Source: Gelidibacter gilvus (GTDB taxonomy: Bacteria > Bacteroidota > Bacteroidia > Flavobacteriales > Flavobacteriaceae). Taken from it: a DNA stretch of 64,000 nucleotides. The first letter of the stretch is position 1. Every line of letters starts with the position of its first letter. Under the pieces are notes generated by a model. It was given only the letters and a program-made list of their open reading frames with translations. It did no database searches and was not told where the DNA came from. Both the position numbers and the translations under genes were made by a program. The stretch lies in assembly GCF_004115975.1 (NCBI RefSeq), contig NZ_SDDZ01000005.1:1-64000 (forward strand), written 5' to 3'. Positions 1 to 64,000 of the stretch are shown piece by piece.

Positions 1-344
1 AAAGGGATTGAAGATCCCACAAAGCTCCTAACAATAATTAAGGATGAAAATAGTTCAAACGAAAAAACGCTCAAGCAAGCCTGGCAAAAGGGATTGAAGA
101 TCCCACAAAGCTCCTAACAATAATTAACGATGAAAATAGTTCAAACGGAAAAACGCTCAAGGAAGCCTGGCAAAAGGGATTGAAGATCCCACAAAGCTCC
201 TAACAATAATTAACGATGAAAATAGTTCAAACGAAAAAACGCTCAAGCAAGCCTGGCAAAAGGGATTGAAGATCCCACAAAGCTCCTAACAATAATTAAC
301 GATGAAAATAGTTCAAACGGAAAAACGCTCAAGGAAGCTTGGCG
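1..344. repeat. Four tandem copies of an 86-bp repeat
   Basis: Copies begin at 1, 87, 173 and 259 with a period of exactly 86 bp and only a few substitutions. Copies 1 and 3 share one variant near the end of the unit, and copies 2 and 4 share another. This points to a 172-bp dimer that was itself duplicated. The period is not a multiple of three and no open frame spans the array, so it is non-coding. The end of copy 4 forms the left arm of the terminator at 321-351. Confidence 0.9.
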
Positions 345-351
345 TTTTTTC
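321..351 (-). terminator. Hairpin terminator, probably the original tRNA-Arg terminator
   Basis: An inverted repeat (arms GAAAAACGC and GCGTTTTTTC) closes the tandem array. Read on the minus strand it comes about 20 nt after the tRNA-Arg 3' fragment at 370-393. The two other copies of that fragment, at 22190 and 40200, are also followed by hairpins. I infer that this hairpin was the tRNA terminator before elements were inserted. Confidence 0.6.
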
Positions 352-369
352 TTATTGAACTATTTATTC

Positions 370-393
370 GTGACCACGAAGGGATTCAAACCC
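370..393 (-). other. tRNA-Arg 3'-end fragment, putative attachment site (distal)
   Basis: These 24 bases are identical to the 3' end of the tRNA-Arg gene (T arm and acceptor strand, 40200-40223). No tRNA body follows on the left or right. This is the usual footprint of integration into a tRNA 3' end. It probably marks the outer boundary of a composite island that ends at the intact tRNA. Confidence 0.75.
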
Positions 394-442
394 AATGTTA
401 AATCAGAGTGTTTATCGGGGTTAGCGAAGCCTGTAAAAATTA

Positions 443-458
443 TGTTGACCGAATTGTT
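443..458 (+). other. 16-bp motif shared with the inverted repeat at 22059-22107
   Basis: TGTTGACCGAATTGTT occurs here, 50 bp inside the left boundary of the first putative element. It occurs again at 22092-22107, just inside the right boundary, with its inverted partner at 22059-22074. Motifs repeated at both ends of an element can be arm-type integrase binding sites. That role is inference. Confidence 0.45.
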
Positions 459-548
459 GTAATAGCATTTCGGGTTGATTGACTACTTTTAGTCTATGAC
501 TAAGTTACAAAACAAAGGGTTTCAAACCTACTTAAATACTAGGAAATA

Positions 549-779
549 CTATGTGGCTTCCTGAAGATATTCGTTGACGAGATCCTCGTCAATACCGGTG
601 TATTGAGCGAATTCTCCTGTAGTCACCAACTGGTTAGACGACTTGCCCAAATGGACCTTTATCTCCTTGAGAAGCCTACGACTGTGCCGCTCACTTCTTC
701 CGGTGATGCGCTGGATTTCCTTTGGGTAAATACAAATTCTTCTTAGCTTCATTTGATACACTATCCATGCTTTATCCAT
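549..779 (-). CDS. Small putative DNA-binding protein (76 aa)
   Basis: A basic N-terminal half contains a helix-turn-helix-like stretch (IQRITGRSERHSRRLLKEIK, about residues 22-41). A second short segment (TGEFAQYTGIDEDLVNEYL) resembles an excisionase/MerR-like recognition helix. The ATG is preceded by an 11-bp tandem repeat at 786-833. I recognise the style as a small flavobacterial accessory protein of unknown function but cannot assign a named family. It stands alone between repeats and may be island cargo or a regulator of the Fic gene. Moderate confidence that it is a real gene. Confidence 0.55.
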   Translation of the reverse strand: MDKAWIVYQMKLRRICIYPKEIQRITGRSERHSRRLLKEIKVHLGKSSNQLVTTGEFAQYTGIDEDLVNEYLQEAT

Positions 780-1221
780 ACATCATCCGTACTTCATCCC
801 TACTTCATCCCTACTTCATCCCTACTTCATCTTTATTATTTAATGAGTTTTTAAATTCGTTATTGAAATAAGCTTTTATATACGAGATCCCTGCCTGCGC
901 AGGGATGCTGATGAACTCCTTCTTACTTATCCTCTTTCTTAAAATAGAATAAATTAGGTTTGAAGGGGTATTAAATTGTAAATAAGGTTAGCGGTTGAAG
1001 ACGGAGATCCCTGCCTGCGCAGGGATTTTGATGGAAGGACTAACGAACTCCTTATGACCTGCCCTTTCTAAAATTACGGGTTGTCCTATTTGTTATTCAA
1101 TAATGTTTAAGATTAAATTTTATCAAATGCAAATTGTTGCGGGCACTCGTTAGCAAGGAGCGTTATCGAGAATGGGAGACCCTGCCTGCGCTGGAATTTT
1201 TACCTGAGCAGGGATTAAGGT
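780..1221. repeat. Intergenic stretch with 11-bp tandem repeats and REP-like hairpins
   Basis: From about 786 to 833 there are four consecutive copies, some degenerate, of an 11-bp unit (TACTTCATCCC). Two nearly identical palindromic units follow, at 887-906 and 1007-1026 (arms ATCCCTGC and GCAGGGAT). A degenerate one lies at about 1171-1217. The same palindrome recurs before tRNA-Arg at 40280-40299 and in weaker form at 55762-55778, so it is a dispersed intergenic repeat family. No gene is visible here. Confidence 0.75.
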
Positions 1222-2760
1222 TTAAAATAATTCAGCAAATTCATTTTCAATTTTAACTATGACTTCTTGCGGGATCTCATCAAAGAACTTCGCTTTTTTG
1301 ACTTGAGATAATTTGCCATTATTCTGAATTAGGAATTTAATTAATAGATCGATGTTTGTATCTGGAAGGGTCACTACCCTATTGATAAATTCCACCATAT
1401 GATCATGTCGCTCCAAAAACTTTATTTCGTTAGGTATTATTTCCTCTATAGTTTCTTCAACACATTCATATAAAAATTCGGCTTGAACCGTTAGATCTGC
1501 ATAGCGGTACAAATCGATGGTTTCATTTAAAATTTCAACATTATAGTCTGCCGTTATTACCCAATCAATCCATTCTAACCGCGTTTCTGAAAACGCCTCC
1601 AATACGTCCTGATACTTGCTGATATTATTTAAAATTGCAGCAGATATTGGGAAAATCATATCCCTGCTGGTATACTTCTTACTTATCAGAGTATGATGCA
1701 TCAGATATCTGTGTAAACGACCATTACCATCAGAAAAAGGATGGATAAACACAAAACCGAATGCGATATGTGTAGCCATTAGAATTGGGTCATATGGACT
1801 GTCATTAAGTATCTTATTGGTTTCCAAAAGTCCGTTGATAAGTAGTGGCAGATCTTTTGCCTTAGCAGATACATGGTCAGGTATTGGCGCAAAGGTTTCG
1901 CGGTCATGTTCGCCGATAAACCCTTCTTCCGTTCTCAACCCCATTTGTTTGAGTTTATTCTGACCAATTACAATGTCCTGTAAACGTTCTAACTCTTGAA
2001 GGTTTAATTCTTTCTTTCCAGCTTGACCGATAGCCTTACCCCAGTTGCGCGCTCTTAGATTTTCTGGCTTCTCCCCTTCAATAGCAAAAGATGCTTTAGA
2101 ATCCTTTAGCAATAAAAAAGCCGCTGTTCTTCTAATTAAATTTCTATCCTTCCCTTTTAAATCGAACTCCATTTTATTAGAAAAATCTTTTTCTTGATAG
2201 GCTTCAATTTTATCTGTTCTATTGATCATTGGACAAAAATCGCGCGTTCCTGGTAAATTGTTTTTTACGCGATGCCTGGTTGAATTAACGGTTGGCCCTG
2301 GGAACTGTAGCTTTGCATTTACAACCTCCACATATGAGCCTATTTTTAGGTCGGGTATATCTAATTTCTTTTCGAAGAGCCATTCATACAAAAACCATAT
2401 CCGTCTTGCATACTGTCCTGTTGGTTCTGATAGTATGTATTCTTTAATGGTGTCCTCACTTAAATTAAGGAACACTTGTTTTAAAATAAACAGGTCGATG
2501 CCTTCATACTTAAGCGCAAATATGATGTGACTTATAAGATCATCTTTAGGTTTATGACGCTTGGTGAAGACTTGCCATTGCTCGGTATCATACCGCTGAT
2601 GTTTGTCGGTAACCAGCGTCAATCTTCTGGGTAAGGGCGCTACTTTATTTGTCTCTTCCAATAGAAACTCTATTAAAAGCGCATAGCCAGCCAAGGTGCC
2701 AGCTTCTGGAGTGTTTCTATTATGAAAAACGGTTATTTGTCGTGAAAAGCAATTACTCAT
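1222..2760 (-). CDS. Fic family protein (class II, AMP-transferase type)
   Basis: Fic enzymes usually transfer AMP from ATP to a hydroxyl of a target protein. The 512-aa product carries the full active-site motif HPFSDGNGR at about residues 339-347, with catalytic His, phosphate-binding GNG and Arg. An upstream SFAIEG at about 223-228 matches the inhibitory (S/T)xxxE(G/N) helix that keeps class II Fic proteins off. The N-terminal ~200 residues and the C-terminal ~100 residues are extensions without an assignable name; the N-terminal part is typical of Bacteroidetes Fic proteins. It stands alone, and no antitoxin gene is next to it, in line with the built-in inhibitory helix. Repeated 17-bp motifs surround its start and likely -7 box, suggesting autoregulation. 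Target unknown. Confidence 0.9.
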   Translation of the reverse strand: MSNCFSRQITVFHNRNTPEAGTLAGYALLIEFLLEETNKVAPLPRRLTLVTDKHQRYDTEQWQVFTKRHKPKDDLISHIIFALKYEGIDLFILKQVFLNLSEDTIKEYILSEPTGQYARRIWFLYEWLFEKKLDIPDLKIGSYVEVVNAKLQFPGPTVNSTRHRVKNNLPGTRDFCPMINRTDKIEAYQEKDFSNKMEFDLKGKDRNLIRRTAAFLLLKDSKASFAIEGEKPENLRARNWGKAIGQAGKKELNLQELERLQDIVIGQNKLKQMGLRTEEGFIGEHDRETFAPIPDHVSAKAKDLPLLINGLLETNKILNDSPYDPILMATHIAFGFVFIHPFSDGNGRLHRYLMHHTLISKKYTSRDMIFPISAAILNNISKYQDVLEAFSETRLEWIDWVITADYNVEILNETIDLYRYADLTVQAEFLYECVEETIEEIIPNEIKFLERHDHMVEFINRVVTLPDTNIDLLIKFLIQNNGKLSQVKKAKFFDEIPQEVIVKIENEFAELF

Positions 2761-2831
2761 AGCGTTTATTTATGAAATACACTTACAAATATAGCGTGAA
2801 AAACAATTACTTCTCATGAAAAATGATTACT
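2721..2831 (-). promoter_or_regulatory. Promoter region of fic with iterated 17-bp motifs
   Basis: A TATATTTG box (minus strand, 2786-2793) fits the Bacteroidetes -7 consensus. Motifs of the form YRTGAAAAnnRATTACT lie at 2741-2757, 2795-2811 and 2815-2831, with a weaker copy at 2721-2737. The copies form two pairs, each with 20-bp spacing, one over the start codon and one just upstream of the -7 box. This layout would suit a repressor binding on both sides of the start. Its identity is unknown. Confidence 0.45.
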
Positions 2832-3336
2832 ATTTTATAGATAGCATGAAAATTGGACATAAACAATCATTCTGAATATTTTTATTTAGTTTAGAAATTG
2901 TTTCGATTTGTACGCATTGAACTAAAAACAGTAACGTGAAAGAGAGTTTATCCTGACAAAAGAATAGATCCTTGAAAGGCTTTGAAAGAAAGTTGGCTAG
3001 GGTTATAAAATATCATAATATTGAACAAAATAAGATGGGCACTAGAACCTTATTTCATATCACTATTGTACAATAAAAGATCCAAGACCACTTACTTCGA
3101 CTGCGCTCAGCACAGATCGTTGATAGAACCTAGAATTTAGACTCATATCGTAAAGCATTGAAAGCATTGGGCATGTAATTTAGCACTCGGACTAAATCCA
3201 CATTTTTTATAAGCGTTTCTAACAAAATTGAATGAAGCGCATTTTAGAAGAAAACTTTAAAAATCGCCATGTGTAAAACCGTACGCGAAGTAATGCAAGT
3301 TATAATCGGACACCAATGATTTCATTTATATAAATT
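2832..3336. other. AT-rich intergenic region, no gene seen
   Basis: Between the divergent fic and acetyltransferase genes. It contains a short stretch at about 3094-3117 resembling the widespread flavobacterial intergenic sequence of the CTTCGACTGCGCTCAG type. I see no open frame with coding character and no RNA gene. Confidence 0.5.
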
Positions 3337-4125
3337 ATGATTACTTTCGAAACAACAGACAAAAAAGAGGATTTACAAGAGATTCTCAACTTGCAAAAAG
3401 CCAATTTAAAGAAGAACCTTTCCAAAGAAGACGCGGAAAAGGATGGCTTTGTTACGGTAGATCACGATTGGGAATCGCTTATTGGATTAACGAATATTGA
3501 GCCGCATGCTGTGGCCAAGGACAATGGAAAAGTAGTTGGATATGTATTGGCTATGACCAAAAAATCAAGATTTGATATTCCTTTAATCGCTCCGATGTTT
3601 AATGAATTTAAAAGGATTCCCTTTCGCGGTAAAACAATTGCTGATTTTAATTATATGGTTGTAGGTCAAACCTGTGTACATAAGGATTATCGTGGACAAG
3701 GATTGATTGAAGGATTATTCCAACACTATAAAACCTCTTTTTCTGAGCACTACGAATTTTCTATTACGGAAATAGCTTCCAGTAATATACGTTCTTTAAA
3801 AGCACATCAAAAGTGGGCTATGAAATCATACATTCCTATACCGACTCATCAGGCAGTCATTGGAATGTGGTACTATAACCCGAAACTTAAAGAAGCGAGA
3901 ATGCCTGTGATTCTGCATGAGGAATTAGCAGATAAATGGTTGACCAAATTAGAAGGCGATAAAGACCAGAAGTTTATTGAGGAGCTTATTCAAGAATATC
4001 CTCAGGAAGAATTGGAAGCTCATACGGTTTCGAAATTGAGAGGTAAGGACTATATGGGGAATGTTCCGGGGATTAGCGATCCTGTGAAGTATGGGGGTTG
4101 GTGTTTTAATCCCATTATATCCTAG
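3337..4125 (+). CDS. GNAT acetyltransferase fused to an SRAP-like C-terminal tail
   Basis: Residues 1 to about 184 form a GNAT N-acetyltransferase domain with the acetyl-CoA loop VHKDYRGQGLIEG at about 114-126. The tail changes family: from MPVIL at about 189, through EELADKWL and YPQEELEAHTVSKLRG, it matches the C-terminal part of SOS response-associated peptidases (SRAP/YedK/HMCES). The catalytic Cys2 of SRAP proteins is absent because that N-terminal half is missing. The frame is open across the junction, so this is either a chimera formed by a deletion joining two genes or a rare natural fusion. The acetyl acceptor is unknown. It converges with glpF, 11 bp apart. Confidence 0.75.
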   Translation: MITFETTDKKEDLQEILNLQKANLKKNLSKEDAEKDGFVTVDHDWESLIGLTNIEPHAVAKDNGKVVGYVLAMTKKSRFDIPLIAPMFNEFKRIPFRGKTIADFNYMVVGQTCVHKDYRGQGLIEGLFQHYKTSFSEHYEFSITEIASSNIRSLKAHQKWAMKSYIPIPTHQAVIGMWYYNPKLKEARMPVILHEELADKWLTKLEGDKDQKFIEELIQEYPQEELEAHTVSKLRGKDYMGNVPGISDPVKYGGWCFNPIIS

Positions 4126-4136
4126 CCACTTCTCAT

Positions 4137-4865
4137 TTAAGACAATGCAAGCATTAAGATTGCGGCCAAACAAGCACCCACAATAGGTCCTAAAACAGGA
4201 ATCCAAGAGTAAGCCCAATCACTTGAAACTTTATCTTTGATTGGTAAAATAGCGTGCATGATTCTCGGGCCTAAGTCGCGTGCAGGATTTATAGCATAGC
4301 CCGTTGTACCACCTAATGAAAGACCTATGGACCAAACCACAAGTGCAACTGGCAAAGCGCCTAATGAGCCCAGCCCAATTACCGTTTCCGAATCTGCGAT
4401 TGAGGCATCCGTAAAATAAAGAACTGAAAATATCAACACGAATGTACCAACAGCCTCACTAAGGAAATTTGAAAAGAGATTTTTAATTGCTGGTGCCGTA
4501 CAGAAAACAGCTTTTTTTGCACCGCCATCGTCAGTAACCATAAAATGCGGTCTGTATATCAACCAGACTGTTCCAGAACCTATCATGGCACCGAGCATTT
4601 GCGCTAGCACATAAAATGGAACGTCTGCCCAGGGAAACGCACCTGAAACCGCCAATCCTACACTCACAGCAGGGTTTAAATGGGCGCCACTGTATGGTGA
4701 TGCAAATACCACCGCCACATAAACAGCCAATGCCCAACCCGTGGTTATAACAATCCATCCACTGTTGTTTCCTATGGTTTTACTTAACACAACATTTGCC
4801 ACGACGCCTCCACCTAAAAGGATTAATAAAGCGGTTCCGATAATTTCTGATATAAATGGAGTCAT
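4137..4865 (-). CDS. glpF: Glycerol uptake facilitator (aquaglyceroporin)
   Basis: This 242-aa MIP-family channel lets glycerol cross the inner membrane. Both NPA boxes are present: HLNPAVS at about residue 62 and NPARD at about 194. The Asp after the second NPA box is typical of glycerol facilitators rather than strict water channels. Six hydrophobic segments plus the two half-helices fit the family length. The gene lies 94 bp downstream of glpK on the same strand, at the end of the glpD-glpK-glpF series, so it is probably cotranscribed to supply substrate to the kinase. Confidence 0.93.
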   Translation of the reverse strand: MTPFISEIIGTALLILLGGGVVANVVLSKTIGNNSGWIVITTGWALAVYVAVVFASPYSGAHLNPAVSVGLAVSGAFPWADVPFYVLAQMLGAMIGSGTVWLIYRPHFMVTDDGGAKKAVFCTAPAIKNLFSNFLSEAVGTFVLIFSVLYFTDASIADSETVIGLGSLGALPVALVVWSIGLSLGGTTGYAINPARDLGPRIMHAILPIKDKVSSDWAYSWIPVLGPIVGACLAAILMLALS

Positions 4866-4959
4866 TCCTTTTAGTACTTGTTATTGATTATTAATATTAT
4901 CTAAGGGAAAGGTTATGATGAGCAACAGCGTTATAATTTTCCCAAGGGCCAATTTATGA

Positions 4960-6456
4960 TTATTTTTCTCTTGTCCAATATTCTAAAGCATCAATGGCTC
5001 TATACCAACCCTTAATCTCTTTTTCAATATTTTCCCTCTCATTATTAGGTTTAAACCGTTGGTCAGTTTGCCAGATTTCTTGAATTTCTTCTGGATTCTT
5101 CCAATAACCTACTGCCAATCCTGCTAAGAAAGCCGCACCCATGGCAGTAGTTTCCACTATTTTTGGTCGGACAGTTTCTGTGTCCAACACATCTGCCTGA
5201 AACTGCATTAACATGTCATTGATTGTCGCTCCGCCATCAACCCGGAGTTCCTCAATGGATATACCAGAATCAGCCTCCATAGCCTTTAGGATGTCCATAA
5301 CTTGATAGGCAATAGATTCCAAAGCTGCTCGTGCAATATGTGCATCTGTGCTTCCTCTGGTCAAGCCGAAAATTGTACCTTGCGCATGTTGGTTCCAATG
5401 TGGTGCGCCAAGTCCTGCAAATGCGGGTACAAAATAAACCCCGTCAGAGCTCTCCACTGAACTGGCCAATTTTTCGACATCAGCAGAGGTTCTGATGATT
5501 TTCAAACTATCACGAAGCCATTGCACCACAGCTCCTGCAATAAAAATACTCCCTTCAAATGCATATGTTGTTTTGCCGTTAATTTTCCATGCCACGGTGG
5601 TTAGAAGATTATTTTTTGATACCACAGGCTTTTCTCCAATATTCATAAGCATAAAACAACCAGTGCCATACGTAGTTTTCACCATTCCTGGTTTGGTGCA
5701 CATTTGTCCAAATAATGCCGATTGCTGGTCTCCCGCAATGCCTGCTATTGGAATTTTAGCATCATAAAATGTAGAATTGGTATGCCCATAAACTTCACTT
5801 GATGCTTTTACCATTGGCAGCATGCTTTTTGGAACTGTTAATAACTCTAGCAGCTCATCATCCCATTCCATGGTGTTAATATTGAAAAGCATGGTCCTAG
5901 AGGCATTGGTAACATCTGTAATATGTTTTTCTCCTTTGGTGAAATTCCACACCAACCAAGTATCAATGGTTCCTAAAATGAGATCTCCGGCTTCGGCATC
6001 TTCTCTTGCACCTTTTACATTATCCAAGATCCACTTCACTTTAGTACCAGAAAAATAAGAATCGATGACAAGTCCAGTCTTCTCTCTAATCAGGTCGTTT
6101 TTACCTTGCTTTTTCAGTTCATCGCAAAAATCAGAGGTTCTCTTATCCTGCCAAACGATGGCATTATAAACAGGTTTTCCGGTTTTTTTATTCCATACCA
6201 CAACGGTCTCACGCTGGTTGGTAATTCCTATGGCTGCAATATTTTCTATATTTAATCCTTTTTTTGCAATAGCCTCTGCTGCAACCCCTGTTTGAGTGGA
6301 CCAGATTTCCAATGGATCGTGTTCAACCCATCCCGGCTTGGGAAAATATTGGGTAAACTCCTTTTGTGCAATTGTAATTATAGACCCATTTTTATCAAAG
6401 ACGATCGCTCTTGAACTCGTTGTTCCCTGATCTAAAGAAAGTATGTATTTCGCCAT
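4960..6456 (-). CDS. glpK: Glycerol kinase
   Basis: Phosphorylates glycerol to sn-glycerol-3-phosphate with ATP in the cytoplasm. The 498-aa length and the N-terminal [14 protein letters not shown] phosphate-binding signature, plus [13 protein letters not shown] and [16 protein letters not shown], are those of FGGY-family GlpK. All family landmarks look intact. It sits between glpD (65 bp away) and glpF. Together the three give the standard route glycerol, glycerol-3-phosphate, dihydroxyacetone phosphate. Confidence 0.97.
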
Positions 6457-6521
6457 ATTAAATTATTTTTAAACTTATACTTAGATTTAAAATTTTCTTA
6501 AATGCTTAAGACTGATTTCAA

Positions 6522-8123
6522 TTATATTATATATTGATTTGCCAATTGTGTAAATTCTTTTATTTGTGCTGACTCCCAAGTCTGAGGTTTATTTAAGTAC
6601 TGTGCTAAAACATGTGCGACATACGGAGCGACTTCTTGAGCCGCCTTGGCGTCTAAAAATAGAATTCGCACACGTCGCGCCAAAACATCTTCAACGGTAC
6701 GCGCCATTTCATTTGTAACCGCCCAAACCACTTCGGCCTTTAGGAATTCTAACCGAGGGTGTAATTTTTCAGCCAATTCAGGAGTGTCAGCAATCAGGAG
6801 TTCGATGGCTTTTTGATCGGTACCATAAATATAGAGATGATTTGTAGCCTCCGCCGAACCATCGGCGCCATGAATTCGGAGATCTTTAGTCCGACAATTC
6901 TTGTGCGATAATTTCCCTAATGCTATGGCCTTATTTATAGTATCTTGGGCCATTCTTCTATAAGTCGTCCACTTTCCTCCAGTAATCGTCATTAAACCAG
7001 ATTCTGAAACAATAATCTTGTGGCTTCTTGAGATCTCTTTAGTTTTTTCTGAAGCATCCTTTGGAGCTGCCAAAGGGCGCAATCCTGCAAAAATACTCAA
7101 CACATCACTTCTTGAAACCGTTTTATTCAGATAGGCATTTGCCGTTTCCAAAATAAAATCAATCTCCTTTTCCAACGGTTTTGGCTCCAAACTATGGCTA
7201 TCCAATAAGGTATCTGTTGTTCCTACCACGACGCGATTATGCCATGGTACTAAAAAGAGCACTCGTCCATCTGTAGTTTTAGGAATCATTATGGCGTCAT
7301 CCCCAGGCAAAAAGGAACGATCCAATACCAAATGGATGCCTTGGCTTGGCCTTACCGTATTTTTTGCATCAAATTTATCCATTTGTAAAATTTCATCGGT
7401 AAATACGCCAGTTGCATTAATAACTACTTTGGCATTGAGTTGATATTCTACACCACCTTCTGCATCTTTAGCCATGACCCCACTCACTTTGCCTTCTTTA
7501 GTTTTTAGCAATTTGCAAACCTTAAAATGATTTAAAGCCGTCGCGCCTTGCTCGATGCAGGTTTGGGCAATGTTAACCGCTAAGCGCGCATCATCAAATT
7601 GACCATCGTGATAAACTACGCCACCCTTAAGATGCTTGGTTTGAATGGTAGAAAGTCTTTTTGAAGTTTTCTTCTTAGAAATACGAATTGAGGCTCCGAA
7701 ACTTAATTTGCCCGCCAATAAATCATAAACCTTCAAACCTACAGTATAAAGAATAGTGTCCCACCAACTGTAGTTTGGAATAATGAATGATTGATTTTTA
7801 ATGAGGTGAGATGCGTTTTTAAGCATTAATCCCCTCTCATAAAGTGCTTCTTTGACCAAATCAATATTGCCCTGTGCCAAATAACGCACACCGCCATGAA
7901 CCAGTTTTGTACTTCTGCTAGACGTTCCTTTTGCGAAATCGGATTGCTCCAAAAGTAGGGTTTTGAAGCCCCTCGTTACACTATCCAATGCGACACCTAA
8001 TCCAGTTGCACCACCTCCTATAACTATGACATCCCAATTTTGGTTGTCAACTACTTGTTGCACTAATACTTCTCTACTGAACACCTTTTTTGTATTTAGT
8101 ACTGTTACTTCTTTCTTATTCAA
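6522..8123 (-). CDS. glpD: Aerobic glycerol-3-phosphate dehydrogenase (FAD)
   Basis: Oxidises glycerol-3-phosphate to dihydroxyacetone phosphate, passing electrons to the quinone pool at the inner membrane. An N-terminal FAD-binding GGGATGLG motif at about residues 36-43 is followed by GTSSRSTKLVHGGVRYL, highly characteristic of GlpD. Length (533 aa) is normal, including the DAO C-terminal domain. The longest frame starts with TTG at 8123, and a GTG at about codon 14 is an alternative; there is no ATG close by. The gene heads the glpD-glpK-glpF run and follows the GDPD gene by 282 bp. Confidence 0.95.
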   Translation of the reverse strand: MNKKEVTVLNTKKVFSREVLVQQVVDNQNWDVIVIGGGATGLGVALDSVTRGFKTLLLEQSDFAKGTSSRSTKLVHGGVRYLAQGNIDLVKEALYERGLMLKNASHLIKNQSFIIPNYSWWDTILYTVGLKVYDLLAGKLSFGASIRISKKKTSKRLSTIQTKHLKGGVVYHDGQFDDARLAVNIAQTCIEQGATALNHFKVCKLLKTKEGKVSGVMAKDAEGGVEYQLNAKVVINATGVFTDEILQMDKFDAKNTVRPSQGIHLVLDRSFLPGDDAIMIPKTTDGRVLFLVPWHNRVVVGTTDTLLDSHSLEPKPLEKEIDFILETANAYLNKTVSRSDVLSIFAGLRPLAAPKDASEKTKEISRSHKIIVSESGLMTITGGKWTTYRRMAQDTINKAIALGKLSHKNCRTKDLRIHGADGSAEATNHLYIYGTDQKAIELLIADTPELAEKLHPRLEFLKAEVVWAVTNEMARTVEDVLARRVRILFLDAKAAQEVAPYVAHVLAQYLNKPQTWESAQIKEFTQLANQYII

Positions 8124-8405
8124 ACCTACATGTATATAAAGACCTATTTTTTTCTTATTTTTTTGGTGTCCTGACTTTTGATTCTAACCGTTCATTCTGA
8201 ATTCAGAATATTAGCTTATAAAATATGAGTGGTGTTTTTTAATTTCAAAGCACAACTTTTCACTCTTTGATTAAAAGGCTCGCACAAAAAAAGTTTCTGA
8301 AACTTTGACTGGTTCTAGTGACCAACTATCAATTTGCTTATAAGATTTTGAATACGTTGGGACTAGTAATTGGTTATACTTGATCAAAAATGGCATAGGG
8401 CCAGT

Positions 8406-9227
8406 TTAGTTGTCTTTTAAAACTTTAAAAAGCAATTCTGGTTCGTCGGTGGTAATATAATCTACTTTGTTATCCAACAAAGTCTTCATATCCGATTCCT
8501 TGTTCACAGTCCAATAATTGACAGTCATGCCTAAATCATGCGCTTCCTTGACCCAATTAGGATTTTTTAAGAACGTTTTAAAATTGTAATCGATACCTGT
8601 ATAACCTACTGAAAACGCTTCCGCCGGAGTTTTATCACCATTGAGGTAAGCTACTTTAGCTTTTGGGTCTAACTTTTTTATCAATTGTCCAACCTCATAA
8701 CTAAAGCAAATATATTCTACCATAGTCTGCGCTTTTAAACTTTTAACCAGATCTACAGTCATTTCCGTTAATTTCAATGTTCTCTCCAATCCAGAAGGAG
8801 CCGTTTTAATTTCTATAATTAATTTGGTCTTTTTCTGCTTAAGCCCTTCTTCCAAATACGCGTTAACGGTGGGAATTTTTTCTCCGTTTGGATGTTCCTT
8901 AGCCAACAGCTCTTTATAAGTAGAGGTTTCAATATCAATCCCCATAAAATCCTTATCGTGATTCACCACCATGATATCATCTTTTGAAAGATGAATATCA
9001 AATTCAGATCCATAACATCCTAAGGCAATCGCTTCCTTAAGAGAGGCTATGGAGTTTTGTGGCAATCCGGAAGTTTTCCATGCGCCGCGATGTGCGATCA
9101 CTGGATTATTGACGCTTTTACAACTGCCAAGTATTACCAAAAAACCGAGTAACAGGGCCATTTGCGAATAGGTTTTAAGAGATATAATTTTTTGTATCAT
9201 AAATACTTTATTAATATTATTATTCAA
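8406..9227 (-). CDS. Glycerophosphodiester phosphodiesterase, lipoprotein
   Basis: Hydrolyses glycerophosphodiesters (deacylated phospholipids) to glycerol-3-phosphate and an alcohol. The protein opens with a signal peptide ending in a lipobox (VILGSC), so it should be a lipid-anchored envelope protein. The GDPD core follows: AHRGAWKTSGLPQNS at about 44-58, EFDIH at about 76-80 and a second catalytic His in VVNHDKDF. Methionine 10 gives a more usual signal peptide than methionine 1. It lies between glpD and a metallophosphoesterase, so the product could enter GlpD directly. It is functionally like GlpQ, though not necessarily orthologous. Confidence 0.92.
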   Translation of the reverse strand: MNNNINKVFMIQKIISLKTYSQMALLLGFLVILGSCKSVNNPVIAHRGAWKTSGLPQNSIASLKEAIALGCYGSEFDIHLSKDDIMVVNHDKDFMGIDIETSTYKELLAKEHPNGEKIPTVNAYLEEGLKQKKTKLIIEIKTAPSGLERTLKLTEMTVDLVKSLKAQTMVEYICFSYEVGQLIKKLDPKAKVAYLNGDKTPAEAFSVGYTGIDYNFKTFLKNPNWVKEAHDLGMTVNYWTVNKESDMKTLLDNKVDYITTDEPELLFKVLKDN

Positions 9228-9286
9228 TAAATAGAATTTGTTTGATCTAGAATAGGCAACTCAACAAGCTATGAAGCATCCTGAAC

Positions 9287-11266
9287 TCAGACCATGTCAT
9301 ACGTAAAAGCTTTTGGACGTACCATATTTTCACTATACACATTTCCAAAACGATCCGTTACTCTAATTTCCAAGGTGGACGTGGGCGATGAAGCGATCAC
9401 CTTAAAAATATGTGGCGTCGTATTTGTGGCGAAAGCATCTGTTGGAACAGCACCTGCATTTAAACGCAGCGCATCATAGGATATAATATGTAGTGGGTCT
9501 TTGGCACTAATACGTTTTGCGGCCAATGTGTTTCCGTTTTCTTTAACTTCTATTTTCCAATCCTTTTCATATGACCAAATATTGATCAACACCTCATTGT
9601 TCATGTTCTGTTGCCCATAAGGTTCTGCATAAGGAGCTAAATCGGCATCCGTTGATTTAGGGGCAAAATTGGCCGCCGTAATATGGATAGAATTTAAATC
9701 GTAGGTTCTAAACTGATAATCCTCTGGGTGTCCAATACCTTTATAGCGCCAGTCCATATTTCTCCCATTCATTCTCCATATACTATAGCCCCCCGGACTT
9801 CCGTCCTTACAGATATGATTGTTGGCATAGCCGCTTCTACCGGTCCACCACCACGTGGCACATATGGCACCCGTATTGTGTTCCATAAGATTTGGCTCTT
9901 CTTCTACTCTATAATTCACATGGGCATGGCCAGTTAAAACATGAACCGTGGAGAAATCCCGAAGCGCTTCAATCAATTCACTTCCATTATTTAGAGAAAT
10001 TTTATTAACTTGATTCCCATTCTCATCCAGTGTTGGTTTGCGATATAAAGGCGTGTGCATGGCCAATACTATTGGGGTGCCTTTATCTGCAACTGCAGCC
10101 AGGTCCTTCTTTAGCCACTGCATCTGTACAGCGTCAACAACATAATTGTAATTACGATTTCCAACTGTACCTTGAGAGCCCCCTGTATTTATATATTCCA
10201 CATCATCTAATACAACATAGTGGATATCTCCTAAGTTGAATGAATAGTAGGTTGGTCCGAGCACTTCTCTATATTTTTTTTCTGCTTCCCAATCATTGGC
10301 AAAATAGGGATCGTAATCATGGTTGCCAATGAGGTTAAAAACAGGGCAGTTTAACATATTCATATAAGGCACATATTCCTGCAGCCCGAAATTATTATCA
10401 TACCAATAGGTGTCCCAGGTCATATCTCCCAGTGTCAGAACGTACACTTTTGTGCCATCGGCAGCGTATTTATCAATTGTAGCATTGACATCTGGCAGGA
10501 CTTTGCCAGTGTATTGGTCGATATCATTATTGCGTTTGGCCAAGTGCCAGTCTGCCATGGGAATAACTACATGGTTTTGATTATTGACTTTAATTAGGGA
10601 AAAATCCTTTTGTTCAACAGTGCTGACACTATTACTTAAGCGTTTAAAAAATTGAGGAATATTACCAATTTTTGACGTTTCAAAATTCCCAGGAATGGAA
10701 ATAAAAACAAAGCCATTTTTTTTGAGTGAAGGCAAATAATATACTCCTTTCTCATCTGTAACTGTCACCTCATAACCGTCTGAAACAACAACCCCCGGAA
10801 TACCTACGCCATCAGAGAACACCACCCCTTTTACAGTCATTCCGTTGATATCTGGAATACTATTGTCGGCAATGAGATTGAATAACGTGCTTCCTAACAC
10901 TAAACTTTCGGTACCTCTGGTGACTGTAATTTTATAATGACCCGTGGTAAAGTTTGAAGGTAAAATTAAACTCACATCTTTATCTGAAATGGCTGTTGCG
11001 TTACTTGAATACGCAATACTGGCATCAGAAGTTGAGACAAACTTAAAAGTATCTCCTATATGAAAGCCTCTTCCACTAAAAACGACAGCGCCTCCTTCAA
11101 CAACATCTATGGATGAAGGAATTGAAACTTCTGATATTTTTAAGCCATTATTGGGGACCGTGTTATCTAGGTCATTTTTACTACAATTGGTAAATGCCAA
11201 TCCACTTATTCCCGCAAATGTAGTGAGACCGCCGACCTTAAGAAATTTCCTTCTACTATTCTCCAT
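9287..11266 (-). CDS. Calcineurin-like metallophosphoesterase with Tat signal
   Basis: A 659-aa exported enzyme. The N-terminus carries a Tat-like twin-arginine motif (SRRKFLK) and a cysteine suited to lipidation (LAFTNC). An IPT/Ig-like domain (about 40-130) and a small beta domain (MetallophosN type, about 140-200) come next. The two-metal phosphoesterase core shows the motifs ADWH, GDMTWD, GNHD, AMHTPL and GHAH. The C-terminal ~170 residues match the MetallophosC beta domain. Substrate is not determined by the motifs. Position between the SusCD genes and the GDPD suggests removal of phosphate, or cleavage of a phosphodiester, from the same nutrient. Confidence 0.88.
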   Translation of the reverse strand: MENSRRKFLKVGGLTTFAGISGLAFTNCSKNDLDNTVPNNGLKISEVSIPSSIDVVEGGAVVFSGRGFHIGDTFKFVSTSDASIAYSSNATAISDKDVSLILPSNFTTGHYKITVTRGTESLVLGSTLFNLIADNSIPDINGMTVKGVVFSDGVGIPGVVVSDGYEVTVTDEKGVYYLPSLKKNGFVFISIPGNFETSKIGNIPQFFKRLSNSVSTVEQKDFSLIKVNNQNHVVIPMADWHLAKRNNDIDQYTGKVLPDVNATIDKYAADGTKVYVLTLGDMTWDTYWYDNNFGLQEYVPYMNMLNCPVFNLIGNHDYDPYFANDWEAEKKYREVLGPTYYSFNLGDIHYVVLDDVEYINTGGSQGTVGNRNYNYVVDAVQMQWLKKDLAAVADKGTPIVLAMHTPLYRKPTLDENGNQVNKISLNNGSELIEALRDFSTVHVLTGHAHVNYRVEEEPNLMEHNTGAICATWWWTGRSGYANNHICKDGSPGGYSIWRMNGRNMDWRYKGIGHPEDYQFRTYDLNSIHITAANFAPKSTDADLAPYAEPYGQQNMNNEVLINIWSYEKDWKIEVKENGNTLAAKRISAKDPLHIISYDALRLNAGAVPTDAFATNTTPHIFKVIASSPTSTLEIRVTDRFGNVYSENMVRPKAFTYDMV

Positions 11267-11282
11267 TTATAATATCTATTTA

Positions 11283-12518
11283 TTAATCTATTATTTTAAC
11301 TGTAATATCATCAAGGAAAATACGATTCTTACCTTTTCCAACGCCAACAAGATTAAAATCTCCTCCTAAAAATCTTAATTGGGTTTCAGCTGTAGCACCT
11401 GTAATTATAAACTCATAAGTACTCTCTTCTTTTAACCAAATAGCCGTACACTCATGATCTGCATCATAATCTGGCCAATTATCAATTGTAAGGGAATTAA
11501 CACTGGTCACTCCAGGTCCTATTACATTCACTTTTAAAATGTTATCATCTTCTGCTCCGCCTTTTGTTTTATAAGGCACTGCTTTAAATGTGACCCTAAC
11601 ATTTGTAGGTTCTGTCAGTGCTGAGAGCGCCGGTGAAATTAAATCGCCGCCATAACCTGTTTTGCCTAATTTTAGGAATCCCGTCCGTGCATACACTACT
11701 TTTTGACCGCCTGCTTCTTCACTAACCGTACTGTTCCATCCTCTTGCCATTTCATCAGGTGTCCAAGAATCCATTCTGGTTTCTCCTGTAGTGGTGTAAA
11801 ATATAGTGCTACCGTAATTTAACCAATCAAATTTTTCTTCTAATATCACATTTCCTGAAGACTGTGTAATGCTGACCTCTTTAGTTAAATCAGGATAACC
11901 TGGAGCACTAACGATTAATTTAGCAATACGCTCTTCTCCAGTATTTTTGGAAGCCAGAAGGGTGATCTTGGTTTCTGTCACTTCGATTTCACTTAACCAA
12001 TCTGCGTTTTCTACCGTATAATTCCAATCCACATTCGCTTTTATGGCGATATCAACATTACCACCTGCTGAAGCTATTGCAATACCATCTTCAGCATTTG
12101 GAAGAAGGATAAAAGGCACGTTGGCCTCCTGATCGACGCGAAATAACACAGGTTCTTCTTTACCATCAACGATAAAAGCAAAATTCACACTCCTCGTATC
12201 AAAAGTGTTATTTTCCTTAACGGTGAATTTAAAAATCCCATCATCCTCACCTTCTGCAGGAAATGCTTTCACCCAATCGACATTTTCCTTCGCAACAATT
12301 TGCCATGGGCGGTTAGACCGGACCGTATAGGTTTTTGAAACTCCCTTAACGCCAGTCACAATTCCTGTAGGATTGTCCTCGATTTTGAAATAAGCTGCGC
12401 CTTGCATTCCGCTATCGTCATCATCACTACACGATACGGACACCAGTGCCACCAGCACAAGGAGCGTAGTACATAGACGTCCCAGTGATTTACTATTTAA
12501 AATATTTCTTGTGATCAT
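11283..12518 (-). CDS. BACON-domain surface lipoprotein
   Basis: A 411-aa lipoprotein. The signal peptide ends at VSVSCSDDDDS, and Cys followed by acidic residues is the pattern that sends lipoproteins to the cell surface in Bacteroidetes. Two BACON-type repeats follow (about 55-130 and 140-220, marked by SNRPWQI/DWVKAFP and DWNYTV/ADWLSEI). The C-terminal ~190 residues form a predicted beta-sandwich of unknown specificity. BACON domains commonly accompany SusCD systems and are thought to bind or space. Probably a surface binding protein of the locus, cotranscribed with susD 27 bp upstream. Confidence 0.8.
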   Translation of the reverse strand: MITRNILNSKSLGRLCTTLLVLVALVSVSCSDDDDSGMQGAAYFKIEDNPTGIVTGVKGVSKTYTVRSNRPWQIVAKENVDWVKAFPAEGEDDGIFKFTVKENNTFDTRSVNFAFIVDGKEEPVLFRVDQEANVPFILLPNAEDGIAIASAGGNVDIAIKANVDWNYTVENADWLSEIEVTETKITLLASKNTGEERIAKLIVSAPGYPDLTKEVSITQSSGNVILEEKFDWLNYGSTIFYTTTGETRMDSWTPDEMARGWNSTVSEEAGGQKVVYARTGFLKLGKTGYGGDLISPALSALTEPTNVRVTFKAVPYKTKGGAEDDNILKVNVIGPGVTSVNSLTIDNWPDYDADHECTAIWLKEESTYEFIITGATAETQLRFLGGDFNLVGVGKGKNRIFLDDITVKIID

Positions 12519-12545
12519 AATCTTTAGATTTTTTTTACAGTTGTT

Positions 12546-14108
12546 TTAGTTGCCTGCAATTGCTTGCTTACTCCACCACACAGGAGTTTTCATGGTATTT
12601 GGGCCCATTCTACCGATTGCTTCCTGCACATTATTGGAGTTTGTAGCCAATGTTGTGGTTGGATAGGCAAATCTGGTCGGCAATATATAATCATTGTATA
12701 TTGCCCCATCACCGATTGTTAATTCTGGAAAACCAGTGCGACGGTATTCATGATAAGCCTCCATGCCAATCCAAAATAAGGCGAGGTACTTTTGGTTGCC
12801 TATCAATTCTGCCTTATTGGTTGCCTTGTCCCACGATGCCAAATCTGACTGCAATAACTCAGTGATATCCGCTTCACTAATCACCACAGCAGTTTCACTG
12901 AACTGTCCATATGCTCCCCATTTTTCAACGGATGCCTTGACAGCGTTTTCATAAAACTGTTTTGCCTGTGTATCACCTCCAGCAATCCATCCTTTTAAAG
13001 CCGCTTCTGCCAAAATAAATTGTATTTCTGCAAAATCCATAAAGGTTCCCGGAGCATCCACTCTTGCCAGAACGGCAGTATTTAACCAAGAGCTTCCACG
13101 ATCGGCATCACTCTGATTTTGCTCAGAAACGCCTGCGATCGTGCCTTTCCACAGATTGTTTGGATTTGTGCTTAAACTTGGGTTTTTCTTGCCAATAATT
13201 GGTAATCTCGGATCAACAAATACTTGCTCATCGTTGATCCCCTTTAATACCGTCATTTTTATTAGTTGTTCCGTCAGTTTTCTACCAGAGCTGGTAAAAG
13301 TACCTTCATTGGTATCCGCAAATTGACTTCGATAAGGATCATTACCTGAAAATATGACCGTGGCATTATCAGCATTTGAGGTGAAAATCGGGTATACTGA
13401 AGGACTGTTTATGACCTCACTTATTTTTGCTTGGGCATTCATTTCAGGACGTCCACTAACGCGCATCAGCAAACGTAAGTACAGGGAATTATTAAATTTT
13501 CGCCATTTGTCCATAGATCCTCCGTACATACCATCCAATGCGGGTTTCACAAATACAGGATTGGTGGCATAAATGTCATTAGCGGTATTTAAATCGGCAA
13601 ACATCTGTTCATAAACTTCTTTCTGCGATTCAAACTGGGGTTTTGTGGTTCCATTCGGTTTTCTCGCCGTAAAAGCTTCTGAATAAGGAACATCACCAAA
13701 CATGTCTGTGAGATTGGACATATATAGAACCTTTAAGGTCATACTTATAGCCTCCAAAGAGCGGTCCTTTTGATCGATACTCAAATCGTACATATGAGTA
13801 ACATTATTTCCATAACGGCTGTAGGCATTCCAAACACTTTGCCAGTTGGCATCACTTATAAAGTAGCGATGTTCTTGACGCGTGGTCCCTCCGGTAAATG
13901 CTGTAAACTGGACAAGTTCATTATTCCAGTACCAGGTATAATTAAGCCAAAAATTAGCGCCATTATACAATAAGGGTTCAAACATTCCACTCGCTTTGAT
14001 CTGACCAACATTGGTGGTATTTGGATTTGTATTTGTTTCTTCAAAATCATTTGTGCACGCTGTAATAACTGTAAAAAATGCAATTATTAAAATATTTATT
14101 TTGTTCAT
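12546..14108 (-). CDS. SusD/RagB-like nutrient-binding lipoprotein
   Basis: A 520-aa lipoprotein of the SusD-like_2 group: signal peptide with lipobox (VITACTND), Trp/Tyr-rich region YWNNELVQFT, then the helical TPR-like scaffold with YGGSMDKWRKFNNSLYLRLL and the FAEIQFILAEAALKG segment typical of SusD. SusD proteins lid the SusC channel and bind substrate at the cell surface. It follows susC by 20 bp and precedes the BACON gene. Since no glycoside hydrolase is present and the neighbours are phosphoesterases and glp genes, the ligand is more likely a glycerophospho-compound than a glycan (inference). Confidence 0.92.
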   Translation of the reverse strand: MNKINILIIAFFTVITACTNDFEETNTNPNTTNVGQIKASGMFEPLLYNGANFWLNYTWYWNNELVQFTAFTGGTTRQEHRYFISDANWQSVWNAYSRYGNNVTHMYDLSIDQKDRSLEAISMTLKVLYMSNLTDMFGDVPYSEAFTARKPNGTTKPQFESQKEVYEQMFADLNTANDIYATNPVFVKPALDGMYGGSMDKWRKFNNSLYLRLLMRVSGRPEMNAQAKISEVINSPSVYPIFTSNADNATVIFSGNDPYRSQFADTNEGTFTSSGRKLTEQLIKMTVLKGINDEQVFVDPRLPIIGKKNPSLSTNPNNLWKGTIAGVSEQNQSDADRGSSWLNTAVLARVDAPGTFMDFAEIQFILAEAALKGWIAGGDTQAKQFYENAVKASVEKWGAYGQFSETAVVISEADITELLQSDLASWDKATNKAELIGNQKYLALFWIGMEAYHEYRRTGFPELTIGDGAIYNDYILPTRFAYPTTTLATNSNNVQEAIGRMGPNTMKTPVWWSKQAIAGN

Positions 14109-14128
14109 ATCACAATTTTTTTAAATTA

Positions 14129-17100
14129 TTAGAATGAAAAGTTAACATCAAAACCAAAGGTTCGGGTCATTGGGAAAGACATTGATTCTATACCTTTATA
14201 GATATCAGATCCATTGAGCATACCGGTTTCTGGGTCATACTGTGGAAAATCAGTAATCGTAAATACATTGGTAGCATAGACCCCAAAAGTCATATCGGTA
14301 AGAAAACCAGATTTATCCATGATTTTCTGTGGCATTTTATAATTCAAACGTAATTCTTTCAATTTCAGATAGGAGTTACTGAAGGTATTGGATTCCGCGT
14401 TATTTCGGTTCCATATATAAGAATTATAATAGGTTTGAATGTCCTTGGTCACGTTTGTATTCTTTTGATAAGTGGTAGTACCGTCGGCATTTTTAACGAC
14501 GTTCACACCATCATGAACAAGACCGTCATTCCTGCCCTCCAATGAATTTTTCAACTTACCTTGGTAAGAAAGTGCGAAATTGGTTACGGAAAAGGTATTG
14601 CCCCCCATTTGTCCGGCAAACGCCGCCGACAAGGTCAGGTTTTTGTACCTAAAACGTTGCACCATTCCCCCTCTCCAATCAGGATTTACACTGCCTAGTT
14701 TTCTATCTGGTGCTTCATCTAACATTGGATAGCCATCAGCATTGACCAAATGCATGCCTGAAGCGTCAATCTCTAAACCATTTTCATCGGTATAAGTTGA
14801 ACCTTCTGGCGCCCTTTGAAAGCCGCGACCATAAATTTGGTGCATCTCTTGGCCTAAATAAGAATAAACATATACTCTACCCCCAACGGTCGTTCCCATA
14901 TCAGTTTGAAGTGGTTCTTGTGGGTCCCAACCCTCTTGCAAACTCACAAGTCTGTTTTTGTTGGTTGACCAATTCACATCAAATGACCATTCAAAATTTT
15001 GAGTTCGGATAGGAACCAAATTAAGGGAGATTTCAAGACCTTCGTTTGTAATCTCTCCGGCATTTATTTTCAATCCTGTAGCGCCAGTGATTTGGTCAAC
15101 ATCTACAGAAACAATTTGATTTGTTGTAGATGAATAATATTTGGTGATATCAAAACCGATTCGATTTTTGAAAAGTTTTGCTTCCACACCAAACTCCCAA
15201 CTTTCTACGTTTTCTGGCTGAATCAATGGATCTGGGATTGTACCGGGTAAAGTATAGCCCCCAGGATAAGAAGAATTCCCGTAATATTGATCCAATGAAT
15301 ATGGAGAGGTATCATTACCCACATTAGCCCAGGACACGCGTAATTTTGTAAAATCAACCCACGGCACATTCGCTTTAAAATCGAAGATTTCATTAGCCAA
15401 AACACTGGCAGCAACAGACGGGTAAAAGAACGACCAGTTATCCTTAGATAATGTACTGGACCAATCGTTACGGCCAGTAATATCCAAATAATACGTATTG
15501 TCCCAGCTTAATGAAGCTAAGCCATAAATACTATTGACAATTTTGTTGCTTCTATAATTATAAGGGTCCGGAATAACGCCAGTAGGAAGGTTGGTGGTAT
15601 GGTAAATGTTTTCTTCCCCTATTTGATTCAATGTAATCTTGCTATTGTAATACTCGTTAATTCTATTGTTGGCACCTACCATTGTTAAAAGTCCAAAGCG
15701 TCCCTCGGCAAGCTCATTGTTAGTGTATTTCAACATCATGGAGTTGTTGTTCTCGATAACCCGTACCGTTTGCTCTCTATAAAACCCATTTTGATAATCT
15801 GCCGTATAATATGGTCGTTGTTGGGTCCTAAATTCGTCGGACCAATCCAATCCAGAGCCCACTTGTAATTCCAGACCTTTCATCAAGTCAAAGGTGAAAT
15901 CGATATTTCCAAAAACACGGTTCTTTTTCTGGGCATTTAACTCTTCATAAAGGGTTCGATAGGGGTTGAATCCGCTTGTAGATGGATATACCAAACCTTG
16001 ACCATTTTCTCCCTGTGCAAACCAATTGGTATAATTATACCGTCCTTGAAAATACTCTTCCTTCCAATCATTGATGCTGTTCACATTAAATCCCCAAGTG
16101 AGGGCATACATCGGGTTATTTTCATTGTATCCTCCACCAGGCATGTTATCACTTTCTTTTATGTAATAGTTAACTTTGGCGTTCAATTTTATTTTTTCAG
16201 TCACCGCGGTATTGAACGATAGAGAAACAGATTTTCTATTAAAGCCGGTATTTGGCAATATCCATTCATTTTTGAAATCGGTAATGGAGAACCTGGTAGA
16301 TGTGCCTTTTCCGTTGCTACCACTTAAACTTACGGTATTACTGGTGGTAAGTCCTGTCTTAAATAAACCGGTATACCAATCATCCTGGTAAACAAAAGGT
16401 AATTTCGTAAACTCTCCTGTATCCCAGTTTTTTGAGGCATATAAATAACGCATTTTTTCAGGATCAAATTTTTCACCAAAAGTATACCTTGAATAACGTC
16501 TAGGAACGCCAACACCGTCTTGGGTCATTTCAGGCCTAAGTTCCCACAATGAAAATTCATTTTCACCCAAGTCAGATCCATTTCCATATTCTGTTTGAAA
16601 ATCGGGAAAGTAGCCTGCCTTTTCGAAAGTTACCGAAGAGCTAATGGTTACGCCAAGACCTTTATTTTTAAGACCAGATTTCGTGGTGATCAAAATAGCA
16701 CCGTTGGCAGCCCTAGAGCCATAAAGCGCAGCCGCTGCTGGCCCTTTCAACACGGACACCGAAGCGATATCGTTAGGGTTAATATCACTAACCCCATTCC
16801 CGAAATCGATGGGCGCATCTCCCTGGGCGTAATTACTTACGCCCCTTGTCGCAGTGGCGCCAGAGGTTATCGGAACCCCGTCCACTACAAAAAGGGCTTC
16901 ATTATTGCCGTAATTTAAGGACTGATCCCCCCTTAGAGTCACTCTAATCGATCCACTCGGACCTGTTCCGGCCTGATCCATATTCAATCCAGCCACCTTA
17001 CCAGACATCCCGTTTAACCAGTTGCCCGATACAGATTTTGTAAGGTCTTCTCCTTCTACTTTTGAAATGGAATACCCTAAAGATTTTTCCTCTCGAGAAA

Positions 17101-17428
17101 TGTTTAAGGCAGTTACCACAACTTCATCTAAAGCACTGGCGTCCTCTTGCATAACAATCTCTAAAAAAGAGCCGGATTTAGCGATGACTTCTTGGGTCAC
17201 AAATCCTATATAAGAAAATACTAAGACAACTTCGCCTTTAGCGGTTTTCAAACTGAACTTGCCGTCAAAATCAGAAACAACACCTTGGGTTGTCCCCTTA
17301 ATCATGACGGTAGCTCCTAATAGCGGACTTCCGTCTCCGTAAACAGTACCGGTTATGTTTTGACCTTGCATGTGCGACACCCAAAGAAATAACATTACTA
17401 TACTACACAATTGAGTAATTTTTTTCAT
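14129..17428 (-). CDS. SusC/RagA TonB-linked outer-membrane transporter
   Basis: A 1,099-aa outer-membrane importer powered by TonB. A signal peptide (to about residue 22) precedes a carboxypeptidase-like regulatory domain (about 24-110). A TonB-box-like DEVVVTA and a plug domain follow, with SGKVAGLN, GDQSLNYGN, LFVVDGVPI, VLKGPAAAALYGSRAANGAI. The rest is the 22-strand barrel, ending in Phe as expected for outer-membrane insertion (FDVNFSF). First gene of the leftward susC-susD-BACON-phosphoesterase-GDPD series. The regulator at 17956 is divergently transcribed. Confidence 0.95.
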   Translation of the reverse strand: MKKITQLCSIVMLFLWVSHMQGQNITGTVYGDGSPLLGATVMIKGTTQGVVSDFDGKFSLKTAKGEVVLVFSYIGFVTQEVIAKSGSFLEIVMQEDASALDEVVVTALNISREEKSLGYSISKVEGEDLTKSVSGNWLNGMSGKVAGLNMDQAGTGPSGSIRVTLRGDQSLNYGNNEALFVVDGVPITSGATATRGVSNYAQGDAPIDFGNGVSDINPNDIASVSVLKGPAAAALYGSRAANGAILITTKSGLKNKGLGVTISSSVTFEKAGYFPDFQTEYGNGSDLGENEFSLWELRPEMTQDGVGVPRRYSRYTFGEKFDPEKMRYLYASKNWDTGEFTKLPFVYQDDWYTGLFKTGLTTSNTVSLSGSNGKGTSTRFSITDFKNEWILPNTGFNRKSVSLSFNTAVTEKIKLNAKVNYYIKESDNMPGGGYNENNPMYALTWGFNVNSINDWKEEYFQGRYNYTNWFAQGENGQGLVYPSTSGFNPYRTLYEELNAQKKNRVFGNIDFTFDLMKGLELQVGSGLDWSDEFRTQQRPYYTADYQNGFYREQTVRVIENNNSMMLKYTNNELAEGRFGLLTMVGANNRINEYYNSKITLNQIGEENIYHTTNLPTGVIPDPYNYRSNKIVNSIYGLASLSWDNTYYLDITGRNDWSSTLSKDNWSFFYPSVAASVLANEIFDFKANVPWVDFTKLRVSWANVGNDTSPYSLDQYYGNSSYPGGYTLPGTIPDPLIQPENVESWEFGVEAKLFKNRIGFDITKYYSSTTNQIVSVDVDQITGATGLKINAGEITNEGLEISLNLVPIRTQNFEWSFDVNWSTNKNRLVSLQEGWDPQEPLQTDMGTTVGGRVYVYSYLGQEMHQIYGRGFQRAPEGSTYTDENGLEIDASGMHLVNADGYPMLDEAPDRKLGSVNPDWRGGMVQRFRYKNLTLSAAFAGQMGGNTFSVTNFALSYQGKLKNSLEGRNDGLVHDGVNVVKNADGTTTYQKNTNVTKDIQTYYNSYIWNRNNAESNTFSNSYLKLKELRLNYKMPQKIMDKSGFLTDMTFGVYATNVFTITDFPQYDPETGMLNGSDIYKGIESMSFPMTRTFGFDVNFSF

Positions 17429-17450
17429 ACGTTTTTTAATTATTAAAATT

Positions 17451-17478
17451 CAAAAATAGAGGGTTAAAGTGGTTTCAA
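17451..17478 (-). promoter_or_regulatory. Candidate promoter of susC
   Basis: On the minus strand TTG, 17 nt, then TATTTTTG resembles the Bacteroidetes -33/-7 promoter pattern. The start codon lies 23 nt downstream of the -7 box, giving a very short leader without a Shine-Dalgarno sequence, which is normal in this phylum. Confidence 0.35.
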
Positions 17479-17955
17479 TGTTAAACAAACATTATGTCTC
17501 GGACTGTAACATTTTGATGGTGTTAAAATATTTCTTCTCATTTATAAATGTGTTTTTACTTTTTATTTAATAAATAAACACAACTTTAAAAACGTATTGG
17601 CATGTATCAAAAGGTTTCGTTTTGTGTTTTATAGTTCAATAATAGACAAAAATCATTAATCTCACAAGCAAATGAAACTAAAAAAAAGAATATGTAACCA
17701 TCAGAATGTTTTATTTACATTATATTTACTTCGGAAAAAGCCGTATTAGTATTGTTATGTTCAGAAAGTTATAATTATATATGAAAGCGAAAGAAATGTT
17801 TTTTTCCTAGTTTAAATTATTTAGAATTTATAAAAGGTTTTAAAAATCTCTACCTTATTTTTTTTAAAACCTCAACGTATTATCCCTACATTTATGAGGA
17901 TCATCCGTTTAATAATAATTATTAGTTTAAGTCGTGATCTTTAATTGTATAAAAA
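17479..17955. other. Divergent intergenic region, no gene seen
   Basis: Very AT-rich spacer between susC and the DeoR-type regulator. It must contain both promoters and presumably the regulator's binding sites, but I cannot single out a convincing palindromic operator by eye. Confidence 0.4.
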
Positions 17956-18741
17956 ATGATAGAGCCTGTAGAAAAATACTTGAATCCAATGAAAAGACAT
18001 CAGACCATATTAGAAAAATTGACCAAGGAGAAGCACCTTGAGGTATTGGATCTATGTGACATATTAAATGTTTCAGCAGTCACCATCCGAAAGGATTTAA
18101 GATTATTAGAAAAAAAAGGGCTATTGTTTAGAACGCACGGCGGAGCTTCACTAGAGAACCCCTACATCAACGAGCGGGCTATAGTAGTCAAGGAAAAAAT
18201 ATCTGTAGAAGAAAAAAACGGCATTGCGCAGTGTGCAGCTCAACTCATTGATGAAAACGATTCTATAATGATAGCCTCTGGCACCACGGTTCAGGCATTA
18301 TCAAAATTTATAAAACCTAAAAACAAACTTACTGTTATTACCTCTTCGCTTTATGTGGTGATGCAGCTCATAAACGATAAAAACATTGAAATTCTCCAAC
18401 TTGGAGGCTACGTTAGGCACAGTTCCGGTTCCGTTATAGGTTCCTATGCCGAATATATATTGGGAAATATTTCCTGTAGCAAACTTTTTATTGGTGTAGA
18501 CGGCATTCATTTAGACTATGGTCTGTCCACCACAAATTTGGAGGAAGCCCAATTGAATCGGAAAATGCTGGCCTCTGCACAAAAAATAATTGTTTTGGCC
18601 GATTCTTCCAAAATCGGAAAAAAAAGCTTCGCGAAAATATGCGATTTTGATCAAATTCATGAACTCATTACGGATAATGGCATATCGGCAATTATTAAGA
18701 AGAAAATTGAAAAAAAAGGAATAAAAGTGACGATTGCATAA
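17956..18741 (+). CDS. DeoR/GlpR-family transcriptional regulator
   Basis: A 261-aa repressor-type protein. The N-terminal winged helix (LEVLDLCDILNVSAVTIRKD, then LRLLEKKGLLFRTHGGA) is classic DeoR. The sugar-phosphate-sensing DeoRC domain follows, with SGTTVQAL, ITSSLYVV, LGGYVR, FIGVDGI, ADSSKIGK. Methionine 12 (17989, MKRHQTILEKL) matches the usual family start better than methionine 1. Divergent to susC and near glpFKD, it is best explained as a GlpR-like regulator that senses glycerol-3-phosphate or a related phosphate. The effector is inference; I withhold a gene name. Confidence 0.88.
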   Translation: MIEPVEKYLNPMKRHQTILEKLTKEKHLEVLDLCDILNVSAVTIRKDLRLLEKKGLLFRTHGGASLENPYINERAIVVKEKISVEEKNGIAQCAAQLIDENDSIMIASGTTVQALSKFIKPKNKLTVITSSLYVVMQLINDKNIEILQLGGYVRHSSGSVIGSYAEYILGNISCSKLFIGVDGIHLDYGLSTTNLEEAQLNRKMLASAQKIIVLADSSKIGKKSFAKICDFDQIHELITDNGISAIIKKKIEKKGIKVTIA

Positions 18742-18965
18742 TCAAAACAATGGCATTCAATCGGAACATATCGAAACAATAGCGCTACCATCACATTAAT
18801 TATAAATGACTTTAAATATTAATCAGAAGCACATACTCTATCGGTAATCTTTTTCAGAAAAATGGGTGCGATTGCATCCTTAAAACATAAAATTGAAGAT
18901 CGAGGAAATTCAAGAAGTTAAAAGTAGTAAACTAAGAAATGTCCAGAAGTTTAAATTCCCAAGCA

Positions 18966-19790
18966 ATGAAAATTAATATAATAGCTCTTTTATTATTTTT
19001 AAGCAGTGCCAACCTATTTGCAATTCAGGTAGACACGCTTATAATCAACAGCAAATCGATGAGCAAGTCTATTCCTAATATCGTCATTTTGCCCACTAAT
19101 TACTCAACGCAACAAGAAGGTTTCCCTGTGGTATACCTGCTTCATGGCGCCGGTGGAGATTATAAAAACTGGCTCACAAAGGTACCGGAACTTGAAGAAT
19201 ATGCGGACAGATTCAACATGATTATCGTGTGTCCTGATGGCGGTTCCACGAGCTGGTATATAGACAGTCCGATTGATCAAACCATGAAATACGAAACTTA
19301 TATTTCCAAAGAGCTTATTGAAGCTGTAGATACAAAATACAATACAGTTAAAGAAAGATCAAAACGTGCCATTTCAGGATTAAGTATGGGTGGCCATGGC
19401 GCATTTTACCTCAGTTTTAAACATCAGGATATTTACGGAGCAGCAGGGAGCATGAGTGGAGGATTGGATTTCCGCCCTTTTCCCCATAAGTGGGAATTGT
19501 CTAAGCGCTTAGGGAACTATTCTGAGAATAAAGATAATTGGGAAGAACACACAGTAATGAATATGGTGTATTTATTGACAGATGATCACTTGAAATTAAT
19601 AATGGATTGTGGGGTTGACGATTTCTTTTACGATGGAAATAAAAGATTTCATAAAAAATTGCTCGAAAGAAATATTCCGCATGATTATATTGAACGCCCC
19701 GGAAAACACAATTGGAATTACTGGCCAAATGCCATTAAATATCAATTATTATTCTTTAATGACTTTTTTGAATTTGCATCTTCTGATTAG
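18966..19790 (+). CDS. Secreted alpha/beta-hydrolase esterase
   Basis: An alpha/beta hydrolase of the putative-esterase (esterase D-like) family. Starting at the internal ATG (18966) gives a clean signal peptide (MKINIIALLLFLSSANLFA); the frame itself opens 27 nt earlier. It has the oxyanion/HGAGG segment, nucleophile elbow GLSMGGHG, an acid in CGVDDFFYDGN and His in PGKHNWNYW. Length about 274 aa. Probably a periplasmic carboxylesterase. It follows the regulator in the same direction by about 225 bp. A role in trimming acyl groups from lipids before the GDPD step is possible but unproven. Confidence 0.85.
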   Translation: MKINIIALLLFLSSANLFAIQVDTLIINSKSMSKSIPNIVILPTNYSTQQEGFPVVYLLHGAGGDYKNWLTKVPELEEYADRFNMIIVCPDGGSTSWYIDSPIDQTMKYETYISKELIEAVDTKYNTVKERSKRAISGLSMGGHGAFYLSFKHQDIYGAAGSMSGGLDFRPFPHKWELSKRLGNYSENKDNWEEHTVMNMVYLLTDDHLKLIMDCGVDDFFYDGNKRFHKKLLERNIPHDYIERPGKHNWNYWPNAIKYQLLFFNDFFEFASSD

Positions 19791-20336
19791 ATTCGCTGAC
19801 AATTTTGTCCAATAGAGCATGATTGTTTTATTTATTACTATAGGAATCATATTCATTGGCAATAGATTTCCCTACAATTCATATTTGAAAAATCAATCAC
19901 GCTAGTCTTACCCCCTCTTATCCACACTAGACGCCTCAAATCCCACAAAATTAAAGAGCTCCCCTCATTCGTGAATGGACACGCTCACCGTAACGTTCCG
20001 GGATTTCTGCGGCGTTGAGGTTGGTGGTGCAGTGGGCTGTTGGCACAGGTTATAAATTATTGCTAACGCTGAAAAGTTAAGGTGTGATTAGGGCTTTTTA
20101 TTGTTAGTAAAATGCTGGATAATATTTAGTATAAAAAACGGAGGGTAGAAAATAAGCGTTATCGTTTCAGTTTATTGCTTAGCTAAATATAAATATTTTG
20201 CTTTTATTTTTTCTTCGATAAATGTTAAGTTTTATATTTAACGGACTTTGTTACTATGTATAGACCTTTCAGTTTAGCAAAAATGCTCTATGTTTTTTTA
20301 TACAGTGCTAACTACTGCCTTTTTTAAAAACTATAG
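19791..20336. other. Intergenic region with no gene seen
   Basis: About 545 bp with a higher-GC patch near 19975-20070 that differs from the flanks and contains no open frame of use. Text of this kind is often the remnant of an inserted repeat. I see no RNA gene. Confidence 0.4.
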
Positions 20337-21395
20337 TTAAATTGATATTTTATTGCATATAGTCTTGGCTGAAATTATGGCTCCTTCCATATATCCAGAA
20401 TATTCTGATGATGATTCTGTGCCTGAGAAAAAAATAGTGTTATCCAGATAACTTTTCATAAATATTGGATGGCCATTATTTTGATGTGGACGGTGAATTA
20501 TTTGATTTTCGCCTGAGACAAATTCATCTGTCCAAACTTTATCGAAATAAGAAATGGGATTTGAGGCTTCAGCGCCTAAAAGTTTTTCTAATTGTTTTAA
20601 GACAAGTTCTTTTCTAACTTCCTTAGAATAAGATGTTGAACCACTACTTAAGAATCCTGTAAAACCAAATTTATTTTTTTCGTAATTTGTGTGGTCATGC
20701 ATTTCAGTAACAATACCTGAATGGCTAAACAACATTCCAGAATAGCCTTTATTTCGCCAAAAAGGCACTGCATATTCTAATACAAATTTAACACTACCAG
20801 CCATCCATGTTTGAACGGTTGGTAAAATCTGTAAAACATTATCAGGTAATTTAGGTTCAAACGTAAGTTGAGAACTTACCAATTGTGGTGGTAAGCATAA
20901 AATCACTTTGTCAGCATATAGTTTTTGTTCATTAGCAGTTTCTAATAACAACCCCTTTCCAAATTTTCTAATTATCTTAACTCTGGTATTTAGTTTGATG
21001 TTTGTTAGGTCTGCGTTTAAATTTAGAGAGTCAATTAATGCTTGTGACCCACCCGATATCCTGTATGATGGTTCTTGAGATTCAGGAACATTGAATACTT
21101 GTGGCGGTTCGAATGAGGTTGTTTGAAATAATGATTTGCCTTTGGAGTATTGTGGGTATTTTGTCAGTCCCAATTCATCTAATAAAGCATTTAGGTTGGT
21201 GTGCAAGCCTGAAAACCATGTAGCTCCTAACTCCATGGGGGTGCCTAATCTTCCTGGAACCGTTTGTATTCTGCCGCCTAGACGTGATGACGCTTCTAAA
21301 ATTGTTGATTCAATGTTCTTTTTTGATAATAAATATGCTAACGTTAATCCGCTTAGTCCACCTCCAATAATTATTATTTCTTCTTTTTTTATCAT
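20337..21395 (-). CDS. FAD-dependent amine oxidase-like oxidoreductase
   Basis: A 352-aa flavoprotein. The N-terminal dinucleotide-binding GGGLSGLTLAYLL is followed by a Glu and the amine-oxidase GG doublet signature RLGGRIQT. PMELGATWF and the C-terminal FFSGTESSSEYSGYMEGAI FAD-contact segment are typical of monoamine oxidase/flavin amine oxidoreductases. It is shorter than most family members (about 430-500 aa), with a compressed substrate domain. No signal peptide. Substrate unknown. It stands beside the wrecked integrase at the right end of the first element. Confidence 0.85.
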   Translation of the reverse strand: MIKKEEIIIIGGGLSGLTLAYLLSKKNIESTILEASSRLGGRIQTVPGRLGTPMELGATWFSGLHTNLNALLDELGLTKYPQYSKGKSLFQTTSFEPPQVFNVPESQEPSYRISGGSQALIDSLNLNADLTNIKLNTRVKIIRKFGKGLLLETANEQKLYADKVILCLPPQLVSSQLTFEPKLPDNVLQILPTVQTWMAGSVKFVLEYAVPFWRNKGYSGMLFSHSGIVTEMHDHTNYEKNKFGFTGFLSSGSTSYSKEVRKELVLKQLEKLLGAEASNPISYFDKVWTDEFVSGENQIIHRPHQNNGHPIFMKSYLDNTIFFSGTESSSEYSGYMEGAIISAKTICNKISI

Positions 21396-21434
21396 TTATT
21401 AGTTTCTGACTAACGTATTCTATTTGATAGTTTA

Positions 21435-21995
21435 TTAGGTATTTAAAAAGCCTATATCCTTATTAGTCAAACCAAATTTATCGATTTGTTTCTGAATACG
21501 CTTTAGCAATCCCATTTTTCTTTTTTGGTCCAAGAACAAGTATCCTTCGGGATTTATATAGGGCACGCCCTTGACAACCATGTTCCAAATGATCACCGCA
21601 AACTTTCGTGCTGTTGCACTAATGGCCGATACGCGACCCTTTCTAAAGTTGACACGATGGAAGAAGTCGCGCAACGGGGTTGAGTCTGTTAAGTTGCCTA
21701 TGGCATTGGCGGCATTGCGTAAAGCAATCTTTAACCGGTTGCTACCTTTGGGCACTTTGCTGGACAGTACCTTGCCTCCGCTTACTTTATTGTTCAATGC
21801 CAATCGCAACCAGGGACTATTACTTTTTAAGTGTTTAGTTCTCGCATCCCATTGATCCATAGGAGCTTTTCGTTTTAGACTTAAGTTGACGCGTTTGCCA
21901 TTTACGGAAATACGAACATAAAGTTCGGCTTGATCATTTTCTGCACGGGAAGAGTTTATCCAAAATAGGATAGAAAATGTTTTTGAAATTGCCAT
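21435..21995 (-). pseudogene. Chimeric remnant: integrase N-terminus joined to IS110 transposase C-terminus
   Basis: Residues 1 to about 57 match the arm-binding start of a tyrosine recombinase (SKTFSILFWINSS, LYVRISVNGKRVNLSLKRK), closely similar to the intact integrase at 38723. From about residue 58 (SPWLRLALNNKVSGGK) the protein becomes the C-terminal domain of an IS110-family transposase (NRLKIALRNAANA, TARKFAVIIWNMV). The recombinase catalytic domain and the DEDD half of the transposase are both absent, so neither activity is expected. An IS110 insertion followed by a deletion would explain it. The upstream flank still resembles that of the intact integrase. Confidence 0.85.
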
Positions 21996-22189
21996 AGTTG
22001 TATGTCTTAACGATTAAACTTTGCTAGACAAGAGTCAAATCAACTATGCTTTAATTTTAACAATTCGGTCAACAGTGTTACCACGTTTTTTTGTTGACCG
22101 AATTGTTCACCAAATATATCAAGTATAATGAAAAAGCCTATAAAACCATAGGTTTTACAGGCTTTTGATGTTATTTGCAATAACACCTA
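21996..22189. repeat. Attachment-region inverted repeat and hairpin
   Basis: A perfect 16-bp inverted repeat (22059-22074 and 22092-22107; TGTTGACCGAATTGTT on the plus strand of the right arm) has a 17-bp spacer. A second hairpin at 22132-22166 (arms of 16 nt with one mismatch, loop of 3) follows the tRNA fragment at 22190 on the minus strand and looks like a terminator. The sequence next to the integrase start also contains inverted CAACTATG elements shared with the intact integrase upstream region. Confidence 0.65.
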
Positions 22190-22213
22190 GTGACCACGAA
22201 GGGATTCAAACCC
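22190..22213 (-). other. tRNA-Arg 3'-end fragment, putative attachment site (middle)
   Basis: Second exact copy of the 24 bases of the tRNA-Arg 3' end. It separates two element-like intervals. On its minus-strand downstream side a hairpin follows within 25 bp, as at the other two copies. Confidence 0.75.
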
Positions 22214-22499
22214 TTTGTGCCAAGCCTTGATTTTATTGATCTTTACGATTATGTTCTCTGATTACTAACCGAATAGCTACCTTTTTCCTTAATCGCACTT
22301 ACTATTATTTGACTTCAATCTTAATGTAAAGATATCATTCAATCTTCTAAAAACAAAGTTAAAACTTATAAACTGACTCCAAAGGACTGGCTTAATAGCA
22401 GTTTAAATTTCAATTGTCCGAACCATATAAAGCAAGTGTGCCTAAATATTTTTTTAAATTTAATACATATTAATCAAGACAAAAAGGTATCGTTGCAAT
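22214..22499. other. Intergenic, nothing recognised
   Basis: AT-rich sequence between the middle attachment fragment and the mobile-element protein gene. No convincing gene or structure is visible. Confidence 0.4.
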
Positions 22500-23168
22500 T
22501 TAAAGAGGCTGACCATAATGCTTCTTTTTTGTTGTATGAAGATTACTCACATAGCCAGAAATTGGCTTGGTCCTTTTACGCTCTAATTCACGACCTTTCT
22601 CAACAAAATTTCGCGCGGCCAGTTTCCAATCTTTAATTTTAAGGCCCCTACTTAATGTCCAATCCCTCTCTTGGTAATACTCATAATATTTTTTTCCTTC
22701 ATCAGCAGTCCAGTTATTTGTTTTAAAAAAAAGTAAAACTTCCAAAATATTAAATGGCTTTGCCTGCCCTGCCAGTTTGTTTTTGTTTATATATGTTTTT
22801 TGTTTATAAGAAGGTACCATATTTTGGACTGGTTCTGGAACCCTCTTAGCCAATTTTTGGCGTGGTTGGGTATAAAAAATGGCCATCCTGATTACCGATC
22901 CTCTCCTGGGATCATAGGAAGGATAATATTGTAAATACCCCCATTCATGTAAATCTCTCAGGATATTATGATAGGTTGTTTTTGATTTGATTTTTGCCCT
23001 TTCCATGGTCAATTCCCTATTGATGGTAATCGTGTTCTTAAAAAACTCCCGATTCCAGATATAAAAGAATGCCAGGTACAAAGTGATGTGTCCCTGTTTT
23101 ATCCGAGGATCATTATTGAAGTGCTCAAGGGCTTGGTTGAGTTGGGTGATGTAATTTACTTTTTCCAT
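22500..23168 (-). CDS. Mobile-element replication-like protein
   Basis: 222 aa. The N-terminal ~90 residues look like a winged helix (TMERAKIKSKTTYHNILRDLHEWGYLQYYPSY). The C-terminal part has the DnaD-like pattern of an aromatic-rich helix pair (KYYEYYQERDW, KIKDWKLAARNFVEKG). A basic linker lies between. Such proteins accompany mobilisable elements in Flavobacteria and may help load replication factors. I do not recognise a named family with certainty. The start overlaps the stop of the BfmA-like gene in a TAATG arrangement, so the two are translationally coupled. Confidence 0.65.
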   Translation of the reverse strand: MEKVNYITQLNQALEHFNNDPRIKQGHITLYLAFFYIWNREFFKNTITINRELTMERAKIKSKTTYHNILRDLHEWGYLQYYPSYDPRRGSVIRMAIFYTQPRQKLAKRVPEPVQNMVPSYKQKTYINKNKLAGQAKPFNILEVLLFFKTNNWTADEGKKYYEYYQERDWTLSRGLKIKDWKLAARNFVEKGRELERKRTKPISGYVSNLHTTKKKHYGQPL

Positions 23169-23554
23169 TATTTCCGGGTGTTATTGATTACTGAATCTTT
23201 TTCGCGGTAACGGACCTGCCCCATCGCCTCGTTCCTATTTTTTTCTAGGATCAGTTTCTTTTCGACAGGCTCAGTCTGTTCAAATAGTGATGACAACATT
23301 GCAACGGTAGGCAAAGTCTGACCTTTTTCGATGGCTCTAATTATTGCTATAATTGCGTTCATCCGTTTCTTTAAATTGGCTTCTATGGTCCTCCCGGTGG
23401 GGCCCAATTTTTCCTTTGGTGAGATTTCATTATAAAAGAAAAAATCAAGAATAGCTTCCATAGTTTCCGTATGGGTCTTGAAGTTTTTTTTTGAAAATTC
23501 CTGAAAACGTTTGGCAGTTTTCCTTTTGAACCTGATGGTTATGAATGAATCCAT
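23168..23554 (-). CDS. BfmA/BtgA family mobilisation protein
   Basis: 128 aa, basic, with an N-terminal ribbon-helix-helix-like segment (SFITIRFKRKTAKRFQEFS) followed by KTHTETMEAILDFF, the signature of BfmA/BtgA accessory mobilisation proteins. These help a relaxase nick oriT. No relaxase gene is adjacent, so the module is probably incomplete. The codons for EQTEPVEKK (about 23261-23283) coincide with a dispersed flavobacterial intergenic repeat sequence, suggesting an in-frame repeat insertion. Confidence 0.75.
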   Translation of the reverse strand: MDSFITIRFKRKTAKRFQEFSKKNFKTHTETMEAILDFFFYNEISPKEKLGPTGRTIEANLKKRMNAIIAIIRAIEKGQTLPTVAMLSSLFEQTEPVEKKLILEKNRNEAMGQVRYREKDSVINNTRK

Positions 23555-24167
23555 TTTATTTCGCTTTTTTGTGTGTTTGACGTAAATCCATCCCTATTTA
23601 CAGACTGTTTGGGGGCATTTGACGCAAATCGAAGAAGCTTATATAAACCATTAAATCCCAATAGACTCATATTCAATGATTTATACGCGAAAAGGAATAT
23701 GTAACGTGGCTCTGCCCGTTACCCTCTTGCTATTCCTTTTCGTCCCGATACCTCGGGACAAAACTTCATACAATCTGGCTTTAAAAGCCAATTGCCCATA
23801 AGGAAATTTATAATTTCCAAAATGCAAAATTAAGATGGATACAGTTATCAGCGAAAGTCAATAATGGATAACTATATAAAATTATGTATGCTGAAAGTCA
23901 GCGAAATAAAGATACATTATTTTCACCAAACTGAATAAATTAATTCTAAAACACTGTCAAACATTTAAAAGCTGGCTTGCCAATGTTGGAAAACAACTAG
24001 TTCCTGCGCCTTATACTTAAAACCCTAAACTTTGGTATTGGATATAGCCCAAATCTTTTAAGGAAGTATTTTTTTTATAATGGAGTATTGATGGGAAAGG
24101 GCTGAATCAGGTTTGAAATTCAAGTAATTGATCCAAGTAAAGTTAAAAGATAAAAATGAAACTGCGT
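23555..24167. other. Structured intergenic region upstream of the mobilisation genes
   Basis: A nested inverted repeat spans 23688-23742: outer 12-bp perfect arms CGAAAAGGAATA/TATTCCTTTTCG and inner GTAACG/CGTTAC. It is followed directly by a 7-bp hairpin with a 4-nt loop (23742-23759). Such nested structure close to a mob gene could be an oriT or replication origin. At about 24026-24110 a degenerate copy of a repeat shared with 26386-26480 and 27300-27340 is present. No gene seen. Confidence 0.5.
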
Positions 24168-25061
24168 TTAGTTTAATATTTTTTTTAAGGTAGTATTATA
24201 TGCGTTAAACTTTTCCAAATTACTTGACCTAAGCTTTGTGAGATTCTGAATTTTCCATTGTACAGCAGGAAATCTCTCAAAATCGTAGATACTCCAATCA
24301 GGAGTCAAGTTGTTAAAACCCAATAAAAAGCTCTTGTCCTTAGCTGTTAAATTTTGACGAACGGTCTCAATCAATTCCTTCCTAACATTCTCAAAATCAT
24401 TATAGGTAAAAGATTCGGAGCTCATACCTTCAAACTGATTGACCATTGCCGCTTTTTGGTCAATTAAGTTGGGTTCAAACATTTCATTTAAGGGTCTGCT
24501 GCTACTCAAAAGAAGCAATATGAAGCCTTTCTTAATATCTTCCGTAAATCCTTCGTTTTCCAATAAATATTTTACATCAAAGATATCTCTTGGATGTTGA
24601 CGATCAAGAGCAGCACAAATTTTACCACCATATAATTGTCCCATTGACACTACCTGAATTACACAAAACGCATCAAATTCTTCTTGAGCTTTATTGCATA
24701 ATTTCAATTCAACAACTCCATCCAATAAACCTCTATTTATTTGACTTACTTCCAATTTTATCTGTGCCCTAGCTGTTGTAACCTGCAATTTTAAAATCTT
24801 CTCCATTACTGTAATTTCTGCATTAGGTAAGATTTTTTCAAGATTTACTTTAATGCTTGACAAAGCTGTTACGATTTTTCGAAGTGATGTTTCCCGATCT
24901 TCTATTGGGATATAGGTTAAGTCAATATCTACCGACAATCGAGGCATATCCCTAATAAAGAGATTAATTGCAGTGCCTCCGTGAAGTGCAAAGCATGTCT
25001 CTTTGGCTACCTCTGGCAACACTTGTAATAATAAGGCAACTTGATTATTATAGCTATTCAT
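24168..25061 (-). CDS. AbiEii-type nucleotidyltransferase toxin
   Basis: The 297-aa product has the nucleotidyltransferase fold of AbiEii/AbiGii toxins: HGGTAINL at about residues 27-34 and the metal-binding pair SVDIDL with Asp45 and Asp47. Downstream LYGGKICAALDRQHPRDIFDVKYLL is typical of the family. Members act in type IV toxin-antitoxin and abortive phage infection systems; known relatives modify tRNA 3' ends with nucleotides. It overlaps its antitoxin gene by 8 nt. All expected motifs are present, so it is probably active. Confidence 0.92.
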   Translation of the reverse strand: MNSYNNQVALLLQVLPEVAKETCFALHGGTAINLFIRDMPRLSVDIDLTYIPIEDRETSLRKIVTALSSIKVNLEKILPNAEITVMEKILKLQVTTARAQIKLEVSQINRGLLDGVVELKLCNKAQEEFDAFCVIQVVSMGQLYGGKICAALDRQHPRDIFDVKYLLENEGFTEDIKKGFILLLLSSSRPLNEMFEPNLIDQKAAMVNQFEGMSSESFTYNDFENVRKELIETVRQNLTAKDKSFLLGFNNLTPDWSIYDFERFPAVQWKIQNLTKLRSSNLEKFNAYNTTLKKILN

Positions 25062-25863
25062 ATTCTGCCAGTGCTTTGGGAACAGTGATAGCGTATTTGG
25101 CTATATAAACGCCATCTTTTACTAAAGACCGCTTCCCTTTTCCTATATCTATTTTTTCTGCATCCATATACTTGAACCAATCGTGATTTGATTTTTCGCC
25201 CATATATAAAAAAAGTCGTTTCACTTTTATAGAGGTGCATTGCTTTAAAAGATCGTAAACCTGATTTGGTCTAAGGTTATTAAGTCCCTGCATAATTTCA
25301 TAACACTCTACAAGGTCTTGTTTTTTTGGCGCCAGATACAAACATTCCATTAACGCTCTTATAGGGTTCGATATTTTCAAACTAAAGTTGCCACGCTCTA
25401 AATCCTGTAATCCTACTTTTGCTGGCAAAAAGGATGTACTAAAGTAATTCACTTTTACACCCCAATCGTAATTAGTGAACCACGCAGGGAGTTTTTCTTT
25501 ACTGCCACCGAACACTATAACTTGCTGTGCTGATAATTCTAAATAATGTGCTTTCCCTAATAAAGAAAGGGCTGTTTTGCCTCCCAAATGGATACTCTGA
25601 TCACATTGTTGTTGCAATGCATATATTGCGCCTTCGTATCCGGGTTCTTCTCCCACTCGCATCCAGGCCCCTGTTCCGATGGAATAAAGCCAATTACTTT
25701 TCTTATAGCGATTGAGTAATTGTGTGGAAAACCCATTTTCAGTTAACCACGAGCTGAGATAGACAACCCCTGAAGGCTGAGAATTAAGTAAACGGTTTAT
25801 TTTTTGTTCTTTTTCCAAACTATTAGTTTCTATTTTCAATATTTTATAAACCAATGAAAGCAA
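25054..25863 (-). CDS. AbiEi-type antitoxin and transcriptional autoregulator
   Basis: 269 aa. The N-terminal winged-helix part (SGVVYLSSWLTENGFSTQLLNRYKK) is followed by the AbiEi C-terminal antitoxin domain (LGGKTALSLLGKAHYLEL, SNPIRALMECLYLAP). AbiEi proteins counter AbiEii and repress their own operon by binding inverted repeats. A palindrome overlaps the likely -7 box just upstream (25888-25910), and the same 13-bp core recurs inside the coding start (25817-25829). The 8-nt overlap with the toxin gene is typical for coupled expression. Confidence 0.9.
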   Translation of the reverse strand: MLSLVYKILKIETNSLEKEQKINRLLNSQPSGVVYLSSWLTENGFSTQLLNRYKKSNWLYSIGTGAWMRVGEEPGYEGAIYALQQQCDQSIHLGGKTALSLLGKAHYLELSAQQVIVFGGSKEKLPAWFTNYDWGVKVNYFSTSFLPAKVGLQDLERGNFSLKISNPIRALMECLYLAPKKQDLVECYEIMQGLNNLRPNQVYDLLKQCTSIKVKRLFLYMGEKSNHDWFKYMDAEKIDIGKGKRSLVKDGVYIAKYAITVPKALAEYE

Positions 25864-25910
25864 ATAAAAAGTTTAATTTACTTCAAATATACAAACTATT
25901 AGTTTGTATA
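25817..25910 (-). promoter_or_regulatory. AbiE promoter with two palindromic operator sites
   Basis: A perfect inverted repeat (10-bp arms TATACAAACT/AGTTTGTATA, 3-nt spacer) lies at 25888-25910. The AAACTATTAGTTT core is repeated at 25817-25829, 76 bp away, within the first codons of the antitoxin. A TATATTTG -7 box (minus strand, 25884-25891) overlaps the first palindrome. Binding would block transcription. Two operator sites are also known for the characterised AbiEi repressor. Confidence 0.75.
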
Positions 25911-26559
25911 AACTTGTTTTTTTAAACTATCACAAAATATCATGGAAAAGAAAAAGATGAAGTTTAAATAAACATCGAGTTTCTACTGTTATGATTGGTT
26001 TCAAACCCTACTTTTCAAGTGATTTACTTATTATATCCTGAGCGTTTTCCTTTTTTTTATCGCTAAATTAGAGTTTAACTTTGGTCGTAACCACCTATTA
26101 AAAACAACAAGAGAAACATAGTTGTCCGTCAACATTTCTTCATACTTCCCATAGTGCCTATCGCTGTTACCTTTCGACTACATAAACCAAAATTTAGATC
26201 GAGTAAGGACTTATAAAAGGGAGGCACGATCGGTTATGCAGTCCGTCTCGAGCTAAATTTTAAACTTTGTTGAGAAAATGGAATAGTGAGCTCTTGGCCA
26301 AGCGGACGCTATTCCAAAGTTGACCAAATGGTTAATCTCGAGAAATAATGCACATATTATTAAGACCTATTTATACGGTAAATCCGTAAACTTTGGAATT
26401 GGGTCCAAGATTTTTTAATGAAGCGCTTTGCCCGTAATGGAGCTTTTCGCGGAATGGAGCGGCAATGGGCTGAGTGACATATCTGCTTACGCTCGACTCA
26501 GATTAAGAGCTATATTTACTATCCCACTTTTTAAGATCACCCCTCAATACATAATCGCA
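25911..26559. repeat. Gene-free stretch with degenerate repeats
   Basis: Contains an imperfect long-range inverted repeat (26189-26203 and 26247-26261, 15 bp with one mismatch), a 23-bp segment at 26301-26323 that recurs with changes at 27212-27234, and a repeat beginning TAAACTTTGGAATTGG at 26387 related to sequences at 24026 and 27301. No open frame is convincing. It may be the debris of an old mobile element. Confidence 0.45.
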
Positions 26560-26602
26560 AAAAAAAGAAATCATCTCATTTTTAGTTAATGAGATGATTT
26601 CT
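26560..26602 (-). terminator. Rho-independent terminator of the histone H1-like gene
   Basis: Perfect 14-bp arms (AGAAATCATCTCAT and its complement, 26566-26579 and 26589-26602) with a 9-nt loop and a run of A on the plus strand, which is a U tract in the minus-strand transcript. Confidence 0.8.
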
Positions 26603-26606
26603 TTGT

Positions 26607-26783
26607 TTATTTCTTGGATTCAGCAATCGAGACTTTACGGAATTCCTTTAATAATTTTTCCAAGGCTAATGACGATTGTCTTGCTCTTGTTCCTGCTGCT
26701 TTGTTTCCACTTTCTAGTTGCAATTTAGCATCATTTTCAAATGACTCAAAAGTGTTTTGCATGTTTTCAATAAGTTCTTTCAT
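26607..26783 (-). CDS. Histone H1-like small protein (58 aa)
   Basis: A short gene read from ATG at 26783 to TAA at 26607. The product begins MKELIENMQNTFESFEND and ends NKAAGTRARQSS, LALEKLLKEFRKVSIAESKK, rich in Lys, Arg and Ala. This is the pattern of the small histone H1-like proteins that Flavobacteria and relatives encode, thought to bind and compact DNA. The perfect terminator immediately downstream supports expression. It is a stand-alone gene in the second element, so it may be cargo; most genomes of this group also have a core copy. Confidence 0.8.
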   Translation of the reverse strand: MKELIENMQNTFESFENDAKLQLESGNKAAGTRARQSSLALEKLLKEFRKVSIAESKK

Positions 26784-27449
26784 AAGATTTAAATTTCATT
26801 TAAAAGGCGAAAATATAGTTATTCGTTGTAAACACACCTATCATTAACATAAAAACGCGACTACAAGGCGCCACTTTAAAGGTTTCCCTTATATTTTTCA
26901 AACTTTTTTCGTAAACTAATCTTAACTGATAGCCGAAGTTCTACTTAGGCTTTTGACTACTTAAACGATTTCTTAGCGGGATTAAAGTAGAGGGAACTTA
27001 AAAGATGGAAATGCCGTTGGCTTGCTTCCTGATCTTCCCAGCACGGAGAAGACAAAAGGAATGGAAATCGGGAATTGTGTCTATGACTTTTTAGGGAAGC
27101 TCTTTTCTCGGAATGAAGCTTTTCCTGCCCCTTTTGGCAGACTGGCGCGGAATGTAGGAGAATGTGCTTCCTGTGTTATTTTAACGGATTCATCTCGTTT
27201 TGCCTAAGTTAAGCGGACGCTACCTCAAAGTTGGAGGTTGCAATGGGGTTTGATCGCTTCCCGACTTTTTTCGGGAAGTGGACAAGTGGAATGGAAATCA
27301 TAGACTTTGGAGCTGGATCCAAGACTTTCCAGGAGAACTCATTTTATTATAATTGATAACATAATAAGATTGTAGTCTGTAACATCGGCTTGTTTGAAGT
27401 CGAACAATTAACATTCTTCACAAATAACAGTTAATCACAAATACTTAGC
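26784..27449. repeat. Gene-free stretch with repeat debris
   Basis: Holds related but diverged segments at about 27070-27160 and 27300-27345 (actttgg/ccaagact type) and the second copy of the segment at 27212-27234. Base composition is richer in G+C than the genes around. No gene is visible. Confidence 0.4.
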
Positions 27450-30098
27450 TTATAATGAAAACTTAAAAGTAATTAAAAATTGAGATGGCCTTAACTTATA
27501 AAAATTTTCGCTACTAAAAAATTGACCGTTAAAAGCACTTATATAGTTTTTTGTATTAAGTACATTATTCCAAGCAATCTTAGTATCAAGGTTGTATTTG
27601 TTAACGGTAAATTGGTAGCTGAAATTTAAAAAATAGTTGTTATTCTTGCTTGTCCCGATGTTATTGTAATAATGCTCGGCATCAATATTCAAAAACTGAT
27701 GGTCGCTTAAGTAAAAAAATGTTGCTATCGAACTTTCCAAATTCTTTATTGCGCTAAACTGATCGTTTGTAGATTGTAATCTTGCAACGGTAAGCCTCGA
27801 ACTTGCGCCGATACCAAACCATTTTGCGATTTCAGATTTTACATCGACGTCATAACGCTGGTCTGTGCTTTTAAATGATCCAAATGTACCGTTAACAATC
27901 TGAGGTCTTTCAGAAAACGAGAACCTGCTATTTAGTGTTAAAGTTGTTTTGGTCTTGCTAAAATATTTGCTGACATTAAAATTGACACTTTGAGCCGTAA
28001 CTTCATTATCTCTTTCAATGCTCTCTATTATTAATGAGCCATTATCTGCAATAGAACTATTATAAAGTAGGTTGTTCTCATTTTTGGTAAGACCAAATGT
28101 TGCGGTAGCAAATAAAGCCTTTAATGCGTTTCTGTATTTAATACTTAGAGAAGACGCATAATTGGTTTGCTCGCCCAAAGTAGAATTATATCGCACTAAA
28201 CTTAAATAGTTTTTCAGCATGTAGCCATCAAACAAATTGTCAATCTCGCCATATCTGTTTTCAATATTACCTCTGACACTTGCTTCCCAATAGGGCGATA
28301 GTTTTTTTGTAATCGTTAAATCTGGCTCAAAATTTAATCGCCTTAGCGTTTGTTGCTGGCTCGAAATTTTATGGTCTGTTTTAAAATAACGCAGGTACAA
28401 AGGAGATTTTAAAACAATTGTCCATCTGTCTTTCTTAAAATTTAAATGATTGGTAATAAACAGGTTTGGGTTGGCTAATTGCAGGTCATTTTGGTAATCT
28501 CCATCAATTTGTGTTTGATTGCCATCGAAAGTTTTTTGTAAATCTGATGTCAATTTTTGATGTTTATATGCCAGTCCAGCCTTTGGCGATATGGTAAAAG
28601 CACCGAGTTTTTTTGTAAAACCGACGGTATTCTCTGTAAAAAAAGTAGATAATCTTGTGCCTTGCCTATTGCTTTCATAGTCCTGCCCATCGTTTAGTAT
28701 TTCTTCAAACTGTCCTGGCAAAACGGTCAGCTCTTGCTCAGTATCGGTATAGCCACTACTGGAGTCAAATGTTATTAATTGCTTGCCTATGGGTTTTATT
28801 ATTTTAAGTTTATTGGTCAGCAATAGGTATGGGTTTGAGAGTTGCTGAGAAACATCTAAATTATCATTGATGATGGTTCCTCTTTGACTATCCCAAAATG
28901 TATTAGCAACAAATGTATTTAGCAAATAACTTTTTGACTGGTTTCTTTCAATGGTAAACTTAGAATTTAACGAATTCAAAAATAGTATGTTATCTATGTT
29001 TTCGCCATAATTTATGGTGTCATTTTGAGTTATATAAGTTGTGTTCCTACTGCCATGATCCATACGGGAACCATTTAGATAAGACAGGTTTATTTTAAGG
29101 TCTGTGGCATTTTTTATGCGATACAGATAATTGATATTGGCAAGGTGGTCATTGTTATCCAACCATCTTGCACCTAAAAATGGAGGCTGGGAAAGTTGCC
29201 GTAAAGACAAAATGTTTTTTCTTACAGCATCAAAACCGGTCGTTAAATTATCTGAAGTAGAAAAATCGTTATTGCTACGTGAAAGGTCATTACCAGTATT
29301 ATTATATTGATAACTTACTAAAGCCTGACTTCTTTTTGTGAATACTAACGGCGTAATATTCGTCTTAAATAAAACAGGGCTAAATCCACCGCCAATCTCA
29401 GCAGAACCGGTTACAGAAACATTGTTTTTCAACTTAATATTCAAGGATGTCTTATCTGAAAAAACTAAACTATCCAACACTTTAATAGGCTGATGGTTTT
29501 CCAAAATCTGAACCTTGCTTACATCATCAGCCGATATATTATCATTAGCCAAATTATAACGACCTTCTAGCAAATCCATACCTTCAATGTAGTATTTCTC
29601 GATCGCGTTTCCCATATATAATATTTGACCGTTGCTCAGGACCTCAATACCAGGCATTTTTTTTAGAACATCTGCAATAGTCCTGTCTTTTTGGTCTTTA
29701 AATGCAGAAACGGAATAACTTAAAGTATCGCCCTTTTTTTCAATATTATAAGAGGTGACAACAACTTCTTTTAGCGCTTCAATAGATTCCTCTAAGGTTA
29801 TGGATATATTTTGGGATGTGTTTGTGATCTTTTTATCAAACGTTTTATAGCCTAAGTGCAAAACACTAATAACCAAATTTAAAGCGTCGGTGCTAATAGC
29901 AACAGAAAAATGGCCATCAATATCTGCTGTGCCATAGCTTAAAATTGCATTTGAATGTTCGCTTTTTATGGTAACCACTGCGCCTGCCAATATATTTCCG
30001 GCAGTGTCCTTAACAGTGCCCGTAATTTTATTTTGCGAAAAGCCTTTCAGACCAAACATCAATAGGACAAGAAGCACTAAAAACTTAGTCTTTTTCAA
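27450..30098 (-). CDS. Outer-membrane beta-barrel receptor with carboxypeptidase-like domain
   Basis: 882 aa with signal peptide (about 1-21), a carboxypeptidase-regulatory-like domain (about 24-110), then ALKEVVVTSYNIEKKGDTLSYSV and DVLKKMPGIEV, the plug-like start of TonB-receptor-type barrels in Bacteroidetes. The remainder is beta-barrel and ends in Phe-Ser-Leu, slightly off the normal terminal aromatic. It overlaps the GLPGLI gene upstream by 14 nt. Receptor-GLPGLI pairs are common in this phylum near peptide precursor genes. Here a precursor lies directly upstream, so a role in handling the exported peptide is plausible but unproven. Confidence 0.85.
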   Translation of the reverse strand: MKKTKFLVLLVLLMFGLKGFSQNKITGTVKDTAGNILAGAVVTIKSEHSNAILSYGTADIDGHFSVAISTDALNLVISVLHLGYKTFDKKITNTSQNISITLEESIEALKEVVVTSYNIEKKGDTLSYSVSAFKDQKDRTIADVLKKMPGIEVLSNGQILYMGNAIEKYYIEGMDLLEGRYNLANDNISADDVSKVQILENHQPIKVLDSLVFSDKTSLNIKLKNNVSVTGSAEIGGGFSPVLFKTNITPLVFTKRSQALVSYQYNNTGNDLSRSNNDFSTSDNLTTGFDAVRKNILSLRQLSQPPFLGARWLDNNDHLANINYLYRIKNATDLKINLSYLNGSRMDHGSRNTTYITQNDTINYGENIDNILFLNSLNSKFTIERNQSKSYLLNTFVANTFWDSQRGTIINDNLDVSQQLSNPYLLLTNKLKIIKPIGKQLITFDSSSGYTDTEQELTVLPGQFEEILNDGQDYESNRQGTRLSTFFTENTVGFTKKLGAFTISPKAGLAYKHQKLTSDLQKTFDGNQTQIDGDYQNDLQLANPNLFITNHLNFKKDRWTIVLKSPLYLRYFKTDHKISSQQQTLRRLNFEPDLTITKKLSPYWEASVRGNIENRYGEIDNLFDGYMLKNYLSLVRYNSTLGEQTNYASSLSIKYRNALKALFATATFGLTKNENNLLYNSSIADNGSLIIESIERDNEVTAQSVNFNVSKYFSKTKTTLTLNSRFSFSERPQIVNGTFGSFKSTDQRYDVDVKSEIAKWFGIGASSRLTVARLQSTNDQFSAIKNLESSIATFFYLSDHQFLNIDAEHYYNNIGTSKNNNYFLNFSYQFTVNKYNLDTKIAWNNVLNTKNYISAFNGQFFSSENFYKLRPSQFLITFKFSL

Positions 30099-30885
30099 TA
30101 GGATTATTTTCTTTCTCCAACATCTCAGTAAAGGCTTTGATGTAAGCCTGATGTACTTCTGGAGTTATTTTTACATTTGGGTTATTTGCGTACGTAAAAG
30201 GGTCTTGTCTGTATCTATATTGGACTTCGAGAAGTTTTTCTTTAGTAGTTAAAACATACTGTTTCAGATTGATTGTAAAAGAGACAGGTGGCTCCAATTT
30301 TTCAAATGCATAAAGCGTAAAGCTATAGTGATTTTGAGTGTCCGAAATCTCAATGATCAACCCTGGAAGACCATTAAACTTAAAAGGCCCATCTGAAATT
30401 GGTATGTCTGTAGTGAACCAAGCTATATAATCTCTGCCAGAATATGTGGTGGTTGCTTTTTGAGCCGCGTATCCCTTAATGTCCTTAATTTCATCATGAA
30501 TTTTCCAATCAAATAAATTTGAAGGTTGCTCATAATAAAAATAATCATCCACGATTTGTAAGGTATATGCCAAATAGTTTTCCTTAGGATTTTTTAATAT
30601 TACAGCGGGAAAAGCCGTTATACTTTCATTAGAAGTAGAAGCAGTATTTCCTTTAACTACAACGCTGTTTTTAAAGAGCTTGGCTCTACTTGAAAATGAA
30701 GAAAAATCATCTCCCAAAAAGAGCACCATATATTCTGATTTTCCACTATCTAATTGGGTTGAATCTAAGGTGTATTGTAAACTATAAGTGACTTTATACT
30801 TAAAGTCTGTTTTGATTTTTTTTTGTGCAAAAACCGCAACATTAAAAATCAAAAAAAACAAGGAAAATACTTTTTTATTAGGCAT
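30085..30885 (-). CDS. GLPGLI family protein
   Basis: 266-aa exported protein with a signal peptide (about 1-20). The name-giving motif is present as FNGLPGLIIEI at about residues 164-174, preceded by IAWFTTDIPISDGP, which is also typical. The function of the family is not known. It lies between a peptide precursor remnant upstream and the receptor gene downstream, in one transcription unit. Confidence 0.93.
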   Translation of the reverse strand: MPNKKVFSLFFLIFNVAVFAQKKIKTDFKYKVTYSLQYTLDSTQLDSGKSEYMVLFLGDDFSSFSSRAKLFKNSVVVKGNTASTSNESITAFPAVILKNPKENYLAYTLQIVDDYFYYEQPSNLFDWKIHDEIKDIKGYAAQKATTTYSGRDYIAWFTTDIPISDGPFKFNGLPGLIIEISDTQNHYSFTLYAFEKLEPPVSFTINLKQYVLTTKEKLLEVQYRYRQDPFTYANNPNVKITPEVHQAYIKAFTEMLEKENNPIEKD

Positions 30886-30913
30886 TGCAAAACTTTGTTT
30901 AAATGTTTAATTG

Positions 30914-30943
30914 AAAAATGGTCATTTCATAAACTAATGACCG
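30914..30943 (-). terminator. Weak hairpin after precursor 1
   Basis: Arms GGTCAT/ATGACC with an AT-rich flank and a T run on the minus strand, between the precursor remnant and the GLPGLI gene. It could act as a partial terminator that gives the precursor a higher transcript level than the genes downstream. Confidence 0.4.
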
Positions 30944-30961
30944 TTTAAAGTTAGGAAATTA

Positions 30962-31169
30962 TTACGCACCATTGCAGGTTGCACCCAAACCACCGCAATT
31001 CATTGAGTTTAATGTGTCGCCTACGTTATCGGCTTCCACATAAATCTTGAGGTGTTCATGTCCACCACCTTCAAAACCGCAATTACAGCTAAATTGCGTT
31101 TGCCCTCCGCTAATACTTCTCTTCTCTTGATAAAAAGGATTTTACTGAATTGAAACTAAAATTTTTCAT
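30962..31169 (-). pseudogene. Frameshifted GG-leader peptide precursor
   Basis: From ATG at 31169 the frame reads MKNFSFNSVKSFLSREE and then stops. One frame over, it continues SISGG (cleavage-site double glycine) followed by a core containing QTQFSCNCGFEGGG, LKIYVEADNVG and NSMNCGGLGATCNGA, ending at 30962. Together they make an LSREE-x-SISGG leader with a cysteine-containing core, the form of Bacteroidetes natural-product/bacteriocin-like precursors. The span is 208 nt, so the break is a 2-nt loss or equivalent immediately before the double glycine. A sequencing error is an alternative. Confidence 0.65.
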
Positions 31170-31497
31170 AATAATATAAGTTTAAGTTATGCCATTCAAT
31201 TAGCTTAAAACTCATGAATTATGAATGGCAATAATCCTTGAGTTTTTTTTATACTGTCACTCTGGGTGGTCACCCTCTTTTACAACCGTTGTAATTTTTC
31301 AGTTTTGTATTATCAAATTCCTATTTTCATTTGATAATTGTCATTATAAAATAAGAGAAAAGTATTCTTCATCTTTGGAGCATAGCTATTGCAATCTTGA
31401 GCAAAAAATGATACCAAAAAAATAGAGTAAAAAAATCCTGCTGTTATTGATTGGCAATATATATCGAAATCACAAAACAACGGCAAGGCTCGCCCAT
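31170..31497. other. Intergenic region with a 9-bp inverted repeat
   Basis: Holds an inverted repeat TGCCATTCA/TGAATGGCA at 31190-31198 and 31221-31229 that could be a regulator site upstream of the precursor. The promoter of the precursor-GLPGLI-receptor unit should be here. No gene recognised. Confidence 0.4.
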
Positions 31498-31527
31498 AAA
31501 AAAAGTAAGGGCAGCCCTTACTTTTTC
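31498..31527 (-). terminator. Terminator of the two-component operon
   Basis: Perfect 12-bp arms (AAAAAGTAAGGG/CCCTTACTTTTT) with a 3-nt loop and a poly-U end on the minus strand, 30 bp past the response regulator stop. Confidence 0.8.
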
Positions 31528-31556
31528 ATGGTATTGAATATATGTTTAAAACGGTT

Positions 31557-32240
31557 TTATATAAATCCCTTTTCCTTTGCTTTTTGCAACAATTCTTTAT
31601 CATAGGGACTTACTGCATCAAAAATTTGTTTTAAGTGGCGTTTTCTTTTTTCTAAAGCCGGGAGCGAGAGCTGTAAAAGTTCTGGCAGATCCTTCATCAT
31701 GGTACCAATAGAAAGCTCATACAGTAGCTTTCTATCAATAGCATCTACAATAAAGTCAGAAGCAACCTCGTTTCTCAACAATTTAATGACCGTTTTACTG
31801 TAATACGGAGGGTCTGTAAGTACTGTGTTAATTGCTGCAACCAGTCCCATAGGATTGATATCATTTTTAACTAAAAACCCATCAGGATTAAGATTTTTAA
31901 AAAGGCTATGAACTCTATAATTGTCATTGAAAGTTGTTGACACTATAATCCTTGTACTAGGCATCAATTCATTGATTTTTAAACCTAAATCTTCACCAGA
32001 AAGTATATACCCATCTTTTGAAGACGGCAAACTGATGTCCAACAATATAATATCGGGGTTTTTATTCTGTGATGAAAAATGCATTATCTTTTCTAAAGCG
32101 CTATCACAATCATGGGCCTCCTCAATATCAAAGGATAGGGAATCATTCTGTTTTTCAATATAATTAAATGCACTTTTATAAGCAGAAGTTATTAAAGGGT
32201 GGTCATCAATGATTAATACTGTGTATAATTTATGTTCCAT
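31557..32240 (-). CDS. NarL-type response regulator
   Basis: 227 aa. The receiver domain holds the acidic pair IIDDHP near the start, the phosphorylation Asp in IILLDISLP at about residue 66 and a Lys in FLVKND. The C-terminal ~60 residues (LLYELSIGTMMKDLPELLQLSLPALEKRKRHLKQIF) resemble a diverged LuxR-type helix-turn-helix. The kinase gene is 6 bp upstream. It likely controls the peptide locus or its receptor. Confidence 0.85.
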   Translation of the reverse strand: MEHKLYTVLIIDDHPLITSAYKSAFNYIEKQNDSLSFDIEEAHDCDSALEKIMHFSSQNKNPDIILLDISLPSSKDGYILSGEDLGLKINELMPSTRIIVSTTFNDNYRVHSLFKNLNPDGFLVKNDINPMGLVAAINTVLTDPPYYSKTVIKLLRNEVASDFIVDAIDRKLLYELSIGTMMKDLPELLQLSLPALEKRKRHLKQIFDAVSPYDKELLQKAKEKGFI

Positions 32241-32246
32241 AGTTTT

Positions 32247-34121
32247 TTACTGAATTGGAATTGTAAAATGTATTGTAGTTCCTTTGTCTATTTCTGATTG
32301 AATACCAAATACGCCTTTTAATTTTTCTATTCGGGATTTCATGTTTTTAATACCGATGCCTTGCTTTTGCTTTTTTATTTGGAAGCCTGTTCCATCATCG
32401 TTCAGAATTACAATTAAATTGTTTTTTTCAATAGAAAAACTTAAACTTACTTTTTCTGCTCTTGCGTATTTAACGATATTCTGTAAAGATTCCTGTAATA
32501 TTCTATATAAGTTGACTTTAATAATTTCATCTATTTCGCTCCATCCAATATTTTCGTCAATATCCAGTTGATAGGTGAAATTGCCCAAGCGGCTTTTATT
32601 TTCGAGAAGTTGCTTTAATATGGAGCTAAAATCAATTTCGTAGCTATTGAAATTAATATTTAGCCTATGTGAAACTTCCCTGATTTCCTTTTCTATAAGC
32701 TGCAATTCATCTAAAAACACCTCATGCTGCTTTAAGGTGCCGTCATCTCCCTTGATATCCAAAAATCCCAAATCGACCCGCACCCCGAACAGTTTCCCTA
32801 AGATACCGTCATGCAACTCCTGCGAAATCCTGTTGCGCTCTCTTGTTTTTTCTTCTTCTAATTTAATCTGTTGCTTGAGTGTTAAAATATAGATTTGCTC
32901 ATTGGCTTTTTGTTGTTCGGTTTCTAAAACGAGCCTTTTTGTCCTCGATTTTTGAACTATGATATAATATATTAACGATATAATCAGAATAAGAACCAAA
33001 GAGCCAATTAATAGGAGCGTTTGTTGTTGTGACAGCCGTTTGGTTTCCTCAATATACTCATCGGTTTCGTAGGCTATCCGGGTAAATTTATTTTGGACCT
33101 TGCGGTCTGCATTTTGCAAGCTATCACTAAAACTGATGTACTTGTTAAGATAATCGGTTGCATTTTCAGCATCCAGTTTGGATAATAAATGAAGCGATGT
33201 CAAATAATCTCGACTATTTTTTATTTCCTTGGATAATACATTGGCTTCTTCAGCATATTGGATAGCTTTTAATGAGTCCTTGATTAAAGCGTAATATTCC
33301 GATAAATGGATCTTACTGGTCACAATTCCTTCCTTATTACGCAAACTATCTCTAATAGTTAAAGAACGATAAAAATCTTGTTTTACATTTGTTGTATCTC
33401 CATTTAAAAGATGAGTATAAGCTCTGTTTTCCAGTACTCGGCCATAATGGTCAATGTCACGTGTTTTTAGATTATCATCATTCAAAATCCTGTCAAAATA
33501 CCCCAAGGCTATGTCATATTCTCCCATATCTTGATATATTAAGGCCATATTATTGAGTCCAGAATTTTTAGGTAATTTATCTTTTTCAAGTTTAGTTTGA
33601 TACTCTAAGGCTTTTTTATAGTAAAATAAAGCTCTGTCATATTCTTTCATTCCACTGTACAAAATACCTAGATGTTCATAAGCACCAAATAAAGCTTTAT
33701 AATCATTCAATATTTTGTATTTCTCAATAGCTTTTACCATAAGTATTTCACTCCCTGAATAATCTCGAAATCTTCCTTTTATAAACGACATGCCATAGAG
33801 CATTTTAGCGGCGTAATATTGGTGGTCAATGCTCTCAAAATAATTATAGGCGATGTTATAATGGTAATAAGCGGAATCATATACTTGCAGTCCTTTATAG
33901 AGGTTGGCCGTGCTCCAATGAGTATCGGCAATAGAAAAGGTATCTCTTAGTTTTAAGGCATGTGCGTAAACTTCATTGTTTAGCTTTCTAAAATTGATAG
34001 TGTCTTTCAATAAAAGATATTGATATGTCATCAGGCTAAGTTTTCTGGTTGCCAACGTGTCAATTTTACTTGAATTTATGACTGCATACGCTCTATCTAA
34101 ATATGATCTTCGCTCATCCAA
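32247..34121 (-). CDS. Tetratricopeptide sensor histidine kinase (NarX/HisKA_3 type)
   Basis: The N-terminal half is built of TPR helices (ALFYYKKALEYQ, IALGYFDRIL) that would face the periplasm. One membrane segment (about 368-388, LLIGSLVLILIISLIYYII) is followed by a coiled coil and the HisKA_3 motif ISQELHDGI (phospho-acceptor His at about 435), then an HATPase with NDDGTGF and GIGIKNMKSR. The frame start at 34121 is a TTG. The same frame stays open upstream and encodes a lipoprotein signal (FIILLSCS), beginning at an ATC codon at 34274 instead of ATG. The true start is therefore unclear. The IS element ends only about 40 bp further upstream. Confidence 0.85.
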   Translation of the reverse strand: MDERRSYLDRAYAVINSSKIDTLATRKLSLMTYQYLLLKDTINFRKLNNEVYAHALKLRDTFSIADTHWSTANLYKGLQVYDSAYYHYNIAYNYFESIDHQYYAAKMLYGMSFIKGRFRDYSGSEILMVKAIEKYKILNDYKALFGAYEHLGILYSGMKEYDRALFYYKKALEYQTKLEKDKLPKNSGLNNMALIYQDMGEYDIALGYFDRILNDDNLKTRDIDHYGRVLENRAYTHLLNGDTTNVKQDFYRSLTIRDSLRNKEGIVTSKIHLSEYYALIKDSLKAIQYAEEANVLSKEIKNSRDYLTSLHLLSKLDAENATDYLNKYISFSDSLQNADRKVQNKFTRIAYETDEYIEETKRLSQQQTLLLIGSLVLILIISLIYYIIVQKSRTKRLVLETEQQKANEQIYILTLKQQIKLEEEKTRERNRISQELHDGILGKLFGVRVDLGFLDIKGDDGTLKQHEVFLDELQLIEKEIREVSHRLNINFNSYEIDFSSILKQLLENKSRLGNFTYQLDIDENIGWSEIDEIIKVNLYRILQESLQNIVKYARAEKVSLSFSIEKNNLIVILNDDGTGFQIKKQKQGIGIKNMKSRIEKLKGVFGIQSEIDKGTTIHFTIPIQ

Positions 34122-34311
34122 TGACAGTGAATTGTCTTTTGAAAAAGTAATCCAAGAAGAAACACTATCATTATGAGAAGTCGAAGGTTGTTCGGATTCA
34201 TCTGGTTTACCGTAACTACAACTCAGTAAAATGATAAATAAAAAAATAACCTTTATTTGGGAGCGAGTTTTGATGTAGATGCTATTAATTGTTTAATAAT
34301 GCAAAATAACG

Positions 34312-36050
34312 AAAAAGAAGCCGTCTCAATACCTGAGGCGGCTTTTTGCATTAAATTACTTGTTAAAAAGTGGATTGTTATGTATCTTTAAGCATTGATA
34401 ATCAACGATATGAATACTAATTTCCAGTCTTATAACCAGCAACAAAATTGGCTTTTCCCTCCCTCCATTGAAGAACTTGTTCCCATTGAACATCCCGTGC
34501 GCGTTGTCAATGGAATAATCGAGCAGCTCGATCTGAACCTGCTTATCGAGGAATATAGCAAAGAGGGCAAGCCGAGCTATCATCCCAAAATGATGCTCAA
34601 GGTAATGGTCTATGCGTACATGGACAATACTTACTCCAGCCGTAAGATCGAAAGGGCCATGCGCGAGAACATTAACTTCATGTGGCTGGCCGCGCAACAG
34701 GTGGCAGACCACAATACCATTGCGCGCTTCAGGAGCAAAAAACTCAAATCCATTTTTAAAGACATCTTCAAGCAGGTAGTACTGCTGTTGGCCGAAGAGG
34801 GACTGATCACTTTAAAGGAAGTCTTTACGGACGGCACGAAGATCGAGTCGGTCGCCGGACGGTATACCTTCGTTTGGGGGAATGCCATCAAGACCCGGAA
34901 AGAGAAGATGGTAGAGCAGCTCGAAGAGATGTGGCAGTATGCACAAAGTATTGCCGATGAAGAGGACAGTGACCCGGTACCACCGGACTTTAAAAAGATC
35001 GATAGTGAGAAGGTGGAAAGGACAGCCAACAAGATAGCGGAGATCATCAGCAAGAATCCCAGGGCCAGCGGCAGGGCAAAGGCAAAGCTCCGGTATATCC
35101 AAAAGAACTTTCCGCAGAACCTGGACAGGTATGAAGAACAGGAAAAGACCTTGGCCGGACGCGGCAGCTATAGCAAAACGGATCCCGATGCCACCTTTAT
35201 GCGGATGAAAGATGACCACATGCAGAACGGGCAGCTCAAGCCGGGCTATAACGTGCAGTTGAGTTCTGAATCCCAGTTTGTCATCCACTACACCCTGCAC
35301 CAGACCACCAACGACCTCAATACATTAAAGCCACATCTGGACACCTTTGAATCCTTGTATGAGTTCTTGCCAGAGCAGCTCACCGCAGATGCGGGCTATG
35401 GAAGCGAAGAGAACTATGAATTTTTGGAAGAAAAAGGGATAGGGACCTATGTTAAGTATAGCACCTTTGACAAAGAACAGGGCATCTTAAAATCAAAACG
35501 AAAAAAGAAAAACGAGGGCTTCCACAGAGATAAACTATACTACAGCCAAGAACAGGACCATTACATATGCCCGATGGGTCAACCCATGGAGAACATCGGG
35601 GAGCGAAAGGGAAAGACCAAATCTGGCTACTTGCAGAAAAGCAGTATGTACCAAGCCCAGAACTGTCAGGGCTGTCCACTGCGCACAGGCTGTTTTAAGG
35701 CAAAGGGCAATAGAATCGTCGAACGTAACCACGCTCTGGAAGGGTACAAGGAAAAAGTGAGGGAAAACCTGCTCAGCGAAATGGGAATAATAAAACGCAG
35801 ACAGCGCACCGCTGATGTGGAACCTGTATTTGCCCAGATCAAATCAAATAGGAACTTCAATCGATTCACCCACAGAGGGATAGAAAAGGTAGAGTTAGAG
35901 TTCGGATTGCATGCACTGGCACATAATCTAAGGAAGAAAAGTGCCTGAGAAGGCAACTTTCAAACTAAAAAATAAATCACTGCCAAATAAATATTAGTAG
36001 TGAAAATAAAAAAAACCGTCCCAATATGATTATTGAGACGGCTTCTTTTT
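34312..36050 (+). mobile_element. IS1182-type insertion sequence
   Basis: A 1,739-bp element with perfect 20-bp terminal inverted repeats (AAAAAGAAGCCGTCTCAATA at 34312-34331 and its complement at 36031-36050) around one transposase gene. Each end folds into a hairpin with a T run, which can isolate the element from host transcription. I see no clear target-site duplication. It lies between the two-component system and the second precursor gene and so splits the peptide locus. Its coding sequence is richer in G+C than the neighbours, suggesting recent arrival. Confidence 0.9.
34410..35948 (+). CDS. IS1182 family transposase
   Basis: 513 aa from the ATG at 34410; an earlier TTG gives 5 more residues. 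N-terminal DUF772-like domain (YHPKMMLKVMVYAYMDNTYSSRKIE) and DDE catalytic region: TDGTKIE at about 139, TADAGYGSEEN at about 325 and VEPVFAQIK at about 470. A cysteine cluster (CQGCPLRTGCF) is also family-typical. The gene is intact, so the element may still move. Confidence 0.94.
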   Translation: MNTNFQSYNQQQNWLFPPSIEELVPIEHPVRVVNGIIEQLDLNLLIEEYSKEGKPSYHPKMMLKVMVYAYMDNTYSSRKIERAMRENINFMWLAAQQVADHNTIARFRSKKLKSIFKDIFKQVVLLLAEEGLITLKEVFTDGTKIESVAGRYTFVWGNAIKTRKEKMVEQLEEMWQYAQSIADEEDSDPVPPDFKKIDSEKVERTANKIAEIISKNPRASGRAKAKLRYIQKNFPQNLDRYEEQEKTLAGRGSYSKTDPDATFMRMKDDHMQNGQLKPGYNVQLSSESQFVIHYTLHQTTNDLNTLKPHLDTFESLYEFLPEQLTADAGYGSEENYEFLEEKGIGTYVKYSTFDKEQGILKSKRKKKNEGFHRDKLYYSQEQDHYICPMGQPMENIGERKGKTKSGYLQKSSMYQAQNCQGCPLRTGCFKAKGNRIVERNHALEGYKEKVRENLLSEMGIIKRRQRTADVEPVFAQIKSNRNFNRFTHRGIEKVELEFGLHALAHNLRKKSA

Positions 36051-36216
36051 GATTTTTTTTAATTGCTGATAATCTTGAGTTACATTAGTAAGGCTCACCC
36101 TTACTATTTCTACGGGCGAACCGTAACGATCTTTAATTAATTCTTTATAGATTTAATCAAAACTAAAACTGTCAATTTTATAAAATGGAAACAGTTTGAA
36201 ATATAATGATTAAACT
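36051..36216. other. Spacer between the IS and the second precursor gene
   Basis: AT-rich sequence that should hold the promoter of the rightward precursor-thioredoxin genes. Nothing specific recognised. Confidence 0.35.
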
Positions 36217-36677
36217 ATGGATAATTGTTACTCCTCAACGAAGCAACTTCTTAAATTACATAAGATAAAGCACACTAACACTTATATAAAAGATAGTGTA
36301 CTGTCTCATCCAGACCACCCAAGTTTATTAACTATAGCTGACACGTTAACAAAATATGACATTGAAAATGTAGCCATTAGGATTTCAGAAGTTAAATTTG
36401 ATGAGTTACCTACACCATGTATCATTCAAGTTTCCGTACTTGGTACAACATTATTTTATACATTAAATAAAATCACGAAATTAAGTTTGAAAAATTTGAA
36501 ATTAGGAGCAGATGATATGCTTCAGCGTAGTCAACTTAAAACTGTATTTGGTGGATATGGTGGCGGTTCCTGCCAATCATGGGTAAATGGAACTCACTAA
36601 GCGATGCTCAAGGTGATTATGCTATTTGTATAGAAAACGGCCATAGTGATTGTGGATATTGTTGCGCAGGCTGTTAA
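36217..36677 (+). pseudogene. C39/VKOR-like fragment joined to a frameshifted GG-leader precursor
   Basis: Residues 1 to about 86 of the 127-aa frame (SVLSHPDHPSLLTIADTLTKYDIEN, FDELPTPCIIQ) match the cysteine-peptidase-39-like N-terminal domain found on VKOR/thioredoxin fusion proteins. The frame then runs into KLSLKNLKLGADDMLQRSQL and KTVFGGYGGGSC, a precursor leader whose expected ATG is ACG at 36475. This frame ends at 36600. One frame over, a continuation with NSLSDAQGDYAICIENG, HSDCGYCCAGC runs to TAA at 36677 and looks like the missing core. So this is a gene fusion plus a frameshift just after the double glycine. Confidence 0.6.
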
Positions 36678-36711
36678 TATCTTGTAGATTTAATTTCAAT
36701 AATTTAACAAA

Positions 36712-36739
36712 AGCAGTGAGATGAATTAATCTCACTGCT
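36712..36739 (+). terminator. Hairpin after precursor 2
   Basis: Perfect 11-bp arms (AGCAGTGAGAT/ATCTCACTGCT) with a 6-nt loop, 35 bp after the reconstructed precursor stop and ahead of the thioredoxin-like gene. It mirrors the hairpin after precursor 1 and may be a partial terminator. Confidence 0.6.
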
Positions 36740-36761
36740 ACCTAATTTTAAATAAACACTC

Positions 36762-38228
36762 ATGAAGAAAATTCTATTGCTCGTCTTATTAATTGTCTCC
36801 TGTAAGAATGACCCTTCTCACGAGAAAACGGAGCTTGATAAAACAGATACAGAAACTATCAACAGTACTTCAATATATTTTCATTCAAAACCTAAGGATA
36901 CGCTTCATTTTCAGAATAGAGAGATTAAGTTTCCTTCTGTAGTTGAAATTTTAAACGAGAATGGATTTCGAAAAGAGTTGATTGTTAATCACGATGGAGA
37001 TAAATTTGAATATGCTCCAGAAAAAGATTTCTTTTTTATAAAACATACCTATCGCAGTGATGATCTCTATTTTGAGATGAAAAAAGGAGATTCGGTGAGG
37101 TACCATGAAAAAGATGGTTTTCCATTTTATGTTGGGAATGATAAAAAACTAAACGAAAGTAATCTTTATGATTATAAGAGAATGACGTATTTAAATACCT
37201 CATCACCTTCCGACTCTTATTCTTATTATTTATCTAATAGACATGCCATAACTGATTTTAAGAAATTGAGAGAAAATTATCTCCAAGAATTACGCCATCT
37301 CAATAAAAAAGAAGCGATTTTGTTGGATTCGTTGTATGCGTTACATCAAATTACGGAATCTAGATACCAATTGCAGAAAAACAGATTAAAATTTAGTCTA
37401 TATAATTCAGTTCATCCTAATGATTTTAAGAATTATGCCATAGCCGACACACTAAGTAATTATTTAAATAAAGATGATTTGATCAAATTTTCATTTTACA
37501 AAACGTTTCTTCAAAATTACTCTAGATATAAATTTAATTCCAAACTTATTAGGCAATCCAATAAATCCATTTTAGATTTTAAGACAAATTTTGATTCAAT
37601 AGCCCAGTCTAATCAATTCTCTTCAAATGTAAAGACCTATTTATTATATCATAATCTCGTCGAAATAGGCTCTAATTTCTCCGAAGAAGACTTTAACGCC
37701 TATTTTAAAAAATTTCAAGATATGGTAACTGATTCAATTTTAATTTCTTCTCTTAATAGTAAGTTTTTAACAAACCTCTCTGAGTCAATAGAAAATATAG
37801 AAGATGTCCATTTTATAACAAATAACAAAACAAGTAAAACGTTGAAAGGCATAATAAGTGATAATTACGGGAAAGTGATCTATCTTGATTTCTGGGCGAG
37901 TTGGTGTGGACCTTGCCGCATAGCGATGCCATTTTCCGAAAAGTTAAAAAAAGATTATGAAAATAAAAATGTGGTTTTTATGTATGTTTCTATAGATAAA
38001 GATTTTGAAAAATGGGAAAAGGCCTCACAAGAAGATGGTTTACTTTCTTTAGAGAACAATCTTTTAGCTGCGAACTATCCAAAAGCCGATTTTTACAGCA
38101 ATTTGGCACTAGAAACAATTCCGCGATACTTATTATATGATAAAGAAGGTAAATTGATTTACCGAAATGCGCCAGGCCCAGGAGGCGATGAAATAAGGAA
38201 GTTGCTTGATAAGCTTTTAAAAGAATAG
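36762..38228 (+). CDS. TlpA-like thioredoxin lipoprotein
   Basis: 488 aa. The signal peptide ends in a lipobox (LLIVSCKND). A long region of unknown fold (about 30-360) precedes a TlpA/AhpC-TSA thioredoxin domain with WASWCGPCR; the redox pair is at about residues 381-384, and a cis-Pro (ETIPRYLLYD) follows. The protein probably makes or reduces disulfides in the envelope. Next to cysteine-containing peptide precursors and C39-type genes, a role in peptide maturation is likely (inference). Confidence 0.88.
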   Translation: MKKILLLVLLIVSCKNDPSHEKTELDKTDTETINSTSIYFHSKPKDTLHFQNREIKFPSVVEILNENGFRKELIVNHDGDKFEYAPEKDFFFIKHTYRSDDLYFEMKKGDSVRYHEKDGFPFYVGNDKKLNESNLYDYKRMTYLNTSSPSDSYSYYLSNRHAITDFKKLRENYLQELRHLNKKEAILLDSLYALHQITESRYQLQKNRLKFSLYNSVHPNDFKNYAIADTLSNYLNKDDLIKFSFYKTFLQNYSRYKFNSKLIRQSNKSILDFKTNFDSIAQSNQFSSNVKTYLLYHNLVEIGSNFSEEDFNAYFKKFQDMVTDSILISSLNSKFLTNLSESIENIEDVHFITNNKTSKTLKGIISDNYGKVIYLDFWASWCGPCRIAMPFSEKLKKDYENKNVVFMYVSIDKDFEKWEKASQEDGLLSLENNLLAANYPKADFYSNLALETIPRYLLYDKEGKLIYRNAPGPGGDEIRKLLDKLLKE

Positions 38229-38702
38229 ATGTCAAAATTTCCATTTTACAAACAACCTGACTCCAAAGAATGCGCCCCACCTGTTTGCGCATCGCTGCAA
38301 AGTACTTTGGCAAACTTATTACTTTACAAGAAATTAGAGATCTATCTGAAACAACCAGAGAAGGTAGTTTGTTAAAGTTAAGTGATGCTGCTGAAAGTAT
38401 AGGTTTTAAAACCATAGGAGTTAAAATTGATTTTCAAAAAACTTAAAGAAGCACCTTTACCTTTAATTGTACATTTTAATAACAATCATTTCATAACAGT
38501 TTATAAGATAAAAAATGATATGGTCTTCATGTCGGATCTTGCTTATGGCTTGATAACTTATACCAAGGACGAGTTTATATCCAGATGGATTGGTAACAAC
38601 GCCAACGAAAGCACAAAAGAAGGTGTTGCATTATTGTTAGAAAATACACCAAAATTCAAAGAATTAGATTGGATAAAACGGACAAACGATCTTTTAAATT
38701 AA
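38229..38702 (+). pseudogene. Broken C39 peptidase domain of a peptide exporter
   Basis: Translating across frames from ATG at 38229 gives FPFYKQPDSKEC, GPTC-like, YFGKLITLQEIRDLSETT, GSLLKLSDAAESIGFK, then PLPLIVHFNNNHFITVYK. These are the Cys and His blocks of the C39 peptidase that cleaves double-glycine leaders at the N-terminus of peptide ABC exporters. A base is missing in the Cys box (near 38270) and an extra A lies in the run at 38436-38441. The gene then stops after TPKFKELDW with no membrane or ATPase part. Processing capacity is lost here. Confidence 0.75.
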
Positions 38703-38722
38703 ATATAAATCAAAAACCCAAT

Positions 38723-39967
38723 TCAATCCTTTTTCAACTCATCTTTAACATTCAACATCTTCTGCAAATCAATCATATCCTTACTCAACTTCTCCTCCAA
38801 AACACGAGCATAAATTTGGGTTGTTGATACTTTCAAATGACCTAATAATTTAGACACCGTCTCTATAGGCACACCGTTGCTCAGGGTAACGGTTGTGGCG
38901 AAGGTATGGCGAGCCATATGAAAGGTGAGATTTTTTCTAATACCAACCACTGATGCAATTTCTTTAAGATACAAATTGACTTTCACATTGCTTACTACGG
39001 GAAACAAGGTTTCTGAGATGACAGCCATAGGATGATTATCATATTTTTCCAAGAGAAATTTCGCCTTATCTAGTAAAGGCACTTTTACTTTTGTTTTAGT
39101 TTTTTGACGATGTGTAATGATCCAATTATTACCATCCATTCCTTCTAAAACATGTTTTGGCTTGAGAGTTTTAATATCAGCATAACTGATCCCGGTATAG
39201 CAGCTGAAAAGAAAAACATCCCGTACTCTTTCTAGTCGTCCAATTGGAAAATCATAAGTTTCAAGATTAGACAATTCATTTGCAGTCAAAAAATCACGTT
39301 CCTTCTTTTCATAACTCATTTTCCAGCGCATGAATGGATCTTTGTCCAACCATTCCAAATGATAGGAAAGCGTCACCATTTTACGAAGCCTCTGAATGTG
39401 TTTCATGACCGTATTATGCCCCATCTCCCTATCGTGTCCATTTGGATAGTATGCGTTAAGAAACCGCTCAAAATCACAAATAAATTTATAATCCAATTGT
39501 TTTAGCACAATATCCTTAATTTTTCTATCCTTTAGAAGAAACTTCTTAATGTAGTCTTCAGTGACCCCATAATTTCTAATCGAACCAGTTGCATGTGTGT
39601 TCTCTATTTTCTTTGAATGGTAATCAATAAGTTCCAGTAAGGTTTTGGAACTTTCATCCTCGCCAAGAAAAATAGTCTTAATTCTTTTAGCCGTAATAAG
39701 TTCTCCTTGAAATTTTAAATCCTGAAATATTTGAAAGAGTAATACTCGTGATTCCTCCAAATATTGATTAATTTGTTTTGCTTCAGAAGAGTTACCTAAA
39801 ACCTTTTTGTTCTTATTGTCCCACAAGTCGAGGGGCACTTTTCTTTTTAAGCTGATTTCAATTCTTTGCTGATTGACAGTTATCCTAGCATAAAGTAAGG
39901 CACTGTTGTTTTGTGATTTCTTGGGATTTACCCAAAAGCGGATGGAAAATGTTTTTGAAGTACGCAT
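38723..39967 (-). CDS. Tyrosine recombinase (site-specific integrase)
   Basis: Catalyses integration and excision at the tRNA site. 414 aa from the ATG at 39967, which aligns with the start of the related remnant at 21995; an upstream start would add 8 residues. Domain order: arm-type DNA-binding (SKTFSIRFWVNPKK), SAM-like core-binding (about 100-205), catalytic domain with FHMARHTFAT (HxxR, at about 348-357) and the Tyr nucleophile in TTQIYARVL at about 387. The usual first catalytic Arg position reads CYTGISYADI, as in many Bacteroidetes relatives. It points away from tRNA-Arg, about 235 bp from it. Confidence 0.92.
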   Translation of the reverse strand: MRTSKTFSIRFWVNPKKSQNNSALLYARITVNQQRIEISLKRKVPLDLWDNKNKKVLGNSSEAKQINQYLEESRVLLFQIFQDLKFQGELITAKRIKTIFLGEDESSKTLLELIDYHSKKIENTHATGSIRNYGVTEDYIKKFLLKDRKIKDIVLKQLDYKFICDFERFLNAYYPNGHDREMGHNTVMKHIQRLRKMVTLSYHLEWLDKDPFMRWKMSYEKKERDFLTANELSNLETYDFPIGRLERVRDVFLFSCYTGISYADIKTLKPKHVLEGMDGNNWIITHRQKTKTKVKVPLLDKAKFLLEKYDNHPMAVISETLFPVVSNVKVNLYLKEIASVVGIRKNLTFHMARHTFATTVTLSNGVPIETVSKLLGHLKVSTTQIYARVLEEKLSKDMIDLQKMLNVKDELKKD

Positions 39968-40039
39968 AGTTGTCGTCTTTAAATGAAACAATCTTTTAAG
40001 ACGAAAGTCAAATCAACTACATCAATACAATTTAGGGAA

Positions 40040-40078
40040 TTTTATTTAAAAGAGACCTCAGGTCTCTTTTAAATAAAA
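40040..40078. terminator. Long perfect palindrome between integrase and tRNA
   Basis: Perfect 18-bp arms with a 3-nt loop (TCA). The arms start TTTTATTTAAAAGAGACC. It could be a bidirectional terminator or a recombination-directing site near the attachment core. Confidence 0.6.
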
Positions 40079-40142
40079 GGTCTCCTTTTAGCTACCATTT
40101 TAAATCAAATCATATCAAATTAAATGAACCCATAGAAACCTA

Positions 40143-40176
40143 AAAACCAAGCGAATCCTACAGATTGCTTGGTTTT
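40143..40176 (-). terminator. Terminator downstream of tRNA-Arg
   Basis: Arms AAAACCAAGC/GCTTGGTTTT with a 14-nt loop and flanking T run on the minus strand, 25 bp past the tRNA 3' end. Confidence 0.7.
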
Positions 40177-40200
40177 GACATCCTTTGAAGATGCTAAAAG

Positions 40201-40274
40201 TGACCACGAAGGGATTCAAACCCCCGACCGCTGGAGCCGAAATCCAGTGCTCTATTCAGCTGAGCTACGTGGCC
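40201..40274 (-). tRNA. tRNA-Arg (UCG)
   Basis: A 74-nt cloverleaf reads on the minus strand: acceptor GGCCACG paired with CGTGGTC, D arm GCTCAGCTGAATAGAGC, anticodon stem CTGGA/TCCAG with loop TTTCGGC (anticodon TCG, codon CGA), T loop TTTGAAT, discriminator A. CCA is not encoded. Its 3' 24 nt are repeated at 370 and 22190, marking it as the integration site. Confidence 0.95.
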
Positions 40275-40279
40275 ATTTC

Positions 40280-40299
40280 ATCCCTGCGAAAGCAGGGAT
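40280..40299. repeat. REP-like hairpin
   Basis: Arms ATCCCTGC/GCAGGGAT with a GAAA tetraloop. Same family as 887-906 and 1007-1026. Confidence 0.75.
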
Positions 40300-40391
40300 C
40301 TCTTTTTAGGTTAATCTAACCTGTACTATAATTAGTTATTTTTCTTTATAATACACATTCCTTAAAATGCCATTTAAAAGAACCAATATTT

Positions 40392-40841
40392 TTAAGCTAA
40401 TTTACTCTTCACAATATTGGAAATCGTTTTCCCATCTGCCTGTCCTGCCAATTGTTGATTGACAATCCCCATCACCTTACCCATATCTTTCATGCCTTCT
40501 GCACCCGTAGTTTGGATCGTTTCAACAACCACTTTCTCTATTTCTGCTTCGCTTAACTGTGCTGGCAAAAACTGACTGATGATTTCGGCTTGCGCCAACT
40601 CTGGTTCTGCCAAATCATTTCTATTTTGTTCGGCATAAATTGCTGCACTGTCCTTACGCTGTTTCACCAACTTTGACAAGATTTTTATCTCTTGTTCCTC
40701 AGTAATTTCTTCTTTGGAGCCAGTTTCTGTCTGAGCAAGAAGGATTTCGGCTTTAATGGCTCTTAAGGCCGCCAAAGCTTCTTGATCTTTATTCTTCATT
40801 GCTGCTTTTAAGGCAGTCATCAAATCTTCTTGTAAACTCAT
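40392..40841 (-). CDS. GatB/YqeY domain protein
   Basis: 149 aa, matching the stand-alone YqeY family: SLQEDLMTALKAAMKNKDQ, LRAIKAEILLAQTE, helical middle, then the GatB C-terminal-like end with GMKDMGKVMG and GQADGKTISNIVKSKL. The domain binds tRNA in GatB. In stand-alone form its function is uncertain. It follows ftsZ in the same direction, about 240 bp downstream and after a terminator. Confidence 0.93.
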   Translation of the reverse strand: MSLQEDLMTALKAAMKNKDQEALAALRAIKAEILLAQTETGSKEEITEEQEIKILSKLVKQRKDSAAIYAEQNRNDLAEPELAQAEIISQFLPAQLSEAEIEKVVVETIQTTGAEGMKDMGKVMGIVNQQLAGQADGKTISNIVKSKLA

Positions 40842-41011
40842 CGTTTATTTTTTTGATGCTGCGAAGATAATAAAAAGAAGGGAGTGTTCGATGAGGGAAT
40901 CATAGGATAATTGCAAATTATTTTGAACAGGTTTATAATTCCATCAATTCATAATTCAATTCTTAGATTCCTGACTTCATTTCGACAAGCTCAATGTATG
41001 ACGCAGGAATT

Positions 41012-41048
41012 AAAAAACCCAGAAAGCAGTTAAACTATCTGGGTTTTT
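41012..41048 (-). terminator. Terminator of the division/cell-wall operon
   Basis: Arms AAAAACCCAGA/TCTGGGTTTTT (41013-41023, 41038-41048), 32 bp past the ftsZ stop, with T run on the minus strand. Confidence 0.85.
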
Positions 41049-41080
41049 AAAAGTGTGAAACACCGAACTTAAATTTGCTA

Positions 41081-42979
41081 TTAATCTACGTTATCGTGTA
41101 AAAACGAATTATTACTTCGCAACTGAATATCGTCGTTATCATCTAGACCCACCGAGGTTCTTGAAGACTTCAAATCAGAAGAATATCTATTATCTTCCAA
41201 ATTTACGCCTTGTCGCTTATACGCTGGTTCTTTTTCAATTTCGTCAACTTTCGCCGAACTGAACTTATAATTAAAATCTTTCATTTTACGTCGTCTTTCA
41301 TCTGCACGTTCTTTTAACATGTCTGAAATTGGACTGGTCATTGGATCAACCTCTTCTGGTGCAGCAGTTTCTTGTTGCACTGGAATCGATTTCCTTTCAA
41401 ATACAATATCCTCTTCAACTGCAGGTTGCTGCTTGGCTTTTGTCTTGTTGATTGATGATTCATAAGTCATAAAATCATCAAGAGCGTAGCGCTTTTCACC
41501 TGTTTCATCTGCTTGAGTCACTGAAATGATTTCAACATGATCATGAACCTTCATATTCTTTGTATCGTCATCCAGCTCAAACATAATGCGGTTTTGCTTT
41601 TTTGGAGCTTCTTCAGTTTTTTGATTGAATAATGGCAAATCAAAAGTGAGTGTGATCTGTTCATCTTCCTCAAAAATCTCTTTTGGAGCTTCGGCCTTAA
41701 ATGGTTCAATTGGAGTTATGATAAAATCATCTTCGTCAACACTGTCCAAAACTTCATCATAAACAACACTAAGATTTTTGATGAATTCTGTGGTTGGAAT
41801 CAAACCCATCTTGTTATCCTGTTTTTTCTCTTCCTCTTCCACTAAGGTATGCACTACAACTTTTTCTACTTCTTTTTCAAGAACGATATCAGGTGTGATA
41901 ATTGCTGGACCGCGATCTTTAACTTTAACATCATTCTCATCTTCTAAAGCGTGAATAACCTTTTTGGTCTCTGTGTTTGAGATCTCATCCTGTTGTTCAA
42001 TATCAAAACCCGTGGCGATAATCGTCACTGAAATAGATTCTTCTAGATTTTCATCTTCACCAACACCCATGATGATGTTTGCACCATGACCAGCTTCATT
42101 TTGAATATGGTCGTTGATCTCTCCTATTTCATCAATAGTAATTTCTTGAACACCTGAAACGATGAGCAACAATACGTTTTTGGCTCCAGTAATTTTATTG
42201 TCATTTAATAGTGGCGAATCAAGAGCTCTCATAATAGCATCTTGCGCACGTGTTTTACCAGATGCGGTTGCAGAACCCATAATGGCAGTTCCGCTATTGG
42301 ATAAAACGGTTTTAGCATCCCGTAAATCGATATTTTGTGTGTAGTGATGCGTGATCACTTCAGCGATACCTCTGGAAGCGGTTGACAATACCTCATCAGC
42401 CTTTGAGAAACCTGCTTTAAAGCCTAAGTTTCCGTAAACTTCACGAAGTTTATTATTGTTGATGACCACTAAAGAATCACAATGACTTCTTAAAGTCTCA
42501 ATTCCTTTTTGGGCTTGTTCATTTCTTATTTTACCTTCAAAAAGGAATGGCATCGTCACGATACCTACGGTAAGTATTTCCAATTCCTTGGCCATTTTGG
42601 CAATCACAGGAGCTGCTCCGGTACCTGTTCCGCCACCCATACCTGCGGTGATGAATACCATTTTAGTATTGGTATCCAACATTCTGCGGATATCTTCTAA
42701 ACTCTCGATGGCTGCTTGCTCGCCCACTTCTGGGTTTGCGCCTGCACCGAGACCTTCGGTTAAATTAACACCTAGCTGAATTTTATTTGGGACACCACTG
42801 TTATGGAGGGCCTGGGAATCGGTGTTGCAGATGACAAAGTCAACGCCTTTTATTCCTTGTTGAAACATATGGTTAATGGCATTACCGCCGCCGCCACCTA
42901 CTCCTATCACTTTTATGACGTTGGATTGGTTTTTTGGCAAATCGAATGCGATGTTTCCAAATTCATTTTTATTGCTCAT
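41081..42979 (-). CDS. ftsZ: Cell division GTPase FtsZ
   Basis: Forms the cytokinetic ring. 632 aa: GTPase and T7-containing core in the first ~320 residues with GGGTGTGAAP at about 112-121 and NTDSQAL near the start. An unusually long acidic linker (about 320-610) follows, and the C-terminal peptide (NSFLHDNVD) binds FtsA. The long linker is normal in Flavobacteriaceae. It is the last gene of the dcw operon. The 134-bp gap to ftsA is filled with an 18-bp repeat array. Confidence 0.97.
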   Translation of the reverse strand: MSNKNEFGNIAFDLPKNQSNVIKVIGVGGGGGNAINHMFQQGIKGVDFVICNTDSQALHNSGVPNKIQLGVNLTEGLGAGANPEVGEQAAIESLEDIRRMLDTNTKMVFITAGMGGGTGTGAAPVIAKMAKELEILTVGIVTMPFLFEGKIRNEQAQKGIETLRSHCDSLVVINNNKLREVYGNLGFKAGFSKADEVLSTASRGIAEVITHHYTQNIDLRDAKTVLSNSGTAIMGSATASGKTRAQDAIMRALDSPLLNDNKITGAKNVLLLIVSGVQEITIDEIGEINDHIQNEAGHGANIIMGVGEDENLEESISVTIIATGFDIEQQDEISNTETKKVIHALEDENDVKVKDRGPAIITPDIVLEKEVEKVVVHTLVEEEEKKQDNKMGLIPTTEFIKNLSVVYDEVLDSVDEDDFIITPIEPFKAEAPKEIFEEDEQITLTFDLPLFNQKTEEAPKKQNRIMFELDDDTKNMKVHDHVEIISVTQADETGEKRYALDDFMTYESSINKTKAKQQPAVEEDIVFERKSIPVQQETAAPEEVDPMTSPISDMLKERADERRRKMKDFNYKFSSAKVDEIEKEPAYKRQGVNLEDNRYSSDLKSSRTSVGLDDNDDIQLRSNNSFLHDNVD

Positions 42980-43039
42980 AATGTTTTGGGTTTTTTCTGG
43001 ATTCTTAATTAATATTTTTACTTTAAATTTGATTGGTAC

Positions 43040-43112
43040 CGACAGGGCGTGCCGTTGCGACAGGGCGTGCCGTTGCAGCAGGGCATGCCGTTGCGACAGG
43101 GCATGCCCTGTC
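43040..43112. repeat. 18-bp tandem repeats ending in a perfect palindrome (ftsA-ftsZ gap)
   Basis: Four 18-bp units start at 43040, 43058, 43076 and 43094. The first two are identical and the others vary at a few positions. The last (with one flanking base, 43095-43112) is a perfect palindrome, GACAGGGCATGCCCTGTC. The array begins next to the ftsA stop codon. It is far more GC-rich than the surroundings, so it looks like an inserted REP-type repeat. In the transcript it will form strong hairpins between ftsA and ftsZ. Confidence 0.85.
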
Positions 43113-43113
43113 G

Positions 43114-44442
43114 CTACTCGGCATTATCTAAAAAATCTTTGACGCGTTCTGTCAATTTATCTAAAAATGATCGTCTTTCCTTTCTTGGCGGAACAATCGG
43201 TTCTTCTTCTATTTTCAAAGGAGGGGCTTCTAATTCTTCTTTAATTTCTTCTGCTTCTGCTTTTTCAATCCGTTTGCGTTCCTGACGTTTTAATCCGTCC
43301 ATAACCAAACCAACTGCCGTAGCATACAATGGACTCGCAATCTCTTCATCACTGTCGCCAGCTAAATGCTCATTTGGAAACCCAATTCTGGTGTCCATTC
43401 CTGTGATATATTCCACCAACTGCTTTAAATGTTTCAGTTGTGCGCCGCCACCAGTCAACACAATACCTGCAATGAGTTTCTTCTTTTGCTCTTCGTGTCC
43501 GTAATTTTTTATTTCAACATATACCTGCTCAACAATTTCCACCACACGTGCGTGAATTATCTTTGACAGATTTTTAAGTGTAATTTCCTTTGGCTCTCTT
43601 CCTCTTAATCCAGGAATGGAAACAATCTCATTGTCCTTATTCTCTCCTGGCCACGCGGAACCAAACTTTATTTTTAATAATTCGGCTTGCTTTTCTATAA
43701 TAGAGCAGCCTTCCTTGATATCTTCAGTAATGACATTACCTCCAAAAGGAATAACTGCGGTATGACGAATAATGCCATCTTTAAAAACAGCCAAATCCGT
43801 TGTACCACCTCCTATATCAATCAAAGCTACACCAGCTTCTTTTTCTTCCTGACTCAAAACAGCGTTTGCCGATGCCAAAGGTTCCAGGGTTATACCCTCC
43901 AATTCGAGGCCTGAACTCTTTACACAACGCCCAATATTCCGGATGGATGATACCTGCCCAACAACAACGTGGAAATTGGCTTCCAATCGGCCGCCATACA
44001 TTCCAATCGGTTCCTTGATTTCAGCCTGTCCATCAATTTTATATTCCTGTGGCAATACATGGATGATCTCTTCTCCAGGAAGCATGACCAATTTGTGAAC
44101 TTGATTAATCAATCGGTCAATATCTTCTTCATCAATCACCAGTTCTGAATTGGCGCGTGTGATATAATCGCTGTGTTGTAAACTTCTGATATGCTGACCC
44201 GCAATACCCACAGTTACTTCTTCAATTTTCACACCGCTTTCCGCTTCTGCTTCTTGAACAGCCTGTTGGATTGATTGAATGGTTTGCGTGATATTATTGA
44301 CCACGCCTCTGTGCACACCCAAACTTTTAGCTCTTCCAATTCCTAAAATTTCGGCCTTGCCATATTCATTTTTACGACCGATCATAGCGACGATCTTTGT
44401 CGTACCTACATCCAATCCTACTGAAATTTTATTATTTTCCAT
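43114..44442 (-). CDS. ftsA: Cell division protein FtsA
   Basis: Actin-like ATPase that anchors FtsZ to the membrane. 442 aa, with phosphate-1 motif VGLDVGTTKIVAMIG, the SHS2-containing 1C region and phosphate-2 ALIDIGGGTTDLAVF, and VLTGGGAQL. The C-terminus ends with an amphipathic helix (RRSFLDKLTERVKDFL) typical of the membrane-targeting sequence. Starts 3 bp after ftsQ. Confidence 0.97.
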   Translation of the reverse strand: MENNKISVGLDVGTTKIVAMIGRKNEYGKAEILGIGRAKSLGVHRGVVNNITQTIQSIQQAVQEAEAESGVKIEEVTVGIAGQHIRSLQHSDYITRANSELVIDEEDIDRLINQVHKLVMLPGEEIIHVLPQEYKIDGQAEIKEPIGMYGGRLEANFHVVVGQVSSIRNIGRCVKSSGLELEGITLEPLASANAVLSQEEKEAGVALIDIGGGTTDLAVFKDGIIRHTAVIPFGGNVITEDIKEGCSIIEKQAELLKIKFGSAWPGENKDNEIVSIPGLRGREPKEITLKNLSKIIHARVVEIVEQVYVEIKNYGHEEQKKKLIAGIVLTGGGAQLKHLKQLVEYITGMDTRIGFPNEHLAGDSDEEIASPLYATAVGLVMDGLKRQERKRIEKAEAEEIKEELEAPPLKIEEEPIVPPRKERRSFLDKLTERVKDFLDNAE

Positions 44443-44445
44443 CCT

Positions 44446-45165
44446 TTACTTTTTGGTACCTATAACCTGTTTATCAAATCTGAGATTAACGGCACTATAA
44501 CTATTTAAAGTACCATCTTTCATGGCTTTTTGATAGAAAGCCTTAAGATTATTTATCTTTTTATCCAATCGGTCCAATGACCCTAACTGTATTCTAAAAT
44601 CATTTAATCTAAATTTTAGATCAATACTTCCATTTTCATTCTGGTGAATCTCTGTAACATGGTTTATTAAAAACTCATCACTTTGAACTTTTTTAGCAAC
44701 AACAAACACATTATACAAGTCATTTTTAGTCACAAAACCAGTCACTAAAGGCACTCTTGATGAGTAATTTGTTGATAACGGCATATAAGAACCTTCATCA
44801 TCAATATAATAAGATGCATTTGTACTGACTCTTGCTATAGGTTTCTTTTGTTCTATCTCAGCGGTCAATGTACCATCAACGTTGATGTACACTTGCGCGC
44901 GCTTGATCATGACGTTGGCGTTCAGGGCAGATTCCAAGTCGTTCAAAGCTATAGTTTCTTTAGGCTTATTGGAAACACTTTCTTGGTTTTGTATTAACAA
45001 CTTACTAACAGCCTCATGCGTTACAAATAAATTCTCATCACCCAAGAATTTAATATTCGGTTCACTCACTTTTCTTGCCGAATTCCGAACAGAGGAAAAC
45101 GCGAAAAGAAAGATTACCAAAAAAAGCAATCCAATGATTTTTATATAATTATAATTTATTTTCAA
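44446..45165 (-). CDS. ftsQ: Cell division protein FtsQ
   Basis: 239-aa bitopic protein: short cytoplasmic part, one membrane helix (IIGLLFLVIFLFAFSS), POTRA domain (about 35-110) and FtsQ domain. Sequence is weakly conserved, as usual, but the order murC-ftsQ-ftsA-ftsZ makes the assignment secure. Overlaps murC by 17 nt. Confidence 0.9.
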   Translation of the reverse strand: MKINYNYIKIIGLLFLVIFLFAFSSVRNSARKVSEPNIKFLGDENLFVTHEAVSKLLIQNQESVSNKPKETIALNDLESALNANVMIKRAQVYINVDGTLTAEIEQKKPIARVSTNASYYIDDEGSYMPLSTNYSSRVPLVTGFVTKNDLYNVFVVAKKVQSDEFLINHVTEIHQNENGSIDLKFRLNDFRIQLGSLDRLDKKINNLKAFYQKAMKDGTLNSYSAVNLRFDKQVIGTKK

Positions 45166-46558
45166 GTTCTAAAGCTTGTTTTATATATTTTACTTGTTCT
45201 CCAATATCTCCAGCTCCAATGGTTAAAATAACCGGAGCATCGGAGGCTAATACTTCTGAAATCAACTCCGATTTTTGGACTAATTTCTTATGGTCATTTT
45301 CAATTTTTGTTAATAACCATTCTGAGGTAATCCCTTCCATTGGCAATTCTCTTGCAGGATAAATATCGAGCAATAAAATCTCGTCAAATTGCGACAGGCT
45401 TTTTGCAAAATCGTCTGCAAAATCACGGGTCCGACTAAACAAATGTGGCTGAAAAATAGCCAAGACCTTTTTCCCGGGATACATTTCCCTAACCGCTTGG
45501 TGTACGGCATTAATTTCTCCAGGATGATGTGCGTAATCATCAATAAAAACCAAATCATCCGTTTTGATTTGATATGTAAAACGTCTTTTTACCCCTTTGT
45601 AAGATGCTAAAGCTTTGGCGAGCTGCTGGTGAGGGATACCATATTCGACAGACATCGCCAAGGCCATTAGTGCATTCGACAGATTATGTCTGCCAGGTAG
45701 GTCAAATTTAAAATTGTGTAGCATTCCATTTGGCGTTTTCACGTCAAACTCATAACTGCCATTGATTATTTTTACGTTTTGAGCGGAATAATCCGAATCG
45801 TCTTCTACTCCGTAAGTAATGCCTTCAACTGGCAACCCATTCTTGACGAACAATTTGCCGTTTGGTTTTAATTTTTTCGTGAACTCAATGAATGATTTTT
45901 CAAGTTCCTCCGGTTCACCATAAATGTCAAGATGATCAGGCTCCATTGAGGTCAAGCCAGCCATATCTGGAGACAAGGTCAGAAACGAACGGTCAAATTC
46001 ATCGGCTTCAACTACGGTAACCTCCGTCCCTTTAAGGATGAAATTGGAATTGTAATTCTCACTCACGCCACCTAAAAATGCAGTGACAGGTACATTGCAT
46101 TCATAGAGTAAATGTCCTAAAATACTGGTGGTGGTCGTTTTACCATGAGTTCCGGCAACCGCCAAACAAAAGGTATTTTTTGTGATTTCTCCAAGGACGA
46201 CCGAGCGTTTTAACAATTCAAAATTATGATCTTTGAAATAGTTAAACTCCTGATGCCCTTTAGGAATTGCAGGTGTATAAACAACTAAAGTATCACTCGG
46301 ACTCAAGAATGCCGATGGTATTTTCTCAATGGCATCCTCAAAATGAATGTCCGCACCAAGTTCTTCCAAAGCAACGGTGATGTCCGTTTTGGTTCGGTCA
46401 TATCCAGCCACAGATTTCCCTTCGGCAATAAAATAACGCGCAAGCGCACTCATTCCGATACCTCCGATGCCGATGAAATAGACATTAGCCCATCCCAAAC
46501 CCTTCCCGAAAGAAAGGGCTTTATCATTGTTTTCTATATTTAGATCCTTTTTATTCAT
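45149..46558 (-). CDS. murC: UDP-N-acetylmuramate-L-alanine ligase
   Basis: Adds L-alanine to UDP-MurNAc, first amino acid step of peptidoglycan stem. 469 aa, with GIGGIGMSALARYF near the N-terminus, ATP loop AGTHGKTTTTS, FDRSFL and DDYAHHPGEI. No truncation. 2 bp after murG. Confidence 0.97.
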   Translation of the reverse strand: MNKKDLNIENNDKALSFGKGLGWANVYFIGIGGIGMSALARYFIAEGKSVAGYDRTKTDITVALEELGADIHFEDAIEKIPSAFLSPSDTLVVYTPAIPKGHQEFNYFKDHNFELLKRSVVLGEITKNTFCLAVAGTHGKTTTTSILGHLLYECNVPVTAFLGGVSENYNSNFILKGTEVTVVEADEFDRSFLTLSPDMAGLTSMEPDHLDIYGEPEELEKSFIEFTKKLKPNGKLFVKNGLPVEGITYGVEDDSDYSAQNVKIINGSYEFDVKTPNGMLHNFKFDLPGRHNLSNALMALAMSVEYGIPHQQLAKALASYKGVKRRFTYQIKTDDLVFIDDYAHHPGEINAVHQAVREMYPGKKVLAIFQPHLFSRTRDFADDFAKSLSQFDEILLLDIYPARELPMEGITSEWLLTKIENDHKKLVQKSELISEVLASDAPVILTIGAGDIGEQVKYIKQALELENKL

Positions 46559-46560
46559 CC

Positions 46561-47694
46561 TTATTTATTTTCTTCCCTTTGGGAAGACGGAATATGGGAT
46601 AGGAGTTTCTCAACCTCATCCGCAATATCTTTTGTCGCGTTTACCAAAGCGAGTTTCTTTATATTTTCACTTAGGAGTTGTTGTTTTTCTAAAGATGCAA
46701 CCAACTGTGCAAATCGATTTTCAAAATCAACATCCAAATCCGCTTCTTTAATTAACAATGCCGCATCTCTATTAACAACAGCCAAGGCGTTTTTAGTTTG
46801 ATGGTCTTCAGCCACGTTAGGTGACGGAATGAAAATTACTGGTTTCCCAACCACACACAACTCCGAAACGGAACTCGCTCCTGCTCTCGAGATTATAAAA
46901 TCGGCAGCGGCATAAGCCATATCCATCGTATTTAAAAAAGCATGAACTTGCACATTTTCAGTAGTATTATACTTTTTATAAACTTCATGATACAACTTTC
47001 CGCATTGCCAGATCACTTGAACGTTTTGGGTCTGAAAAAACTCTAATTCTTTTTCGATCAACTCATTAATCCGTCTGGCACCTAAACTTCCTCCCAAAAC
47101 CAACAAGGTATGTTTCCCGTGCTTTTGCTTAAAAAAACTCTTAGCTTCCACCGACTTATTATCAATCTGCAACAGATCCTGACGAATCGGGTTTCCTGTT
47201 TTTATCAATTTATCCTTCGGAAAAAAGCGTTCCAACCCATCGTAGGCGACACATATTCTATCTACTTTCTTTCCCAATAATTTATTGGTAATTCCTGGAA
47301 ACGAATTTTGTTCCTGGATCAAACTAGGGATTCCTTTAGCAGCAGCGACCTGTAAAAGTGGTCCGCTTGCAAAACCACCTGTTCCAATGGCGACATCCGG
47401 TTTGAAACTTTTAATTATTTTTCGGGCTCGCAACAAGCTGACAATCAATTTTGCTGGAAAAGCCATGTTTTTCAAAGTCAACTTACGCTCTAAACCTGAA
47501 ATCCAAAGGCCCTCGATCTTATAACCTGCCTGAGGTACTTTCTCCATCTCCATCCGATCCAAAGCGCCCACAAAAAGAAACTCAGCATCAGGAAAACGAG
47601 ATTTCAGCTCATTCGCAATGGCAATGGCAGGATAGATATGACCTCCTGTGCCGCCTCCTGAGAGAATGATTTTGTATGTTTCTTTTTTAGCCAC
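46561..47694 (-). CDS. murG: UDP-GlcNAc transferase MurG (lipid II synthesis)
   Basis: Transfers GlcNAc to lipid I on the inner membrane face. 377 aa with [14 protein letters not shown] at the start, [10 protein letters not shown] and the donor-binding end [18 protein letters not shown]. Ends 2 bp before murC. Confidence 0.97.
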
Positions 47695-47758
47695 TTCTTT
47701 TTTAAAATCTAACAGCTTAATTAAAATGCTGGAGTATAATAATTTATTTCACTTTTTT

Positions 47759-47790
47759 AAACCTACAAGGTTTTTAAAACCTTGCAGGTT
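47759..47790. repeat. Dispersed hairpin repeat between ftsW and murG
   Basis: Inverted repeat with arms AACCTACAAGGTTTT and AAAACCTTGCAGGTT, almost identical to 55813-55843 in another gap of the same operon. A flavobacterial intergenic hairpin family. Confidence 0.75.
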
Positions 47791-47792
47791 AA

Positions 47793-48992
47793 TCAAATTG
47801 CTTCACTCAATATTTCCAATGGATTATCCAATCCTTCTTCCTGTTCTTTTAATTCCTCACGTTCTGCACTGACACTTAAAACAATGCCAATTGCCATACA
47901 GGTCATCCAAATGGAGGTTCCACCACTACTGATTAGCGGCAAGGTTTGTCCCGTTACCGGAAATAATTCTACTGCCACCGCCATATTGATAAACGCCTGA
48001 AATACGATAGGCAAACCGACACCAAGGACGACTAATTTCCCGAAAACAGTATCTGATTTTTGTGCGATGATCACAATCCGAAAGAGCAGCCAACAATACA
48101 CCACCAAAATAACCAAACCGCCTATCATCCCATATTCTTCTACAATTATGGCGAAAATAAAATCGGATGTCGATTGTGGCAAAAAGTTCTTTTGAACACT
48201 CTTCCCTGGCCCTAATCCCGTTATTTCTCCTGTTGCAATGGCAATCTTTGCTTTTTCAATTTGATAATCGGCTTCTGTGTCTTCACCATTTGAAAAGTTC
48301 TCAATTCGGCTCATCCACGTATCAATACGATTTGGCATCGCCTCGGGAAATGCTTTCGCAGTCAAAACAAACAATCCCAAAACCAGGATACCAGTACCAA
48401 TAATAATCACCAAATAACGAATTGGATAGCCTCCGATAAATGTCAACATCATAACCATGGCAAACATAATTGCTGCCGTTGAAAAGTTAGCGGGAAGTAT
48501 CAAAATCAGCACCAAAAAAACGGGCATCCATAACGGTAAAATCGTCTCTTTAAATTTTATGTCCTTGTCTTGGATTTTTGATAAATAGCGCGCCACATAT
48601 ACCATCAACACCACTGCCGCAAATGTGGAGGTTTGAAATGACATCCCCACGATTGGGATTTGAATCCACCTACTCGCATTAGCACCATCAATAGTATTTC
48701 CTTGAAACATGGTCAACACCAACAAAATCAATACGATGGGCATCATAACCAGGGATAAGCCCCTAAAATAACGATAAGGCACCCGATGAACCCCATACAT
48801 AATGACAAAGCCTAAGAACAGATGCATAAAATGCTTTACAAAAAACGAAAACGTACTCCCTGAACTCGCAGTATATGCCAAATTACTGGAAGAACTGTAC
48901 ACAGGAAGGAATGAGAAAATTGCCAACAATGCGACAATTGCCCAAATCAATCGATCTCCTTTTATGTTTTTATATATGGCGTCCATGGTCAT
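47793..48992 (-). CDS. ftsW: Peptidoglycan glycosyltransferase FtsW
   Basis: SEDS-family polymerase with ten predicted membrane segments. 399 aa. Typical features: ASRWIQIPIVGMSFQTST, GLGPGKSVQKNFLPQS, DFIFAIIVEEYG and the C-terminal PVTGQTLPLISSGGTSI. Partner of FtsI at the septum. Upstream gap to murD is 122 bp. Confidence 0.96.
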   Translation of the reverse strand: MTMDAIYKNIKGDRLIWAIVALLAIFSFLPVYSSSSNLAYTASSGSTFSFFVKHFMHLFLGFVIMYGVHRVPYRYFRGLSLVMMPIVLILLVLTMFQGNTIDGANASRWIQIPIVGMSFQTSTFAAVVLMVYVARYLSKIQDKDIKFKETILPLWMPVFLVLILILPANFSTAAIMFAMVMMLTFIGGYPIRYLVIIIGTGILVLGLFVLTAKAFPEAMPNRIDTWMSRIENFSNGEDTEADYQIEKAKIAIATGEITGLGPGKSVQKNFLPQSTSDFIFAIIVEEYGMIGGLVILVVYCWLLFRIVIIAQKSDTVFGKLVVLGVGLPIVFQAFINMAVAVELFPVTGQTLPLISSGGTSIWMTCMAIGIVLSVSAEREELKEQEEGLDNPLEILSEAI

Positions 48993-49114
48993 TCTGACAC
49001 TTTCCTTATTGGAAAACTTTATGTGCTTTTAATTTGTCTATCCTAAATCTTAACTTTTATGTTTTTTTCAGACTTTAATGCTCCAAAGCCAAACTCCAAA
49101 GATTTAAGATGGGT

Positions 49115-50509
49115 TTATAAATTTCTTACGGCGTCTTTAAATTGTCGCCCTCTATCTTCGTAATTCTCAAATAAATCAAAGCTTGCGCACGCTGGCGATA
49201 ACAATACTGAGTCACCTGTTTCAGCTAGTTTATAGGCGATTTTAACCGCTTCGCTCATATGTTGCGTTTCTACGATAGTATCCACCATTTTTCCGAAAGT
49301 ATTCAGCAGTTTTTCATTGTCTACGCCAAGACAGATGATTGCTTTTACCTTTTCATTAATAAACGGAAACAATTCTCTGTAATCATTTCCCTTATCGACA
49401 CCTCCAACAATCCAAATTGTCGGCGATTCCATGCTGTCTAAAGCAAAATAAGTTGCATTGACATTGGTTGCTTTCGAATCATTGATGTATCGGACCTTAT
49501 TGATTTTCAATACGTGCTCCAAACGATGTTCAACACCTTGAAAATTTTCTAAGCTTTCACGAATGGTCTGTTTTCTTATTTTCAACAAATGCGCTACGGT
49601 TGATGCAGCCATTTGGTTTTTAATATTGTGTTTGCCTTCTAAAGCTAAATTTTTTGTTGACATAATTATTTGATTATTATCTATCGTTATTTTTATCTCT
49701 TCTTTGTTTAAATACGCACCATTTTCAATAATTTTCGTCAGTGAAAACGGCACTAATGTGGATTGAATTTCATGTGATTTAAGCCATTCAGTAATTACTT
49801 CATCATCGGCATCATAAATCAGGTAATCATCTTTAGTTTGATTCATGACAATTCTGAACTTTGAATCGATATAGTTTTCAAACTTATAATCATACCGATC
49901 CAAATGATCTGGTGTGATGTTCAGCAAAACGGCGATATGCGGTTTAAAATCGACGATATCGTCCAATTGAAAACTGCTGATTTCCAGTACATAATTTGGA
50001 TAATCATGTTCCAAAATCTGCTGTGCAAAACTTTTACCAATGTTACCGGACAAGCCCACCTCCAATTCTTGTTTCAGAATATGGTAGATTAAGCTTACCG
50101 TGGTGGTTTTACCATTACTCCCTGTAACACCCACGATTGTTGCATTGGTAAATTTTGATGCAAATTCAATTTCAGAAACCACTTGAATCCCTTGCGCTCT
50201 TATTTGCTTCACCAAAGCCACTTTATCAGGTATTCCTGGACTTTTCATCACGATGTCTGCATCAAGAATCTTGGACTCTGTATGCTGTTCATCTTCAAAT
50301 TCAATCTCATTATGTATAAGAACGTCTTTGTACTTTTCTTTAATTTTTCCTTTATCTGAAAGGAATACTTTGTAACCCTTTGCCTTTGCTAAAAGCGCTG
50401 TTCCAACACCGCTTTCTCCACCTCCCAAAATCACAATCCTCCCAAACCCTCCAAAGGAGGGCTTTTTCATAGCTTCACTTCTTATATCTTCCATCATATT
50501 CACAATCAT
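49115..50509 (-). CDS. murD: UDP-MurNAc-L-alanine-D-glutamate ligase
   Basis: Adds D-glutamate to UDP-MurNAc-L-Ala. The 464-aa frame starts with a ~20-residue extension; the family core begins at about RIVILGGGESGVGTA. ATP loop GVTGSNGKTTTVS and YINDSKATNVNAT are present. A start at methionine 14 (MKKPSFGG) is possible. Confidence 0.96.
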   Translation of the reverse strand: MIVNMMEDIRSEAMKKPSFGGFGRIVILGGGESGVGTALLAKAKGYKVFLSDKGKIKEKYKDVLIHNEIEFEDEQHTESKILDADIVMKSPGIPDKVALVKQIRAQGIQVVSEIEFASKFTNATIVGVTGSNGKTTTVSLIYHILKQELEVGLSGNIGKSFAQQILEHDYPNYVLEISSFQLDDIVDFKPHIAVLLNITPDHLDRYDYKFENYIDSKFRIVMNQTKDDYLIYDADDEVITEWLKSHEIQSTLVPFSLTKIIENGAYLNKEEIKITIDNNQIIMSTKNLALEGKHNIKNQMAASTVAHLLKIRKQTIRESLENFQGVEHRLEHVLKINKVRYINDSKATNVNATYFALDSMESPTIWIVGGVDKGNDYRELFPFINEKVKAIICLGVDNEKLLNTFGKMVDTIVETQHMSEAVKIAYKLAETGDSVLLSPACASFDLFENYEDRGRQFKDAVRNL

Positions 50510-50551
50510 TTCTCTTCCCTTTAGAAAGAGGTTAAGAAATGGGATTTTTGT

Positions 50552-51793
50552 TTATCTTAATTTTAACGTTACAATCGACACAATAGCAAGCAAAATTCCG
50601 ACAATCCAAAAACGCGTGACTATTTTACTTTCATGGTAACCAGATTTCTGATAGTGATGGTGCAAAGGCGCCATCTTAAAAATCCGTCGTCCTTCGCCAT
50701 ATTTGTTTTTAGTATACTTAAACCAACTCACTTGCATCACAACCGATAAATTTTCAACTAAAAATATTCCGCATAACACTGGAATCAACCATTCTTTACG
50801 CACTGCAATCGCAATCACGGCAATCACGCCTCCTATGGTCAAACTTCCTGTATCTCCCATAAATACCTGCGCTGGATAAGCATTATACCACAGAAAACCA
50901 ATAAGCGCTCCTACAAATGCAGCGATATAAATAGTGATTTCTTCCACCCTTGGGATATACATGATGTTGAGATAATCTGAAAAAATGATGTTTCCAGAAA
51001 CCCAGGCAAAAATGCCGAGGGTGAGCACAATGATAGCCGATGTCCCCGCTGCCAGCCCATCTATTCCATCGGTTAAATTCGCTCCGTTGGACACTGCGGT
51101 AATAATAAAAATCGTCGCTAAAATGAAAATAATCCATGTGTACTTTTCAAGACCTGGGCTAATCCACGTCACTAATCGGGCATAATCAAATTCATTTTCC
51201 TTGACAAATGGAATGGTCGTTTTTGTTGATTTCTCTTCCGCTTTAAATAGCTTTGCTGCTTCTACATTAGGGCTAGAAGCCAAGATTTCCTTTTGTTGAA
51301 CCGTTGGCAACTTCTCCCGAATGGTAACATCATCATGAAAATAAAGTGTTGTCCCCACAATAATCCCCAATCCGACTTGTCCTAAAACTTTAAAACGCCC
51401 TTTGAGCCCTTCTTTATCATTCTTGAATTTTTTAATATAATCATCCAAAAATCCGATAGCTCCCATCCAAAGCGTGGTTACCACCAGTAAAATGATATAG
51501 ATATTATCGATTTTAGCAAACAGAATCACCGGAATCAAGGTTGCAATAATGATGATGATCCCACCCATTGTTGGTGTTCCCGCTTTTTCTACTTGACCAT
51601 CCAATCCCAAGTCTCTAATGGTTTCTCCTACTTGCTGTTTTTGCAAAAACTTAATAATCCGTTTACCATATATTGTTGATATCAACAACGACACAATAAT
51701 CGTCATAGCCGCCCTAAACGTGATGAATCCGAAGAGGGAAGATCCGGGAAAATCAAAGTGTTGTTTTAAATATTCAAAGAGGTAATAGAGCAT
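50552..51793 (-). CDS. mraY: Phospho-MurNAc-pentapeptide transferase
   Basis: Makes lipid I at the inner membrane. 413 aa, longer than the ~360 of E. coli because of an inserted segment (about 155-215) usual in Bacteroidetes. Signatures [31 protein letters not shown] and the APLHHHYQ end are intact. About ten membrane helices. Confidence 0.97.
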
Positions 51794-51911
51794 CTAGATT
51801 ATTGTTGATTGTTGATTGTTGATTAAACTGAACTTCGTTATTCGTTATTCGTTATTTAATTATTTTATTTATCATTTTCTTTTCTTCGCGCTTCGTGCTT
51901 CAAACTCCATT

Positions 51912-53375
51912 CTATTTCCCGAGCTGTTTCAAAAACTCTTTGACTATTTTATAATCATCAAAATCGCTTTTGACGCCTTTAACTTCCTGATAGGTTTCGT
52001 GCCCTTTTCCCGCAATGAGAATGATATCATTGGGTTGTGCCATTTGACAGGCGGTTTTAATCGCTTGTCTTCTATCGGCAATAGAAACCGTTTTTTTATA
52101 ATTCTGTGGCTCTACGCCCTTTTCAATATCCTCTATGATTTTTTCAGGGACTTCACTTCTTGGATTATCACTGGTGAAAATCACTTTTGTGCTTAAAGCT
52201 GATGCGATATGCCCCATTTTAGGACGTTTCGTTTTATCTCTATCACCTCCGCAACCAACCACGGTAATCAATTCTTCGTTTTTAGTGCGAATGCTGTTGA
52301 TGGTTTCCAATACATTTTGCAAAGCATCGGGCGTATGCGCATAATCAATAATAGCGGTTATTTTATCTTCAGAAATTAAATACTGAAATCGTCCTGATAC
52401 GCTTTCCAATTCGCTTATCAATCGCAGATTTTCCACCTTTTCAAGACCTAACACATCTGCGGCAGCGTAAATAGCTAAAATATTATAGGCATTGAAATTT
52501 CCTATCAAGCGCGTCCACACCTCATTCTCATTGATTTTAAGCAAGAGACCAGTAAATTGATTTTCTAATATGTGCGCCTTATAATCGGCGTAAGTTTTTA
52601 AAGCGTAAGTGTATTTTTTTGCTTTGGTATTTTGAAGCATGACCAAACCATTCCTATCATCAATATTGACCAAAGCAAAAGCATCTTTGGATAAATTGTC
52701 AAAAAATGATTTTTTAACATCCCTATATTCTGCAAAAGTGCTGTGATAGTCTAAGTGATCGTGCGACAGATTAGTAAAAATGCCACCTTCAAAATGAAGT
52801 CCTTCCGTCCTGTTCTGATGGATGCCATGCGAACTGACCTCCATAAAGCAAAACTCAACTCCGGCAACACTCATCAAACTCAAGTATTTATTGATGGTCA
52901 AGGAATCTGGAGTGGTATGTGTGGCGGGATACTCTTGGGTATCTACCATCACTTTAACCGTGGACAATAAACCCACTTTAAATCCGGCCTTCTTAAATAA
53001 ATGATATAATAAAGTGGCAACAGTGGTCTTTCCATTAGTTCCGGTTACGCCTATCAACTTTAAATTCTGCGACGGATTGTCGTAAAAATTGGCCGCCATA
53101 AACGCCAAGGCTCTACTTGCGCTTTCAACTTCTATATAGGTAATACCATTATGTAAAGTATCTGGCAAGGCTTCGCAAATAATGGCAACGGCTCCATTTT
53201 CAACTGCCAAATCGATGTATTGATGGCCATCTGTAATCGTGCCTTTTATGGCGACAAAAACATCATCTTGAACAATGTTTCGAGAATCGAAATCAATGGC
53301 ATTGACGGGCACACTCGTACTGCCAACAACAGAGTTGATGGTGACCTTATATAATATGTCTTTTAATTGTGCCAT
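51912..53375 (-). CDS. murE: UDP-MurNAc-tripeptide synthetase MurE
   Basis: Adds the third stem residue. 487 aa with GVTGTNGKTTVATL and the DNPR motif (TSDNPRSEVPEKI), which marks meso-diaminopimelate as substrate rather than lysine. Start overlaps the ftsI stop (TAATG), so translation is coupled. Confidence 0.96.
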   Translation of the reverse strand: MAQLKDILYKVTINSVVGSTSVPVNAIDFDSRNIVQDDVFVAIKGTITDGHQYIDLAVENGAVAIICEALPDTLHNGITYIEVESASRALAFMAANFYDNPSQNLKLIGVTGTNGKTTVATLLYHLFKKAGFKVGLLSTVKVMVDTQEYPATHTTPDSLTINKYLSLMSVAGVEFCFMEVSSHGIHQNRTEGLHFEGGIFTNLSHDHLDYHSTFAEYRDVKKSFFDNLSKDAFALVNIDDRNGLVMLQNTKAKKYTYALKTYADYKAHILENQFTGLLLKINENEVWTRLIGNFNAYNILAIYAAADVLGLEKVENLRLISELESVSGRFQYLISEDKITAIIDYAHTPDALQNVLETINSIRTKNEELITVVGCGGDRDKTKRPKMGHIASALSTKVIFTSDNPRSEVPEKIIEDIEKGVEPQNYKKTVSIADRRQAIKTACQMAQPNDIILIAGKGHETYQEVKGVKSDFDDYKIVKEFLKQLGK

Positions 53376-55375
53376 TATATATTTAAATAGACTTCTTGAT
53401 CGCGTGTTATTTTTACACCTTGTTCAATGGATTGCTTCTTAACCACGCCAACACCTTGAATCTTTACTTTCAATCCCATATTTTCCAAAAGCGCCAGGGC
53501 ATCCATAGTTGGCATTCCTCTAACATCTGGCATGATGGTTTTGTGCGTTTGCGCGACGTTATAATAATTTTCAAAATCCTTATTGACCACCGTGTTTTGA
53601 AAATTCAAAGTTTCGACCTCATCGGTAATAGGTGTATCGGTAAATATTTTTTGTGCAATTTTCTTAAAGACAGGTCCAGAAACATCCGCACCATAATAAC
53701 CAACACTCTTGTCTGGTTCATGGATGACGACAATACAGGAGTATTTTGGATTGTCGGCAGGGAAAAATCCAGCAAATGATGAGATATAACTCAATTTATC
53801 TTTATTGGCATAATCCTTTTGACAGGTTCCCGTTTTTCCTGCCATAGAAAAATTAGGCGAATACAACTTGCTTCCCGTGCCACGCTCCACAACGTTTTCC
53901 AATAGTTTTTTAACTTTATCAACGGTTTCCTGTGAGCAGATTCTCGGATTGATGACTTCTTTTTTGAAAGGCACAATCGTTTTATCAAATTCTCTGACTT
54001 CACGCAGAAATTGTGGTTTTACCATCTCGCCGTTATTGGCAATGGCGTTATAAAACGTCAAAGTTTGCAGAGGCGTAAATGAAACCCCATAACCATAGGC
54101 CATCCATTGCAATGCAATACCACTCCAGCGTCCGTTCTTAATTCTTGGATCCGGAATAATAGGTTCTGGCTCGCCAACAATTGGCAAATCCAAACGGGTA
54201 TTCAAATTCATGGCGTACAACCGGTCGATGAACTTACTAGGCTGATCTTTATAAGCCTTATCAATAGCCGCCACGATTGCCGTATTTGAGGACACCTCAA
54301 TAGCTTTTGCAATGGTTATTTTACCATAGCCGCCATGCTTGGAATCTCTTACTTTTTTACCATAATAACTCAATACGCCTTTTTGCGTATCGACAACATC
54401 ACTGGTATCAATCACCTTATCTTCTAAAGCTGCGGTTATGGCCATGATTTTAAACGTAGAGCCAGGTTCACTGCTTTCGCCAACGGCATAATTTAAACGC
54501 TCATAATAATGTCCATCAGAATTTCTACCCAGATTGGAAATGGCTTTGATTTCACCAGTTTTGGTCTCCATGACAATGACCGAACCATGATCTGCTTTAT
54601 ATTTCTCTAGTTGCTCCAATAAGGCATGATGCGCAATGTCCTGGATATTGACATCTATTGTCGTGTACACATCATAACCATCTCTTGGCTCAATTTCATT
54701 ATAATCGGTAATGGGTTTCCATTGGCCTTTACCAATTTTTTGTTTCATGCGATGGCCATCCGTTCCTCTTAAATACATTTCGCCAAAAGCACCGTCAATA
54801 CCCGCTCTCACATAATGGCCGTCTTTATCTTTACGCTCATAACCAATGGATCTTTGCGCAATGCCACCCATCGGATGTTCACGTTTTGTGGTTTGTTCCA
54901 CAATGAGCCCACCTCTAATAGCGCCAAGATTTAATAATGGAAAATTCCGAATGCGCGCATAATCGGTATAATTAATATTTCTTGCCAGTATAAAATACCT
55001 GTTTCTGTTAGCTCTTGCTTTTCGTAACTCCTTTTCATAATACCCTGAAGATTTTCCGGAATATTTGGATAAAGAATCACTCAAGGGCTTTATGAGGCTC
55101 TCAAAAGTTTTACTTGTTGGCGTTAAGGCATCAAAACGAATGTCATATTTTGGGATGGAGGTTGCCAATAAACTTCCATCAGACGCATACACATTTCCGC
55201 GATTGGCAGGAATGGTATCATTCTTAACGGTTCGCTTTTCAGCCAAGTCACGATATTTATCGCCATGCACCATCTGAATGGTAAACAACTTAAATACCAC
55301 GGCCAATGCAAAGACAAACATGATGCTTGCTACAAAATACAATCGGTTCAATATGTGCTTTTCAGTAACTGCCAC
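53375..55375 (-). CDS. ftsI: Septal penicillin-binding protein (transpeptidase)
   Basis: Class B PBP for septal peptidoglycan. 666 aa: N-terminal membrane anchor (about 10-32), dimerisation domain, transpeptidase with STFK (active Ser at about 306), SSNT and KTGT at about 514, and a C-terminal PASTA domain (about 605-666: MPDVRGMPTMDALALLENMGLKV). PASTA is uncommon on E. coli FtsI but usual here. Confidence 0.96.
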   Translation of the reverse strand: MAVTEKHILNRLYFVASIMFVFALAVVFKLFTIQMVHGDKYRDLAEKRTVKNDTIPANRGNVYASDGSLLATSIPKYDIRFDALTPTSKTFESLIKPLSDSLSKYSGKSSGYYEKELRKARANRNRYFILARNINYTDYARIRNFPLLNLGAIRGGLIVEQTTKREHPMGGIAQRSIGYERKDKDGHYVRAGIDGAFGEMYLRGTDGHRMKQKIGKGQWKPITDYNEIEPRDGYDVYTTIDVNIQDIAHHALLEQLEKYKADHGSVIVMETKTGEIKAISNLGRNSDGHYYERLNYAVGESSEPGSTFKIMAITAALEDKVIDTSDVVDTQKGVLSYYGKKVRDSKHGGYGKITIAKAIEVSSNTAIVAAIDKAYKDQPSKFIDRLYAMNLNTRLDLPIVGEPEPIIPDPRIKNGRWSGIALQWMAYGYGVSFTPLQTLTFYNAIANNGEMVKPQFLREVREFDKTIVPFKKEVINPRICSQETVDKVKKLLENVVERGTGSKLYSPNFSMAGKTGTCQKDYANKDKLSYISSFAGFFPADNPKYSCIVVIHEPDKSVGYYGADVSGPVFKKIAQKIFTDTPITDEVETLNFQNTVVNKDFENYYNVAQTHKTIMPDVRGMPTMDALALLENMGLKVKIQGVGVVKKQSIEQGVKITRDQEVYLNI

Positions 55376-55696
55376 TTAATTTTCTTGCGATTTAACTTTT
55401 ATTTTCTTTGGCGGGTTTGGAGATGGTGCAATCCCCTTTTCTGCCATTTTTTGAACGATTCCAGATTCCATTTTAAGACGCATCAACTTTGATCTGCCAT
55501 CTACAAAAGCTGAACGCCATTCTTTGACTTCGTTATTCAATCGTGCTATATCATGTACTTTTTGATCAGCACTGTGTGAACTTGCAATCATGACAATTGC
55601 CAAAACAGAAATAAAAATGATGATTCTCCAATTCTTGAAGGAATCATCACTGACCAAAAACTTACCTCTTAATATGTGATAAATATTGCTTTTCAT
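55376..55696 (-). CDS. ftsL: FtsL-like division protein
   Basis: 106 aa from the ATG at 55696. The frame runs 159 codons further back, but upstream codons contain an intergenic hairpin repeat, so the shorter start is preferred. One membrane helix (WRIIIFISVLAIVMIAS) and a short coiled coil (LNNEVKEWRSAFVDGRSKL) match FtsL. It directly precedes ftsI, where FtsL belongs. Confidence 0.85.
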   Translation of the reverse strand: MKSNIYHILRGKFLVSDDSFKNWRIIIFISVLAIVMIASSHSADQKVHDIARLNNEVKEWRSAFVDGRSKLMRLKMESGIVQKMAEKGIAPSPNPPKKIKVKSQEN

Positions 55697-55889
55697 AATC
55701 CCATCTGTCCTTCGGACATCTTCCCAAAAGGAAGAATTATTTTTATTTAACCTGAATTCGTTTCTGCTAAAGCAGGAATCTCCTATTTTAATTTTAATTA
55801 GACTATTTTTTAAACCTACAAGGTTTTGAAAACCTTGCAGGTTGATCAATCTCAACTTGCAGGCTGACTTATCTAACCTGGCAGATTAT
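55697..55889. repeat. rsmH-ftsL gap with two dispersed hairpins
   Basis: Contains the hairpin at 55813-55843 (same as 47759-47790) and a REP-like hairpin at 55762-55778 related to 40280-40299. Confidence 0.7.
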
Positions 55890-56786
55890 TTATAATTTTT
55901 CCGCAACTCGAAGTTTTGCACTTCGTGCTCTGCTATTTTCTTTCACTTCAGCTTTTGATGGCACAATCAATCCGCCAACTTTTTTCATGGGCACTTCAAA
56001 ATTCCCATAAACATCACGTTCAGGTTCTCCTTCAAACATGCCGTTTCTTATAAAACGCTTCACCAATCTATCTTCTAACGAATGGTATGAAATACAACTT
56101 AAACGCCCTCCTTTTGTTAAAACTTCAGGCGACTGAAGCAACAATTCCTTTAAGGCTTCAATTTCTTGGTTGACCTCTATCCGAATGGCCTGATAAATTT
56201 GCGCCAATACTTTATGTTCATTTTTATGTTTTACAAATTTCTTTAAGACCTCTTTCAATTGTTCACTGGACTTGATTTCATTTGTAGCACGCTCTTCCAC
56301 AATAGCCCTTGCCATTGCCGGAGCCTGACGCAACTCACCGTACTGAAAGAACACTTCTTTAATTTGCTCTTCGTCGTACTTGTTAATGACATGAAAGGCA
56401 GACAGCTTACTGTCCTGATTCATCCGCATATCTAAATCTGCTTCAAAACGTGTTGAAAACCCACGCTCGGCAACATCAAACTGATGCGAAGACACTCCAA
56501 AATCTGCTAAGATCCCATCGGCTTCCTTAGCTCCATAAAATCGCAAAAAACGTTTCAAATACCTGAAATTCTCATTGATCAAGGTAAAACGCGGATCGTC
56601 AATGGTATTTAAAAGAGCGTCTTTATCTTGGTCAAAGGCGAATAACTTCCCTTTTGGCCCCAAGCGATTTAAAATCTCCCGACTATGGCCTCCTCCACCA
56701 AATGTCACATCTACATACACGCCATCAGGTTTGATATTCAATCCATCCACCGCTTCAGTAAGTAAAACCGGATTATGATAGTCCAT
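55890..56786 (-). CDS. rsmH: 16S rRNA m4C1402 methyltransferase
   Basis: N4-methylates C1402 of 16S rRNA with SAM. Start at MDYHNPVLL (56786) is the family form; the frame could start 4 codons earlier. GGGGHSREIL, FAFDQDKDAL and GILADFGVSSHQFD are present, and SLEDRLVKRF near the end. It overlaps mraZ by 14 nt. Confidence 0.96.
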   Translation of the reverse strand: MDYHNPVLLTEAVDGLNIKPDGVYVDVTFGGGGHSREILNRLGPKGKLFAFDQDKDALLNTIDDPRFTLINENFRYLKRFLRFYGAKEADGILADFGVSSHQFDVAERGFSTRFEADLDMRMNQDSKLSAFHVINKYDEEQIKEVFFQYGELRQAPAMARAIVEERATNEIKSSEQLKEVLKKFVKHKNEHKVLAQIYQAIRIEVNQEIEALKELLLQSPEVLTKGGRLSCISYHSLEDRLVKRFIRNGMFEGEPERDVYGNFEVPMKKVGGLIVPSKAEVKENSRARSAKLRVAEKL

Positions 56787-57243
56787 TTTCGTCATCATCT
56801 TGTCCCATGACTTCCTCGGCTAAATCTGCAAAATCGTCCGCCGCATCGTCTATAGCTTGTTCATATTTATCTTTATCCCAGATCTCAACAATATTTATTG
56901 CTGAAGACACTACGATGTCCTTAGAAATCCCAGAAAAAACCATCAAGTCCTTCGGAATCAACAATCTTCCAGTAGCATCTACTTCCACCACTTTCACACC
57001 TGCTGTAAACCTTCGGATGAAATCATTGTTTTTCTTTTTGAAGCGGTTAAGTTTGTTCATTTTTTGCATCAAAGACTCCCATTCGGTCATCGGGTACAGC
57101 TCTAAACAAGGTTGAAAAACCGCTCTTTTTAAAACAAATCCGTTTTGAAGCGAAGGCAACAACTGTTTTTTGATGGCAGCAGGTAGCATAAGCCTACCTT
57201 TGGCATCAACTTTACATTCGTATGTTCCTATTAATGAGTTCAA
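56773..57243 (-). CDS. mraZ: Transcriptional regulator MraZ
   Basis: 156 aa with two AbrB-like SpoVT/MraZ repeats (GTYECKVDAKGRLMLPAAIKK at the start, VEVDATGRLLIPKDL later). MraZ represses its own operon by binding short direct repeats near the promoter. Three such boxes lie upstream at 57291-57320. First gene of the cell-wall/division series. Confidence 0.96.
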   Translation of the reverse strand: MNSLIGTYECKVDAKGRLMLPAAIKKQLLPSLQNGFVLKRAVFQPCLELYPMTEWESLMQKMNKLNRFKKKNNDFIRRFTAGVKVVEVDATGRLLIPKDLMVFSGISKDIVVSSAINIVEIWDKDKYEQAIDDAADDFADLAEEVMGQDDDENGLS

Positions 57244-57276
57244 AAGCTATTGTTTGTTTATCTAACGACTAAGATT

Positions 57277-57320
57277 CAAATATATTGAAAATATTACCAC
57301 CATTTACCACAATTTACCAC
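57277..57320 (-). promoter_or_regulatory. mraZ promoter and MraZ boxes
   Basis: On the minus strand GTGGTAA occurs three times (57294-57300, 57304-57310, 57314-57320) with an exact 10-bp period, the first unit reading AAAGTGGTAA. This is the known MraZ operator type (three to four short repeats, one per helical turn). A TATATTTG -7 box (57277-57284) lies next to it toward mraZ, so bound MraZ would cover the -33 region. Confidence 0.8.
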
Positions 57321-57504
57321 TTTTGTTGATAAGTTTTTGATTTTGAGGTGTATTTTCGATAAACGGAAGAAACGAAGAATAAATAAGTGGCTGTTTTTTA
57401 GAATATTAAAAAGTGGGATAAAAACATTTCGGCGTTGTAAACAAATATTGTAGAAGTATTGTGGCGAAACTGGCTAAAAAGAAATAAAATTTGAATGAAA
57501 TAAC

Positions 57505-57512
57505 TATATTTG
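57505..57512 (+). promoter_or_regulatory. -7 box of the hydrolase gene
   Basis: TATATTTG fits TAnnTTTG. It lies inside the longest frame of the hydrolase, so transcription should begin after the first candidate start. This favours the ATG at 57539. Confidence 0.5.
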
Positions 57513-57538
57513 TTTTTTATGATAACTACCAACCATTA

Positions 57539-58303
57539 ATGAGACATCTCTTAAAAAAAGAAAAAAAATACAGCTATGTTGAAGTAGGTGAAGGTCAACC
57601 CATTATAATTCTTCATGGACTAATGGGCGGTCTTAGTAATTTTGACGGTGTTTTAGAGTATTTTAGAGACAAGGGCTATAAAGTCATTATTCCTGAATTG
57701 CCAATTTATTCGATGTCTTTATTAAAAACCAACGTGCGGAATTTTGCAAAATATCTTCACGATTTTATAGCATACAAAGAATTTGAGAATGTTATTTTAT
57801 TGGGCAATTCACTTGGCGGCCATATCGGACTTTACCACACAAAACTCTATCCAGAAAAAGTAAAAGCACTTATTATTACCGGAAGTTCAGGTTTGTACGA
57901 AAGTGCTATGGGCGGTGGTTACACCAAACGTGGTGATTATGAAGTGATCAAGAAAAAAGCTCAAGACGTTTTTTATGATCCTGCTGTGGCGACGAAAGAA
58001 ATTGTGGACGAAGTTTATGAAACAGTCAACGACAGAAATAAACTGATTAAAACTTTAGCGATTGCCAAAAGTGCCATCCGACATAATATGGCGAAAGATT
58101 TGCCTAAAATGGATCTACCTGTATGCATCATTTGGGGGAAAAACGATATTGTGACCCCTCCTGAAGTTGCGGTAGAATTTCATGAACTTTTACCAAATTC
58201 TGATTTGTATTGGATCGATAAATGTGGGCATGCTGCCATGATGGAACATCCGGACGAGTTCAATGCCATACTTGCCGAGTGGCTGAAGAAGAGAGGGCTT
58301 TGA
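57539..58303 (+). CDS. Alpha/beta hydrolase
   Basis: 254 aa from ATG at 57539 (16 earlier codons lie over the promoter). The family core has the oxyanion HGLMGG, nucleophile elbow GNSLGGHIG, acid in WGKNDIVTPP, and His in CGHAAMMEHP. No signal peptide, cytoplasmic. Substrate not evident; the group includes haloalkane/aromatic ring-cleavage-type hydrolases. Divergent to mraZ, forward of engB; this neighbour pair is common in Flavobacteriaceae. Confidence 0.9.
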   Translation: MRHLLKKEKKYSYVEVGEGQPIIILHGLMGGLSNFDGVLEYFRDKGYKVIIPELPIYSMSLLKTNVRNFAKYLHDFIAYKEFENVILLGNSLGGHIGLYHTKLYPEKVKALIITGSSGLYESAMGGGYTKRGDYEVIKKKAQDVFYDPAVATKEIVDEVYETVNDRNKLIKTLAIAKSAIRHNMAKDLPKMDLPVCIIWGKNDIVTPPEVAVEFHELLPNSDLYWIDKCGHAAMMEHPDEFNAILAEWLKKRGL

Positions 58304-58463
58304 AGTTGAAATTGAAGTCGAAATTGAAGTTGAAGTTGAATACTTAGACAGGTGACGGGAAGAGTTATGATTGATGACTGATGACCGATGACAGATGACA
58401 AATGACTGATGACTGGTGACTGGTGACAGATGACCGATGACCGATGACCGATGACTGATGACC
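58302..58463. repeat. Hexamer and heptamer microsatellites
   Basis: A 6-bp repeat (GAAGTT/GAAATT) runs six times from 58302, starting within the hydrolase stop codon, to about 58340. A 7-bp unit (GATGACY) repeats 13 times from 58373 to 58463 with small changes. Both are simple tandem tracts of the sort that vary in copy number by slippage. Confidence 0.9.
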
Positions 58464-58525
58464 GAAAATCGAAAACTACTGCCCACTGTCAACCGAAATC
58501 TGCTGACTAAAAAAAATCCAAAAAC

Positions 58526-59140
58526 ATGATTATCAAAACTGCCGAATTTATAATGAGTAACTCCGAAGTGGCCAAATGCCCTAAGGATACGTTACCAGAA
58601 TACGCATTTATTGGGCGTAGCAACGTTGGCAAGTCGTCATTGATAAACATGCTCACCGATCATAAAAATTTAGCAAAAACCTCGGGGAGACCAGGTAAAA
58701 CACAACTTATCAATCATTTTTTAATCAATAAAAATTGGTTCTTGGTGGATTTACCAGGATATGGCTATGCGCGGGTTTCAAAATCATCCAAAAAGAAGTT
58801 CCAAAGATTTATTACCGATTATTTTGAAGAACGACAACAATTGGTGTTAGCTTTTGTTCTTGTAGATATTAGGCATGAAGCTCAAAAAATTGATCTTGAA
58901 TTTATGGAATACATGGGTGAAAACGGCATTCCGTTTTCCATCATCTTCACAAAAGCAGATAAACTCAAACCAAAAGCGATAGAGCGCAACGTTGCAGCTT
59001 ATTTGCAAGAACTTCTCTTGACTTGGGAAGAAACCCCGAAATACTTTGTCACCTCATCGTCCTCTGCTGTTGGTCGAGACGAAGTACTCAATGAAATTGA
59101 CAAAACGAATCAACAAATGAATGCTTTAAATAAGAATTAA
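58526..59140 (+). CDS. engB: Ribosome biogenesis GTPase EngB (YsxC/YihA)
   Basis: 204-aa TrmE-Era-like GTPase for 50S assembly. G1 GRSNVGKSSLI, G2 region GRPGKTQ, G3 DLPGYGYA and G4 TKADKL are all intact, G5 TSSSS follows. Separated from the hydrolase by the microsatellites. Confidence 0.96.
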   Translation: MIIKTAEFIMSNSEVAKCPKDTLPEYAFIGRSNVGKSSLINMLTDHKNLAKTSGRPGKTQLINHFLINKNWFLVDLPGYGYARVSKSSKKKFQRFITDYFEERQQLVLAFVLVDIRHEAQKIDLEFMEYMGENGIPFSIIFTKADKLKPKAIERNVAAYLQELLLTWEETPKYFVTSSSSAVGRDEVLNEIDKTNQQMNALNKN

Positions 59141-59164
59141 TACTTACTCCTTCTTATAGAAACA

Positions 59165-59207
59165 AAAAAATGCTCCAAAGTATCATCTACCTTGGAGCAT
59201 TTTTTTA
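59165..59207. terminator. Bidirectional terminator between engB and prc
   Basis: Inverted repeat (AAATGCTCCAA/TTGGAGCATTT type arms) with A and T runs on both sides, between convergent genes. Confidence 0.85.
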
Positions 59208-59224
59208 TGGATTTCAGAAGGATT

Positions 59225-61444
59225 TTATTCCTTCACATTATTTACGACTTTCTTAATGCTATAAGTTCCTCTCAAATCATTCAACACATTGAGCGCTTCT
59301 TCAACATACACATCCTGACTTAATGCCTTGTGCCAACGATCGCGCTTTTCTTTTAGAATACTGTCTGCAGCCATCAATTCATTTTCGTAAGGCAAAGAGC
59401 TATACGTCAAGTTTGTTTTATAATCCGTTAATTTTTCAAACTGCTTTGCTTCATCTTCATTCAGTTTTAAGGCTGCCTTGTAAGTATCATATTTAAGAGA
59501 GTACTCCTCTTTATCCCTGATTCTCTTTACCCATCTCGCATTATCATCAATAAGCTTCAACTGTTCGTTAGTTGAAATTCGCGCATTACTTTTGTCGATG
59601 GCTTTTTGATAATCTATATTGTGATCCCAAACCTTATAATCTGTTGCAGAAATTTTATCGTAAGGCAACGGGTTATCTTGATTCTTTTCACCTAAAGCAA
59701 TATAACTGTAACGATCTGGAACAACCACATCACTTTTCACCCCTTCCAATTGTGTTGATCCACCATTGATTCTATAGTATTTCTGTATGGTATATTTTAG
59801 AGCACCCATATCACCACTAGTATTGTTTCTCACCATACGGTTAAGATCCAAAACGGTCTGAACGGTTCCTTTTCCAAAAGTTTGCTTGCTACCAATAACC
59901 AAGGCACGTTTATAATCCTGCATGGCAGCAGCTAAAATCTCAGAAGCTGAAGCAGAATTCTCGTTCACCAAAATCACTAATGGACCATCCCAGGTTATGG
60001 TTTTATCTTTATCTCTTAAAACCTCTTTTTGTCCTCCAGTTGTTTTGACCTGAACAATTGGACCTTCTTTTATAAACAAACCGGCCATATCAATAACGGT
60101 TTGCAAAGATCCGCCACCATTATTTCTAAGATCCAAAACCAAGCCTTCAATACCTTCTTCTTTCAAACGTTCTATTTCAAGCTTAACATCTGTAGCGGCA
60201 TTTCTTTTCTTATAATCCTCCATATTGACATAAAAGCCAGGTAGATTGATTACTCCAAACTTTTTATCGTCCTTAACAACGGTTGTCGATTTTGCATAAA
60301 CCTCTTCCAACTCCACAACATCTCTGGTGATGGTCAGGTCTTCAATAGTACCATCTACTTTTTTCACAGTTAAGATGACATCGGTTCCTTTAGGACCCTT
60401 AATTAATTTTACGGCATCTTCCAAACGCATTCCAACTATATTCACTGAAGGTTCACCATCATCTTGTTGCACTTTAAGAATTTGATCACCTGCTTCCAAT
60501 TCGTTGTTTTTCCATGCTGGACCACCGCTAATAACTTCGATGATGGTCACCACATCCATTTTCTTTTGAAGTCTGGCACCGATACCCTCAAATTTCCCTG
60601 ACATCGCCACATCAAAACGCTCCTTATCTTCAGGGGCGTAATAGAATGTATGTGGATCAAACTCAGCAACAATGGCATTTAAATAAACTCCAAACCAATC
60701 TTCACGTTTGCGCTCATCGATATAATCATAGAGCTCATTTAAAGAATTCAGCGTTGTTTTTCGTGCTTCGGCCTCCAATTCCGTAAGTGATTTTTTATCC
60801 TTTTTCTCAGATGTGCCTTCAGTTTCCACGAACGCATTTTCATTAATCCCCTCAGAATCTATTTCGTCTACATGACTCATTTTCTTCACGTTTATCTTAT
60901 CAGAAAACGTATTTTCCTGTTGGGAGATCAAGTCATCATAATTTGCAATGGCCGAAAACTTGAGTTGCGTTCTCCAACGCTCTTTCATTTCCTTTTTTGA
61001 TTTGACATAAGCCAGTTTTTTGTACTCCGTGTTGATCGTCTCATCCACACCATAATCAAATGGATTGGCCAGAACTTCTCTGTACATCTCTTGAGACTCT
61101 TCCAATCTTTGTAACAAACGACCATGGGTAAGATTAAAAAACGTCAAATCCTGATTCTTTAACTGATCGTCAATTTTGTCTTTATAAGCTTCGAATTCCT
61201 TAATATCTGAGGCATAGAAGTATCTCTTAAAAGGATCTAACTGATCCAAATAAGCTCCAAAAACACTCTCTGAAAATTCGTCATTTATTTCTTTAGGACT
61301 ATAATGACCTTCTTCCAGCACATAAGTTATTAATTGCATCAGTAATTTATCCTTATCTGGATCTTCAAAAGTTTTAGTTGTGAAACTACATGACGCAAAC
61401 GCCAACATAAGCGCCAACAATAAAATCTTATAATTCCTTTTCAT
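59225..61444 (-). CDS. Tail-specific carboxy-terminal protease (S41)
   Basis: About 739 aa from ATG at 61444, giving the signal/lipobox LMLAFASC; the frame is open 9 codons further. N-terminal helical domain, PDZ (about 245-330), S41 peptidase with NENSASASEI (catalytic Ser) and SKQTFGKGTVQ (catalytic Lys), and C-terminal DUF3340-like region. Prc/Tsp homologue, acts in the periplasm on peptidoglycan or envelope proteins. Confidence 0.94.
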   Translation of the reverse strand: MKRNYKILLLALMLAFASCSFTTKTFEDPDKDKLLMQLITYVLEEGHYSPKEINDEFSESVFGAYLDQLDPFKRYFYASDIKEFEAYKDKIDDQLKNQDLTFFNLTHGRLLQRLEESQEMYREVLANPFDYGVDETINTEYKKLAYVKSKKEMKERWRTQLKFSAIANYDDLISQQENTFSDKINVKKMSHVDEIDSEGINENAFVETEGTSEKKDKKSLTELEAEARKTTLNSLNELYDYIDERKREDWFGVYLNAIVAEFDPHTFYYAPEDKERFDVAMSGKFEGIGARLQKKMDVVTIIEVISGGPAWKNNELEAGDQILKVQQDDGEPSVNIVGMRLEDAVKLIKGPKGTDVILTVKKVDGTIEDLTITRDVVELEEVYAKSTTVVKDDKKFGVINLPGFYVNMEDYKKRNAATDVKLEIERLKEEGIEGLVLDLRNNGGGSLQTVIDMAGLFIKEGPIVQVKTTGGQKEVLRDKDKTITWDGPLVILVNENSASASEILAAAMQDYKRALVIGSKQTFGKGTVQTVLDLNRMVRNNTSGDMGALKYTIQKYYRINGGSTQLEGVKSDVVVPDRYSYIALGEKNQDNPLPYDKISATDYKVWDHNIDYQKAIDKSNARISTNEQLKLIDDNARWVKRIRDKEEYSLKYDTYKAALKLNEDEAKQFEKLTDYKTNLTYSSLPYENELMAADSILKEKRDRWHKALSQDVYVEEALNVLNDLRGTYSIKKVVNNVKE

Positions 61445-61633
61445 GATATCTTTCATATTTTTTAGTGGCATTGATAAAGTCTAAACGCGATAGACCCCTA
61501 ATTATTTTTTACTAAAGTAAAAGAAAAAACCATGCCAATAAAACCATTGCCTACTAATTTTTTGTTAAACCACCCTGAATGGGATTATAACGTCTAATTT
61601 ATGTATTTTAGCACTCTAAATACGCACTGCAGA

Positions 61634-62410
61634 ATGAATAAGAAACCACTGATTTTAGTGACTAATGATGATGGGATAACAGCACCAGGTCTAAGAGCTT
61701 TGATTGAAGTCATGAATACCATTGGCGAAGTGGTCGTGGTCGCTCCTGATAGTCCACAAAGTGCCATGGGACACGCCATAACTGTCAATTCGACGCTTTA
61801 TGTAGAGAAAGTTAAAATAGATAATAATGCCCAAACAGAGTACAGTTGCTCTGGTACACCAGTAGATTGTGTGAAATTGGCGGTGAAGCAAATCTTGGGA
61901 AGACGCCCAGATATTTGCGTTTCAGGTATCAACCACGGCTCCAACTCTTCCATCAACGTTATTTACTCTGGAACCATGAGTGCCGCATTGGAAGCGGGCA
62001 TTGAAGGCATTCCGGCAATTGGGTTTTCCTTGTGCAACTACAATTGGAGCGCCAATTTTGAGGCTTCTAAGAGTTTTGTCAAGACTATTACTGAAAATGT
62101 TTTGGAACACGGCCTTCCTGAAGGTGTCGTACTCAACGTGAATATCCCTGATTTACCAAAAGAAGAAATTAAGGGCATTAAGGTATGCCGTCAAGCTAAA
62201 GCAAATTGGGAAGAAGAGTTTACAAAACGCCAAAACCCAAGTGGGCGCGACTACTATTGGTTGGCCGGAAAATTTATTAACTTAGATGAAGGTGAAGACA
62301 CCGACGAATGGGCTTTGGAAAACGGCTATGTTTCTTTAGTACCTGTTCAGTTTGACTTGACCGCACACCACTGCATTCAAAATTTAAACACTTGGAATTT
62401 AAATGATTAA
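61634..62410 (+). CDS. surE: 5'/3'-nucleotidase SurE
   Basis: Survival protein E, metal-dependent nucleotidase. 258 aa from the ATG at 61634, before PLILVTNDDGITAPGL; 11 earlier codons lack family match. Metal and phosphate residues in NDDG, PQSAMGHAIT and GINHGSN. Overlaps the next gene by 8 nt. Confidence 0.95.
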   Translation: MNKKPLILVTNDDGITAPGLRALIEVMNTIGEVVVVAPDSPQSAMGHAITVNSTLYVEKVKIDNNAQTEYSCSGTPVDCVKLAVKQILGRRPDICVSGINHGSNSSINVIYSGTMSAALEAGIEGIPAIGFSLCNYNWSANFEASKSFVKTITENVLEHGLPEGVVLNVNIPDLPKEEIKGIKVCRQAKANWEEEFTKRQNPSGRDYYWLAGKFINLDEGEDTDEWALENGYVSLVPVQFDLTAHHCIQNLNTWNLND

Positions 62411-62687
62411 AAAGGAAGTATTTATCGGCTTTATAGTAGGACTGATTGCCAATGCCATTGGTTTTATCATAGCAATTCTAATTTTTGGAAACGGCGAAGA
62501 TATCGCTACTGCGTATAGACAGTCCTTAGCCCAGGGATTTTTTAGCAAATTGGTAAGTATGGGAGCGTTACTAAATCTTGTAGTATTCTTCATGTTCATC
62601 AAACAAAGACGTGACTATCGCGCCAGAGGTGTCATTATGGCTACAATAGTTGTAACAATTACGACCTTTTTATTAAATTACAACTAA
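62403..62687 (+). CDS. Small membrane protein of unknown function
   Basis: 94 aa with three hydrophobic segments (about 7-30, 50-66, 74-91) and basic loops (KQRRDYRARG). Not recognised by name; the surE-this-lpxB order is typical of Flavobacteriaceae, so it is conserved. Start overlaps surE stop. Confidence 0.8.
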   Translation: MIKKEVFIGFIVGLIANAIGFIIAILIFGNGEDIATAYRQSLAQGFFSKLVSMGALLNLVVFFMFIKQRRDYRARGVIMATIVVTITTFLLNYN

Positions 62688-62742
62688 TTAATACCACAGG
62701 TTTTCTACTTGTTTTGATTCTATAAATTACGATTCATAAAAA

Positions 62743-63870
62743 ATGAAATACTATATCATTGCTGGCGAGGCCTCCGGAGATTTACATGGCGCGAACCTCA
62801 TGAAAGCCCTACAAAAACAAGACGTCAATGCGCAGTTTAGGTTTTGGGGCGGTGATTTAATGGAAAAAGTTAGCCCTACGCTAGTAAAACATTATCGTGA
62901 TTTGGCCTTTATGGGCTTTTTGGAAGTGGTCATGAATTTAAAAACCATCACCCAAAATCTTAGCTTTTGCAAAACAGATATTGAAAGTTACACTCCAGAT
63001 GTCATCATCTTTATTGATTACCCAGGATTTAACTTACGCATTGCCAAATGGGCGAAGCAAAAAGGATATATGACCCATTATTATATTTCACCTCAAATCT
63101 GGGCCTGGAAAGAAAACAGGATTCACGCTATAAAACGTGATGTCGATAAAATGTATGTCATTTTGCCTTTTGAAAAAGAGTTTTATGAAGATAAGCACAA
63201 CTATCCTGTAGAGTTTGTTGGCCATCCATTAATTGACGCCATTGCGGACCGTCACCAAGTTAGTGAGTACGACTTTAGAGCCAAGCGCGGCCTTTCTGAC
63301 AAACCCATCATCGCTTTATTGCCGGGAAGTAGGAAACAGGAAATTCGAAAAATGCTTACCATCATGCTCAGCGTTGTCAAAGATTTTGAAGACTATCAAT
63401 TTGTCATTGCGGGCGCTCCAAGCCAAGACTATGATTTTTATCAAACATTCATTAAAAAAGAAAACATTTCCTTCGTCAATAATAAAACTTACGATCTTTT
63501 GAGTTTGGCCACCGCTGCTTTAGTGACATCAGGCACAGCAACCTTAGAAACCGCTCTGTTTAAAGTGCCGGAAGTAGTTTGTTACAAAGGAAGTTGGTTC
63601 TCTTATCAAATTGCAAAACGCGTTATTAATTTGAAGTACATTTCTCTGGTGAATTTGATCATGGATAAACCAGTCGTGACCGAATTGATTCAAGATGATT
63701 TTAACACCAAACGCCTCAAAAAGGAATTACAGGCAATTTTACAACCCGAAAAAAGAGAACAGCTTTTTATGGAGTATTTTCACTTGGAAAAGAAACTGGG
63801 TGGAAAAGGTGCGAGTGAAAAAACAGCAAAACTGATTTATGAAGACGTTAAAAAGAATAAAACACAATAA
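62743..63870 (+). CDS. lpxB: Lipid-A-disaccharide synthase
   Basis: Glycosyltransferase (GT19) that joins two acylated glucosamines in lipid A. 375 aa: YIIAGEASGDLHGANLM at the N-terminus, FIDYPGFNLRIAKW, SPQIWAWKENRI, FVGHPLID, LLPGSRKQEI and TSGTATLE are all present. Confirms an LPS-bearing outer membrane. Confidence 0.97.
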   Translation: MKYYIIAGEASGDLHGANLMKALQKQDVNAQFRFWGGDLMEKVSPTLVKHYRDLAFMGFLEVVMNLKTITQNLSFCKTDIESYTPDVIIFIDYPGFNLRIAKWAKQKGYMTHYYISPQIWAWKENRIHAIKRDVDKMYVILPFEKEFYEDKHNYPVEFVGHPLIDAIADRHQVSEYDFRAKRGLSDKPIIALLPGSRKQEIRKMLTIMLSVVKDFEDYQFVIAGAPSQDYDFYQTFIKKENISFVNNKTYDLLSLATAALVTSGTATLETALFKVPEVVCYKGSWFSYQIAKRVINLKYISLVNLIMDKPVVTELIQDDFNTKRLKKELQAILQPEKREQLFMEYFHLEKKLGGKGASEKTAKLIYEDVKKNKTQ

Positions 63871-63983
63871 CTTTTTCTACAAATTTTATACTTTCGGAAT
63901 TCCATCAGCGTTTCATAGACACGTTGCTATATCCAAAATATGGCAATAATTTTATTTATATTTAAAAAATCGTATTTTACCTT

Positions 63984-64000
63984 ATGAAAAAGATTGCCCT
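63984..64000 (+). CDS. Start of a gene cut by the window end
   Basis: ATG followed by codons for KKIA at the very end, 114 bp after lpxB. Could be an exported protein. Only 5 full codons are present, so nothing more can be said. Confidence 0.4.

Follow-up and report, generated by a model that had tools for sequence, protein, structure and literature searches.

The 64,000-nucleotide window of Gelidibacter gilvus DNA analysed in this study contains a tRNA-Arg(tcg) gene whose 3' end, the 24-mer GTGACCACGAAGGGATTCAAACCC, occurs in three exact copies, all on one strand, and these copies delimit two intervals, hereafter element 1 and element 2 (Table 1), with core-to-core spacings of 21,820 and 18,010 bp, respectively. 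The 24-mer is confined to these three places, no further copy with up to two mismatches being present in the 4.63-Mb genome (42 contigs), and none of 100 shuffled windows contained it at up to three mismatches. As in tRNA-associated genomic islands, the tRNA 3' end is directly repeated at the two borders and an integrase adjoins the tRNA. The preliminary description of this DNA had reported the repeats, three minus-strand hairpins and two integrases of one family, one intact and one wrecked. The repeats proved exact, on the same strand and unique genome-wide, the hairpins were recovered on recomputation, and both the integrase domains and an in-frame IS110 fusion in the wrecked copy were seen.

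Table 1. Features of the tRNA-Arg(tcg) locus, with positions in the window
Feature	Position	Strand	Remark
86-bp tandem array of terminator-like units	1..343		goes on in contig C1
Putative ancestral tRNA terminator, first array unit	321..349	-	recomputed; same sequence after tRNA in congeners
att core copy at distal end	370..393		exact 24-mer
Element 1	394..22189		between cores 370 and 22190
Possible arm-type site AACAATTCGGTCAACA, left end of element 1	443..458	-
67-aa ORF, left end of element 1	549..752	-	similar DNA at C37 and C33 island ends
Fic-domain protein	1222..2760	-	PADLOC candidate defence type PDC-S24
Glycerol/glycerophosphodiester locus	4137..18741		MIP channel, FGGY kinase, FAD glycerophosphate oxidoreductase, GDPD, phosphoesterase, BACON protein, SusD, SusC, DeoR regulator
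Element 1 integrase stub	21435..21995	-	arm domain fused in frame to IS110 transposase C-terminus
Two inverted AACAATTCGGTCAACA copies, right end of element 1	22059..22107
Terminator-like hairpin of element 1	22132..22166	-	recomputed
att core copy separating the two elements	22190..22213		exact 24-mer
Element 2	22214..40199		between cores 22190 and 40200
Possible arm-type site GGTAGCTA, left end of element 2	22274..22281	-
BfmA/BtgA-type mobilization protein	23168..23554	-
AbiEii + AbiEi toxin-antitoxin pair	24168..25863	-
IS1182 transposase inside element 2	34395..35948	+
Intact tyrosine integrase of element 2	38723..39991	-	Arm-DNA-bind_5, SAM_5, Phage_integrase domains
Possible arm-type site GGTAGCTA, right end of element 2	40089..40096	-
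Terminator-like hairpin of element 2	40143..40176	-	now 3' of tRNA; recomputed
tRNA-Arg(tcg), target gene	40200..40274	-	adjoins yqeY-ftsZ-ftsA; Rfam tRNA match at 40201-40274
att core copy inside tRNA gene	40200..40223		exact 24-mer

Cargo, end motifs and empty sites

In element 1, the integrase is reduced to its N-terminal arm domain, which is 45 to 49% identical to the arm-binding domain of the element 2 integrase across ~70 to 80 residues, and the IS110 part to which it is fused matches its family with an E value of 1.8e-10, below the curated cut-off. Element 1 has thus lost its integrase while keeping its att borders in tandem with an integrase-bearing element, as described for CIMEs, and, as part of the joint explanation developed below, it is very probably a CIME-like passenger whose integrase core was lost, an IS110 fragment now standing in the frame. 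Its phosphoesterase has no close homologue among the eight congeners (best, 31% identity). Among a sample of 120 genomes of the family, one close homologue (68%) was found, in genome G124, where 9 of the 13 element 1 proteins tried match at 54 to 77% within the 52 kb read; that stretch holds no tRNA and only a distant integrase match (26%).

Element 2 possesses the integrase expected of an IME or ICE. Compared with solved structures, this protein gave eight matches, mostly to short Xer, integron or integrase C-terminal stretches. Neither a relaxase nor a Tra gene was found among the window ORFs searched, the BfmA-type protein being the only candidate of this kind in element 2. Its further genes encode a GLPGLI protein, a histidine kinase, a response regulator, a thioredoxin-domain protein, two C39-peptidase-like proteins (one below cut-off) and a large protein with CarboxypepD_reg domains that may be read as receptor-like and for which no close homologue was found among the eight congeners (best full-length match, 32%). 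A 58% identical integrase lies at tRNA-Arg(acg) on contig C3 of genome G006, followed by BfmA, a MobB relaxase, a coupling protein (weak MobC match), an AbiEii protein, TraM, a DUF4138 protein and TraG, with RteC further on; the distal end of that element was not found within 40 kb, so this gene set may exceed the element. The CTnDOT-like set downstream of that integrase (RteC, TraG, TraM and Mob) was not seen among the window ORFs searched, and element 2 looks like a reduced relative of the G006-type element.

The inner end motifs match within each interval but differ between the two elements. In the window, AACAATTCGGTCAACA is restricted to positions 443, 22059 and 22092, and GGTAGCTA to 22274 and 40089, the latter being a short motif whose count is within chance (at least two copies in 26 of 100 shuffles). 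Because the end motifs differ, cis-mobilization of element 1 appears doubtful. The hairpin of element 2 (-15.1 kcal/mol) starts at +23 from the tRNA; it is absent from a strict scan with a loop limit of 8 because its loop exceeds that limit. A scan for a sigma-70-type promoter near the integrase found none.

Empty sites, as expected for a tRNA-associated island, are present in seven of the eight congeners (G001 and G003 to G008), where an intact tRNA runs straight into the sequence found here beyond the distal core, namely, the terminator and the array; in G003, only the junction is visible because its contig stops 74 bp past the tRNA. The eighth congener, Gelidibacter algens (G002), does not show such a site: the tRNA-Arg(tcg) beside yqeY is a different one there and is accompanied by a related element carrying a 90% identical integrase. 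G. salicanalis, outside the eight, has a related right end at tRNA-Arg(tcg) with other DNA behind it and a broken integrase frame. Since the contig (C39) starts at window base 1, within the 86-bp array, the left flank was sought elsewhere in the assembly: contig C1 begins in the same array and continues with the genes that follow it in G006 and G008. Two of these genes were compared, one being 81% identical to its G006 counterpart and the other, a pirin gene, 90% identical to that of G008. Beyond the array, G004 and G006 carry a short decayed right end of an element 2 relative. Altogether, the empty sites and the continuation in C1 place the putative ancestral terminator 40 kb from the tRNA, in agreement with what had been proposed for it.

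Integrase relatives and the junction hairpin

Our survey was limited to closer integrase matches and covered 79 relatives with flanks, counting same-strand tRNAs up to 360 bp upstream. Such a tRNA was present in 63 and absent from 16, and the 63 junctions comprised tRNA-Arg (31), Pro (17), Ser (6), Asp (3), Lys (3), Met (1), Asn (1) and Val (1). At 57% identity or more (n = 34, the window integrase included), all 28 tRNAs found were tRNA-Arg (15 acg and 13 tcg), at 197 to 246 bp upstream of the integrase match; of the six relatives without one (L079, L080, L081, L169, L170 and L179), two show a tRNA-Arg end instead, an exact one in L079 and an approximate one in L080. A quick tree of 74 rows, computed with SH-aLRT support and without bootstrap, contains an Arg clade of 32 rows (SH-aLRT 99) that holds every Arg row except L082 and comprises 16 acg, 14 tcg and 2 unlabelled rows, L079 and L080 being labelled by their cores. 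The tree requires at least 8 changes of the Arg isoacceptor label and a minimum of 9 of the amino acid label.

Two ideas on the target tRNAs were set aside. A T-stem seam left by exchange of the tRNA 3' end, seen as mismatched lower T-stem pairs, was not convincing, non-Watson-Crick pairs occurring at 49-65 in 11 of 41 integrase-adjacent tRNAs versus 2 of 25 others and at 50-64 in 13 of 41 versus 10 of 25. A shared T-loop as the cause of tcg/acg switching was likewise insufficient, TTTGAAT being present in 16/16 acg but only 9/14 tcg integrase-adjacent tRNAs.

In the G. gilvus genome itself, integrases of this family adjoin three tRNA-Arg genes (tcg, acg and tct). Contigs C9 and C3 end inside such integrases next to tRNA-Arg(acg) and tRNA-Arg(tct), respectively, both proteins being truncated and too short for the tree. 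Contigs C37 and C33 each have a left end like that of element 1 (95% and 77% identity, respectively), followed by the 3' end of tRNA-Arg(acg) or (tct) and then by a terminator; judged by these cores, they look like the matching distal ends for C9 and C3, contigs that the assembly leaves unjoined. The same tandem is found in another species, G003, on whose contig C4 the exact 24-bp core at tRNA-Arg(acg) recurs 34.6 kb further on, before an integrase. Contig C21 of G. japonicus (G008) was considered as a possible circular attP form, a tandem junction being likelier given that it also carries a tRNA-Lys and a second integrase. In G008, a near-identical hairpin follows tRNA-Arg(acg), as here it follows tRNA-Arg(tcg), which argues that the hairpin travels with the element.

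A terminator-like hairpin, called within the first 130 nt at a threshold of -7 kcal/mol, was found at 60 of the 63 tRNA-integrase junctions of the integrase family, with 7.55 expected from 20 shuffles per junction. It starts 20 to 24 nt after the tRNA in 44 of the 60 and 16 to 24 nt after it in 54, lying elsewhere in the other six (L050, L056, L057, L059, L063 and L124), and three junctions are without it (L051, L125 and L171, the last at -6.7). With L051 and near-copies sharing at least 52 of 56 bases removed, 50 rows were left, from which L050, L056, L057, L059, L062, L063 and L082 were dropped before alignment because their hairpin is elsewhere or of another layout. In the 43 aligned rows, 85.9% of the cells pair, both sides change in 11 of 14 pairs, and the covariation score, inflated as it is by the relatedness of the rows, is 0.376 versus 0.126 (SD, 0.016) in shuffled alignments (0 of 500 as high) and 0.07 to 0.12 when slid. 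Such covariation fits a protein-bound DNA palindrome as well as an RNA hairpin.

As far as sequence can tell, the hairpin looks like an element-borne replacement terminator. An A-tract before the stem, a T-tract after it and an additional T-run hardly vary across the 43 rows, and the native terminators at the three empty sites tried have an offset of 19 nt, close to that of the element hairpins. These two observations speak against a possible, though distinctly less probable, alternative in which the hairpin is not a terminator but either a palindromic DNA site to which the integrase or an accessory protein binds, or an attenuator in the int 5'-UTR tuning tRNA-driven int transcription, as could be suggested by the conservation of parts of the stem in sequence as well as in pairing and by the 5'-UTR stem-loops reported to attenuate the tRNA-int transcript of ICEKp1 (PMC13023037). 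The replacement-terminator reading may extend further. We consider it an evenly balanced proposition that a whole Bacteroidota family of tRNA-targeting elements has a dedicated covarying terminator module at its tRNA-proximal att site, which would replace the displaced terminator, insulate the integrase from the tRNA promoter, the opposite of the promoter capture seen in ICEKp1, and let islands stack harmlessly. Literature searches covering open-licence papers brought up no description of a replacement terminator shared by a whole family.

History of the tandem

The best explanation as a whole, which we hold with considerable confidence, is that two integrative elements belonging to a single family, which occurs in Flavobacteriaceae, stand in tandem at the 3' end of tRNA-Arg(tcg), and the locus is a case of ICE/IME-CIME accretion, a process already described. 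The recombination mechanism, like any present mobility, is our inference: a tyrosine recombinase would join the copy of the tRNA end carried by the circular element to the identical sequence within the gene, keeping the tRNA complete and shifting the old flank to the far end of the element, and the later element would have used an existing core copy, yielding three cores and 40 kb between the tRNA and the ancestral terminator. With a hairpin just inside the core of each element, a terminator-like structure again lies ~23 nt downstream of the tRNA, and the integrase gene, located 208 bp downstream of the tRNA and in the same direction, would be shielded from the tRNA promoter. At the level of sequence, the hairpin excess and covariation lend support to the earlier suggestion that each element rebuilds both the tRNA end and its terminator.

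The two successive insertions at one site that had been proposed are supported by the cores, the empty sites and the two cargo proteins tried, which lack close homologues in the eight congeners, but which element came first is not readable from the layout: the same order would result if element 1 had entered element 2's distal att copy. The decay of element 1 is the sole hint that it is the older one. The reverse, with element 1 as the younger insertion into the distal core of element 2, seems unlikely to us: the final order would be identical and no sequence was seen against it, yet the integrase of element 1 is decayed whereas that of element 2 is open.

We give similarly little credit to an arrival of the 40-kb pair as one composite element that had accreted elsewhere and integrated once. 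Transfer of a CIME-ICE tandem has been recorded (PMC5704250), all three cores are identical and the congener empty sites would fit one event equally; against this, the end motifs of the two elements differ, and therefore one integrase may not serve both outer ends, and the 29 integrase-relative loci compared share no cargo stretch of at least 150 bp with the pair except 26012-26296 in L169.

Comparison with known systems

This locus offers a clean multi-species accretion case, in which empty sites, displaced terminator and intact target gene are all visible. While the tandem island itself is a known kind of pile-up, the pattern of a built-in terminator across the family is the part worth following up. 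It suggests a simple testable rule, namely, that members of this family supply the tRNA terminator themselves. Should this hold, it would help explain how a tRNA gene tolerates repeated insertion.

CTnDOT/NBU-type Bacteroides elements combine a tyrosine integrase with Mob and Tra genes. The present family resembles them in its tyrosine integrase and in the Mob and Tra genes behind the related G006 integrase, and the window differs from them in the lack of a relaxase or Tra gene among the ORFs searched. In E. coli K-12 (three loci), a terminator-like hairpin lies between the RNA gene and the integrase at leuX-intB and ssrA-intA, as it does here, and none at argW-intS; the ssrA stretch analysed began inside ssrA, whose end we take to be at about 2755955. 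Element-borne terminators are therefore not unique to this integrase family. Unlike in the three E. coli loci, where no common fixed-place hairpin was seen, the position of the hairpin is fixed and its form conserved here, and it is this that stands out as distinctive.

The three-step history from ICE/IME to CIME to accretion described in PMC5704250, a review that cites Pavlovic (2004), shares with our locus a decayed element that retains its two att copies and lies in tandem with one bearing an integrase; Bacteroidota as host, tRNA-Arg as target and the differing end motifs of the two elements set our locus apart from the cases presented there. The tandem ssrA islands of Dehalococcoides (PMC3146451) also stand in series, bounded by copies of the 3' end of the target RNA gene (20 bp there), but their target is a tmRNA, and the word "terminator" is absent from the text of that paper. 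The Riemerella 10K island (PMC6764341) shares the Arg-tRNA site and differs in its repeat of 53 bp. The orientation of tRNA and integrase is dealt with in PMC2951348. A further contrast is with ICEKp1 at tRNA-Asn (PMC13023037), in which the native terminator is displaced and int is driven by the tRNA promoter, no transconjugants being obtained once a terminator was inserted there. Here, too, the integrase lies downstream of, and co-directional with, the tRNA, and the native terminator has moved to the far end; unlike promoter capture of the ICEKp1 type, which calls for the absence of a native-type terminator ahead of int, the present elements have a terminator-like hairpin built in between tRNA and integrase. 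If this reading is true, the two systems would represent two opposite ways for elements to handle a strong promoter upstream of their insertion.

Terminator-like array and the left end of element 1

Terminator-like units of 86 bp lie in tandem 3' of tRNA-Arg(tcg) and recur in the same genome on contig C1, and both C1 and C39, the contig whose first base opens the window, have an end inside this array. Related units were found at about 49.0-49.3 kb on contig C37, where the tRNA-Arg(acg) island appears to have its distal end, as well as in other Gelidibacter genomes, and copy number varies. Element 1, the island farther from the tRNA, has a small ORF at its left end that had no match in Pfam or NCBIfam; DNA resembling the ORF region is present at the C37 island end and at that of C33, the apparent distal end for tRNA-Arg(tct). 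The product of the ORF is a possible candidate for an accessory recombination protein.

Coordinates of the array, small ORF and hairpin repeats
Feature	Location	Strand	Remark
86-bp units	window 1-343		3' of tRNA-Arg(tcg)
86-bp units	C1:1-743 and 1028-1161		same genome
67-aa ORF	window 549-752	-	left end of element 1
Short hairpin repeat, GAGATCCCTGC..GCAGGGAT	window 884-913, 1004-1033, 40280-40299		

tRNA-Arg residues and short tRNA ends

The D-loop/T-loop pair G19/C56 is usually conserved in tRNAs. The window tRNA (40200-40274) apparently carries A19 and U56 instead, numbered by eye, which would be a matched change of this pair. In G. algens, tRNA-Arg(tcg) beside yqeY (L071, 2647-2721) is just 76% like that of its congeners at the same place. 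At four loci (L066, about 2726; L067, about 17446; L081; L169), the right end is preceded by a tRNA terminus only ~8-10 bp long, CGTGGTCAC being one example, and a tRNA is absent from the same spot. These would be secondary insertions or decayed tRNAs, and they may mark the crossover point.

Repeats, boxes and the integrase

The hairpin repeat has more copies elsewhere in the genome, and one copy lies between yqeY and the tRNA. A GATTTGAC-type box lies between tRNA and integrase at 41 of the 63 junctions with a same-strand tRNA at most 360 bp upstream, and at 25 of the 28 tRNA-Arg junctions whose integrases are at least 57% identical to that of the window. In the window's integrase (38723-39991), the first catalytic arginine position apparently reads TGISYADI, with Ser replacing Arg; IntDOT-type integrases likewise have Ser instead of Arg at this position.
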